64,000 bases of DNA from the NCBI GenBank assembly GCA_028622995.1, contig JAJQJQ010000024.1:2232001-2296000 (forward strand), given 5' to 3'. Positions 1 through 64,000 of this stretch are shown here, piece by piece. Positions within the stretch are counted from its first letter, which is position 1, and each line of letters opens with the position of its first letter. The DNA comes from Panagrolaimus kolymaensis. Taxonomy: Eukaryota; Nematoda; Chromadorea; Rhabditida; Panagrolaimidae. The notes beneath the pieces were generated by a model. The model saw only the letters and a program-made list of their open reading frames with translations. It was not told the origin of the DNA and made no database searches. The position numbers were made by a program, and so were the translations under genes.

Positions 1-576
1 AATTTTTCTACAATTAATTCATTTTTTTTATTAATGTTTATGACTTTTTTGTATCACATACATTAATAAATAAAACCAAATGACCATAATCCACTTTCTA
101 CTTGCTTGCTCGCTTGCTGTTTCTATTAACGCTGACATTTTCCTTGTTTGCAATTTTTTGTTGTTGCATAATAATTAAAAAACACAGACAACAGAATAAA
201 TTTTTTATGTTTGGTCGTTTGCTTTATTTCATTCAGGACTGAATATATATATTTTTTTATGTTTTGGTTAGTTAAGACATTTTTTCTTATAGTTTTTTGT
301 TGTTGTTTCACTGCTGTTAAAAAAATATATATATTCAGTCCTGAATGAAATAAAGCAAACGACCAAACATAAAAAATTTATTCTGTTGTCTGTGTTTTTT
401 AATTATTATGCAACAACAAAAAATTGCAAACAAGGAAAATGTCAGCGTTAATAGAAACAGCAAGCGAGCAAGCAAGTAGAAAGTGGATTATGGTCATTTG
501 GTTTTATTTATTAATGTATGTGATACAAAAAAGTCATAAACATTAATAAAAAAAATGAATTAATTGTAGAAAAATT
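1..576. repeat. Perfect long inverted repeat (258-bp arms, 60-nt spacer)
   Basis: Positions 1-258 are the exact reverse complement of 319-576, with 259-318 as spacer; I checked the match at both outer ends, in the middle (the CAGTCCTGAATG stretch) and at the inner boundary. The arms may continue beyond the window start because the match reaches base 1. No gene or transposon terminus is recognisable inside. Perfect identity means either a very recent event or a fold-back artefact of library preparation or assembly. Confidence 0.93.
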
Positions 577-1940
577 TAAAAATTTTTCTGAGTGATGCTG
601 AAACATAAAAGTTGGAGAAGAAAAAAAAGTTGGTGTAATAAATAAATAAATAAATGAAAAGTGTAATGTTAAATATTGCCTGTTGGATATATAATCTCGA
701 GATACAATGATTTTTGAGAAAATATCATCAAAACAAAATAAGATATAATCGAAAGGAGAACGAATTTTGTTGTTGTTTATCTCAAAAAAAGTGCAAACAT
801 TCTCGTGATGTATGCCAAAACAAAAATCAATTTTTGAAGATTGGTTGATCCTAGTGAACTATGAAAAAGATTCCAAAAAGCTGCCTATCGATAACTTTCA
901 ATTTGTGAAGAAAAAATAAATCAGAAATTTTTTTCGATATTATAAAATTGAATTTAAAAAAATAATGAAAAATTGATAAATAATGATTTTCAAACTTTGG
1001 ATTATTTTATGTTCTTCGATGCCTAGTAAAGTTTTTTTTGTGAGAGGTACATACATTTTTAGCTCTAGTAGCAAAAAAAAATTATACCTTTAGCGATTAT
1101 TATGGTAGCCTCGAGTAATGTTGAGTGAACCATACATGGGCACAGGGTGTGTTAGGGTGTGTTTTGACACACCCTGACGTACCGGGGTACCGCTGGGTTT
1201 TTTGCCGACGTACCGCTAAAAATTTTAGAAATTTTGAAAAATGCTTGTTTTGCTAGCAAAAAAAGTTTCTTTTCCGAAAAAACTGAAAATTTATTTAAAT
1301 TTAAAAAATTACAAAATTTATTTTGTTAACTTTGAGCATCTTTTTTTATTAGTATGTTACTAAAAATGCAGCAAAAATCTTTTTTTGAACTAATATTTTC
1401 CGATATTTTCTATTATTTGTCGTTTTCGTTTTTTGATAAAAACAAAAAAATCGCCGGTTCTTTTTCTCAACGAAATTAAAGAAAATATTTTACTTTCCAC
1501 TTTTTTACATAGAATTTTTTATTTTTTTTTCAGAAGTAAAAGTACGCTCAATCCTTCATTATTGCCTTAAAATTCATAATTTTTACGAATCAAATTTTTG
1601 TAATAAATACTTTTTTGAAGACCCCTTTTTTATTCGAAGATTAGAGAGTCAAAGTGAAGCAAGCATATACTCTTCTCCAAAAAGCAATAATTTTTCTTTT
1701 ATTTTTTTCTTTACTTAAGAAAATTTGTCACTTATTTTTTCCTCTTCATTCATAGCAAAAATAAGAAAAAAACAGTGAATTATTTTCCTTTCTTTCTTCT
1801 AAGATTTATTTCAATCGATTATTTAAAATGATTAAAAATAAAGAAAAAAAACTAAATTAAGATCACTCCTTATTTTTTTTGGATCTCCATGAGCATCAAG
1901 GTGAGCATATTTAAAAACATTAAGCTTTGCATTAAATAAT
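577..1940. other. Non-coding AT-rich stretch
   Basis: No supported gene. The only structured part is a GC-richer patch at about 1131-1210, listed separately. The rest is homopolymer-rich A/T sequence. Confidence 0.6.
1131..1210. mobile_element. Possible relic of a hAT-like MITE end
   Basis: The stretch starting CATACATGGGCACAGGGTG resembles the terminal inverted repeat and sub-terminal sequence of the better preserved MITE at 14304-14542 (whose right end, reverse complemented, starts CACACGTGGGCACGGGGTG). After it come a short inverted repeat (GGTGTG..CACACC) and GACGTACCG repeats. No partner terminus or target duplication was found, so this is probably a degenerate or solo end. Confidence 0.35.
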
Positions 1941-3020
1941 TTGTCATTTATATTAATTTTTAATTATATTAAAGAATATTATAATAGTGCACATGCTTTT
2001 GCTTCATTTAATGCAGATATCGTTAAATTTGGAATTAATCGACCAGGACCTTATTCTTTCGTTGTTCAAGGCCAAGTTTATAATCAAATCAACACAGCCC
2101 TTAGAAATGCAGAAAATGAAACTCAATCATACGGTCAATTGTATTTTACAGATCCACTTGAAGCAGCAGAAACACGTATGCAAACATTCTCAAAACTCAA
2201 ACCCGAAATTACAAAAATTTTGTCGCTTACTTTGAGCCAAATAAATTGTCATGCTCAAGCTTTTAAAATGATGTATGAACAATATGAAATACAACAAACT
2301 TTAGCAGCCCAAAATGGAACAGTGCCTTTGAACTTATCAATGCATTTTAGCATTAAAAAAGGTGTCGATCCACGTCGTTTCAATTTACAAACATCCAATG
2401 AAGTTGCTGCAGTTTTTGCTACAACCGATGATGGTGAAATTCCAGATTCATATGTCACAATTTATGACAAAGAAGGTCGCCATTTAAAAACTGTTAATGC
2501 TTTGGATAAAAACGTTGAACCATGGCTTTATCCTATTTTCTTTCCACATGGACAACCAATTTGGCATCACGAAATGAAAAAACTTTTTAGTAAGAAAAAT
2601 GAAGGGTTAACTCGCGGAGCTTACGCTAAATTTAAAATATCTATCCGTGATGGGGAATTTAACGCAATTTTACATGGTGGTCGACTTTTTCAACAATGGT
2701 TGGTTGACACTGCTTTAAAAATTATAAAAGAAAGAGTTGAATATCTCCGAAAAAATCAAAATAAAATTTATCGTGATAGTTATGCCAATATTGATGACTT
2801 CATGAAGAAGCACCAAACGGTAAATAATGCAAACTCCATTGGAACTAAAATAATTTTACCTTCAACACATACAGGATCTCCCCGTTACATGGAACAAGTT
2901 TATCAAGATGCAATGGCTATAGTAAGACGACTTGGAAAACCTGACCACAATGATTATCAATTAAGAACTACAAGCCTTTGTTCGATTTTTTTCTATAGTT
3001 GTATTATCTATTGTATGTAA
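1941..3020 (+). pseudogene. Truncated Helitron Rep/helicase (Helitron_like_N region)
   Basis: This 359-codon frame carries the N-terminal region typical of eukaryotic Helitron RepHel proteins: GQVYNQI near residue 45, LYFTDP near 67, LYPIFFPHGQPIWH near 197, then GGRLFQQWLVD, YLRKNQ and finally GSPRYMEQVYQDAMAIVRR near 310-330. In intact Helitrons the last block leads directly into the HUH nuclease motif and the two-tyrosine motif. Here the homology stops at KPDHND and is replaced by about 25 unrelated residues and a stop, so nuclease and helicase are missing. The first residues before SAHAFASF are probably not original either. A Helitron 3' terminus follows about 75 bp downstream in the same orientation. 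This is a decayed, non-autonomous copy. Confidence 0.88.
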
Positions 3021-3067
3021 AATGTCTGTATTAAAATTTCATAAAATCATTAAAAAAAACATGTTGC

Positions 3068-3097
3068 CGGCGGCCCGAAGGGCCGCGTAGCGCCTAG
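3068..3097 (+). mobile_element. Helitron 3' terminus (hairpin + CTAG)
   Basis: A perfect 7-bp stem GCGGCCC/GGGCCGC with a 3-nt loop (3070-3086) is followed after 7 nt by CTAG (3094-3097) and then T. That is the canonical Helitron end: a GC hairpin shortly upstream of CTRR, inserted between A and T. It is in the same orientation as the truncated RepHel frame upstream and so probably marks the right edge of that element. The left edge (5' TC) could not be placed. Confidence 0.8.
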
Positions 3098-3202
3098 TGA
3101 CATATTAATAATTGAATAAAAAAGCTGTGAAATATTGAAGAATAATAATTTGTTTTTAATTTCCATAAAATCCATTGATAAAAGCCAAATTGAGCATTTT
3201 TT

Positions 3203-3385
3203 TCACGAGTTAGGTGCATTTTTTTCACGAGTTGGGTGTTTTTTTTTTTCACGAGTTGGGAGTCAAAAAGTTGAAAAACTGCAAAAGACTTCACGAGTTG
3301 GGTGCATTTTTTTCACGAGTTGGGTGCATTTTTATCACGAGTTGGGTGCATTTTTTTTTCACGAGTTGGCCTTTCACGAGTTGGG
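3203..3385. repeat. CACGAGTTGGG minisatellite, about 8 copies
   Basis: Eight copies of CACGAGTT(G/A)GG, mostly followed by TGCA and a T run, are spaced about 14-45 bp apart (starts near 3204, 3227, 3251, 3293, 3316, 3338, 3361 and 3375). One spacer is enlarged by an unrelated stretch. The array lies between the Helitron end and the point where the glutaredoxin-3-like coding sequence stops. Confidence 0.85.
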
Positions 3386-3389
3386 TAGC

Positions 3390-4189
3390 GGCCGAGCAAA
3401 TGTATGTTTAACAATCAAATTTTTGAGATCAGTTGGATGAAAACCATGGATTTTATCAACTTCTTTTCCATCCTAAAAAAATCTTGTTGTAAAAAACATG
3501 AAAAGAAGCATATAAAACCAACCTTGAAGAAAACAACCGTAGGAGCAGCAGTAATTCCACATTGATGTGAAGCTTCAGGAACTTCTTCAGCTTCAACAAC
3601 AGCAACATTAAAAGTATTTCGTAGTTCACGAACTAAGACTTCAAAAATTTCATTTAATTGAGTACATGCTATTGCCCATTGTGCAGAAAAGTGAACAAGA
3701 TTTACACTGAAAAACAATGAATATAGTTCGGATAAAGATTTGACAATAAATAGGAGATTGAGGAATCAGTTTTTAAGATGAAAATAAGGTTTATAAAGAC
3801 TGTCGAAAATCCAAAAATGATTGATAGTTTTTGAAAGTGCAGAAAGTAAAAAAGTTGAAGCTTTAGTTTCACGAAAGTAAAATTTTAGGTAAAGATGATC
3901 ATGTAAAAATAATAGATTGTGATCATTAAGAAATTTTAATGGTAAATCACAAAATCATTTTCAATATCAGCTTCCAATAATATTGTGGTTTTTTCAAATA
4001 AGTAAAGTTTTTTGGAAGATTCCTCAATCCTCGAGTTTAATGGTGACGAAATAATCCAATAAAAATCAATCATCAACAAACAAAACAACAACAAATAAAG
4101 AACAATAAAAGTCAAAGAAAAAAACCATACCCTTGTTGCTTGGAGAATGTATCAAATTCAGATTTGCTGGTAAGATGCTTTAACGGCAT
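3390..4189 (-). pseudogene. Glutaredoxin-3/PICOT-like gene, truncated after the thioredoxin domain
   Basis: Three minus-strand exons join cleanly: 4189-4131 (start MPLKHLTSKSEFD), 3706-3523 (VNLVHFSAQWAIACTQLNE .. EAEEVPEASHQCGITAAPT, VVFFK) and 3472 to about 3390 (DGKEVDKIHGFHPTDLKNL). This is the N-terminal thioredoxin-like domain of the monothiol glutaredoxin-3 family (PICOT), a cytosolic/nuclear Fe-S cluster trafficking protein. The active-site position reads WAIAC, i.e. with a single cysteine as in the family. The one or two CGFS glutaredoxin domains that should follow are absent: sequence runs into the CACGAGTTGGG array and then a Helitron. It is either a truncated pseudogene or a gene whose 3' part lies outside the window. 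Splice donors are GTATGG and GTTGGT, acceptors TTTTTCAG and TTTTTTAG. Confidence 0.8.
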
Positions 4190-7100
4190 CCTTGTTGCTT
4201 TCGTTCCTTCTTTTCTTTTTTTACCAAATCATATATATAAAAACTTTTCTTTTTTCTTCTTCTTTGTTGGTTGGTAAAAAATATATATATATTTTAGAGA
4301 ATAAATAGCCTGAAAAATGAAGAGAAGATAGAAAATAAGCAAAAAAAAGTGAGAGAGTTTTTTTTATGGGTGTAGAAATAAAGAAAGAAGAGTGCAGCCC
4401 AGCAGCAGCACAAACACCGACACAACGATGGCGGACAACACACACGCGCAAACAACAACAAAAAAACTCTTAGGAAAAAAATAGGAAACAAAAAAAAAAC
4501 GAGCACGATGAAGAAAAATAATTTTTTTGTTGAGCGATGAACACTGATCTCCGAGCTTTTGGCATCAAGCCAGGCAAAATATGGAGGAGATGTTTCTTAC
4601 TTTTTTCGCTGTAAGAGATGAAAATGCTTGGAAAAAAAAAATAATACAATAAAAACTTTGATTTTTTTTTGATACCAATGCTTGCTTGCTTTGATTCTTT
4701 TTATTTGATTGACCAACCAACCAACCAAATAATTTTTGATACTCTTCTTTCTTTCCTTATTTTTCTTTCTTGACTTTGATTTTGTTTGTTTCCTTAAATT
4801 TTTTGATGAACTTTTTTTTCTATTTCTCTGTGTATTTGTGGGTGATGCTGCGTACATTCAAAATTTGATTATTATTTATTGATTCTTCTTCAATATTTTT
4901 TGATCCTTTATTTTTTCTTCTCTCTTTAAAATGAAATGTTTTTGTCATCATCTTCTTTCTTTTATCGATTCCACCAAATATAAGTCCTGCTTTTTTGTTT
5001 TTCTGTTTATGTTCAACCTTTTTATTTTATTTATGGGGATTGAAGGGGTTGCAAATGCAAGACTTTTTTTTTACAGAAAGAATAGTTTGAATTCAAATCA
5101 AAAAAGTACCATTTGGAGAATGTAGCTAGCTACTAGCCATTGGTCTTCTTTTTTTTTAAATATTTTTCTTAGAAGAAGAGAGTTGGCAGAGATAGGCTTC
5201 ATTAAATATGAGAGAAAAAATTCTTTCAATCGAAAAAAAAATTAGAGAAAGCTTTATTTATTTATTTATTTTTCATCATTAAACCTTTAAAAGTTTCATA
5301 ATAATTTTCAAATCTTCTCCAACCCATTTTCAAATAATCGAGGTTAGAATACAGTAATCCCTAGTCACTACAATGCTACATATAAATATCAACAAAAAAA
5401 ACTTTTGACCTTATCATTTATATAAAACATTTTCATTTTTTGGGGTATTTATCTCTCTATGTTCCATTTTTATTTCTTTTTTTAAAGGCAGATATAACAG
5501 GCAGGTGTTCTCTCTCATGTTTAAAACTAACTAACAAAAAAAATTATTTGGGTCAAGTGTCATTCATTTCATTTTATTTAACACTAACTAGTTTTAATTT
5601 TTATTTTATTTAATCTTTTTAAACTTTTTTCTTGTCAAAAAAAAGTAAGAAATTTGACAGTTGAAAGGAGAAAAAAAAACGAAAGAAAATAGAGGCCTAA
5701 AAAAATCAAATATCAAATATAAAATCTTTAGTCGATTTTGAACCAAATAAAAAAAAAGCTAAGAATTTTAACTTACGAAAAAATGAAAGCGATACATACA
5801 TACACATACAGAAAAAAAATTATTTTTTTTACAGTTTTCTTCTTTAAGGTTTTTGTTTGATTGATCGGAAAATAAAGAAGAAAAAAACATTAGTGAGAGA
5901 GAAAAGAAAAGGGAAGGCAATCATCAACATTGCATTGCCTCTGTCGTCTTTCTTTCTGTCTTGCGCATTGAAAATGAACGAAAAAAAATAATACAAACGA
6001 ACGAACACTTTTTTTGGGGGTTCTTTTTTCTAAGATTTTTTTGACTACTAACTAACTAAAATATATATATAAAATAACGAAAAATAAAAGAAACAAAGAA
6101 AGAAAGAAATCAATGCAGCCCAGTCAAACGACCAGCCAGCGGCGGCCAGTAGCAACACCAAAAAAAGTGGGAAAGAAAAATCGAAAATATTGGGAGATGG
6201 ACAGAACGAACGAAAGCAACAACCAAGCAAGCAAGCAACATAAGCAGCAAAATGAATGATTTTTTTCTTTCTTTCTTCAAAAAAATGCAATAATAATAGT
6301 ATTAGTAGCAACCCAACGAGGAATAGCAGCAGTGATACAACTATATTGCTACTGCCTGACTGCTTGCTTACTATGGTTATTCTCTTTCTCTCCTCCACCA
6401 CCGAGTGAACGAACGAACACACACGCAACAACGCAACAACACATACATATGTCAAAAAAATAAAAATCTATCGTTGTTGTTATATATATTTTTTCTTCCG
6501 ACGAAAAAATAAAAATATAACACGAACGAACTTTTCTTCTTTTTTTTCTTTCTCCATTCGATCGACGACAGACATATTCGCTGAATAATAACTATAATGA
6601 TTGGCGAGCGATGACTATGATGATGGTGAATGGTTGTGTTGACCACCAACAACAAACACACTAATGAAATGGTTTCTCTCTTTTTTTTATCTTCTCTCTT
6701 TCTTCCACCCTTGTTTGGAGAGTTTTTTTTATATTCGTTCCTTTAGGGTGTTCTGATGAAAAATTACTTCTTTTTTTTAAAACTTTAATCGCCTTCAGTT
6801 TTTTTTTTCAATTCAATCATAAAAAGTTTTTTTAATGTAAGTAATCAAAAAATAGAATGGAAAAAAAAATTAGAGGAGGAAGAGAATGGAAAATGATGAA
6901 GGTGATGACGATGACGACAGAGACAAAAAAAAGTATTTTTTGCTACTGCTGTTGCCGCCGCTGTTGTTTCTGTGCAATCTGTTTTTTTTATTGCTCCTAC
7001 TCGCGCACATATTTTTCATTCAATCGTTTTTTTTTTGTTTTTTGCTTCATTTCTCTAACACTTTTTTTTATATATATTCCTTCCTTTTAATTTCATTCAA

Positions 7101-8328
7101 CTTTTTTGTTTTAACTTTTAAAAAAATGGGTTCCGTTTTTTTATATTAACAAAAATATCAATTTTCGATCTAGTTATCGCTGTTTCTTTCCTTGACCATC
7201 TGCCTGCTTGCTTTTTTTATTATATTCCCTCCTAAATCTTTATTCTTTTTTTATTCGATCCATCTGACACTTTTTATTTGACCGAAGAAAGAAGAATCTC
7301 GATTTAAAGTTTAAAACAATTTTTTTTATTACTTCTATTCTCTCTCTTTTTTTCGCGCCTCTTTTTTCCTTTCTTTCTTTAATAAATAAAAATTTAAAAA
7401 TCTTTATATTATTTCTTTTTTATAATTCTAAAATATTCTATTGTTCATCATCATCATCAACAACATGCATGTGTCGTCGTCGTATACTTTTTTGTTTCAA
7501 TTTAAAAAAAGCTGTGCAAAAAAAATGAAAAAAGGAAGAAGATCGGTTTTCAAATACAACAAAAAAAATTTACTTTCTTTTTTTGTTTGTTTCTTCTTTC
7601 TCTTGAGAGCCATTTCCGGAAATATATATATAAATGTATGAAGAATATGTGTATGTATTTCAAGTAGTATTTTTTGGAGAGAAAAAAAGTGACTTAAGTC
7701 CATTTCAAACATTTTTTTATTTTTTTGGCGGCTTGACTTAAGTCCTTTTTCAAATTCAAAAAAAAGAAGCAAAATGGAAAAAAAAAAGCCAGGACGATGA
7801 CAAAGCGAAAAAAAGGCTTTTTAGTATTTTTAGTTAGTCTTTTTTGTTTTTGCAAAGAAAATAGGAAAAAAATTTCTTTTTCAATCGATTTTCAAAGAAT
7901 ATATTTTTTTACTGCCTTTTTTCCTCCTAAAAACAGCGGATGAATTTCTTATGATTTTTTTTCTTTTCTCGAATAAACATTTTTATTTTTATGTTTCGAT
8001 TGTTTTGTCTATTTCGTGCCGTGTTTCCAGAGTATTTACGTTTTTCTTAAAAAACATCGATGGCAAAAATAATAATACAATTTTCATTTTTTAGCCTCTT
8101 CCCAAAAAAAATTTAACGAAGCTGGTCGTCGAAAAGCATAATTTTATTATATATATATATTCTCCCACCATTCTTCCCCCGGTGTTTTGGCTAAAACAAA
8201 AAGTAGTTAACTTTCTTCCAACATCCTTGGTTGAAGTTGACGGCGGTGGTGCTTCAAAATATTTGGAATATATATATAATTTTTATTTAAAAATTATTTT
8301 ATTAAATTAAAAAAAAGAAAAAAGAAGG
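4190..8328. other. 4.1-kb intergenic region between divergent genes
   Basis: Lies between the 5' ends of the glutaredoxin-3-like gene (minus) and rap-2 (plus). It is dominated by T- and A-runs, CAA/AAC-rich microsatellites (for example ACCAACCAACCAACC near 4715) and AACGAACG/GCAAGCAAG runs. Frames here encode only low-complexity F/L/S/K-rich peptides. A 12-bp direct repeat, TGACTTAAGTCC, occurs at about 7690 and 7735. No gene, RNA or transposon terminus supported. Confidence 0.6.
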
Positions 8329-11300
8329 ATGCGAGAATATAAAGTCGTCGTACTTGGTTCGGGTGGAGTTGGAAAATCTGCACTCACGGTTCAATTTGTA
8401 TCAAATAAATTTATGGAAAAATATGATCCAACCATTGAAGATTTTTATCGAAAAGAAATTGAGGTAATTTAACTGAGCAAAAGTTTTGAAACAAGAAAAT
8501 CTCGCAAATTTTATTATTATTAAAAAAAAACTGTTCTTTCTGGTTTGAAACTGTTTTTTGGGGGATAAAACTGAGTTCAAAAAGTTGGTAATTGAAAATA
8601 GCTTTTTAACTGAATATTTTTATTCGAAAACGAAAATGCGTCTAACTTTTTTTTGTATGTAGATGTAACTGTCCATAACATTGACAAGATGAAATTCTCG
8701 CAACTTTAAAATAAAAAAAAACTGTTCAAGTTTGTAATCGTCTTTTGTAAGCTCACGATGAATCTAAATTTTTGCTTTCATTTTTTGCTTTTTTGAGTAA
8801 AACTGGTGAACAGTTTAAACGGTGGAAAAAACCTTTTAACTGAGTATCTTCATTCAATGATATAAATGCTTTAATTTTCTTTCTTTTTTTTAAATTAAAA
8901 CTGCAGCAGCTTTTGAATTTTTGTCTAACTATTTTGTTTCTTAAAATTCAAATTTAACACTGTTCATTCAATTTTAGGTTGACGGAGCCCCATCGATGCT
9001 TGAAATCCTTGATACTGCTGGAACCGAACAATTTGCATCGATGAGAGATTTATATATTAAAAATGGGCAAGGTTTTGTTGTAGTTTATTCAATAACAAAT
9101 CAACAAACTTTTCATGATATTCAAACAATGCGGGATCAAATTATTCGTGTTAAAGTAAGATAATTTATTATTTAATTAATTTTATTTAAACTGACTTTGT
9201 TCATGGGTGGGAGAGAAATTTACTTTTTAAAAAAAACTTTTTTAAAAACTGTTCAAGAAAAAAGAGATGGGGTTAGAATAAAACTGCATAGGTTTTATTT
9301 ATTTTATAAGAATAAAAGAAAGTCATTTTTTATAAAATTTAAGAATTTTGGGTTAATTTTTTAAAACTGACATATTTTGTGATGGGTGGAATTTTTTTTA
9401 AAGAATATATAAAAAAAACTGCATCGAGGAAGGAAGAAAAAACCAGAATAAAACTGATGAACTGGGTTTTTTCATGAAAGAAAAAAGAAATCTCTTTTGA
9501 AAATTTAAGAATTATTAATTAATCTTTTTAAAAACTGTTTTGGATATTTTGTATTTTTTTAAAATAATATATAAAAAAACTGCGGAGATGGTTATATGTA
9601 TTTATGAATAAAACTCAGGAGTTGTTTTACTTATTAGCTCAAAAAAATTTATTTAAAAATTATTAACAGCTCAAAGAATCTTTTTTTATGAAATTTTTTA
9701 ATGAATATATTAAAAAAAACTGTGCAGGATTTATTTCCGTGAAAGTAAAATTGTTACGAATTCTACGGTTAAAAAAACAATTTTATAAATTTCAAAATAT
9801 TTTTTATTTATTTTTAAAACTGATTTACCCTGTTTTTGTTTCTGATTAAAGGGAATAAATATAATTAGTCGCGATTCGCGAAGTTGTATTTTTTTTACTA
9901 AACTGCATAACCTTGTTTCGACGAAAGAGCTATTTTTTATAAAGCATAGGAAGGAGCATAAGAATTATTCATTTTTATTTTTAAAACTGTGTAAATTGTT
10001 TATAAAAGGAAACTTAAAAAAAGAAAAGAATATATAGTTAATATCAGAAATTTAAAAGACATACAAAAACTAAGAAAATGTTTTCTGATACAAAAAAGTT
10101 TAACCATTTTACAAAAATTTAACTGTTATTTTTTTAAATAAAGCAAAGAAAAAAACTTTGTGGTAGGTTTTTAAAGGGTTTTTGACAAACTGCGAAGAGT
10201 TGATCTAAAAGTATTCTTTGATGGAAATTTTTAAAGAATATATTTTTAAAAAACAGAGCATGTTTTGGAACAAAAATAAAACTGCATACAGGCTTTTTGG
10301 TTTGAAAAATATCCATTATATAAAGTTATAAAGTTTAAGCATTATTTATTTTTTTTAAAACTGTTAAATTCTAATTTTTCATGGAAATTTCTTAATACTA
10401 GGTGTAAAGCGGGCCTTCGGCCCGCCAGCAAATGTTTCATTTTATTGCTTATAGTTTATAATGAACATCTCTTAGTTACTTTTTTGCAATATTGTCTCAT
10501 CCATGCGATTATAATATTAATTGTCTTCCCAGCATTTCCTTGCGTTAACGCTATTTAATTCCTTTCATCCTTACCCAAATATTTGAGACACTTCAAAGAC
10601 AATTGTGCTTATCACTGTTAAATTTTTATGCAATAATAAAGCTAATTCATTCTACATGTTTCAAAAAAAGGCTTGCTATGAGAGTTTTTTCTTTTTCTTG
10701 AAATCCTCAATCCAAAAGTAAAAGATCCTTTCTAATAAGACCTTTAAATTTTAAAGAGATTCAAAATCAACGACCATCGTCATCGCTAACATTCCTTGCA
10801 ATGCAAAGTATATTTGCATTCATTGCATTCATGTTTATGAAAATTTTATTGCCCAGAAGCTCAATCCATTTTATGCAAATTTGTTTTTGCTTTCTTTTTG
10901 TGGTCCTTGAAACCTTCTAATGACGCCGGGTCCTTGGATCCTTCCCCAGATTTTAGCTCTACTGATATTATTTCATTGGATCCTTTTTCTAATATTAGGT
11001 CTCTACAATTCGGATCTTGTGCCCTATCTCGATCCCATGCTTTCTCTGGATCCTATCATCTTTTTTTTCTTCTGCTAACGGATCCTTCACTTGATTTTTG
11101 TCCTTGTATCCTTCCCCTATCTATTATCACTACGGATCCTTGCCCTGATATTAACTTTATTGCATTCTTCTCTTGATTTTGGTCCTTATGCTTCCTCAAA
11201 AGAAAACCGCCACTCATCACCATTTCATTTCCATGAAATAAGAATGAAAAATCCTTTTCTGTATTTTCATTCATGTTTATGCAAATTTTTTAGAAATGTC

Positions 11301-12571
11301 TCCTTCCTTTTATTTTCATTCTTTTGTAATTTTCCCATGAATCGTTTCCGAGCGACGCACGAACGAACTGACAATGAAAATTGTAGAGAAGGAGATGTAG
11401 AGAAGGAAAGTAATAAAAACTGAGTTAAAGGTTTTCATTTCCTTAATAATAAAACTGTTGAGAGATTTTTTATCAAAAAAAGATATTAAAAAAAGAATGG
11501 ATTATTTATTATTTGTTTCAATTGTTAGAAACAACTTTTATATAAACCAAATTTAATATTTAATAAAAACTGAAGATAGTTAAATTTATTAAGACAAACT
11601 GCAGAAGTTTCAAATAATGTTGAAGAACGAATGCTTCAAAAAAAAATTCAAAATTTATTAATTTTTTTTTAAACTGAATGTTTGGACAGAATACGGCTGA
11701 AAATTAAAAAATAAAACTGAAACGAACTTTGGAATACTACGTTCATAGAATAAAACTGCAATAAAGTAGTGTGAACCGAAAAAAAAAAGGATTTATTATT
11801 TATTAAAAAAATTAGAACTATTAAATATTTTTTTTAAACTGTTCAAAGACAATATTTGTTAAAAAAAATAAAAAATATATTTAAAAAAGTTAGAAGTGTC
11901 ATGTTGCAGAATAGTAAAACTGTAACCAATTATTTTCCATAAAAAAAATCCATTTTCATAAAATTAAGAATTGTTTATTTTTTAATTTTTTAAAACTGAG
12001 TGAATTGCTATTATCAGGGAAATTTTTTAAAAAGAATATATAAAAAAACTGTTGATCCAAACAATGCAAGTCAACGAAATAAACTGTAACGAGGATGTTT
12101 GGTAAAAAAAGGGCAAAATTAAAAAAATTTAGAATTATTAAAAAAAAATTCAAACTGTTACCATCAAAAATCGATGGAAATTTTTTTATATAAAAAAACT
12201 GAGGTGAAATATCATTGTAAAATAATAAAACTCTACAAAGTTTCTGATCTAAAAAAAAGAGATTAAAATTAAAAGAAATTTAGTTAAAACGATTTTTTTA
12301 AATAAATAATTATCCCAACAACAAATTTTTTTAGGGAACCGATCAAGTCCCAATTTTATTAGTTGGAAATAAATGTGATTTAAATTCCCATCGACAAGTG
12401 AGAACAGAAGAAGGTTCACAATTAGCTGAATATTGGCATGCTCCATTTGCAGAATGTTCAGCCAAATCCGCTCATAATGTGAATAATGTATTTGCTGAAA
12501 TTGTACGAGAAATTAATTTTGTACAAAATAATCGAGCTAAACAACAAGGAGGATGTTGCTCAATTCAATGA
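8329..12571 (+). CDS. rap-2: Rap2-type Ras-family small GTPase
   Basis: Three phase-0 exons, 8329-8463, 8978-9154 and 12335-12571, encode 182 residues, the usual Rap2 length. All G motifs are present: GSGGVGKSA (P-loop, residues 10-18), the effector loop YDPTIEDFY (32-40), DTAGTEQ (57-63), NKCD (near 116) and ECSAKS (near 144). The tail CCSIQ ends in a CaaX box, so prenylation and membrane attachment are expected; Rap2 GTPases act in adhesion, cytoskeletal and kinase signalling at membranes. The start at 8329 gives the canonical [13 protein letters not shown]. Intron 1 (514 nt) and intron 2 (3.2 kb) are full of the sense-strand AAACTG motif, and intron 2 contains a Helitron-like insertion. 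Confidence 0.96.
10398..11395 (-). mobile_element. Non-autonomous Helitron in rap-2 intron 2
   Basis: Read on the minus strand, the 3' end has a 7-bp GC stem GCGGGCC/GGCCCGC with a GAA loop (10425-10409), 7 nt of spacer, then CTAG (10401-10398) followed by T. This is the same architecture, stem length and spacing as the end at 3070-3097. A plausible 5' end is TCTCCTTCTCTAC (from 11395), preceded by A. The interval is exactly the part of the intron lacking the AAACTG motif, which supports it being one insertion. Inside are degenerate GGATCCTT repeats (10930-11130) and no coding capacity. The 3' end is well supported, the 5' end less so. Confidence 0.68.
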
Positions 12572-15500
12572 ATGAAAAATTTAAAAAAAATTAATTAATT
12601 ATTATTTAAATGTTTCTTCTAAAAAAAATTATTAAAAATTACGGTATTTTTTTTTATTACTTTTCTTCTTTTTGCTCATTTTTAGCTTCCGTTTTTTTTT
12701 TGCGATGTTTTTTACTGTTTCTTTCTATTTTTGTCGGTAAGAGGCTTAGAGGAGGAGCAATGATGAGGGTAATTTTGGCAAATAATAGGCTTAAAACTGG
12801 AACGATAGACGAACGATGGAAATTTTGAGAACAAAAAATTAATCTAAAAACTGTATTCTAAAAAATAAGATTGAAAAAAATATTTTTCGTTGCTTAAAAC
12901 AAACTTTAAGGAAGCGTATTTTTTTTTCTTCTATCAGCGCTGTTCCAAATTAATAATTCCTTTTTAAAATAAGATTTATTTTTTGTATAAAACTGATTAA
13001 CGATGTGTGCAGTTGAGAACATTAATTTTTTCTTTCTTCATAAACCGTAAAAAAAAGGCGAAATGAATATTTTTCATTTTCGTGTTTTTTTTTATTGTTT
13101 CAAAAATATTTTTTAATAGAATTAAAATACTTCACCTGGCCTGGGTTCATTATTTTTACTTATTAAAACTGTTGAGTGCTTTTTAAATAGGAATTTAAAT
13201 TTATAATTCCTTTAAAAGATAAGGTTTTTTTTGTTATAAAAACTGCGTAAGTGTTTCCTGGACGGATCATAGTTTTCATTTTTAAACAGTTAAGCATTTA
13301 ATTATTTTTAAAATTTCCGAATGCGTAGTTTACAGAAATTACAATTTTTAAACTGGGAAAAATATTCGTTTCAGGCTTTAGTGCCATTGTTTTGGTAATT
13401 AAAAAATAAACTGCAAACATATTTTAAAAACTTGATTTTTTCTCTCCAAAAACCTTTCTCACCATCTTTGCCATCATCCATACTCTCTTCCCCAAAACAT
13501 AAAAAGCTTAAAATCCAAAACATAGCTTTTGATTCTCTGTTTTTTTCCAAAACTGACAAAAATAAAGAATAATTTGCAAAAAATCCATTATTTTTTTCTG
13601 ACTTTTTTCTAAACAAAAAAAAACTATAATTAAATACGTGTTGATCGGGTATAACTCAGCGTTTATTTTATTTTTCTCTCTTTCTTTATTTTTTTTTTAT
13701 TAAATTGCAACCAAAAGTGCTGTACCTTATTATTATTTTTTGTTATTGTTTTTTTCTTATTTCTTTTAATTGTGCCGTGGAAGCAAATTTTTTTTTTTCA
13801 TTATTTAATTTTTATTGTTTTTCTTCATAAAAAAAACTTTTATATTGTATTGTATTTTTTTCTTCTTATTCTCAAAGTGTGCTGCCATTTGGTTTTTATA
13901 TATGAAAAAAAAAAAAATAATACTATTAAAATAAATGGTTTATAATTAATAATTTTTTAAAACTGCGTTGAAAGTGGTGATAAGTTGTAAATTTTGGAAT
14001 ATTATTAAAACTGGTTTTTGAAATAAAGACACCAAATCTAACTATGCTTTAGAATTAGAAAAAATACTGAACTTTTTTTGGTTATCAATGAAATCGATTC
14101 AAAACTGTTTCGCATAATTTTTGTATTACAAAAAAAAAACTGCGTTAGAAATTGGTTTAAAAGTTTTGTTAAAAATAAAGTTTAATTTGAAGCCAAATTG
14201 GCAAATATAAAAACTAAATAAAAAAATAATTCAAAACAAGCTTCTTCAAGTTCTTTTCTTACCAAATTTAATTTAAATATTGGAGAGTTATAACTGTCAT
14301 TGACACACGTGGGCAGCTGGTTGCGACAAAAAAAATTTTGGGGCACGAAGCACGATATACCAAAGGGTCCACCGTGTTGATTTTTTAAAAAAATAATTTG
14401 GGAAAATTTCATTCTTACCACATCGAAATATTTTTTCTATTAGATTTTCAAAATTTTGAGGCACGAAGCTCCAAAAATTGAGGCACGGAGCACGAAGCAG
14501 GGTGCGATAATCGCACCCAATCGCACCCCGTGCCCACGTGTGGTCATTGAAATTTTTTGCAATGTAATGAAAGCAAAAAAAATTTAATTTTATTAAAAAA
14601 AGATTTAAAACTGTGTTGTTATGCAGCGAATGGTTTCAATGGCAAAAAAATATTTGTGTAGCATATAAAACTGAACTTTCTTATTTTTTTACATACAAAA
14701 AACAATGTTTTTTAACAAATTTTTAGAATGATAAATGCCCCAATATAGATATTAGCGTCACTTTAAATTTTGACTTCTGCTTTAAAAAAATTGTAAACTG
14801 TTCATGATTCAAAATGATGGATAAATGAGCGAAAAAATAAAAGCAAAAATAAAACTGTAACTTCTTTTTTTTTATGATAAAAACTGTTTGTTGATTTACA
14901 TAATATAATTTAGTATTAACTGTTACGGATAGATTGAAATGGATGAAATAAAATTAAACTTTGTTAATTTTATTATTCACATAAAAAAATAGTTTAAAAC
15001 TGAATTGCAGATGAAAGCAAATGAAGCTAAAAAGAAAACATAAAAAGCGGACACATTTTTTATTTTAGAAAACTGTATTCTTAAACATAATTTCGTGAAA
15101 AATCATTCAAAGATTTATTAAACTGTTTGTGAAGTTTCAAAATCTTTGGAAGAGATTTTATCCATTTTTTTTTGCCGTGAATATTAAAATATTAAAATCA
15201 TAAAAAATTTTGGTTAAAAACTGCGCTCAAAAAATGTGGCGCATCACAAACAAATAATTCTTCGCACTAATTGGCGAGGGAAGATAAAGTGGGTAAAAAA
15301 CTGTAATCGCATCTGCAGCATCACTAAATTACAATTTACTTTTTAAAAATTTTCAGAATATTGCAACAACAAAAAACTGAGTCATCCATTCTTTAATATC
15401 TTCATCTTATTCTCAATAAGAAAAAAAATAAAACAACAATAAAGCAAAATAAATACTTAAATTTCTTTTACCTTTCTCTCTTATAAACTGACAAACACTA

Positions 15501-16118
15501 AATAGGAAAATTCAAAAAGCATCATTTAAAAAAAACTGTTCATTGGAAGAAAAGCAGAAAACGAAAAAGTTCACAAAACGTTAAGCGAGCCAGTGAAAAG
15601 ATAAAAGGGACTCAAAAAACTGTAATAAATAATCCTTATTTATCAAAGAAATGAAAGCGCATTAAACTTTGTCCTTTTACACTTGACAATATGTACCTCG
15701 CCTTTCGTAATACCAATTAGTAGTCATCATCAAAATGCATTAAGACAATCACACAAATGCATGCTTTTAAACCACACTTTTTTTAAACTAAAATCTTGTC
15801 GAAAATAATGAAGCATCCATGTCAACGAAGATAGCTAATACCTGTCGCGTTTGAACATTCCAATTCTCATAGCTTACACAAAAACAATATTCGAATGGGC
15901 TAAAAGTATGGTTCACCAAATCCAAAAGCATCGGGTATAAGCAAGCATAAGATCGCACTTGCAACAAACAAGCAGCTCACTGGATAAGTCAAATCGCCTC
16001 ATACAAACTAAACTCTCTAAATCCAAAATTCTTTGATGAGAAAATACAATAATACAAACAACATTTATTAACTTTATTATTATTATTACATAAATACAAT
16101 ACAAAAACATATTAAAAA
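12572..16118. other. Intergenic region, rap-2 to TRPC gene (tail to tail)
   Basis: No gene is supported. To about 15.62 kb it is plus-oriented AAACTG array with one MITE (14304-14542) and T-rich stretches near 13.65-13.9 kb; 15.65-16.1 kb is ordinary AT-rich DNA without the motif. Confidence 0.6.
14304..14542. mobile_element. hAT-like MITE, 239 bp, 8-bp target duplication
   Basis: The ends are the 12-bp inverted repeats CACACGTGGGCA and TGCCCACGTGTG. Both are flanked by the same 8 bp, GTCATTGA (14296-14303 and 14543-14550), the target-site length of hAT elements. The interior has repeated GGGCACGAAGCACGA and GGTGCGAT/ATCGCACC pieces and no coding capacity. Confidence 0.85.
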
Positions 16119-19100
16119 TTAACCCTTATGATTTACAATTATACTTTGACGTTTAAATAAAACATTTTTCGGTTGATTCAAAAATGACATAAGTGGACGT
16201 CCTTCTTTCTTGCTTTTCGTGTCAGCATCAATATTCTGGATTGTTCGATAATGATAAAACTTTGTGGTATGATAGCGACGGAATATGTTGATGAGAACTT
16301 TCTAAAACAAAGAAAAAATTAGAAATGGTTTTCTTTTATCATAAAAATTAACTAACCTGGTATTCATGATTAGGATTGATGATTTTGCTTTCTGCAATCA
16401 GCTCTTTGGAAATAAGAAGATCCTGAAAAATGAACGATGAAACAAGATTTGAAACATAAATAGCGTTTAATAAACAACCAAGAAATAAACAAGAACTTAC
16501 TGGCCAAATAACAGTATATTTCTTTGAACACAGCTTTCGTATATTTGAGGTTAAAAGAAAGATGAGATTGAAAGGTGGTGGAACAGATGCAGATTCTTCA
16601 AAAAACTCAAAATATATGTGAGCTCGAGTAAATTTCCATTCGACATCTTCATTATCAAGAACTTCATCAGCTTTCTTTACCATCAAAGATATCATTAAAT
16701 TGAGAAGAGTAATGACCGTAACGACGTAATATAATGCGACCAATAATTCGCTTGCTATTGATGTAACAAAGTGTTCAGTTGGTTGATTGGAAGGTCCAGC
16801 ATTTCCGACGACTGTTGCATAATCCGTATAGTGTAAGTAACCAAAGAAGCCCCAAAAGAGTGAACGAACTGATGAGATTATACTGAAAAAGAAAACCAAA
16901 AGATTAATCCATTGTAAAACTTTTTAAAAGTATCAAAAAGACATGCAAAAACTAAACAACCAAATCAACAAAGAAGAACTTACTCAGCAAATGATGAAGT
17001 CATATTTTTGGCATTTCCTGAATCAATTTCTGCTGCTTTATCGTATGGTTGTAGCATCGTACAAATTCCAAGACCAAATGAGGCGATGACAATGGCCATA
17101 ATTGCAAAATAGTTGAATATTTGTCCAACACATCGACCAATTGAAATCTAAAAATAAACATATCAATAAACATAATAGTAAGGTGAGACAACAATAAACA
17201 AAACTTACAATAGTAGAGCCAAAGTTACGATGAAGTTGAATGAAATAAAACAATCTCCAAAATGCCATAGAACATGCCGAACCAAAGAAAATTTCAAATA
17301 GTATGGATGGATCATATGCAATCTAAAAGCAAAAGATAAGTTTTCATTCTCCTTTTTCAATGGTTTCTTTTATAAGAAGCTTCAAGCAAAAACAACAACA
17401 TACCCAGTGTTTCCGAAGCAATCCATCTGGCACAGGACTCATCTTTGCTGCACCCCAACATATGAACGCAACAACAAAAATATACAGTAACACAAAATCA
17501 AAGCTAAAAAACTGCCATGAATGAATGCATAATTTGGAAAAGATAAAGCTTACTATCTCCACCATAGTTGAAAGTATTTTGATATTCCACGACGAGAAAA
17601 TTCCAAGAATTCGGCGATAATTTGCCCCAAAATATAAACAAATATGTAAATTTCTATGATAAGTTCAGCACGAGCACCAGGAGAATTTCGTTTCACATAC
17701 CGTAAGATTGATATTAAAAATATGAATACGAGATAACTTGTTGTGTAACTGAGATACCTAAAACAGTAAAAAATGAGAAAGGAAGATAAAGCTATTGAAT
17801 ACATAAAGACTGAATCAAGAAGCTAGCTTACCGAGCATAAGGAATTTCAAATGATTTAACAAAGAATCCACCAGAAATTGCATGTAAGAGAGCTAATATT
17901 GGATAAAATAAAGTATGTCGAATGAATCTTCCAATATCCCGAGGAATATTTCCATGTCCTTCTGCCCATGAACCAAGCCATCTCGCACGAAGAGAAATTT
18001 GCACATTCATGTGTGAGAGAAGCTAAAAAAAGAAACGTTTGACTAACGAGTAGTGATGGATGATGTAAACATACAGGTTTCATATGAGCATCTAAAGCAA
18101 GTCGAACTCTTGGAAATGTTGCTTCACATTCAGATAATGTCGCACCTTCTTTTTGTGATAAAACACAGTCTATTTCTTCCACCGATCGACATTGTTGAAT
18201 GAAATCACCAGAAAAATGTTGAACTTTTGCGATCATTTGTGAGTAAATTTCCTGAAAAAATAACAAGGGTTAAAGCCACGATCAAATACTTAATGGCAAA
18301 AAGAAACATACAGCATGTTCATCATCATATTTCTTACAAACTTTCAAATCTTCTGCAAGATCAATAGCAGCTAAAAGTGGATCACGTGTTGCTAACCATA
18401 AGAATGCTTCACTTGTTAGAGCTCGATATGTATCCAATCTATGATGTCGACCAAGTATCGGTTGAGCTGCTTTCAAACATGTATGACATACGCCTGGAAG
18501 ATGACAAGTTAATAAAATGTTATACAAGAGCAAAAGACAATCTTACAATCTGGACGATGTGGAAGTACAATTTGATGATTTCGAATAAGTAAGCATTCAA
18601 CGATGGCATAATTATTACATAAACATGCAAGCATTAATGGTGTAATGTATGCTGCAAATGCATCAGATCTCCAACAACCAGCTTTTTCTTCACCAGGAAA
18701 TTCAGCGAATAATTGAAGAATGAATTCCACCAATGGACGACTTCCAATAAGAATTGATGTGAGTAGTGCTTCCTTCAATGGTTCGGATGATTTTCGATCA
18801 CAGATGAGTTCGGTTAAATGTTCAACAATTGGTTCCTAAAAATGGATAATAATGTATTAAAAGCAATATAACAATGAAAGATGGTGGCAAAAAGTGATAC
18901 ACGAAGCGTTATTTAACTTATCGATGATTGGCATCCATGTACATAGATAACTCGCTATGTTGCGTATGCTTAACGTTCGTTAGGTTTCATATTTACTAAT
19001 TAAACATGAGAAATGAGTTGTCTAAGACATTACAAGAAAAATGTTTACTACTGAAAGCTTTTAATTTAGCTACCAATGAATAATAACAGTCAAAGTAACA

Positions 19101-19519
19101 AACAAACAAAAAAGTAAAATTAAAGATGAAGCAAATGTCGCACTACAAGGTTTATCTCCACCATCTGGTTGCTAAGGTTGTGTTAAGTAATAATATAAGA
19201 AGAACTATGTAAATATGATTGAGAGAAAGGTGCATAAAAACCCACAAATAACAAAACCAAAATGAAAAGCATAAAAAGTTAAACTTACATTATCTTCTTC
19301 ATTAATTAATTTTTCAATAAAATATTGAACATTTGGTTGATCATTGGATAAAACATGTTCACGAAATTCTCTCATCAATGCAATAATGCTTCTTCCAAGG
19401 AACCATTTGGGAATACCTTCTCCACCTTCATCTTTACCACCAGTAGAAATATGAAATTTTTTGAGAATGCTATGATGATGCATTGCCGTTGCAGCAGAAC
19501 TATGTTGTTGACATGCCAT
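16119..19519 (-). CDS. TRPC-type transient receptor potential channel
   Basis: Twelve exons, all GT-AG and in phase, encode 760 residues: 19519-19289, 18835-18547, 18493-18312, 18251-18075, 18022-17832, 17757-17554, 17503-17404, 17322-17209, 17147-16984, 16882-16501, 16422-16357 and 16301-16119. The N-terminal half has ankyrin-like segments (TPLMLACLCNNYAIVECLL) and a TRP_2-type linker with a cysteine cluster (CVCHTC). Six hydrophobic segments follow. The last exons have a pore-region stretch (RSLFWGFFGYLHY), S6 (TVITLLNLMISLM) and the TRP-box-like EWKFTRAHIY. This is a non-selective cation channel of the trp-1/trp-2 kind in nematodes; I do not assign the orthologue. Introns are short and carry essentially no AACTG arrays, unlike neighbouring genes. 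It is divergent from the small gene at 19846. Confidence 0.93.
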
Positions 19520-19845
19520 TGTGGTCGTCGTCGATGTTCAAAAAAGTGAAGAATGAAAAAAATGGAAGAAGGAAGAACGAAGAAACTAAAAAAATGTTTG
19601 ATGCAAATTTTTTGAAAGACACGAAAGAAAAAAAATGCGGGCATTGTTGGTTTGCGTTCAAAGACAGCGTTTTTTTTGTTTGTTTGTTGTTTGTTTGCAA
19701 AAAGCAATGACATTTTTGGACATTGAATTTTCTGTCATTTCTTGGTTAGTAAATTTCATCATCACAAAATCTTTTGCTCAAGTCTATCAATTTTTTATCG
19801 TCCACTTTTAAAGAAACGTTTTTTGCTTGTTTGGTTTGAATTACG

Positions 19846-20248
19846 ATGGGTTTCAATTATGCTACTATATTAACTTGTGGAATTATGATTGCTATGTAAG
19901 TTTAACTTTTTTTTTGGGATCTTTAAACTGATACGAATTAAACTTCCATGTTTTTTTAAAAGACATTTTCGAATTTCGAGTTTTTATTTTTTAAACTGTC
20001 TGTGATGGTTATTGCCAAGGAATAGGACACATAATTAAACATTTTTAAACTGAATTGATTTGTTGCTTATTTCCTATGATTTTAATGTTACATTTTTTTC
20101 CAGCTCATCTGTATTTCTCTTATTTGCACTTGGATTTGGACTATATCAAAAATTTTCTTACAAAGCTGCTTCAAAAAAATGGTCTGAAACTAATCGAAGG
20201 ATGAAACAAGAAAAGAAATCAATGAATGCAATAAAAATGAAAAAATGA
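19846..20248 (+). CDS. Small single-span membrane protein, 64 aa, unrecognised
   Basis: Two exons, 19846-19895 and 20104-20248, join in phase (AT|C) to give 64 residues. A hydrophobic run from about residue 5 to 30 (ATILTCGIMIAI, then SSVFLLFALGFGLY) may form one long or two short membrane passes. It is followed by a strongly basic tail (KAASKKWSETNRRMKQEKK). I do not recognise the family; size and layout suggest an organelle or secretory-pathway accessory subunit, which is only an inference. The 208-nt intron contains three plus-strand TTTAAACTG motifs. The start lies 326 bp from the start of the divergent TRPC gene, so a shared promoter region is possible. Confidence 0.75.
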
Positions 20249-21070
20249 ATTTATGTATGTATGTTTAATAATTTCATTGATATGTTTTTTGATTTTGTAA
20301 TAAAAGGAATTGTTTAAAACTTTTTTGTTGTGTTGTTGTTTAACTACCAATTTTGTTGCTAGCTAATTTTATCGATTCGAGAAGGTCAAAAACTGCTATT
20401 TGTGGTTTTGGAAGGAAAGCATTTTTAAATTAGATGGATGATGGATTTGATATTTAGGTATTGCTTTTTAAAACTGGAGAGTCGGGTAATAAACTGAGTT
20501 TGATATTTGCACCATCAAAATTTTGTTATTTTTTTTAACTGCCATTCGAGCTTTTTTGTTGGATTGAGAAAAGTAAAAACTGAACTGTTGTTTAACGTTG
20601 TTTGGAACTCAAACTTTATAAACTTTTAACATAAACTGTTTGTTATTTATCGTTATATGTGTGGAGATTTATTACCAATTTTAAGTTTTTTTAGTTGTGA
20701 TCATTAATAACTGAAGCAGCAAATTACGAATTGGAGCTCATTAAGCGTTTGTTATATTAAGGAGATTAAAAAACTGAAGACCATTTTTTTGTATTAACTC
20801 TAGTTTCACATTATTTTGGATTATTTTTTAAAAAGTTTTTTTGTATTAACTGTTATAGCGTGTTTAAATTTTTTTTATAGTAATTAAAAACTGTAGCAGT
20901 AAGGTAAAGTGTTTCAGCACCTTTAACTCGGAATTAGTTAAACCAAAAACTGTTTATTCAGACGCTTAATTGCTTCATGACTTATTTTTTAAAAAACTGT
21001 CAAAATTTTCCATTTTTTGCACCAAGTTTCCAAATTTTTTGTTTGTAGTTGTCAATAACTGATACAACAA
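19896..21070 (+). repeat. AAACTG motif array, plus-oriented
   Basis: Three copies lie in the intron of the small membrane gene (near 19923, 19994 and 20046), and more at about 20380-21065 between that gene and the CTLD/CUB gene. All are AAACTG or TAACTG on the plus strand, each with about 20-30 nt of mixed sequence after the motif. Confidence 0.8.
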
Positions 21071-21383
21071 TGAAACAATTCATAGTTGTCACATGTAGCC
21101 GAAGAATTCCACAAAGCAAATTATGGATTTATTGCTTTGTTGTTTACACCTAACAACCATTTTTAATTATAAGTAATAAAACACTAAAAATCCCATTATT
21201 TTATGAGATAGAAAATTTTATAGTCTGTTTTTTTTGGGTGTTGGTACGCTGACTGAATTGGTGTGTTATAAGCTGATAAAAAAGAAAAATCACACATTTT
21301 TAAGAATTCTTTCTTTTCTTTTTTTACTTTTTTTGTTGTTAAAACTGCGAACAACTTTTCTTAGTTGTTGTTGTTGGAAAAAA

Positions 21384-24239
21384 ATGTTAAAACTACATAA
21401 TTTTTTTCTGAAATTTGTTATTTTTTCACTGAGTTTTTCTATCTTCGTATTAGCTGGCGATGTTGATGATATTCGACATGAAGAATCCCTTAAACTTCTT
21501 CATCTCCTCCAATCCAAATCATCTTATTCTAATGAAGCCGCAGTAGTTCCATGTCCAATTGGATGGGAATATAAAAGTCTCACAAGTTCATGTTATATCG
21601 TTCCAAATGTTTATTTACCATGGAATTCTGCAAAGGATTACTGTAACAATGTAACTGGTGGAACATTAATTTCAATTTTATCTCAAAATGAGTATGATTT
21701 AATGATAGCTTTTGCACAAAATTATTCTCCTCTTTATCCTATTTGGTTGGGATTATATCGAGATCCATCAATAATAAGTTATGATTCATTTAAATGGTTG
21801 GATAATGATTATCGATATAATTTAACTAAATGGCTTCCTAAAGAACCCACTAATTCAAAGGAATGTTTTGCATGGAAAACTTCTTCGTCTTCCTCAATTA
21901 ATTCTTCATCGGGTTATAAATCATTGAGTTGTAAATATTCTCAACCTTTCATTTGTAAACAACATTCAGCAAGTTGTGAAAGTACAATCTTTCAAGGAAT
22001 GAAAGGAAATTTAAGTAGTCCCAATTATCCATATAATTATGATAATAATCTTGATTGTTATTATCATATTTCTGTTCCCGATGGATATATCGTGAATTTA
22101 ACGATTCTTGATTTTGCTACCGAAGGAGAATATAACTTTTTTGATTATGTTGATATTTTTGATGGCCCTGATGATAAAGCTTATTCATTACAAAAGTAAG
22201 GAAGGGGTTTTGAAAACTGTTATTTAGATTAGCCAGATGCTAAAACTGAGCTGGCATGTATTAGTTGGCACAAATATTTTTTAGGCAAAGGCTACTACTA
22301 AAAGGAGATAAATTTTTATTATAATTTAAACTGTCATAAAACATGAGCGCTTAGTAAAAATATCAGCGATTTAAAAAAAACTGAGATATGTCCAAATTTG
22401 TTAATTTTTTTTAGTATTATTTAAAGTAAAACTGTAGGTAGCATTGCAAGATTTTTTTTCAATTTTTTAATGTAAAACTGCGGCAAGACAATTTTTTCAT
22501 TGATATTATTTAATATTTAAACTGTCGAAAATCAAATTTGAAGGAAATTTTTTATAGGGAAAACTTTTTGTTTTTGAGAAGTTGAAAAAACTGCATCCAT
22601 TTTTCGTTTTGTCGATGCTGGGAATCATCGTGTTGAATTTAATAATAAACTGAAGAAATTGGATTATGTTTAGAATAAAAAATCCCTTTAATTGAAACTG
22701 CTTCAAAAGAAAAAAGGGGCAAAAAAACTGTAAAATGTGGCGAAGATTAAGTTTTTAAAAACTTTAAGTCATTTTTAGTATTTTTTTAAACTGCATTAAA
22801 ATTTTGCCGTTGAATAGCGGCTATAATGAAAGAAAATTTTTTTCTTTATATTTTTAAAACTGTTATAAAAATCGTATGAATGTCGGTTAATTTTAGCCAT
22901 TTTTAGGCTTGGAGGCACCAAAGTTCCAATTGGATCTTATTATGAAACAACCCAACGTTACATGACTTTAAGATTCCACACTGATTATAATATAGTTAGA
23001 GGTGGATGGTTATTTAATTTTGTTGCTGGGTAAGTAATTAATACAATTCTTTTTTTAATATAAAAAATTTTGAACTGCGGTTCTGGATCTTTTTTTATTT
23101 TTTTATTAGCCATAAATTTTAAAACTGCGTTAGAAAAAATATACCTAAAAAGAAAGAAAAATATTTATCAAATTTAATTTTCTATTTTCTTTTAAAAAAT
23201 TTAATTTTCTATTTTCTTTTAAAAAATTTAAACTGGAACGAATTGTTATTCGACGCTAAAAATTTAAGAAAACTGATTTATAAATTCCTTTTATGTTTTG
23301 AAATTAAATTTTAATAACTGCAAAGTGTTTTTTTTAAGATCGATATTATCTTTTCATTGAAAAAAAAATTTAAATTGTTGACGCAATCAATCCGACCAAA
23401 ACTCCAAGGCTTTAAAAATTTGTGTATTTTTTCTTTAACTGAAATTTCTATCGGATAACTACTTCTAAACAGATAAAAGTGTTTTTAACTGTTTGTTTAA
23501 TTTTTTTTACTTCTATTAAATTAAAACTGGGTTCTTTATTGAAAACTGGAAAATGAAAATTAACGAATTTTAATTTTCTATTTAATTTTTTTTAAGTTTA
23601 AACTGAACCCTTTTTCTTCTTCAGAGGTTGTTAGAAATTTAAGGTAACTAAAATTTCAGTTCTCCATATTTAACGCTAAAATTTTCGTAACTGTGCGAAG
23701 TTTTCTTTTACCATTATCGTAATTTTCTCCGAAATAATTTTTTAAACTGCAGCTTCCCGTTGTTATTGAAACAAAATAAACGGTTCATTTTATAATACTT
23801 TTTAGAACTACCAATCCTGTAACATATTTTAACACATCTATGGGAACCATTTCATCTCCAAATTATCCAAACAATTATACAAATTATCTCATTCAATTTT
23901 ATAAAATTGTTGTTCCAACAACTAAAATAGTTTTAGTTGAAATTAAAGATTTCGTGACTCAAGCTTCATCAGATTATTTAAGAATTATTGATGGCGATAA
24001 TGCAACAGATGTTTCTCAAACTATGGCAATGTAAGAAATTAAAACTGAAATAGTTGTTGAAAGGTTTTTATATTTGAAAACAAATTTTTTTTAGGTTATC
24101 AGGAAATTTGACTGGCAATGGCTCATTACCCCTAACATACGATTCCAAGCAAAGTGTTGTAAGCCTTGTATTTTATACCGATCGAGAAAAAACATTTTCT
24201 GGATGGACATTGAATTTTCGAACTGCACCAAAATTATGA
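21384..24239 (+). CDS. Secreted C-type lectin-like protein with two CUB domains
   Basis: Four exons, 21384-22195, 22907-23029, 23806-24030 and 24095-24239, with consistent phase-2 introns encode 434 residues. A signal peptide (FVIFSLSFSIFVLAG) is followed by a C-type lectin domain (about 55-200: CPIGWEYKS, SCYIV, WNSAKDYC, WLGLYRD, FICKQ). Then come two CUB domains: SPNYPYNYDNNLDCYYHI .. DIFDGPDD .. LRFHTD, and SSPNYPNNYTN .. FSGWTLNF. CTLD plus CUB is a layout seen in nematode CLEC proteins, which include pathogen-induced secreted factors; ligand and role here are unknown. The usual calcium-binding EPN/QPD triplet is not evident, so sugar binding is doubtful. I chose the 21384 ATG because it starts the signal peptide. 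Its introns carry dense AAACTG arrays. Confidence 0.9.
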
Positions 24240-24850
24240 TGAATTCAATTAAAGGAGATTAGGCTTTTTTAAAGCTTTTTAAACTGTAGTTCTTCTTCGT
24301 AACATTGCAATAATCATTTTTTTAACTGTCTTTTAAGAAACAATCCTTTGGATTTTGACATGAAATAAAATATTTGTTTTACAAGGTTTATTAAATTGAG
24401 TAATAATATAGTTAATTAAGGAAGGTAAAAGAAAACTGAACGTTGGAAAAATATTTTGCATTGAAACTGTTTCTCGACCTTCTCCATTTAATATTTTCCC
24501 CTTCAAATGAAAAAAACTGTAGCCGATTTTTTTTTTAGCAATCATTACACTATATTTTGAAGTGTAAAAACAAAGCAACATACAAAACAAACAACATTCA
24601 AAAATTTTAAAACTCAAAATATTTTTTAAACTGATGAGCAGGCCTCTTCCACGGGCCGACTTTTGCAGACCCGGCCCGGCCCGTCTATTTTTCGGCCCGG
24701 CCCGGCCTGGCCCGTCCAAAAATAGGCCCAGCCCGGCCCGGCCCGCGGGCCGGGCCGAAGGAAGAGGCCTGCTGATGAGTTAATTTTTTTCCAAGTCTTT
24801 GATACCGCAAAATATAAAATATGAAAGAAATTTCACTTAAAACTGTGGAA
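22196..24850 (+). repeat. AAACTG motif array, plus-oriented (CTLD/CUB introns and 3' flank)
   Basis: The first intron (711 nt) has about 13 plus-strand AAACTG motifs, one per 50 nt or so. The second (23030-23805) has a similar density, and the 64-nt third has one. Copies continue past the stop codon to about 24843. CAGTTT on the plus strand is nearly absent. Confidence 0.87.
24640..24771. mobile_element. GC-rich hAT-like MITE, 132 bp
   Basis: Terminal inverted repeats CAGGCCTCTTCC / GGAAGAGGCCTG are flanked on both sides by CTGATGAG (24632-24639 and 24772-24779), an 8-bp target duplication. The inside is almost entirely GGCCCGG repeats, a sharp contrast with the AT-rich host DNA. It landed beside an AAACTG motif and duplicated its CTG. 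No coding capacity. Confidence 0.85.
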
Positions 24851-25142
24851 ATCATGATCAATATCGATATCAAACAACAAAACCTTAGAAAATTATAAAT
24901 AAAACAAGCGAAAATGCTAAAACTTGGCTAAAGTTTGATGATATCAAAAAAAAGATCAAAGAAAAATCAGGGGGAAAGTAAGAAGCGAGAAAAACAAAAA
25001 AGAGTCAAATGCATCTTTGATACTGAAGTATGAAGTAATCGACAAAAATCATTCCCAAAAAAATCATAACACAAGATAAATTTTTTTTAAATATTATTTA
25101 TTATTAAATATACATATTAAAACACAAAAATACAACACAAAA

Positions 25143-25579
25143 TTAGGGATTGTATTCGATTGGGAGATTCTTGCGTCGAACCATTCCATCACCTTGGAAC
25201 CATTCACGGCGGAATTGTTTGGCAGCGCCATCAGGAGTGTTTGTCCATTCAATAGTGATGCGATCATTATTGGTATCTTCAGCAGCCATGTCGAATGAAT
25301 CACAAGAGACAGCCATGAGGACAGCTTCTTTAGGATCAAGAACACCACAAGGAGGATCAACACCGAGACGCTTCATATTGGTTGTTTTGATTGCCCATCC
25401 GATACGACGACCACCAGCATTAATGATCTAAAAAATAAATAAGCGATGAAAAAAGTAAAGAAAGAGAAAAAAAAACCACCAACCTTAATGTGATAAGTGT
25501 GCTTATCATCATATGGAGCATTGAATACGATCTTGTTTGAAGGTTGAGTAGCAATATCACCAGGAGGAACGGAAGCCAT
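25143..25579 (-). CDS. Major sperm protein (MSP)
   Basis: Two exons, 25579-25484 and 25427-25143, joined by a 56-nt phase-0 intron, encode 126 residues, the usual MSP length. The sequence is typical throughout: [77 protein letters not shown] and the C-terminal [11 protein letters not shown] polymerises into filaments that drive crawling of amoeboid nematode sperm and is also released as an oocyte signal. It is the strongest evidence that the window is nematode. The C. elegans msp genes mostly lack introns; an intron is known in other nematodes. A TATA-like box lies upstream. Confidence 0.97.
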
Positions 25580-25660
25580 GACGATGAAGATGAGAGGCGA
25601 AGTAAGTCGACGACGAAGAAGTGCAGACTAAACTGATAAATTTTTCATGTCATGCCTTTC

Positions 25661-25668
25661 CTTTTATA
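25661..25668 (-). promoter_or_regulatory. TATA-like box upstream of MSP
   Basis: TATAAAAG on the minus strand, about 85 nt before the MSP start codon, with a GATAA site between it and the start (25634-25638, plus strand). Position and sequence fit a core promoter; in C. elegans, msp promoters carry GATA-type sites. In DNA this AT-rich chance matches are possible. Confidence 0.45.
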
Positions 25669-26102
25669 CGATTTTGAAGGCTTCAAAAAAATGAGTGTTC
25701 GAATCATGCAAATTTTTAGAAATCTTGTGAAACTTCGAATTTTAACATTTTTTTTGAAGGAAAAAATCGTTGCATGGTAAAAGTGAAAATTAATTAAGTC
25801 AAATTTTTTTACCTTTTTCTTTATTTATTATTTGGTTCAATGAACAAAGAAGTGACTAAAAAATCAATACATATTTCTTTTTTTGTTTATGTGAAAAATT
25901 GAGTCATAAAGATCTGCATTTTTACCCTTAAAGATTACTTGACACAAAAGCTGATTATAAGAAACAATAACAACAACCTGGAATAACAAAAAATAAAATA
26001 TTTCTCATTCATTTTTGTGCATAAAAATTTCTTTATCCATTCATTCATCGTCGTCTGCTTTTTTTGCTCTCCTCAAATTATAAATTTATTAGAATTATTA
26101 TA

Positions 26103-26716
26103 ATGGCTGCTGCTACTAATTCTCAACGTAAATACAAATTACTTTGTGCTGATGGAGTTATCATTGAAGCAACTCAAGGAATTATTAATCAATCCGAAGT
26201 ATTGAAAGAATTAACGGGTAAGAAAAAAAAATAGAGAAACATATTCTCCAAATTTTATTTATCTCATCCAAGTCGCTCCTCCATTTATTTGTTAATAAAC
26301 TCACCTTTTTTTTAGCTTTACAAAATCCAAGTGAAGAAGAAATTTCCATTCCAATAAATAATATTCCAACTAAAACCCTTCAAAATATTGTATATTTTGC
26401 TAAACGATATGAAACGGCTGAACCTTATATTCCACCTAAAAGTGGAAATGAAGCAATTGAAGCTGCACCAGCTGAAAATCATTGGGATATTATATTCCTT
26501 AAAAAACTTTCTACCGAAGAATTCGTTTCATTTATTTGTGGGACAAATTACCTTAATATGCCACGGTTAATGGATGCCGCAACTTATACCCTTAATTATT
26601 TGGTTAAAGGTAAAAGTGTTGAAGAAATGAGACAATTCTTTCAACTTGAAAATGATTTCACTGAACAAGAGAAACAAGATAATGAACGCCATTCAACTTG
26701 GTATCCAAGCGAATAA
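26103..26716 (+). CDS. SKP1-related protein (SCF ubiquitin ligase adaptor)
   Basis: Two exons, 26103-26217 and 26316-26716, encode 171 residues, the normal SKP1 size. The N-terminus has the BTB/POZ-fold start (YKLLCADGVIIEA), then a SKP1 middle region (IPINNIPTKTLQNIVYFAKR), an acidic insert-like linker, and the C-terminal F-box-binding helices (WDIIFLKKLSTEEFVSFI, ANYLNMPRLMD-like, VKGKSVEEMRQFFQLEND, FTEQE). SKP1 proteins bridge cullin-1 and F-box substrate receptors. It is more diverged than core SKP1 (TEEFVSFICGTNYLNMP instead of the usual LFELILAANYLDI, and a TWYPSE end instead of WCE). That suggests one of the expanded nematode skr paralogues. It is divergent from MSP with a 523-bp gap. 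A TTTATTAG at about 26084 could be a spliced-leader acceptor. Confidence 0.9.
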
Positions 26717-27074
26717 ATGATTAGATTGCATCACACAATGTTGTTATTGTCATGTTAGCTTTTTGTATTTGAATAAACTAAAATAAACAAAACCAAAAAT
26801 TTGAACCTTTGTAATAGCGAAACCATAGTAAGCAAGATTTGATGTTATATGAAGCATCCGCTCCAGTTATCCATGGCAGTAAATAAAAGCTCAGCCATTT
26901 ACAAGATTAGAATGATGATGCAATTTCCAAATTAACAATGCAAGGTAATAAACAACAAACAAAAAACAGATATGAATTTATTAAACAAACAAGACATAAG
27001 AAAGAAAATAAAACAATGAACACTACAAACAAGAAACCAATATAACTATGCAAAATAATATGAATTGGAAGTAA

Positions 27075-29235
27075 TTATAATTTCGTGATTTCCATCGAAG
27101 TTGCAGATTCGAAATGTTCCTCCATAACAAGTACCGGAGGTTGAAGATCCATCGATTGCTTTTCACTTTCTTGCTTCGTCATTTCTTCACCTTTCTTTAA
27201 ATCACCAGTCACGACAGTAGTAAGTTCAGAAGATTCTTCAACAGCAGCAGCAGGAGATTGAAAACTCATTGATAGCTTTTCATTTTCTGAATCCATTTCT
27301 TCAACTTCTTTTACATATTCAGCTATATTAGGACCATCTTTCATTGAAATAAGATTTTGAAGTCGTTGATTTTCATGTTGTAAGTTTTGAAGCTCTTCCA
27401 GAAATTTTTGTCCAAGATATTCATTTGCTTGTTTCAATTGGTTTTCACTTTCTTCAAGTTCCTTCACGCGTGCCTCAAGTTTTTGACATTCATTTCGTTT
27501 TCCCTTTGCTAGATTTGCCCAAGTATTAGCAGACTGTGATTCAGAATGAAGATATTGTTCTAAAAAGATAATACGGGCAAGAGCTTTCTTATAGTCGCTG
27601 TCGAGCATTCGATTTCTATTTTGAAGCTCTATCTTTCTTTGATTTACACAAGAGAGACTTGATAATGCAGCATGAAGTTGTTTGAGAGCTTCTTCAAGAG
27701 TCATGTTATTGAAATATTTTTCAATAAAATCATTCGAATCTCCAATTTCTTCTACCGAAGGATAATAAGAAGGTGGTGAATCCAACACAATTTCTTCATC
27801 CATTAATTCGTCTTCATCATGAGAGAATGATCGTTGGGAAGTAGGACCAGAAGAACAAGAACTGCCATCACTATCGTAAGAAATACTTGAATCATTGAGT
27901 GCTTCCTTAATTTTTGGAATATCATCATTTTCGTCACTTTTTACATAAGTTTCTTTCAGTTTACGATCGCAATTATGATATCGACAGAAAAGCTCTGAAT
28001 CACTTTTTCTAAGAAAGGAGAAAATAAATTTATATGGAAAGGATACTTTCCTAAAAAATATTACATGAAAAAGTAATCATAGTAATTAAAAACAACTTAC
28101 TGAAACCAGCTATCAATATCAAAATGTTCTTTTGTGGCTTTCTCTTCCATACTCATGACTGTTGTTAAGACGTGATGAAATCGCTCATCATCAATCCAAA
28201 TTTCTCCACCATGTAATAATTCATTACTAAAAAACAACCCCATTAAGTACCGTTAAAGACAAATATTAAGTAAGAGATACCCATTGAAAGCTCGAAGAAC
28301 AAGCAACGCAGCAGCACGTAATCCACAAGACCAATTATCCATTTGCGCGTAATGAAATGATTCCATTTTAGATGGAACAAATCCATCACCATCGTCATTT
28401 GAAGGGTAAAGATGGTCGAATAAACGATGAAATTGACATGTGAATGAGTTGCTGAGCTAAAAAAACAAGATTTAGTATATTGTTAATCTAAGAGAAACTT
28501 ACAACATTAAACATATCTTTAGCTTCTTTGACAAGTGGATCATAAATAAGTACACCACGATCTTTATTTACAGGATTCCATTCAAGCAAGATGTAATGTT
28601 TTCGATGAGAATCCAGAATAATTTGAAGTACTCGTTTAGTTCCAGTGATAAGTGATGGAATAAGTTCAGGCATTAACTAAAAGAAGAGTATCAATAGAAA
28701 GGTATATCAAGAATGGAAGCAAAGCAAAACACACATGAACAGTTTGAATTGCCATAAAGCCTTCTAATTCTTCATCGACAGCTGCTTGAACTTTATCACA
28801 AAAGCTATTTAACAGATCATCCGTAAGTTGTTCACCATAAATAAGCTAAAAAACATTCCAATAAATAAAGCAAAAATAAGTAGACTAACTTACTCCTGTA
28901 ACTTTAGTTGGCGTTTCATAAAGATCAGTAAGTTGAGCACGATAAGCTTCATCAATAATTCCATTTATCTTTGGTGGAGTTGATGTTTCTTCAGACTTTT
29001 GAGGTGATGACAAAGTTGGTGAGCTGAAACAAAGGAAGATCAGTAACGCAAAATTACAACACTTTAATAAAAACAACACACAAAGCTTTCGATTGATGTT
29101 ACTTTTTTTTATAAAAAAAAGTCGTCAAAAAGTTTTTAAGTGAAAAACATATAAAAAAGAAAGAAAATAAACTTACCATGGAGGTTGTTGTTGTTGTTCT
29201 TCTTCTGCAGTCAGATCTAAATCTTCAGTATTCAT
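27075..29235 (-). CDS. Ulp1/C48-like cysteine protease core with coiled-coil tail
   Basis: Seven exons (29235-29177, 29023-28894, 28845-28735, 28676-28503, 28456-28281, 28226-28101, 28008-27075) join in phase into 569 residues. Residues about 120-205 look like the catalytic core of C48 (Ulp1/adenain-fold) peptidases: KHYILLEWN gives His (about 127), VLIYDPL gives Asp (about 146), and AQMDNWSCGLRAA gives Gln (about 196) and Cys (about 202), six apart as in Ulp1. The substrate could be SUMO, NEDD8 or another ubiquitin-like protein; sequence alone does not decide. After about residue 275 the protein is acidic and serine-rich. Then a long coiled coil follows (heptad-like LQHENQRLQNL, LEESENQLKQANEYL). 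I do not know a named protein with this order. It ends tail to tail with the SKP1-like gene. Confidence 0.75.
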
Positions 29236-29424
29236 TTTCTTAGATGATGATGAAGAAAGGAGAAACTTTCTAAATGTTTTTCACGACAAAAATTTTTTAG
29301 CATGAGGTAAACTAAAAAAGCGAGTGAAACACGAAACACAAAAAAAGAAACCGAAAAAATGAAATTCTAAAATGGCGCTAAAAAAGAAGTTCGTCGTGGG
29401 AAAAAATATTTACTGTGCATCTTT

Positions 29425-29477
29425 CAAAAGCATCAAAATCTTTTTTTACTTTACTAATTCCCGGAATTTCATGATAT
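29425..29477 (-). pseudogene. Ryanodine receptor exon fragment, part 1
   Basis: 53 bp matching 36504-36556 of the receptor's large exon with two substitutions (the stretch around CATTCCCGGAATTTCATGATAT). The match stops at the transposon nest and resumes at 31891, so one duplicated fragment was split by later insertions. Confidence 0.85.
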
Positions 29478-30202
29478 TAGTGCACAGTATTACTATGTAA
29501 AAAAACACGAGGCTGTTCAGGAAAAAAAACTTTTAGACGGTGGAAGAGATTAATTTAATTTTAATTGATTTTGCTTTTAGACGGCTAATGAGATTAATTT
29601 TTTTATTAGTTTAAATAAATTATTTTATATGTTACCCCGAAACAAACAGCCGCACCATCTTCGATTTTTATTATCCAACTTCTTTATCAAATTTCTGTTA
29701 TTAAAAAATCGTCTTTTATATGTAAATTAAAAAAATTAAGATAAAAAACACGGTAAAAATTTAAATTTTTGTTTTATTCTTGATTAGATAAAATTAAGAA
29801 GCCAACTCGTAGTAGAGTCGACAAGATTTTTAATGTAAAAAATCTTTTGGTGTAAAATGAGAAAAAAATAATTATAAGGTCAGTTACAAAATTTTTGAAG
29901 CTTTTTATTAAATTTTTCTATTGATTTTTGAAACATGTTTAAAAAGAGGTATTTTAAGCAAAAAATTTAAATATTATTAATTGTCCAACAAAAATTTTTA
30001 TAACTGTTAAAAATCGAAGATGGTGCGGCTGTTTGTTTCGGGGTAACATATAAAATAATTTATTTAAACTAATAAAAAAATTAATCTCATTAGCCGTCTA
30101 AAAGCAAAATCAATTAAAATTAAATTAATCTCTTCCACCGTCTAAAAGTTTTTTTTCCTGAACAGCCTCGTGTTTTTTTACATAGTAATACTGTGCACTA
30201 AT
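29476..30202. mobile_element. Fold-back element, inverted repeat arms of about 195 bp
   Basis: 29476-29670 is the reverse complement of 30009-30202 with at most a one-base slip in an A run. Outer ends read TTAGTGCACAGTATTACTAT. The arms contain a short internal direct repeat, TTTTAGACGG..GAGATTAATTT. The 338-nt centre is AT-rich without coding capacity. No clear target duplication was found. It interrupts a duplicated receptor exon fragment, which shows it inserted after that duplication. Confidence 0.8.
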
Positions 30203-30234
30203 CTCTTGAGCCGTCTGCAACAATAATTATAATA

Positions 30235-31888
30235 CTAGAAGCCCCGCCGGCGATCTTATTTGTTCTATTAAAAAATACAAAATTGACAGTCGCATTTATG
30301 CCTATGTTTTAATAATTTTTCGAAAAAGCTGCATTGACTTTAAAAAAATCAAAGCTTTTCCCGAGCAAACTTATCACTCGTGTCTATTTTAATCACTTAA
30401 TTTTAAATAAAGAAATCCTAAAAATTGAAACATGTGTAAGCCTTTGAAACTTTTTTTTAGCAAAAATCTAAAGAAAGTTAGGTTTTCGGTCTAATTTTAT
30501 TTGTTTTCTTCAATTGATCAGAAGCTAATTAACTTTCCTGATGATTTTACTTATTGCACTTTGACAAAAAAAGAAGTTAAAATTATAACTTTCTTTTTTG
30601 CCAGAATCTAAATAAACAATGGACCATTAAGTAATTTATACCAGCTTGTGGGCAATTCGCAAAAGGTTAAGGTTACAGCCATCGATCGAGCTTACAATAG
30701 TTAATTCGTGTAATTTGCGGAGTAAGCAAAACCATGTTTTGCTGATTTTTTATGTATATGAAAATTACACAAATCATTTCAATGCGCTTTGTAAAGAAAG
30801 TTAAGCTTCTTTCACATTTTTGCAAATTTTAATCTTACATTTTTTATTTTACTACAAAAGATTACGAGATAAGATACAAAAAAAAATGAGAGAAAAATAA
30901 TAATATGTATGCGAATTAGCGAAGTCCAGTTGCCCAGTGATTGCGGCCAAAAGCAGTCGAAAACGAACGAACAAACAATGAATATTTATTTTCTAGTAAT
31001 TTTCAAATTACTTTTCGATTAAAATCACCGAAAATAATAAAAAAGGTTAACTTATGTTTCTATTTTTCACAAACTTAGCGTGCAGCGTACTTTTAATTAA
31101 ATTTTGCGTTTAGAATATCGAAAAGTATTTTATGCCAATCCAATTAGTTTTAGAAAAAAATTATATGATCCAAGAGTTTATGTAATTCAAAAACAAAAAA
31201 AAAAGTCACTAAAAACCGTTAAAAATAAATACCCTTTCATTTCTTAATTAAAGAAACCTAATATTCTCAAAAAACTATAATTTTTGGAAATTTCTCCAAA
31301 ATATAAATATCTATTATGCCAAAAATATTTTTAAAATTTATTAAAAATAATTTAAACATTATTGCCTTTTATTGATTTAATTAAAACAGTTCATTTAAAA
31401 AATAAAAATAAAGTTGATTCGAACCTATGACTTCGATTTCATCGCATTTCCGCTTCAGACCCCTACACCAAACAACAATGAGTAAGAAGAAACATTAGCT
31501 AATGATATATTTACACTAAATCAAAATATTTAAATTTCCATAGCGGCATACATCTATTTTTATGTGATGTTTTTTAAAGTTAGCTTACTCATAGAGGTAT
31601 TTGAGGGTGGAGAAAACGATTTTACATAGCAAAATATATCGTTATTATGCTGGATCGCCCAGCGGGACATTGTTACCAGTGCTGATTTTTCGGTTTGATG
31701 GAATTACGATATCTAACCCTCTATTTTTTTTACAGATTCGTAAATGCGACGAAAAATTGACCCTAGGGAGTCCTCTAATACCAGCATAATGACGCAAAAT
31801 AAAAAAAATCATAAATTTCGGTTAGCAGATCGGGCGTTCTCATTCCTAAAACAGCCGCACCCCTCGCTTCGCTCGGGGTGCGGCGGGA
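30235..31888 (-). mobile_element. Possible Helitron-like insertion
   Basis: On the minus strand the interval starts TCCCGCCGCACCCC (31888, preceded by A) and ends GGCGGGGCTTCTAG followed by T (30235). That satisfies the TC..CTAG and A/T insertion rules of Helitrons. The 5' end also has a GC stem (CCGCACCCC/GGGGTGCGG, 31861-31884). The 3' hairpin is weaker than in the two clear ends of this window. Removing it brings the second part of the receptor fragment close to the fold-back element. A 14-bp inverted repeat with one mismatch (31640-31653 / 31781-31794) and a tRNA-like B box (GGTTCGAATCA, minus, near 31420) lie inside. Confidence 0.45.
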
Positions 31889-31890
31889 TT

Positions 31891-31965
31891 CTTTTGGTTG
31901 TTTAGGCATTTCTAATGCTCGTTGTTTATTTATAGCATAGCATCTTCATCTTCTGGATTTGCAAA
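31891..31965 (-). pseudogene. Ryanodine receptor exon fragment, part 2
   Basis: Matches 36558 to about 36630 of the receptor exon (CTTTTGGTTG, then TAGGCATTTCTAATGCTCG, TTGTTTATTTA, GCATCTTCATCTTC) with a 13-bp internal deletion and a small duplication. It continues directly from the fragment at 29425-29477 in source order. Confidence 0.82.
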
Positions 31966-32154
31966 ATTTAAACTCAAAAATAAAAACAAAAAATGTCTTT
32001 AAAAAATTCTCTAAATTTTGCATATTTTTAGTTTTCATCTTTTTCAACGTTTCAAATGACAAAAACTCTCAACTCAACACCTGCCATTCATTCTTGTTGT
32101 TTTCAACTTCACGTGATCGATCGTCGTCATCTTCTTCTCTGAAAATATTCAAAT

Positions 32155-33780
32155 ATGGGACTTTGCTCAAAAAAGATTAAACCTCCTCCGCCAATTCCAG
32201 AATGTACAAAAGAAAATGTTGGATCAATTCTTCAACAATGTTATGAACAAAAAATTGCTCCATTTGAACGTCGTCATTGTTATGATTCATTTCATACTCC
32301 ACCATTGATGGCTGCTGAATTCAATGCAAAACCTATGGTTCTCTTTCTTGGACAATATTCAGTTGGAAAAACAACTATGATCAAATATCTTCTTGGTGGT
32401 GAAGAATATCCTGGATCTCGAATTGGACCTGAACCTACTACGGATTGCTTTGTTGTAATACATCATGGAGAAATACCTCGAACAACTATGGGAACTTCAT
32501 TAGCTGCTGATGGAAATATGCCTTTTCAATCATTAAATCAATTTGGTTCAGCATTTTTAACTCATCTTCGTGGTGCAACTTTACCTATTCCATTACTCAA
32601 GCATGTTTTTCTTATTGATACACCTGGAATTTTATCTGGAAAAAATTAAACTACTTCAAGAGAATATGATTTTGCTAAAGTTACACGATTTTTGGCTGAT
32701 AAGGTATGCTTTTGTTAAAACTTTTTTACTGTTTACTTATGATATTTCAAAACTTTTTAGGTTGACATGATCATTTTGCTCTTTGATACTTCGAAGTTGG
32801 ATATCAGCGATGAATACAAATTGGTTTTACAAAATCTCAAAGGAAATGAAGAAAAGGTTTGCACTATCTTGATTTACTTTATCTTTTAATCTTTGCATGT
32901 TTTAGATCAAAATCGTTTTAAACAAAGCTGATTCCGTTGATCCTGGTGAACTTATTCGCGTAAGAGGTGCATTAATGTGGAGTCTTTCGAAGATTATTGA
33001 AACACCTGAAGTTCCCAAAGTTTATATTGGTTCATTTATTGGTAAAGGCACAAGAGTAAGTTATTCATTCATTGTTACCTTTTGCTTGATTTTTCTTACT
33101 GACTCATCCATTTGGCTTTTAGGATTGTGAAATCTTGGATCTTTTCAAAAGTGATTACGTCGATCTCTTCATTGAATTGCAACGTTTACCCATTCAACTT
33201 TTATCTCGTAAAATCAATGATGTTGTCAAAAGAGCCAAATGTGTAAGAGTTCATGCTTTACTTATGGATGAAATATTAAAAAAGGTACTCATCAAATAAC
33301 TTAATTACTACTAATGCTTTACACTTTTAGATGTGGTTTAGAACTGAATCATCACTTGCAAAAACTTTAACCGACACAAAGCTCAAACCAATCTTTAATG
33401 AAGTTCAACGCAAACATCGTATGGCTGATAGTGATATGCCTAATTATGAAGTATGTTGTTCACGATTATTTCTTTCTCGTATGTTATCAATAATTTCATA
33501 TTCTTTTTAGTATTTCAAATCTATGGCATCAAAATCTTATTTGAAATCTTGGAATAAACTTGATCCTAAAATGCTTGTTAAAATTGAAGAATTTTTAATG
33601 AAAGATATCACTAAGTGAGTTCATTTACATATATGCAATGTATCTTCTTAAACATGTATGGTTTTTTTTAGAATCCTCGAAAATTTGCCGGATCTTGATG
33701 AAATTGCTCCATCACTCAAGCAAACGTTTTCAACCTTAATTGAAGCTCATGAAGAAGCTGCCACTCCTCCAACAAGATAG
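32155..33780 (+). pseudogene. EHD-family dynamin-like ATPase with in-frame stop and no EH domain
   Basis: Seven exons (32155-32703, 32761-32856, 32906-33055, 33123-33284, 33331-33450, 33511-33614, 33672-33780) keep one frame for 430 codons. The nucleotide-binding motifs are those of EHD/RME-1 membrane-remodelling ATPases: GQYSVGKTT (about residue 63), DTPGILSG (about 155), NKAD and GALMWSL. Codon 165 (32647-32649) is TAA, right after DTPGILSGKN, where the family has SGEKQR; the frame continues intact after it (TTSREYDFAKV). The protein would end at residue 164 unless the base is an error, an allele or recoded. The C-terminus stops after the helical region; the EH domain that gives the family its name is absent. 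The other exons show no decay, which argues against an old pseudogene. Confidence 0.82.
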
Positions 33781-34408
33781 ATAGGAGTATATTTGAAATA
33801 ATTTAATGGTGTTATTTTATTTTATGTAAATGTGTTTTTGTATAATAAAAGCTCTTCTATTAGTTGTGTCTTTTGTTTTTGTTATGTTGATTAAAAAAAT
33901 TTGTATTGCCGATTATTTGTGTTGTTTTTTTTTTGTTGCAATGGTTTTCATTTCATGTATCGAATAACCCAATAGAATGATAATGCTTGCTTTTACTTAT
34001 TTTTGTATTGAGGCGGCATAATGTGTCTCCGGGATGATTTTTTTGGACTAACTTCGGCAATAAAAAAAGTCGCATTAATTAACCTTTTTTTCCTTTGCAA
34101 GACTATAGAGGATTTTTGATTCAGAAATATCGCTGACAATGTTCAAAGGATTTTGTTATGTTTTTAATGGACAAATATTGTATTTATTTTTTATTATTTT
34201 TTTATATGTAATCAAATGAAAGCTAAATTCAATTCAAGCTGTTGATATAAAACTAAATAATTAAACAAAATATTTAAGGCACTTTAAAAAAAGATACATT
34301 GTTTGATACTAAATTCATTTCTCCTCTTTTTTTTCTCGCTAAATATTATTACATAATTATTACTAATAATACTCTCATCTTCTGCGTCTATTTTTCAAAA
34401 AAATCCTA
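33781..34408. other. Tail-to-tail intergenic region, EHD-like to ryanodine receptor
   Basis: About 630 bp of AT-rich sequence with an AATAAAA at 33843 suitable as the poly(A) signal of the EHD-like gene. Nothing else seen. Confidence 0.6.
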
Positions 34409-37400
34409 TTATGATTGAATGAGTTGATCTTCATATTGGGTAACGAAGCATTCACCCACGGGGAAGAATTCCCAATCGCGATTATCATATTTTTCCTGAA
34501 ACATTTTGATGGGTTTATTTTCTTATATTTTTTTTTTTTGGGTTTGAGACTTACTCGAACATATGATTCTTGTCCAGTATATTCTGTATCATCTTTATTG
34601 ACCAGATGTTGCAAGAAGAATCTAAAAAATTAGTAGCATTGAAAAGAAAAATTCAAAATGGGCGAAAGTGGGTTGCTTTCGAAAGCTTGTCTATCTGTTA
34701 GTTAGTTACTTACAAATAATTCGCAAAATTATGTTCTTTAGTTGTATGAATATCAAAGCCTCGAGGAAGTCTATCGAAAGTTTCTTTAGACATATCACAA
34801 ATAAAGCAAGATGATTCAAGCTTTTCTGTTGCGGATTCTTGTTGATCACGTAATTCACCAAAAGCATCAATGATTAAACCTATAAATTTTTTATTTTTGG
34901 TTGTAAATTTTTTTGTTGAGGTTTTTTGTGTTTTAACTAACCTTGCATAATGGCAAGTAAAATAACGATAACAAAGAAGAAGAATGAAATATCGTAAAGC
35001 ATTCGAGCATATTCAAGTTCATCTCCATAAGGGCTTTCAAGTTCATCACCAATACCACCACCAGCTCTGACACCAGCATAAAAGTGGTAAATGAAGCACT
35101 GAAAAAAAGTTTTTATGTAAGTCTCTTTCTTTTCTTGGAAATAAAATCCCTTTTTTTGTCGCTAATTTAAACCTTTATTTATTATTTTTCTCATCAAACT
35201 AGCTAACAACTTACTGTAAGCATATTATGACATTTCCGATCCGGTTCTTCACCATCTTCACCTTCTTGAATATAAAATTTACGGAAGAAATTAAATGCCA
35301 CCACTGTGTAAAGATATACCACGACCAAAGTCATCATGATAGTTAAAATAAGTTGTTGTAAATTGTGAGTGACTGATTGTAAAATGGCTTTTAACATGGG
35401 AAATGAAAGAACGACATCGATGAGATGGAAAGCATAAAAGAATGGTGAAGAAAATACACCAAATGCTGAACAAAGGAGATATCCCACTCGATAAAGGAAT
35501 TGTCCATTAGTTAATATTACACCCAACCATAACCAACACGTGTAACGATAATCAAAGGATGTATCACCGGGTGAACGTTCAGCCCCAAGTAAAGAATCCA
35601 AAGTTTCTTCATCCACTTGATCCTTATACTTTTGTTTAGTTTTGCGTCGAACAAATTTATCCCAATATTTCATTGGAAATGATTTAGATGAAATTACGAT
35701 TCGATCCAAATACCAAAATAAAGTATCTAAAACTCCACGTTCTTCATTTTCATCTTCAGTTATCCAACATCCATCAAACATAAGTTTTCGAGCTACTTCC
35801 TTTTCACGTTTAAAAGTAATGAGTGGAATTTTAAGTTGATAAAAACTTATTAATAATGCAAATGATGATACTGCATGAAATACACTCAACCAATAAAGGG
35901 TTTGAGAAAGCATCCAACCACTGATTTCATAAGCTAAATATGGAATTTGCATACCGGAAATATAAATATTTTCGATATCTCTTTCTTCATCATCATCATC
36001 ACCATTTCCACTTGGATCTGGATCGGGATGGTTAACATGTTGGAGGTCGACTCGATGAAAGAGTAAAATTACGTTAATAAAGAATGCAAGATAAAGGGTA
36101 GTTTTTTCGAAGGTTTTAAAATTCCGCGCCAATACATTCATGATACTTCCTTTCGATCGAGCTGCAGACATTTCAGCTATTTTAGGTTCATAAAATACAT
36201 TTGGATCATTATCTGGTTCAATTACAGCTGGAATAAATTGTTGTGAAGTTACTGATTGAGCATCATAAACTGATGGAGATTTATATGATGCTGCTCCCCC
36301 AACGGATGGTGCTGGAGATGGAGGTGGAGCCGCTCCGGTGGCCGCAGGTGTAACCCCTGGTGATTGTGGTCGAAGAAGGAAAGTTTCTTGTGTAACCGAT
36401 CCCCTTTCATTAAGTAAATTACCATTTTTCATTACATCTGGAGGAGCATCAGGCACAGTTAATTCTGGTTCAGGGAATGCTTCATCAGTGTGAATATGAA
36501 CTCCAAAAGCATCAAAATCTTTTGTTACTTTACTCATTCCCGGAATTTCATGATATACTTTTGGTTGGTCTTTAATTTGATTAGGCATTTCTAATGCTCG
36601 TTGTTTATTTATTGCATCTTCATCTTCGGGATTCATAAGATAAAAGCCAAATCGAAGTAAAGTCAAAATAATAAAATAAATTGCAAAGAAAATATTTTTT
36701 CCTAAACTATATATTCCTTTGAATGATTCAACAATCAATTGAGCCCAAGTTAAAGTTCGAAATTTAGTTAAAACTTTTTTCATAGTTTTTTGAATATTTT
36801 CTGGTTTCAATGCATTTGCCGCAGATAAACCATAATTATATGAAGCTGCAAAAGTTTTGGATAATTGTTCACCAGCGGAAGTTTGTTGAAGAAAATAATC
36901 CCTTTGTCGAAGAGCTCGCTCCATTTTAGTATCTGTACCTTCGCCCGCACTAATTTCAGCTGCGTGTTGCATTTCAAAAATAGTATCTTCACAAAAATTT
37001 ATGAATGCTTCAAGTTTGCCTTGATCTCCGCCATCATCTTGAAGGACATTAAAAAGGAAAGCATTTTTAGAATCACGAATTTGTTGTTTGCTCCATTGTT
37101 CAAGCCAAGATTCTTGAATTTCAAAATATATTTTTTCTACCCTTTTTGATGAACCCATTATTTCTATTCTTCCAAGGAAAGGATCAAAATATTCAAGAAG
37201 GGAAGAAGCTTTTTCAATAATTTTTTCTAGCCTTGGATCATTTGTTATATGTTCCTTCAAATTAGTTAAAAGTATAGCTAAATTAAATCCAATATCCCTT
37301 GCGGGATTATGAAATCGTTCAGTGAATTCCATATAATCCACTTTTCCATCATTATTTACATCGGTGCACATCATTAAATATGTGATTTCTTCAACGGAAT

Positions 37401-40400
37401 ACATTTTTTGTGCTTCCATAGCCCTTTGGAATTCTTTGGGTGAAATCCATCCATCTTTATTTGTATCAAAATCTTGGAAAGCTTGCGACGTGGTTAAATC
37501 TTTAAGTTTTAAAAACATATCAGAAAATTTTAATATCATTTCCACGCATTGTTGTGATTCAACAAGGGCATCAACCATTTGTTTTCCAATGGGTCCATTA
37601 AGAACATTTCCTTCCAACATAGAAAGCATTAAAACGATCATATCTTTTTGTAAATTTAAAAATTCTCGAAGTAATTCCAATTGGGTCGAATTTTTATATA
37701 ATTTTTCCATCATATGAGCAAATAAAAAGAAGAAACCATTGATGGCATCCCATAAACGTGAATTAGCTAAAGTCATTTGATTTCCGACGCATGGACCCTA
37801 AAAAAATAAAATAAATAAATTGGTGGTTGAAAAAATTATTGTTCTTCTGTTTTAAAATATTTTCTTATCTTTTTTGACGCAGTTTATTTTTTTGTGGATT
37901 TACTTTAAAATGTTACAATTTATTGAATTTTTTTTTTTTGCCAATCATGTCATGGCTAATAACACCCAGTTTTATAAATACTGACTAATTATTTTATGTT
38001 TGAAAACGTGAAAAGTTTTTATTTTTACTTTTGGAAGCAGCTTATTTTTAGATGACACAGTTTATAAAAGAAAATTTTTCATCCAAAGTTATTCTATTAA
38101 TCAGTTTAAAAAATTCTTTATTAATAGTTTTGAAATTAATAACAATTAATTTTTTATTATTAAGAAAATTTAATATAAGACAGTTTTTCATAAAAACATT
38201 ATTAATCATCGTGGCTTCTTTAACCCAGTTTAAAAAAAGACACTCTTTTATTTTTAATTACAACTTTGTAATTAATTTGGTTTTAAATGCTCCAGAATAA
38301 TAAAAGTTTTCAGTTTTTAAATAATTTTTATTTTTGATGTGTGAAAATAATAGTTTATCAAAGAAAACTCTTCTTCTTTGAAGATGATGTTCAGTTATAA
38401 AATACCAGAAGAAAACTAACGCAGTTTAATTTAAAAAAAATTGCGCCGAAGAAACAAATGGATACATTTTATAATAAAAAATTTTAATTTCTAAAAGCAA
38501 AATCATGATTTTTTCTTATTAAATAAAGAATCCAGTTTACTTGAAAGAATATATGTTGGACTACTTAACAGTTTTAAAATTACAAAAATAAAATGTCTTC
38601 GGAAAAGGTCTTTTAACAGTTTAAAAAATAAAATAAAAGTTAAGCTAATTTTAGCAAAGCAAAATTTTTTAATGAACGTTTTTCGTTTTGCTTGAATGGA
38701 ACAGTGAATTTGTAGCAAAAATGATACGCAAGCTTGAAACAGTTTTAGTTTTGAAAAAAAAAGCCAAAGGGACTGGTTCCAGTTTAAAACAAAGTTATAA
38801 AAATTTAAAACAAATCTCTCAAATTCCTTGAAGCTAATAGAGACAGTTAAATTTTAACTTTTATTCCGGAAAAAAATAATTCGAAACATATTTAAAATTA
38901 ATAAACCTTTTAAAAAAAACAATGTTATTGAACTTCAGTTTAAACTTTTTATATTCCATTCGTTAAAGATTTTGGGAAAATGTTATTCTCAATTTTTTGG
39001 ATCGATCTTGAAAAAATTTGACCAGTTTTTGTAAGCTTTTTGAAACTGATAGCGTTAAAGTAAAAAAAGTTATCTAAACCGAACCTCAGTTTTAAAAATT
39101 AATTTTTTTTTGCATCAAAATCAGTTTATTTTTCTTTAAAAAATTATTATCAATCAAGAAGAAATAACTAACTTGAATACTTTCAGTCAAAGTATTAAAA
39201 ACTTGACTGCAAACTTGAATGGCGCGTAAAAAATATTCTTTTCCACCTTCATCGATAACTTCTTTAGAACTATAATGCCAATAAAAATCCATTACACTTT
39301 CTTGTAATCTCAATAAATAATCCACAGTGGAATTTATGAGATTTACTGAAGTAGTGTGGCCAGGTTGAGTTCGAAGATAATTTTGAAAATCTAAATTATG
39401 TCCCTCGCAAGTAAGTTGAAGGAATCGAAATAGGGAACATGTAAATTCAGCATCATTGAGATTTTGATGATCCCCTGCTGCAAGTTCTGCGCCCATTCCT
39501 AATCCTTCTGCTTTTATTTGGCGTTCAAACATTTCTAAATTGAGTACAGAGCATTTGTTCATGAGTCCAGCCAAAGATGTGAAAAATCTAACATCTTTTT
39601 TAAGTTGTAAGTAATCAATGAGCATCTAAAAAATAAAGATAATCCTCGATACAGTTTTTTTTATATTCATAAAAGTAAAAATTAAAGATTTCGACGCAAC
39701 GTAACAAAATTTTTTGCCCTGAACAGTTTTAAAAAATTTAAGATATAACTTTTTTATGAGATAAAAAATTAAAAATGTAAAGCTTTCAAACAATGATCAA
39801 ATGAATCAGTTTAATTAAACGTTGTAATTGGCTTTATTATGTAAAGAGAAAATGAGAAGTGACAGTTAAACATAATTCATCTCGATTTAAAGAGGCAAAA
39901 AATAATAATAATCACCTCATCGATTTTTATTTTCGATTTTCAACAAAAAAATTTTTTTAGTTCAAGCTTAAACATTTATATTTTGATTTGTGCAGTTTAA
40001 ATATTACAAAAATTTCGCTATTTAAAAAAAAAAGCTTCTTATATGCATGCCAGAGATGAAAATCCACGGAGGTGGAGTAAAATTCTTTCATTACCCGACA
40101 TTAGATTTAAAAGCCAGTTTTTAACGAAAAAAAACATGAAAATTTATTTCAACTACACCTTCAAAACCTCAGTTTCCAATAATAACAAACCCAATAATTT
40201 TAGTACCATCGAAACCACCCAAAAAAATCAACAACAACAAACCTTTTGAATATCTTTATTTCCTCCACTTAATAAATGAATGCCCAATTGTAAAGTTTGG
40301 GCTACCATATCCGATGGTTCTCCACTTGAAGCAGATAAATACATTAAACACATAATAGCTGCTCCACGATCAGCTAAAATAGCTTGTTCAGCTCGAAGAG

Positions 40401-43400
40401 CTTGAGTAGCTTCTTCTTTTTCAGCTTGATCTATTTCACCATCTTCATTTCCTCCATCATCGTCATCATCTTCAATGTGAACCGATTTAGCCATAACATC
40501 CGCATAATCAATATATAATTTATCATCGGAAATGGAAATGGCTTGAGATTCTTCACTCGTTGCTGCTCTTTGGAAGCATTGAATTAATTGTCGCAATGGA
40601 TCAGGTCGAGAATTTTTATCATCCCCATTTTCTTCTATTTTTAATACACCTCCTTCATCTTCAATTAATTTTAATGCCGTTGTTTCACTTTCATCTGCAT
40701 CATTCTGAAATTAAAGAGGAATCAGTTTATAAGTTGCTAAAAAGAAAAGAAATTTTTTGGAATAAAATAGCATAAAAAAGTTTTTTGTTTGCGTTTGTTT
40801 TTTCATTTTTTATAGCAAAAAAAAAAAGAAAGAACGAGGTTTTGTGATTTTATATTGTCGCAATTGTTAAACCTATGATAACCCAAAAGTAAACATAGCT
40901 TCATGAATCCATGATGGATGATACTCTTTAATCTTGGAAACAAAAAAACATTTGCAACTAAACAATATTGAAAAAAAACTATGTCTAAATTACCAATAAA
41001 TTATTTTGTTAAATTTTATTACATCATATCAAAACGTTTCAGTTTCTTCATTCTTCCTTGACTTTGATTGATAAATGTCAGTGTTTGTTTCTTCGAAATT
41101 TTTTAAAAAGTTTTTAAGCCACTCATAATTTTGTAAACATTTTTGCCTCAGTTATTTTAATAATTTGAATGCTTTTTCTAGCTTCCTATTAGTTGCTTAT
41201 ATCCATTATTAGCGAATGATTAAATGTAAAGTAACTCATAAATTCTAGCCATAATAATTAAAGGTCCGTGCAACCCGAAAGCAATAATACCAACAATGGC
41301 AAACAAAAAACTAAAAAATGAAGAAAAATTTTTCATTTCTTTCTTCCCTTTCATTTTGCTTCGTATTAGCTTTTCGCATGCAATTCAAAAATTTGCATAG
41401 GTTTTAAACCCAAAAATTTTTCATTCAAGTTTTCAACTTTTTTGTGCTTTCATACTTTTCATTCAGTCTGCTTCTTTGCGTTTTTGATAACGCAGCGACG
41501 TGTCTTTCATTTTTTGTGACATTTTTGTCATCAACATCCTCGTCGCCGTCATCGTCGATCGTCAATTGATTTGCTTGCTTGGCTAGTTGGTTGCTGTTGT
41601 TCTTCCTCCTTTGGGATAGGTATCATCAATTCAACTATGTTGCTTCATCATCATCATCGTCAACCTTTATGGTCTACTATTGTACTTATCTTTGCTCTTG
41701 GTATAACATTTACTGGTGTTAATGGAATGGAAAGTAAGTTGTTTTCTTCCTTTTTATGGGTTTTTTACTTGTAAATTGAAACGTGACTTGTATAGTTCAT
41801 ATTAACTTTTTGAGACACTATATTGATTTGGAATTTGCTTGATCCATAAACTCTAAAGCTATAGCACTAACAATCAAGCTTTTGTTAGCTTACTGATCTC
41901 ATAATCACTGGCTCATTTTTTAGCTTCTTCATCATGTCATCCATCCGCTATCTCAAGTACTTTGCCTGTTTATGCATTAGAACCACATCAAAATAATGAA
42001 ACCGAAGTTGCTCTATGTGTTTATCCTGCCGGAACCGATCAGACCTGTGATACAAAGCAATATGCTCGTATGGGTCCTGCAAAAGATCATTATCGTATAT
42101 TCTTTCGAGGTGAAACTGTCCTTATTATTCAATGTGCTGAAGACAAGAAAAACTGTGGCTTTTTTGAATTCACAAAGGAACTTCTTGATGATGGAGCATA
42201 CATAAAGCAGAATAAGGATGACGTGATCTATGTTCCATTTGTAACAACATCAAATGAAACAACCAATCAAACAATTACCAACCCAGTGGACAATTCAACA
42301 ATCTATGTAAATGAAGTAACATTTAATGATCCAATTGATATGGAGAAAATTTTTCTTGTTAAAGAGAAAGATCTTTATCTCAATAATGATTATCATATTG
42401 AATTTTCTGGAATTGAATGGCACACGGTTGGAATTATGAAAAACAATGATGCATCGCGTCATAAAGATCTTGTTAAGGGTTGCTTTGTAAGTTTTTCTTT
42501 GTGATATGGCTAATAATACTAAATGCTTACTTTTATTTTAGGAAGATGGTCAATTCTGTGGTTATGATCCTGGGCTCAATAAAGTTTACAAGTTTAATAA
42601 GCCAACATTGTATTATTACAATCGTATGCGATTCTTCTAGTAAGTTTAATTCATATATTTTGACAAAAATATAATTATATCTTTATTTTTTAGTAATGAA
42701 ACTGGTTTCTATCTTGATGACTTCTTTAATGACATTTGTTTTGGATTTAAACAAGATTTTTATCAAGTTGCACCATTTCTTTCAATCAATGTTGGTAAAA
42801 TGGGAGAAATTTCATATATTAAAGAGCATAATGGAAAGTTTGGAGCTAAACCATGTCCAACAAAGGAAGAATCTGGATTCGGAAAAAACTATCCTATGTC
42901 AAAACCTGAATCTGATTATGATATCGATGGTAATTTTAAAGTCCTAAATTTTCTGCGCAACGAGAACTCTACTGTTGGATGTACAGAAAGGTAAGATTAT
43001 TATCTTAATTTGATCATCTGTATAATGTTTAATTATTTTTTAGTAACCCGTGGCCATTTTATGCTTTCATCCCTGCTGCTGTTGTTGCTGTTCTTTTGAC
43101 TGCTGCTGCTATGTAAGTTTACATTTCGATTCGATAAAAAGAGATATATTTGGGGATTTGCTAGTGGCACGCCTTTTGTAATGATGTTTCGTTAATTTAA
43201 CCTTTTTTTTTTCTAGCGCTGTCGTTATCATCGTCTGTATTGCGAAAAAGAAATTCATTGCTCAAGGTAAACAGCTACCAAAGAAACCATGGCGTATGTT
43301 ATTTTTTTCATTTCTTCTGTGCTTTTCTTTTATTCATTAACTTTTTTTAGAAACTCAAGAAGAAGCTGCCACAACTTTCATGGATCAAACCGTTGGTGTT

Positions 43401-46400
43401 ACTGAAGCTACAACCGCTGGAGGAGATAAAACATCCGCTTATACAACCGTCGCTTAAAGAAGATGCTTGCTTGGTTTAATGAAAGACATTTAGCCTTTAC
43501 TTTATAAAAAAATTATTTTGTATGTGATTTAAATTTAAAAAATGTAAATACTGATATATAAAATTAATAAAATGTATGTATGTGTGTTGTTTTTTGTTTG
43601 TTTGTTGGAGGAGGGAGAATAGGGATACGGTATTTAATCAAATTTTTTGTTTTGTTTGTAATTATAGCAGCAGTAGGATAACTTCTCTTCCACTTTTTTT
43701 GCTTCCACTTTTTTGATATTACAGAAAAAATATATGATTGGCTTTTTTGGATTTTGCAATGACCCAAAACAAAATCTCTCTTATTGTTTTCAAGTTTCAA
43801 TAGTCTGCTTTTTTCTTTCAGAAAAGTTAAAGGATTGTCTCAAAAAGTTTTTGGAAGAAATAATAATTTTTTTATAGTTTTGTTTGCTGCTTTTTTTGGA
43901 CGAAAAAAGTAAGAATAAACTTACACAAATATCCGCTACAAGTTTATCCTTTCCAACATCTTCATCTTCAAGCCAAAGTCGACTAAATGCAGGTAAGAAA
44001 AAGTTGATGCCTCGATGCCTATAAAAAAATATTTACAAAATCAAAAATAAAAAAATGCAGTGGTGTATCACAACAACAATCAAGAAGCAAGTGTTTGATT
44101 TATTAAAGCAAAAAACAAAGATAAAAAAAGGGTTTAGTTAACTTTGATCTATTTCTAGCACTAGCACCGCATTTTCACACAAGTTTCAACCATCCAAAAA
44201 AAAAATTAATAAATTCAAACTCACTTATCAACTTTATATAAATGACTTGCAGTAATCAATGAGATTGCCATACGTTTACGTTGTAAAGTTAAAACTTTTT
44301 TCCATTTATCTTCTTTTTCTGTTTTTGATGTGACCTTAAAGGGTTAAAAAAAGGATGAATCGTTAATTATAATCTTTTTTTGTTTGTTTATGTTTATGGA
44401 AACAAAAAAAGGTTAAGAAAAAAGGCTGGCTACTGTAATTTTTTAAAATTTTGTCATGACTAGTATCTACCATCGTTTGATTTTTGAATGCTGATAGTTA
44501 AAATTTTTTTTAAAAGTTTGTTAAATGGTATTTTTCTAAGACCAATGGCAGGTAGATTTTTTTGAAGTAAAAATAAAAATATTAAGAAAACACACAAACA
44601 ACGAATAATCAAATACCACAGTTTTAAAAAAAAAAAGAATTATTATTAATAACACGAATTTTTTTTTCAAAACAACTACAAACAAAAATCAATCAACAAA
44701 TAATGGTAATAAATAAATAAATAAATTTATATACCTTGGAATTCCATAAAGTGGAACCATTCTAAAGCATGCCACCACGGCCCGTTTACGTTGATTGGAT
44801 AACATTTTTTTCCATGCCGCCGCTGGATCTACGATTGTTTGCTCCGTCTAAAATCACCGACATAATATTCAACTACAGTTTTACAAAGAAAAAAAACAAG
44901 AACAAAGACAGTTAAATGAAACGGTCAAGTTATAGCTGCGTTATTTGAAGAAAAAAAAAGTTAATAAAAACTCAGATGAAAGCTTCAGTTTTTTATGCCT
45001 AAATTTTTTTTGCTTGGAAATAATGCTAAGCATTCTAAACAAAGACTTTTTATTCAGTTTTTTTTTCTTCAACCAAAATATTGCTTTTTTTCTTTTAATT
45101 TTTGAAGATTTTTGAAAACAAAGAATTCGAGTAGGGTTGGTGATGGTCGCTCGACCGGTCGCGACCAGTGTTGTCGAATATCGAATAATCGAATCGAATA
45201 TCGAACGAATATTCGATTCGAAAATCGAATTTCGAACGAATATTCGATTCGAAATTCGAGACCTCGAATATCGAATATTCGATTCGATTCGAATATTCGA
45301 AAATTTTCGAATCGAATCGAATCGAATATTCGAATTCGATTTTCGAATATTTTCGAATAAATTTTATTAATTCTTTGTTTTAAGAGCCGAAATAGTTTTA
45401 AATGTTCTCAAATGCTCTAAAAAGGGCTTAAAAAGCATTATATAACTTAATTTAAATGTATTAGTGCCAATTATAAAATTTAAAAATTTCGAATATTCGA
45501 TTCGAAATTCGAATATTTCGAATATTCGAACCCCAAATTCGAAGGTTTCGAATTTCGAATATTCGATTCGATTCGATTATTCGAAAATATCCGAATCGAA
45601 TCGAATATTCGAATTCGATATTCGAAGGTTTTCGAATATTCGACAACACTGGTCGCGACCGGTCGATGAGGTTGCTGCGACTGGTCGCGACCGAAGTTGC
45701 GACCGCTACAAAACCTTACAAACTCTTACAAAAGTTTAACAAAGTATTACAAAGTCTTACAAAGTTTTGTAAGACTTTGTAAGGTTTTGTAGCTGTCGGT
45801 CGACCGGTCGCGACCATGAAATTTTCGAAAATCGGTCGCGACCCCAACCCTAAATTCGAGTATTTTCTCTTCATCCAGTTTTTTGTTATTAACTTTAGAC
45901 GCAAAAAGTTTTTTTTAGTTGAATAAAAGTAAATAGTTTAATAATGGTAATAAATTTGACAACAAATGGTTCAAAGCACCAGTTTTAAATATCTATCTCG
46001 AAAGGTAAAGAAGCTAATATCCAGTTTTTTTCCACCAAAAAAAGGTATTATGCAGTTTTTTTCCAAGTAAAAAATCAACAGACAGTTTAAAAAATATCTT
46101 TCTTATAAAATTAAAAAAAACTTAAATCCATAAAAATTTTTAGGAAGATAGTCAAAGAAAAAATATAAAGAATAAAAAGAAAGGGGACAAGGAAAAAAAC
46201 AGAACAGAAACATGGACTTACAAGTTTTTTTCTTTCCCATAATCGACGTTTACGAAGTTCACGTAAACGAGTCATCTACAAAAAAAAACAATAACATAAA
46301 AACAATTAATTTAAACATTTACGGATTTATAAAAGACTGGACAGTTAAAATAACATAGATATATAAAACTATTTTCAACATAGTCACAATTACCAAAAAA

Positions 46401-49400
46401 AAAAATAACACAAACCAATCAACAGTTTTCTCAATTACAAATAAAAAATATTTTTATTTGTTTGTTTGTCTTTTAAAAATTTTGTAGAATAAATCTCAGT
46501 TTTTTAAAATTATCTCTAAATTTAAAAAAAAGTGAAAAACCATACCGCATGAAGGATGGCAACAACTTGAGCCATATTAGCAATTTTTTCCACAATTCCA
46601 TCTCGGGTCATTTCATCTTTTCCACGCATTTGAGATTTACCTATTTTATGATAAAGGTTTAATTGCCATGCATTTTTATCCGTTGGATCAGTCTTAAAAT
46701 TGAAGAATTATTTATTTAACAGTTTTTAATTTATTTAAATTTATTTATTTTTTTAAAGTTAGAGGTGAGAAAATTAAATAAATTTCCCAGCCTTGAGACA
46801 CAAAATCAACTCAGTTTTAAAATAAAAATTTTTTTGTTGCTTGAATCAAAAAATATCCGAAATGATAAAACAAAAAAATTAAAAAATCTCAGTTTTTTAA
46901 ACCTTTTTAATACCTTTTCGAAGCTTATATCGTTAGGCGATATTAAAAAAAAAGAACAAACAGCTCATCGTTCCAGTTAAAAGATAAATTTTAAAAATTA
47001 TTGAAACTATATTTAATCGTTACATAAAAACACACAGTTTTTATAAATTATTTTAAAAAAGTTTCATTGTAGCTTCATATATATTTTTTGTTGTTGTTGA
47101 AATAATTGTGAATTAAAATTCAAAATCAAAAAGTGGACAATTTTTACTGGCATGCAGTTTAAAAAAATTTACTAATGCCTTAACGTTTTTTATTGCTGTT
47201 TTATAAAAAAAGCGAATATTTTGTATTCATTAAAAAAATTTTTTAAATGAATTACTATCTTGAGTATCATATCGCTTGAGCCGGTGTAACAGTTTTTTAA
47301 AATTTATTTTTATGATGTTTTTTTGTTGATAAAACACAAATATTAATTGTTTTTTGTGTTTCTTATTTATAAATTTAACCGACGTTTGCTCTTTTTTTAC
47401 AGTTTTCTATTTATTTAAATCTTTTTTTTTTAATTTCACCATTTTCTTCTCAAGCTCCAGTTTTATCTTCCTTAATAATTCTTCTTAATTTTTTTTTAAA
47501 TCACAAAATTGCTTTTTTTTTTGATTGAAAATTTAAAAGCCTCGTTTCTTTTATTTTTCTATGATTTTGTTTATTTTTTATTGAAGAATTATTGATTTCT
47601 CCTCGATTGTTAAATCACAGTTTTTTTTTGATATATTCTTCCTAATATTTTTATTAGAGCGATAAAAATGAATTTATTTTGAGTTTCTTATTTCGAAAAA
47701 AATGAGCCTCATTTTTTTTTTTTTTTGTTGAATAAATTTATATTTCAAATTTCATTTCGATTCACAGTTTTTTTCTTTAAATATTTAAAATTTTACTTAC
47801 CTGAACTGGGATTTCTAATAAATCTCGAATGAATTCTCGAATTTTTTCTTCATTTTCTCTTGCCAAGAATTTTTCTTTACATTGTTGAACGATGTCAAGT
47901 TCACGACCACCAAAAACATTTAAACCAACGGGGAGTAAACGCTTTAAGCAAGCGATGACAATGGAATTGGCATGTTTATCTTTTTTTGCTTGACCTTCCC
48001 TTCGTTTCTTTTTTCTTTCAGCAATTGCAGCTTTTCCCGTTTTCATTTCTCCTCCACCCACCATCGCTAAATCTTCCTCAAATTGAGCCATATAATTTAA
48101 TTCTTCTCGTTTAAAATGTTGTGATAAAGACCAAATTTTAAATATCACTGCAACATTTTCATAAACTCCATCCGATTCCCATGTGGGAGTTTTAAGCCAT
48201 TTAGCTCGATGCAAATCGGTGTATTTCATTAAAATAGGGAAAAATGCATACACGTCTCGAACCAAACGAGCATTGTCTTCAGCCACGGTTCCTTCATCCG
48301 CGTCATCTGGATGAGTTCGTTGTCGCTCTTCTTCTTTGTAAGCTCGTTCAGCCATTTTTCGAAGCCTTTCAGCAATGGGAAGTAAAAATTCTTTCACTGG
48401 ATCACATGTAACATGTTGAATTAATGGAACGGCAAAAACTAAAAATTATTAAAATTATTATAAATAATTTTGAAATGGCGCAGTTTAAAAAAGCAAAAAA
48501 AAAATTTTTTTTTATCAACAGTACTTTCCAACTCAGTTTTTCTTGTTTTGTTTATTTTTTTGCTTGTAAAAATCAACAAAAAAAGTTTTTTTTTCTCGCA
48601 AAAATAGCAATAACTAACATATAAAAAAAATTAATGTTAGTATTGATCAGTTTAAAAAACCTTATTTCTCATAATTTCGTAGTGGAAGTTGGAACAGTTA
48701 AAATTTATTCTAAAAAACTATATGAACAAAGCAGTTACTTTTTATTTTTTGAAACAAAATATGCTATAAAATCGATAATATAAAACATTCTTATTCAGTT
48801 TTCTCCTATCTTGATACCACTTGGTCAGTTTTATTTAAACTTTATTTCTAATTGAGGGCAGATATTCATTTAAAAAAATTCCTAATCGGTTTTTTTGCAA
48901 AATAAAAATAAATATTTTTCTCATAATTAATTTTTTATTTATTTAAAAAACGAGGTGGAACTCACAGTTTATTCGACAAAGCCATGGAGCATTTTCCACT
49001 CCAACATGATCTTTCATCATTTTCAATAAAGTACAAAATATTCGATTCATGTGATCACTTTTAACAAAAGTTGTTGGAAGGCTGAAAATAAAATAAAAAT
49101 TTATTCTTTAAAATACAACCGATCTTCACAGTTAAATTTTAAACTTAAAAAAATTTTTTTTTCAGTTTTAAAACCTAAATTTTTTTGAGGTGCAATAATT
49201 ATTTTTTCTGCTTGTCAGTTATATAAATTTTTTTAATATTCTTCCTGGACACTTCTGACTTTCATTTGCCAAAGAAAGTACACTCGTCCAGTTTTCAAAT
49301 TATTTATTTTTATAGAATTAAAAAGGCATACGGTGTTTTAACAGTTCCATCCGGGCCTAATTGCCACCAATAACTTAAATATGAACAAAGCAGTGGCAAA

Positions 49401-52400
49401 TCCACATCATAAACATTTGGATGTTCATTGTATAGTAAACTATTGGTTGCATGATTTTCCACGCTTGTAAGTAATTTTTCAAGTTCAGGAATATGTTGAG
49501 AAAGATTTTGAAGCATTTCTAAAAAAATTTAAATTTTTAATAATGATTTTCTTGGACGTGCATTTTAAAAAATAAATAAAATAAATGTGAATTTTGACAT
49601 AATCTCTATATGTCTTACCGTTGATGATGGTCAGTTTAGTAAATAAATAAATACATAAATATGTTAGTTCGATTTTTTAAGGAAAAATAAAAACAACTAA
49701 TGCTTAAAAATTTAATTATTTTTGGATGATTGGTTACAGTTTAAGAAAAGAATAAAAATGACGATGTAATAACATTCAGTACAGTTTTTAAAAAGAATGT
49801 TCAAAAAATAAACAACGATACTTTCTGTTAAAATAAAAAATTTTATTCATGAGTAACAGTTTTGATAGAATTATTTTTTTATTATCCAAAAAAGGTGGAC
49901 GAAAATGTCAGTTATTTTTAATTCCAAACATCCAAAAAAGTAATAAATTTTCTTTTTAAATTCCCTAACATGTCAAAACTTCTTCCAGTTTTTCATTTAT
50001 TAAAAATTTAATTTTTTTTTTGGTTTAAGAAAAGCCATTCCTCATAACCTATTAAACTAACCTTGAACTTGAACGGAAGCTTCTTGAGATTTAGCTAATA
50101 CCGAATATTTATTATTATTATTTAATTCGCCTTCAAGAAAAGCGACGGGGAAGCAACTTGCAAATGCACTCAAGCATTGTCCAAGGCCGGGTCGATGTCT
50201 GAAAAAAAATGATAATTTTTTTTATTATCAAAATGTGCCATGAATGATAATGTTTTCACAGTTATTTAAAAAATATGGCAAACCTGTTAATGATTAATAA
50301 AAGCCTGTTAAAAAACGAAGAAATTAGTTAATAAAAAAAAGAAATTAAGTTTTAAAAAATTTAAATATAATTAGTAAAAATATGGCAACATTTTTGGTTA
50401 AGTTTCTCCTATGCAGTTTAAAAAAAAGTCAAAAAGCGATAATGGTGTGGCCAAAAACAGTTTTATAATTAACGAAAAAATTGTTATCATGTTAATGCAA
50501 ACCATATTAAGTTTAAAAGACAGTTAAAACAAAAAAACAAAATTAAAATGAAAAACACATACTTTTCAATTTCATAATTAATTGATTTACGACTTCGATA
50601 ACTTTCCGAAATTCCAGTAACCATATAAAGGCTGTCAAGGATTTTATAACACGCAGCTTGGATTTCATCGACTAAAAAAATTTCTTGTATGCTATATATA
50701 TTTGCCGATGACAGTTTTTTCTTATGATAAAAACGCTATTCCGAATGGATTCAGTTTAAATAAATTAATTTTCCTATTATTGTAATAATGGGTGCTCAAC
50801 AGTTTTTATTAAAATTTAATATGTAAAAAATGAAATAACAAATAAAAAATTATTAGTTTTTCAAAAACAAAATTTAGAATATTTTTATAAAATTTTAAAG
50901 CATCAAAAATTCGAAAAGCGAATGGTACTAAAATCCATGAAAAGTTATCACAGTTTTAAAGCACATAATTTTAAAGTAATTATCAGTTTACTAAAGAATT
51001 ACAATTTAAAAAAAAATATCCCTGTTTCAAAAATAATAAAATTTAAAATTAGTGGGAATTATTTCATGATTATGAATGATGCAAAAAAAAGTCCAAGGAA
51101 AATTATTACAGTTTTAAGATATTTTGAAAGATATTTTTTTAAATTTGAAAAATCGGCATTATAATTTTTGGATCAATTTTATTTCATCCAAGATTTTCCG
51201 GATTTTTTTTATTTTCCTAAAGCCTCCTCTTCATGAAAGGTACGCAGTTAAAAACAAATAGTTAGCAGAGCTCCTTCAACTAAGTTTTACTAATAATGAT
51301 CCCATCCCATCTTCCACCAACGATAAATTTTTAGTAAAAAATATTTTAAGAAATGGCATAAGTATCAGTTTTAAAGGAAATAATTAAAAATCCATAATAT
51401 TATTATATGTACTATGTTTATGAAAAGTGCCAATATGATATTATTGATTCCAGTTTAAAGATATTTAAAAAAGATTTTTGTTGGACATTTAATTTCAAGG
51501 CCACTATGTTGGGTATCAGTTTTTATAATCCATAATTTTAAAGTGTTTTATTGTTCTATGCTCATGTAAAGCCTGAGTGCTATGCTTTGCTATCAGTTTA
51601 AAAAAACCATCAAGGATAAGGGCTATCTCTACAAAAACAATTCAGTTTTAATGATAATGTTTTCCCTCTAATCAGTTTTCTTTTAAATTCTTTTTTTGGG
51701 AAAACAAAAATATGGCCAGTTTAAAAAAAATTAATTGAATACACAGAAACGTTCTAACATGGTTATAAATTATTTCAAAAATTATGCCGATGGTCAGTTT
51801 TAAGGTGTAAAAGATTAAAGTATATGCGAAATACAGTTTTTTCAAAATAAAAAGAATGCTTTCGCTCGTTGCAGTTAAAATAATTTAAAAATTTCTTCAA
51901 CTCGCTAATCGATCCTCAACAGTTTTAATGAAAATAAAAAATATAATAAATGGAATAACACGTAAAAATCATTTACTTTTAAAATAATATTTAACAGCAA
52001 TTTTTAAGAATTTTGTGGCATTTATTTTTTTGAATAATGAATAGGCCAAAAACACAGTATATTTTCTTGGTCCCAGTTTTAAAGGACATCAATACAAACG
52101 AAATGACAGTTTATTAAAAAAAAATTCAAAGATTGTTCCAGTTACAAAAATAAATAACAAGAAAATTAGACGAAATTATTTCATTTTTATGAATTTGAAT
52201 AATAACAGTTTTAAGAAATTTAGAAAAAAAAACCAATAAAATTAAGGGAAATTTGATCCTATTTTTGAGTCAATGAAAGATTCCAAAAATATGGCTGATC
52301 ACAGTTTTAAAAGGCAGTTTCATATGTTTTTAAAACTCAAAGAAAACATATCACAGTTTAAATTTCAGAAAATAATAAAATTTTTTGAATGATGCAAAAA

Positions 52401-55400
52401 ATAATGCCCACCAAAAAGATTTAAAGGCATTTAAAGAAATAATTTTCAAATTTTAAAAATATGGCATTACTATTTTTGGGATCATTTTTCTTTCTTTCCA
52501 TTTTCGGGATCTTATTCATTAGACTTAAACCAGAATATCACGGAACGAATCAATGCAGTTAAAAATCATCAAATAATAGGGCTACCGAGATAAAAATCAG
52601 TTTTAATAAATTTTTTTCGTCACAGTTAAATTTATAGAAAAAAATATTTTTCATTTACCTACTACATACATACTTATGATCAGTTTAAAATAAAATTAAT
52701 TAAAAACTCCATAATATCATACTATGTTTAAGAAAAGTGCAACAAAAATTAATATCCCTATTTTTCCCAGTTTAAAGATGGTTAAAAAAGAATTTTGTGG
52801 GACATTAAATTTCAATCAAGATATGAGTGATATCAGTTTCTTTTATTATTATAATTAAAAAAAAGGTTTTACTAATCTACTTTATTGTAAAGCGTTATTG
52901 TCGGAATTCAGTTAAAAGCTAAAACAATGAGAAGTAAGCCTCGTTGAAAAAAAAACTCTTCAGTTTTAATAACACAGAGCTTCCAATGTCAGTTTTAAGA
53001 AGAAAAAATTGGATAAAAGCCGGCATTTCAAATTTCAAAAAGCCAAAGTGAGACTGTTCCTTTAAGACAGTTTCGAAAAAAATAAATAATTAAAAACTAG
53101 AGAATATTATGCCATGTTTATAAAAGTCTTAAAGAAGAAGATCAGTTTTAAATAAAGAAATTTTTTTTAAGAAATATTAAATTTTGGCAAAAATATTACG
53201 ATCACAGTTTTTTTACTATCACAAATTTAAAGAATTTTATTATTTCTCTCTTTAACCAAAAATCAAAATTTGCTTAGTTAGACTCGGCTCAAATGAAAAA
53301 TCAGTGAGCATCGATGTGATTGAGGAAAGTGGCTATTTTATTAAACATTTTTCTTCATCCTACAGTTTTTTAAAAATCTTTGAAGTAAATTCTACCTTTT
53401 TTTCAGTTTAAGAATGTCGCTTAAAGACAGTCAGAAATATATATGTAAATCCAGTTAAATAAAAACAAACTTACGTAATAAATCAGTTCCAAAATGATTT
53501 TTAGCGATATGCAAAAACAAAGTAGTTAAAGCGGGAATAATCATTTGATTTGCAAATTCAATAGAAATCCATGATTTTAAATTTTCACCTCTTAAAAGTG
53601 AATATTGTCCATTTCCATTTAACGCTTTCACAGCAATAAATAAATCATCGGCACAATTATTAAAAAATGTTAATAAACCCGTTCGAACGATATCCGAATT
53701 CATTTTAACTAAAGTTCTCAAATCCAATGCTTGAGTGAGGCCTTGCAAACATTTAACCGTGATTTTTGCGACCGAACCAAATGCATGATTTTTAATTCGA
53801 AGGAGACCCGCGAGACGACAAAATAAATTCGCTACCATTTCTTTTTCTTTATTCGATGCGGTTCCAGTTTGAACGATGGATGATGAGGCAAGGAAATAAT
53901 TTCGATGCGCATTAAAATATGCTCGAATTAAAGGCAATACAACCTTTTCAAAAAATTTAACATCTTGCGATTCTTTTTTAAATGAATTTCGTCGAGTTAA
54001 TTCTTGCGAAGGTTTGATTGATCTCATTCGGAATGAAGCTTGGTCGAGATATTGCAAAAGTTTTTCAAGCAAATTATATGCAAATCTCTTTTCCACAGAT
54101 GATCGTTCTCCCTCAGTTTTGACTCGTTCCGTGGATGGCTCATTTTCACCCATGCTGAAAATAAAGACGCAGTTTATTCATGTTAAGTTTATAAAATTTT
54201 CAATAACCGGTTTGTTTCCTGGGTAACAGTTTTTAATTTATTTTTTAAATGAAATTTCATTCGAAACAGTTTTTGCTATTGTCTACCATAAATTCTGAGC
54301 AGTTTTATAAATATTAAAATTAAAGTTAAATTTATTTAATTTTTTTAATTTCGCTTAAATCAAAAGTGCAAAATGGAAACAACCATCTCAGTTTTTAATC
54401 GTGCACTTTGATCCGTACTCTACCTTGTGTTCCAGTTTTATTTTAAATGTTGGCTAAAAACCAACTTTGGAAAATCTTTGGTCCTGACAAAACAGTTATA
54501 TATATATATAATTCTCTTAAATATAAAGTTTTTTCTTCTCAGTTTTTAATTTTATTTTTGTTTGAAACGCCTTTGGGCCAAACTACGTTCGTTCGATCCC
54601 AGTTTTTAAGAAAAATAAAATAATGGAAAAAATAGTATTTTTTTAAATTTTATTTAATCAAAGTTCCAATAAACAAAAGCATTTATTTTTTTTTAAAGGG
54701 TGTATTTAATTGCTCGACGCAGTAATTTAGTTTTAGTTTTTGTTTTTTAAACTTTTATTAAAAAAACAACTATGTTTGAAACAAATGTTTTAAATGATGC
54801 AGTTTTTTACTATACAAATAAAAGTTATTATTTCGCCTTATGGTAAAGCGTTGAGAAAGAAACCAGAATTTGTTAAAAAACAGAAAATGTTTTCGATTAA
54901 TAAATCATAGAAAGAAAAAATTTATTATTTTATTACTTTTATTTTTATGTATTTGCAAGTTTGATTATAGAATGGCAAAAATGTGCAGTTTAAAAAAAAT
55001 AATTTTCTAAATTTAATAAATAAAAAATCTTGAAGAAATAAGAAAGAAGAGTTTTATGTATTTTTTGAGCTTCTTGCATCGAATAGTTATTAATTTTTAT
55101 TTTTTTATTCCCTGAAAACTTTCGTAACCTAATCGACCATCCAATAAATCAGTTAATAAATAAAAAATTTTTTTGCTTCCTCTAAAAAACACAATAAAGT
55201 ATCTATCGCAAGTATCAGTTTTTTATTAGATTTTTTTTATCCCAGAGAACAAACACATAAAAAGTCGTTAGCTTTATTTTTAAATTTTTTTTATCGAAAA
55301 GCAACTTCAGAGAATTCATTATACTGAACAACTAGCAGTTATTTTGTTGGTTTTTTAAACAAAAGATAAATTAGAGCAGTTTTTAATTTTCATTAATTTT

Positions 55401-58400
55401 ACCCTAACTTTTTAATGACCCTATTTTACAAGTTCTGACAGTTTACGTATATTAATTAATTCTTTTTTAATTTGTTTAACTACTACGGCTGAAAAAAATT
55501 CACAGCTTATTCCAGTTTTTAATTGGGTTAACTGCCACATATTTGGCCTATGTAATCAGTTTTATTTTTTATACTTTTTTTAAACAAAAATAAACTTTGT
55601 TGAATCAGAAATCCTTTGGTCAAGGCAGTTATTTTTCTTTTTATAAAAAATAAACACAATCGTTAAAGAAAAAAAAGGACGCCCAATAATACATACAATG
55701 GGTGACAAAGTCTTGGGTTCAAAAACAGGGACATTGAGAGACATTGAAAGACATCCAGGGACACACACTTTGCCAAACAAAGGCAAAGAAAATGAAAAAA
55801 AATTTTTTTTGCAAGCTTTTTTTCGCAATTTTTTTTACGAAAACAATTTACAATATTTAGTTTGTAATGGTTGTTTATTTATTATTTAAAAAAATGGTTT
55901 TTATTTTAACATATATCAAAAATTTTAATTTATTTAAAGCATTTAAAACTGTATCTTTTAAGAGAATAATAAAATGCTATTAGCTTCTTTTTTCTTTTTA
56001 TTTTTTAAGTGAAACAATTGATAACAAATATAATAAATTATAAACAACTTTATGTAAATAAATTAATAATTTTTAGTTGACAGGGGTTTTATTTGTAAGA
56101 GCTTCTTTTTCTTTGAGTAATCCTTCATTTTCTTGTCGAATTTGGCCAATATCAGCCATAAGTTCTTCCAAACGAATATTCGAAGCATTTTAGGTTACTA
56201 TTTCAATCTAAAATTTAAGTTTTTTTCGCAAAGGTCTTTACAATTTCTCAGAAGCAAGCAACCGACTCATCAGTAAAGTCATCCATTTCACGATTAGTCG
56301 AACCATTCTCTTCAATGATACTCCTAATCGACACACATCTTTCATGCATGGAAACTAAATTTCGATAAGCTTTTTGCAGTTGTCCATCTCGGCCAGCTAC
56401 ATTTGACATCCAATTATCAACAACTGAATAAGTTCGATCTAAACTTCCATTGAGATGGTTGATTTATTGATCAAGTTTATTTAAATCTTCAAAAATCCTT
56501 AGTCTCTCTTTTAGTTGAACATTGACGTTTAACATAATTTCAATGATACGCTTTTGATAATCAATGCGTTCATTGTAGATATTTCATCAACGATTTTCTT
56601 TTTCTTAAAATTTTTTTTGTATTTTCGAAAGGTTTTATTTAATTTTCGACACGATGGGTGGAAAATTTAGCAAAGCTTTTGATGATCTAAGCTATTTAGA
56701 TCAACATGGTATTTGTAGTGAAAAATGCTCAAAAATTATGAATATTCAACAAAGCCAACAACATGCACAAACTACCCTTAATCTTAAATCATCATCTGAG
56801 TAAGCCATTTTGTTTTGTTTTTTTGAAAGTTTTTGAACACCATCCATTTATATTTGGATTGATCATCTTTTTCTCTTCTTTATCGTTGCTACAATCTTCC
56901 TTCTTGTTGGAATCCTCATTGGACGTCGCAGTGCTACTCGATGGAGCCACCGATACCAAGAATTCCTTAAAACACTTCCATAATTTTTATTGTTTAGAGG
57001 GAAAAACAGCTATTATTCTCTTAAAAGATACAGTTTTAAATGCTTTAAATAAATTAAAATTTTTGATATATGTTAAAATAAAAACCATTTTTTTAAATAA
57101 TAAATAAACAACCATTACAAACTAAATATTGTAAATTGTTTTCGTAAAAAAAATTGCGAAAAAAAGCTTGCAAAAAAATTTTTTTTTCATTTTCTTTGCC
57201 TTTGTTTGGCAAAGTGTGTGTCCCTGGATGTCTTTCAATGTCTCTCAATGTCCCTGTTTTTGAACCCAAGACTTTGTCACCCATTGTATTTCAGGTAAAA
57301 ATATTTATTTTGGAATTGATTCTTTTGTTTGATCGAAAATTTTGCTTTAGTTATTAAAATTCCCACTTATTTTAACTTCAACAGTTTAAAAAAAAAATTT
57401 GTTGCTTTTTCCATTATAGAAAAGCTGGACAGTTAAATTTTTTTTTTTATAAATAAAATGCTTCGATAGCAATTTTTTTTAATCTTTAAAACGATGTTGG
57501 AATTTTTATATTGCCTTTCAAAATTACTGCAGTTTACAAAATCCTATAATATTTTTTATTTTTACCCCAAATTTTTCCAATTGCTTGAAAAACTCTAATA
57601 TCGCAAGTAACAGTTTTAATAATGTATAAACTCTTGGCAGTTTTCAAAAAAAATCTTTCTTTCACATTCATCATCCAAAGAGTTTAGTTTTAAAAAAAAC
57701 ATTCATTGCTTTCTTCAAAAATTCGAATTGCAAAAATCTGCTCAGTTAAAAAAACTTTATATATATAAATTGTTTCAATTTGGGAAAAGAATTCTTTTTT
57801 CATTTCTTTTTATAAACTTTTTGAAATTTTCATATTTTTGAAAAGAAAGCAGTAACACTCAGTTTATAAACCCAACCATAATTTTTTAAATTTATCTCAA
57901 ATTTCTTCCTAAGCCTCCGAGGAACTCATAATCTTCAACAAGACTCAGTTTTAATCATTTGTAAATTAATTGCAGTTTTAAATCGGAGCAACCCGTTCCA
58001 TTAATTAACACAAGTGCTATAGTTAAAAAAACTTTCATTGCTTTCTTCAAAAATCCCATATCCTTTTAAACTTTTTTGTTATAAATAAAATTGAATGATT
58101 AAAGATAGTTTATAAAATTCGACTATAATTTCTTGATTTTCATACCAATTTTTCATAGTCTTCAAAGCTACAGTTAAATACGTTATTAACTTAAATAACA
58201 GTTTTTTCTTTGCAACTTTGATTATGGAAAAGCCGATGATATTATGTAAGTTAAGTTCAGTTTAAAAAAATTCTAAATAAAAAAAAAAGAAATTATTATA
58301 TTTCTTTGATATTTTATCTTCGAACAGTTTTTATTTTTTATTTTTTATTTTTTATAAATCAAAATTCCAAAAAATCTTGATAACAGTTTGTATTTTTTTT

Positions 58401-61400
58401 TATCCCTGGCAATATATATAAAGTCAGTTTTATTTTGTAAATTTTTATTAAAAAAGCTTCTTTGAAGAATAATGATTCTGTGTCTATGCATTTTTTAAAT
58501 TAATTTTTACGTATGAGATTTTTCCACGAACATTTATTAATTTTACCCGAACTCTTTTGTGGCTATTTTATTTTCCTATTACAGTTTATAATTATTTTAT
58601 TTGTAAAAATAATTTTATTTTTTATTTTGCTTTAATAAAGCTAAAAAGTATACTAAATCCTTCTTTGGACAACCGGCGACTTTGATTTGCAGTTATTTTT
58701 TTTTTAAATAAAAAATAACATTAATAGGCGAAAGAGGACTACAATACATTTATCAGTTAAATTTTTTTTTGGAATTTATATTTTTCTTATTGCCTTAAAA
58801 TTTATCTGATTCCTTTCTACTCAGTTTAAAAAAATAAAAATTTTAATTGGTTTAAAAGCGTTTTTCGAGAGATAAGAAAATAAAATTGAAAAAAAAAGAA
58901 GTTTGTACTTATTAATTTTTTTGGGCCTTGATTAGAATTATATAACAGTTTTTAATTTTTAATATTTTTTTATCTCGCACATTTTTGTGACTAAGTCCAA
59001 TGCCAAGGCCCAGTTTATAAATATAAAATAAAATAATATTAATTTTTTATACATATTTCTTAATCAAAGATGAAAGAAAAAATATACCTATGAACAGTTT
59101 TTTTAGAAAGAATTCCTTGTTAAGATAAATTGATACAGTTTTTATTGAAACAGTTTTATTTTTCTTTAGTAAAATTTGCTTTGTGATAATGGAAAATTTG
59201 ACACAGGTTTTTAAAATACATATAAATTATTATTTTTTGCCTAATGTGGAGTTTTGTAATGGAAAATACAAAAAAGTAAAAATGGTTGCTTAAAATAATA
59301 TAGCAAAATAATAAGCAGCTATTTTTTATTTTTGATAAATTCATAAGTGGAATAAATTCATCGTCAGTTTATAAAAAATAAATTACGTTACTCAGTTTTT
59401 TCGGAAAATAACAAAATTTTTATCATCTCCCTGCTATGTTTTTTAATTTTCAAAAAAAGTTGCCTTTGTTTATATAAAACCAAAACATGAAGATACTAAA
59501 TTTTGTCTTCATATGCTAAAAAATTCAGTTAAAAATTATCTAACAAGATTGTTTATTTCCACTGGAAAATCCTGATACAGTTTAAATAAAAAAATCTATG
59601 TTTTCGCTAAAAAGTTTTTAGAAATTTCCAAAGTCCGTCATTTAAAAATTTTTTAGTTTTATAATTTTTTTATGTATCTATCTTCACAACAGTTTATACG
59701 AAATTATCTTAATCTTACATACAAACTTGCAGTTATATTATTATTAAAATTTGAGACAGTTGTTAAAAACAATTTCTTTTCTTTTTTAAAAATCAAAAAT
59801 AACAATTATCTTGACAGTTAAATTTTTTAATATACTAGGAATCTTATGATTTATAAAATCATTCTATTTCCCCTTTTAAAAATATGGATTGAAAATTATT
59901 ACATTTTGATAAAAAAGCATAAATCTCAGTTTATGAAATTCTCAAGATAATTTTTTAATTTCTATCCCAAAATTTTTCCATGTACCAGGAAAGCTGTAAT
60001 ATATTTATTTAATTGACAGTTTTAATTATGCCTAAATTAGTGGCTTTTTTAAGGAGAGCACCCCATCTAATACCGTACGCAGTTAAAAAAAAATTATTGC
60101 TTTTCAAAAATCCGCGACACAATGAAATAATTATTTAGAATTTTTAATATAAAAAAATACTTTAATAGCAATTGTTTTTACTGTTAAAAAGGTTATGAAA
60201 ATATTCGTATTGCTAACTACAGTTTATAAAATCCAATAATATTTTCTATTTTTCTGTCACATTTCTGGGTGCCCCAGAAAAATTTGCGTGATTTATAATC
60301 TTATTTTTTTTATCATGGTTAAGATGTTGGCAGTTTCCAAACACATTATTATCTCTTCAATCGTTATTCAAAGAGATTAGTTTAAAAAAACATTCATTGT
60401 TTTCTTCACAAAATCGAAAGTCATAAACACTTCTCAGTTAAAATTTTTCATATAAATAAAATGCTAACGATTTATAGCATTTTTTTTCTTTCTTTTTTAA
60501 AGCTTTTGAAAAAATAGCAAATGAAACTTCAGTTTACAAAATCCTACCATAATTTTTTAAATTTTTATTCGAAATTTTCCTGAACTCCAAGCAAGAAGCG
60601 GTTTTAAAAAATTTTAAATATCTTATTTTTTTGATCACCCGTTTTGTCCAAAGTGTGACAGTTTTTTATTTGTTTAAAAAAATTTTTTTTTGCCATCACC
60701 CTTAATCCATTTTCAGTTTAAAAAAAATCCAAAACATACCTATAAATTCGATAACCATGATATTGAAAGAATTTCATAATTTCCGCGGCTCTAAATCGAT
60801 CCTTTCTTCTTTCAAAATCTGTTAGCAAATCCCATGGAACTAGGGTTAATGGCATATTATTGGCATTGCCATTTTGTAAATCTTTATAAATTTTTTTAGA
60901 CCAAATTTGATGAGAATTTTCTGCAATTTTTTCCGCTAAATTTGTCATTTCTTTTTCAAGGGTCATTGAAGTTAAATCGATTGGTCGAGGATTGAAATCA
61001 TGGGCGGATGTTCCACTTGTAATTCGATCATTATTAGCTTTTTCATTTGCATCTGGATCCACATTTTGGAAATTATAATTCCATGCCATTAAAGCTCGCA
61101 AACATTCATCACAGCGATCTTTATAGAAATTTTTTTCATATTCTTGTAATTTATTGAATGGAACTAATCGAGGATGGACAAGCTTAGAACGGTTATAAAG
61201 TTCGCCATGAGTCCATCCTTTTTCTAATTTCCTTGCTGCCCAAGAATCGTGGAAATGTTCAGCGAATTTTGTTACCATTGCATTTAATTCATTTGTGAGG
61301 CCTATTTTAGAATCATCCACGGGCTTGGGAATCCATGCCCCTTCATCTTCTTGAACTTTAGCCAATTCAGCTTTTTCCGAGCCACTTGTCAAAGTATAAT

Positions 61401-63902
61401 CTGGGGAAATGGCTGATCCAATCGCCATTAAGCAAGGCAAAGCTTTACCAAACAATTCTGGATCATATGGTTGCGAACCAAGTGAATCAAAAATTGCGTA
61501 AAATAATAGCATGGAAAGTCGTTTCTCAGTTTCAGAAGCCACTCCATAACTATTTCCCGTGCCATAATATTTATTGCATCGTTCATAATGAAGAGTGATA
61601 ATCTAAAAAAAATAAAGCAATATTAATTATTAAAATGCAGTTTGACTTAAATAAATTAAAAAATATCTATGATTCCCAAGATTCAGTTTAAATAGAATAT
61701 AAAAATTTTTTTTAATAAAAAGGTATCAAGCACAGTTTTGAAATGTTCATAACACAAAGAAGTATATTTAATTTTAGTCCACTTTATCTTTTACTCAGTT
61801 ATAAAATCTTTTTGAATTAATTCTAATAAAATTTAGAAAAATGAACGTTTGTAAAAGACTCAGTTTTTTTTTTCTAAAAAAATAAAATAGAACTTAGGGA
61901 TAAATTGCAACTATGGCTCCGAGGATCATAAAATGGAGAGAGATAAAAAAAATTATAATCCTTTTAAGTTTGGTTTTTTTACTCCGGAAATGTTATTACA
62001 CAGTTATCAAAATATTTAGAAATGGCAACTCCAACTACAAAGCTCAACAGTTTCAAAAATTTCATAAACGAAAGAGATTTGATTGATTTGAAAAAAAAAT
62101 TTCACTGAAATAAGATTTATTAAAAAATTAACTTTTTGTGAAAGAATCAGTTTTAACTAAATGAATTAAAAAAAATTCAAAAAGAAGAATGCTTTGAAAC
62201 CATGTTTTCTAACGTGTAAAAACAGGCACAGTTTTAAAATTTTATTCCCATATTAAAGTTGATTATATTTAATTCGAACAAAATTAGGATATTATTACTA
62301 TTTTAAGAAAAACGGATCGAAACTTTTATAAACAGAAAGAATCAAACCGCGACAGTTTAAATTTTAGAACTTAAAAAAATGAAAGAAAAATCAAATGTTC
62401 GAATTCAACTTCAGTTTAAAAGTTACTTAAATCGTAGGGGCAGGCTTAATTTGTAGCCAAGGGTGTTCAGTTAATAAAAGTTTAAAAATAAAGTATGAAA
62501 CTTTATAAACTTTTGCGATAGGGTGTGCGCCGCGCCAGTTATTACAACAAAATTAAATCACAAAAAAAGATAGAAAGAGGAGTATATTTTTTTTCCTAGT
62601 TCTCAAACCTATTTCAGTTACCTATTTTAAAAATATATAAATTAAATTAATATTTTTATTTTTGACTGAAAATTCTAATGGCAGTTATAAAATTTTATTC
62701 TTAAAAATGCCAAGAATAAACAAAGTTAACCAGTTTTTATTAAAGCAAATATAAGCAATTTTTTTAAAGGGAATACATAAATTTTTATGATTGGCAGTTT
62801 TAAAATTATATAAGTCTAGTGATTATTTTAATTTTTGAACATAAAAATTGGAACTACAGTTATTAAATCTTTTCGAAACAAAGCAATAAAATTTTATAAG
62901 CCTATGGGATCGGTGCTCATCAGTTTTTATTTATCAACAAAAAAAAAATAGAAATATTTGGCATTATTTGTGAACAGTATTATTATTTGAAGAAATAATG
63001 CTAATGCAATTTAAAAATTTCAACCTAAGTTTTTATTAAAAATTTACATAAAAAATTAATAAAATAGAATTAATTAATTTTGAAATGATCGTTTAAGTAT
63101 AATATAATTTTATTTGCGGAAGCCGAAAAAAAAAGGTTGCAGTTTAGAAAAACAAAAAAATGAAAAAATTACTAAATTTTAAGAAAATTATTGAATGGAA
63201 AGTTCACAACTTTAATAGTGTTATTACAGTTTTTTTATTTACCTTTTTTCGTCTTTAACTTTGTTAATAGCAGTTCATAAAAAAACTTCCGAAAAAAAGA
63301 AAGCTAAGTGTGAAAGGATGGCTCGAAATGTGGGAGTTGAAAAACCCAAAGAACAACAGTTTAAAAAATAAAGAAAAATAAATATTTAAGAAATTATTAA
63401 ATAAAAAGTTCAGAACTATTTCCAGAGAGAGTTCCAATTTTTTATTTCTCCTATTTTTTGCCGGAAATGCAGTTTATAATTTAAAAAATATTGTATTATT
63501 TACAAATGTATTTTTTTAAATGGTTGATCCTTTATCAATCCCACCACACTCAACTCCAGTTAAAATTTTAAAAGAAAAAAAATAGCTTACCCTTAATGGA
63601 ACCAAAACATTTTCACTCATTTGTTTAATATCAATAATAACTTTACGAAGTAATTTAATCATCATAGGTGGAATTAATTCTTTGGTTAAAGCAACCAAAA
63701 AATCACTCACTGCATCCCTTTGATTTTTGGTCAAAGATCGTAATCGATTCATTCGATAAACCGTGTGAAGAGTAGCATCCAATAAAGCTGAATGATGTTC
63801 AGCATCAGAAAAATAATGGGAATGATGAGTTAATAATGGCAATACAGCATTACAAAGATATCGATTTAAAGCTAATGCAGTGTCACTTTCAAGGGCTCGA
63901 GG
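34409..63902 (-). CDS. Ryanodine receptor, C-terminal half (5' part beyond the window)
   Basis: Twenty exons encode about 2,510 residues of an expected 5,000: 63902-63591, 61602-60740, 54154-53475, 50671-50563, 50198-50062, 49518-49332, 49081-48966, 48438-47801, 46692-46546, 46275-46222, 44847-44735, 44334-44225, 44018-43925, 40704-40243, 39625-39173, 37797-35215, 35098-34942, 34879-34714, 34621-34555, 34495-34409. The 863-nt exon carries a RyR repeat ([37 protein letters not shown]). The 2.6-kb exon has paired EF-hands ([26 protein letters not shown]) and the first membrane helices. The next exon holds the selectivity filter GGGIGDE; the end is FRKQYEDQL-like ([12 protein letters not shown]). 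It is the sarcoplasmic-reticulum calcium-release channel, single-copy unc-68 in C. elegans. A 54-nt microexon encodes a basic peptide ([15 protein letters not shown]). The largest intron is 6.6 kb. Confidence 0.95.
41637..43457 (+). CDS. Type I membrane glycoprotein nested antisense in a receptor intron
   Basis: Seven exons (41637-41733, 41924-42486, 42542-42639, 42694-42990, 43044-43112, 43217-43293, 43351-43457) join in phase into 435 residues, all inside the 3.2-kb ryanodine-receptor intron 40705-43924 on the other strand. A signal peptide ([17 protein letters not shown]) is followed by an about 330-residue ectodomain with paired cysteines and several N-glycosylation sequons ([16 protein letters not shown]). 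Next come one membrane helix ([26 protein letters not shown], split here as [11 protein letters not shown] and VVIIVCIA), a KKK stop-transfer and a cytoplasmic tail rich in T/A. I do not recognise the ectodomain family. The complete exon structure with clean splice sites and no stops argues for a functional gene. An in-frame upstream extension exists but starts at a TTG, so ATG 41637 is used. Confidence 0.85.
45132..45852. mobile_element. hAT-like MITE (outer), interrupted by a second MITE
   Basis: Terminal inverted repeats TAGGGTTGG / CCAACCCTA are flanked by AATTCGAG on both sides (45124-45131 and 45853-45860), an 8-bp duplication. Sub-terminal GGTCGCGACCGGTCG motifs are repeated in both halves, and an A/T palindrome (CTTACAAAG..CTTTGTAAG, 45710-45790) lies in the right half. 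Without the inner element and its duplicated target it would be about 227 bp. No coding capacity; it sits in a ryanodine-receptor intron. Confidence 0.85.
45166..45651. mobile_element. hAT-like MITE (inner, nested), 486 bp
   Basis: Terminal inverted repeats CAGTGTTGTCGAATA / TATTCGACAACACTG are flanked by GTCGCGAC on both sides (45158-45165 and 45652-45659), an 8-bp duplication of outer-MITE sequence. CAGTG fits the hAT terminal consensus. Most of the element is a dense (ATTCGAATATTCGA)-type palindromic repeat around an about 120-bp AT-rich core. Frames across it give only repetitive I/R/F/S/N peptides and are not genes. Confidence 0.9.
54155..60739 (-). other. 6.6-kb ryanodine receptor intron
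   Basis: The largest intron in the window. Apart from the Tc1/mariner-like element at 55696-57286 it consists of AACTG motif array in receptor sense. No further exon or nested gene was found on either strand. Confidence 0.8.
55696..57286. mobile_element. Tc1/mariner-like non-autonomous element with 276-bp inverted repeats
   Basis: 55696-55971 and 57011-57286 are near-identical inverted repeats starting CAATGGGTGACAAAGTC; TA dinucleotides flank both ends (55694-55695, 57287-57288), as in Tc1/mariner elements. No transposase is present. Instead the centre has gene-like pieces: on the minus strand a coiled-coil-like frame ending at 56073 ([20 protein letters not shown]) with apparent interruptions; on the plus strand a short frame 56654-56803 starting [11 protein letters not shown], and a second frame ending at 56983 with a membrane-like stretch ([17 protein letters not shown]). 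They look like captured or decayed host coding sequence. It sits in the 6.6-kb receptor intron. Confidence 0.8.
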
Positions 63903-64000
63903 CTGAAAGAAAAATAATAATTATCAATTTTTGTTGTACAGTTTTTTTATTCTTTAGAAAACAGCTGTCTTATGGAAACTCAGTTTAAAAAAAACTTTCT

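Follow-up and report, generated by a model that had tools for sequence, protein, structure and literature searches.

A conserved AACTG tag beside a hypervariable 20-nt block: candidate small guide RNA arrays in Panagrolaimus kolymaensis

What are the densely repeated, strand-directed AACTG motifs of this locus, and what could keep them? The window analysed here is a stretch of 64,000 nt, for which a first-pass annotation had described arrays of AAACTG (or its reverse complement CAGTTT) as a signal that fills long introns and follows the strand of the host gene.

Tag arrays in the window and across the genome

AAACTG occurs 280 times in the window on both strands together, compared with a mean of 55.75 (sd 8.02) and a maximum of 78 in 100 dinucleotide shuffles. 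In 18.5 kb of array DNA, picked by hand for the AACTG, CTGTTTC and spacing counts, AACTG was found 233 times in sense against 8.3 expected and 5 times in antisense against 11.2 expected (first-order model, motifs masked). The motif thus lies far above chance, as first claimed, and its orientation does flip with gene direction: sense:antisense counts of AACTG are 126:5 at 8.4-24.9 kb, where the genes are on the plus strand (median spacing 63 nt), and 208:8 at 38-64 kb, in the minus-strand ryanodine receptor (RyR) gene (median spacing 72 nt). The full form proposed earlier (a T run, an A run, then AACTG) is borne out as base composition, with T at 0.50-0.55 from -5 to -3 and A at 0.56 at -2 and 0.79 at -1.

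The arrays and their hosts are listed in Table 1. The name rap-2 is taken from the first-pass annotation, and the minus-strand ankyrin-repeat gene convergent with it is presumably TRP-like. A 1-kb repeat at about 10390-11405 breaks the rap-2 array and holds one AACTG (11366). The arrays are not limited to long introns, as the three tags in a 205-nt intron and the arrays between genes show. Likewise, the term intron signal fits the strand-directional tags within introns, but passes over the arrays between genes and the 20-nt variable body that is the remarkable part. Nested plus-strand ORFs lie at 41905-42994, and minus-strand AACTG is absent from the stretch that surrounds them (41.2-44.6 kb); the remaining window genes hold scattered tags at most. 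No known Rfam family was found in the window at the gathering threshold.

Table 1. Tag arrays, an example unit and the RyR host gene, with block and flank divergence between homeologs
Feature	Positions	Strand	Basis or remark	Block divergence	Flank divergence
Array, last two rap-2 introns	8471..12201	+	Ras-family exons 8978-9163, 12335-12571 (Pfam)	0.192	0.091, 0.128
Example unit: AAACTG 9188-9193, then 20-nt variable block 9194-9213	9188..9213	+			
Array running on for 3 kb past rap-2 stop codon	12795..15622	+	Up to convergent minus-strand ankyrin-repeat gene	0.193	0.093, 0.112
Three tags, 205-nt intron (about 19897-20102) of 64-aa gene (about 19844-20248)	19926..20052	+	Below density rule, left out of per-array divergence		
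Array, spacer from 64-aa gene to CTLD/CUB gene	20391..21061	+		0.168	0.086, 0.092
Array, mapped CTLD/CUB exons either side (about 21384-22199, 23800-24034)	22215..23749	+	Exons by Pfam	0.189	0.106, 0.110
Array 3' of last mapped CTLD/CUB exon	24043..24845	+	Stops before convergent MSP-domain gene	0.168	0.091, 0.132
Host gene, ryanodine receptor	35203..64000	-	RR_TM4-6, EF-hand, RIH_assoc and RyR domains; homologs; extends past window		
Array, RyR introns	37880..41153	-	Tag positions; RyR exons		
Array, RyR introns	44619..55630	-			
Array, RyR introns, to window end	57382..63985	-			
All RyR array elements, pooled				0.199	0.106, 0.108

Four transcription units of the window carry arrays (rap-2, the 64-aa gene, CTLD/CUB and RyR), and in each of them the tags are oriented with the gene strand; four is a small sample, and the homeologs of these units are not independent. 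Locally the orientation is locked: among tag pairs in the loci examined, 112 share one orientation, 1 is convergent and 1 is divergent, which, with the match to gene strand, supports a directional signal over a symmetric DNA element. Genome-wide, the tag was paired with GTAAGT, a word of the 5' splice site, 1448 times in sense and 1316 times in antisense, a slight sense excess in a count drawn mostly from non-array DNA and probably inflated on its antisense side by short introns with a CAG end before TTT. Orientation by gene strand stands in the window, with only a slight excess in this genome-wide test. No coding exon is recognisable in the second array (L033), which thus yields no gene strand. 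On contig strands, tag pairs number 3423 and 3482; equal strand counts had been named at first pass as contrary evidence, but this near-equality does not refute the claim, since genes present on the two strands alike would produce it.

A stringent triple-tag array pattern has 135 matches genome-wide and 1 for the reversed control. The 100 of these 135 matches that were listed fall on contigs C3, C5, C18, C20, C23, C40 and C42 only and are confined to megabase domains; dense arrays thus appear, among the matches listed, to be restricted to a minority of contigs. The pattern is strict, with no match in the window itself and matches on both sides of it on the same contig. Rough extrapolation gives about 68,000 units over three haplotypes, from a ratio of 11.25 array units to each tag pair, taken from the loci examined, which are mostly of one domain.

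A conserved tag and a sharply limited hypervariable block

The host genome is triploid (clade IV), and the window was aligned with two homeologs. Only with the homeologs does the structure of a tag followed by a hypervariable 20-mer become visible, which placed it beyond the reach of the first-pass annotation. Over 312 array elements, the fraction of changed columns is 0.045 in the motif, 0.287 in the block and 0.155 in the flanks, and is 0.179 at 896 fourfold-degenerate (4D) sites. Standardised for composition, block divergence is 1.48 times that of 4D sites (95% CI 1.27-1.73) and 1.70 times that of the flanks (1.56-1.83), the flank/4D ratio is 0.88 (0.75-1.03) and the motif/flank ratio is 0.29 (0.20-0.38). 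The first and third of these ratios rule out constrained flanks around a merely neutral block. The fast zone is ~19-20 nt long, follows the tag without a gap and ends sharply; the profile was replicated on a separate array (contigs C3, C18 and C40). Elements for the 312-element and per-array divergences were chosen by a density rule, array regions for the substitution-type and five-mer analyses were picked by hand, and gap columns were set aside in all of these rates. The 4D set consists of ten reading frames hand-picked from stop-to-stop ORFs, with 25 codons cut from each end; an eleventh frame, a Helitron-like ORF, has no alignable 4D site.

The tag itself is conserved: of the alignable sites, 182 of 217 in one homeolog and 169 of 194 in the other keep AAACTG unchanged, whereas 17 permuted control words pooled, some of which overlap the motif, reach 178 of 306 and 163 of 279 (array regions picked by hand, gaps scored as mismatches). 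Ranked by downstream divergence, AACTG comes first among 142 five-mers (0.203; mean 0.107, sd 0.022); of the words one mismatch away, the five with the most data lie near background. Copying error after A-runs was rejected on the values for AAAATG (0.080), AAACTT (0.102) and AAATTG (0.100) against an array background of 0.089. Three sparsely sampled words lie above background (AAACCG, 0.219 in 35 columns; AAACTC, 0.143 in 93; AAACAG, 0.138 in 104), which is probably noise.

The block has its own composition and position-specific base preferences. GC is about 0.30 over +5 to +24, where the block ends sharply, and steps down to about 0.19-0.24 from +26 to +39 in the AT-rich DNA beyond. Its first base is weakly biased (T 0.40, G 0.11), and the YR preference at the block start is a single-position effect with no joint excess. 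Units rarely lie closer than about 28 nt, an exclusion distance above which their spacing is broad, and the sequence common to them is the tag and an AT bias only. At some tags an apparent 3' splice site is so near that the junction would fall within the 20-nt block. A hairpin or miRNA-like precursor was rejected, as 70-nt folds have -6.30 kcal/mol and block-shuffled ones -6.19 (150 of 1155 units sampled). When the 1155 blocks were compared with 114 kb of other DNA, 47 had near-matches (at least 17 identities) in sense and 63 in antisense, no excess; flank controls gave 152/157 and 195/179 in the same search.

Guide RNAs, targeted mutation or another signal

Judging from the sequence, we lean towards reading the arrays as tightly packed loci of a piRNA-like class of small guide RNAs with a new tag. 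Each unit would then comprise the tag (T run, A run, AACTG), where RNA may be initiated or cut, a ~20-nt variable element directly after it that would be the guide, and AT-rich DNA; the step from the GC-richer block to this DNA would correspond to the RNA 3' end, as with Pol II pausing at nematode piRNA loci. Diversification of guides could raise turnover above neutral. If the RNA started at the U of CUG, the product would be 5'-UG-N20, a 22U RNA. We infer RNA production, the RNA ends, loading into one of many Argonautes and the existence of targets. That the units follow the gene strand in four of four cases tips the balance somewhat towards cutting of host transcripts and away from promoters of their own. 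The Piwi domain PF02171 has 143 exon matches in the genome (subfamilies pooled), and Piwi_N (PF23278) has none there or in the control genomes. Against the guide-RNA reading we count the reported lack of Piwi in clade IV, the contact of tag and block and the lack of a near-match excess, and also the weak first-base bias, the blocks that would span apparent splice junctions and the slightness of the genome-wide strand excess. More tentatively, these genes may carry a CRISPR-like layout in an animal, in which an endonuclease or paused polymerase would read AACUG in host transcripts and free ~20-22-nt guides, the guide bodies being actively diversified above neutral while the tags are held.

The main rival, motif-targeted hypermutation, strikes us as rather unlikely. 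A protein would bind AACTG DNA and nick, unwind or miscopy the next ~20 nt, the tag being kept for, say, chromatin or transcription and the block being a mutational footprint without guide function. It would account for a fast zone that begins directly past the tag, for the presence of all twelve substitution types in the first eight block positions (eleven exceed the 4D rate, G>A does not) and for the overdispersion of changes per element (variance/mean 2.28 in the block, 1.39 and 1.74 in the flanks, in gap-free elements only). Yet deletions relative to the window copy affect no larger share of elements (33% vs 32% and 38%), which speaks against break repair; the composition and base preferences of the block also weigh against hypermutation, as do hundreds of conserved tags, which require a function. 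Mutation-accumulation lines exist for strain PS1159, according to the available part of PMC10771965.

If long transcripts carried a signal for transcription or RNA processing (for elongation, pausing or splicing, or as a site for an RNA-binding protein), the tag alone would matter; such a signal agrees with the conserved tags and their gene-strand orientation in four of four units, but we regard it as improbable: it leaves unexplained a 20-nt block above the 4D rate with a sharp end, the spacing floor and the restriction of dense arrays to a handful of megabase-sized domains. An element that acts on chromatin, such as PATC-like germline-licensing DNA, is very unlikely. Intronic AT-runs over megabase domains do resemble the AT-run-rich intron sequence of C. 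elegans PATCs, but the A4/T4 runs show no ~10-bp periodicity (for two array stretches, autocorrelation at lags 5-35 stays within 0.04), and a strand-locked pentamer and a variable block are not known as PATC features. A decayed satellite or mobile-element family, suggested by motif repeats at short spacing, is scarcely credible for units that are alike in their tag only, broadly spaced above 28 nt, near-perfect in local orientation and, beside a conserved tag, diverging in their body above the 4D rate; none of 33 Tandem Repeats Finder rows describes such an array, and a tandem satellite with head-to-tail units alike throughout was rejected.

Known small-RNA systems and significance

The arrays resemble the clade-V loci of type I piRNAs (21U-RNAs) in that thousands of short loci stand apart from one another, each with a short conserved motif and AT-rich surroundings; clade-V piRNA sequences themselves change fast. 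In C. elegans the Ruby motif lies ~40 nt upstream of the RNA, whereas AACTG touches the variable block and is no CTGTTTCA-type tag. Nor does an upstream motif of the CTGTTTCA type accompany the tags: CTGTTTC occurs only 4 times (0.5 expected) beside the 233 tags of the 18.5 kb of array DNA. Both the megabase clusters of C. elegans piRNAs (two 3-Mb regions) and the P. pacificus piRNAs in introns of active genes have a likeness here, as far as the consulted parts of PMC6436959 describe them. The same parts give high then low melting at the 3' end of nematode piRNA precursors, which the GC drop after the block (0.30 to 0.19-0.24) resembles with GC as a stand-in for melting. Sense and antisense are about equal at P. 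pacificus loci in the portions of the literature consulted, whereas these arrays follow the gene strand in four of four units. Unlike clade-V hosts, clade IV, Panagrellus included, has neither Piwi nor piRNAs according to the available parts of PMC4323106 and PMC6436959.

S. ratti, a member of clade IV, makes 21-22U RNAs mainly from two clusters, one of 1 Mb and the other of 2.7 Mb; the loci overlap heavily and are AT-rich upstream, with no upstream motif reported in the part of PMC9203780 available. Its clade, its megabase clustering and its AT-rich upstream DNA are shared by the arrays, and the length of the hypothetical UG-N20 is compatible with 22U; the strict tag and the ~28-nt exclusion distance set the present units apart.

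The fixed tag positions make the question of genome defence in clade IV nematodes directly testable against small-RNA reads, and the tags define a catalogue of candidate guides, tens of thousands by rough extrapolation, in a triploid asexual animal. Block divergence above fourfold sites over hundreds of short units would also be an unusual system for weighing targeted mutation against diversifying selection. If the more tentative, CRISPR-like reading is true, the arrays would represent a second, independently evolved nematode piRNA-like repertoire, with units in the tens of thousands, where none has been reported for the clade.

Array extent in the window and across the genome

The AACTG tag occurs in dense, strand-locked arrays, as the first-pass annotation had claimed. 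Sense and antisense tags number 126 and 5 in the plus-gene part of the window (8.4–24.9 kb; median spacing 63 nt), and 208 and 8 in the part occupied by the minus-strand ryanodine receptor gene (RyR; 38–64 kb; median spacing 72 nt). AAACTG is present 280 times in the window, against a mean of 55.75 and a maximum of 78 in 100 shuffles, and 18.5 kb of hand-picked array DNA contains 233 AACTG where 8.3 are expected. The same annotation assigned the arrays to long introns. This describes those of rap-2 and RyR, but an array also continues 3 kb downstream of rap-2, others occupy the spacer before the CTLD/CUB gene and a stretch beyond that gene, and three tags sit in a 205-nt intron; the arrays end at convergent genes. 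Its proposal that orientation follows the gene strand held for all four transcription units of the window, in one genome, but a splice-site test across the genome was weak (1448 sense versus 1316 antisense). The host genes have Pfam matches to Ras-family exons (the name rap-2 is that of the first-pass annotation), C-type lectin plus CUB, and RyR domains. Among named relatives of the RyR, the highest-scoring come from JU765 (80%; Panagrolaimus in the sequence record, Propanagrolaimus in PMC10771965) and Panagrellus (79%).

Genome-wide counts used 265.8 Mb in 807 contigs; the published triploid assembly of Panagrolaimus kolymaensis is given as 266 Mb in 856 contigs, with 49 mitochondrial contigs identified (PMC10374039). 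Same-orientation tag pairs number 3423 forward and 3482 reverse, compared with 409 and 411 for a reversed-word control. The first 100 pair places listed are scattered on contigs C1, C2 and most of C3; from 6.78 Mb onward, C3 has tightly packed clusters of a single orientation. Under a more stringent triple pattern, which has zero matches in the window itself, 68 forward and 67 reverse places were counted (control, 1 and 0), and the first 100 of these 135, in contig order, lie only on seven contigs (Table). Since C5, C20 and C23 (the window's contig) are homeologous where tested, as are C3, C18 and C40, each haplotype seems to have two or more array-bearing domains, of some 3 Mb each. On C1, six 10-kb samples contained four units by the density rule (the criterion calling tags array units) and zero dense arrays.

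Table. Features of the window (nt) and triple-pattern places by contig (Mb; among the first 100 of 135)
Feature	Position	Strand	Observation
ORF	1905–3020		Helitron-like N domain
Repeat, ~1 kb	10390–11405		in rap-2 intron; missing in both homeologs; dozens of matches elsewhere, mostly 77–97% identical
64-aa gene	about 19844–20248	plus	205-nt intron with three tags
2.4-kb stretch	29478–31888		no counterpart in either homeologous alignment
Two tags	40727, 54174	minus	apparent 3' splice site so near downstream that the 20-nt block would span the junction
ORFs without Pfam match	41905–42994	plus	nested in minus-strand RyR; minus-strand tags absent around them
Satellite stretch	45133–45853		rich in TTCGAATA; within RyR intron; missing in both homeologs
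Inverted repeats	55580–57360		reading frames at the two ends almost identical but oppositely oriented; most of it (55696–57286) missing in both homeologous alignments
C3	6.90–9.86 of 10.1		at least 19 places
C5	0.27–2.68 of 8.5		at least 18 places
C18	0.16–3.45 of 4.06		at least 22 places
C20	0.03–2.54 of 3.9		at least 17 places
C23	0.18–2.87 of 3.75		at least 17 places
C40	0.01–0.62 of 2.3		at least 6 places
C42			at least 1 place

Sequence change in tag, block and flanks

The two homeologs of the window lie on C20 and C5; 70 kb of each was compared with it, and the alignments cover 52.6 and 50.1 kb of its length. With AAACTG as the anchor, identity is 93.5–99.5% across the six motif bases, falls at the first base past them to 68–83% over 18 bases, and is 82–94% from about +25 onward. 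Across 312 array elements, the motif has a proportion of 0.045 changed columns, the block (the ~20 nt directly 3' of the tag) 0.287 and the flanks 0.155; for 896 fourfold-degenerate sites the figure is 0.179. After correction for base composition, the block/fourfold ratio is 1.48 (bootstrap 95% CI 1.27–1.73), block/flank 1.70 (1.56–1.83) and flank/fourfold 0.88 (0.75–1.03); motif/flank is 0.29 (0.20–0.38). These ratios indicate flanks changing near the fourfold rate, a tag under purifying selection, and a block that changes faster than flanks and fourfold sites. Conditioning on the word as the cause of tag conservation was ruled out with 17 permuted words (each with at least 10 sites), which are intact at 178/306 and 163/279 homeologous sites versus 182/217 and 169/194 for AAACTG.

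AACTG has the highest downstream divergence among 142 five-mers with at least 40 sites (0.203; mean 0.107, s.d. 0.022), alike after TAACTG (0.191) and AAACTG (0.207); among words one mismatch away, the five with the best sampling showed no such rise. The block/flank contrast is present in all six stretches with density-rule units, intergenic ones included; the intron of the 64-aa gene, with zero units by this rule, falls outside the comparison. It recurs in a separate array on C3 and its homeologs C18 and C40 (104 tag instances, three sequences), where identity is 0.94 in the motif, 0.71–0.77 in the block and 0.81–0.86 in the flanks (excluding the three bases preceding the tag), and the tag is intact in 154 of 197 comparisons. 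The contrast is weaker at isolated tags outside arrays (block 0.085 versus flanks 0.048 and 0.052; 51 sites). Block substitutions are of all types and overdispersed (variance/mean 2.28 versus 1.39 and 1.74 in flanks), and the block is no richer than the flanks in deletions scored against the window copy.

Unit anatomy and nematode piRNA loci

A profile of 1155 units (tag plus block; homeologs included, exact core duplicates removed) comprises a T-rich segment from -7 to -3, A at -2/-1, AACTG, and then 20 nt (+5 to +24) of about 30% GC, after which GC returns to about 19–24%. The block favours G at +6 (z 8.5) and +24 (z 11.3), z values that are inflated because homeologous units are not independent; C is preferred to G at +8, G is scarce at +15 and +18, and T or G is preferred to A at +23. 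Adjacent tags also respect a spacing floor: six sequences together contain just 36 spacings below 28 nt, and 7 to 31 at each length from 28 to 59 nt. Of the 314 spacings in the window, 8 fall short of 24 nt, versus 80 expected at random.

piRNA loci occupy two 3-Mb regions in Caenorhabditis elegans and introns of active genes in Pristionchus pacificus, and in both species low-melting DNA after the piRNA is associated with Pol II pausing (PMC6436959). The AACTG arrays share with nematode piRNA loci their clustering, a composition step and a conserved short motif, but differ in tag sequence and tag position; they also lie on the gene strand in four of four units, whereas P. pacificus loci are described as about equally sense and antisense (PMC6436959). 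The 21-22U RNAs of Strongyloides ratti fall mainly into two clusters, 1 Mb and 2.7 Mb in size, and are reported as having no upstream motif (PMC9203780). Our search of mostly open-access literature returned no description of the AACTG tag, an absence that is not proof.

Clade IV has been reported to be without Piwi and without piRNAs (PMC4323106). Piwi-domain exon matches number 143 genome-wide, a count that suggests a large Argonaute repertoire even allowing for three haplotypes; the Piwi_N profile had zero matches in the genome, and control genomes likewise gave none. The nematode piRNA locus is most likely the closest working model for the array units, by analogy. On this view the units are best read as candidate loci of piRNA-like RNAs that a different Argonaute would carry, and their putative RNA product may be 5'-UG-N20.
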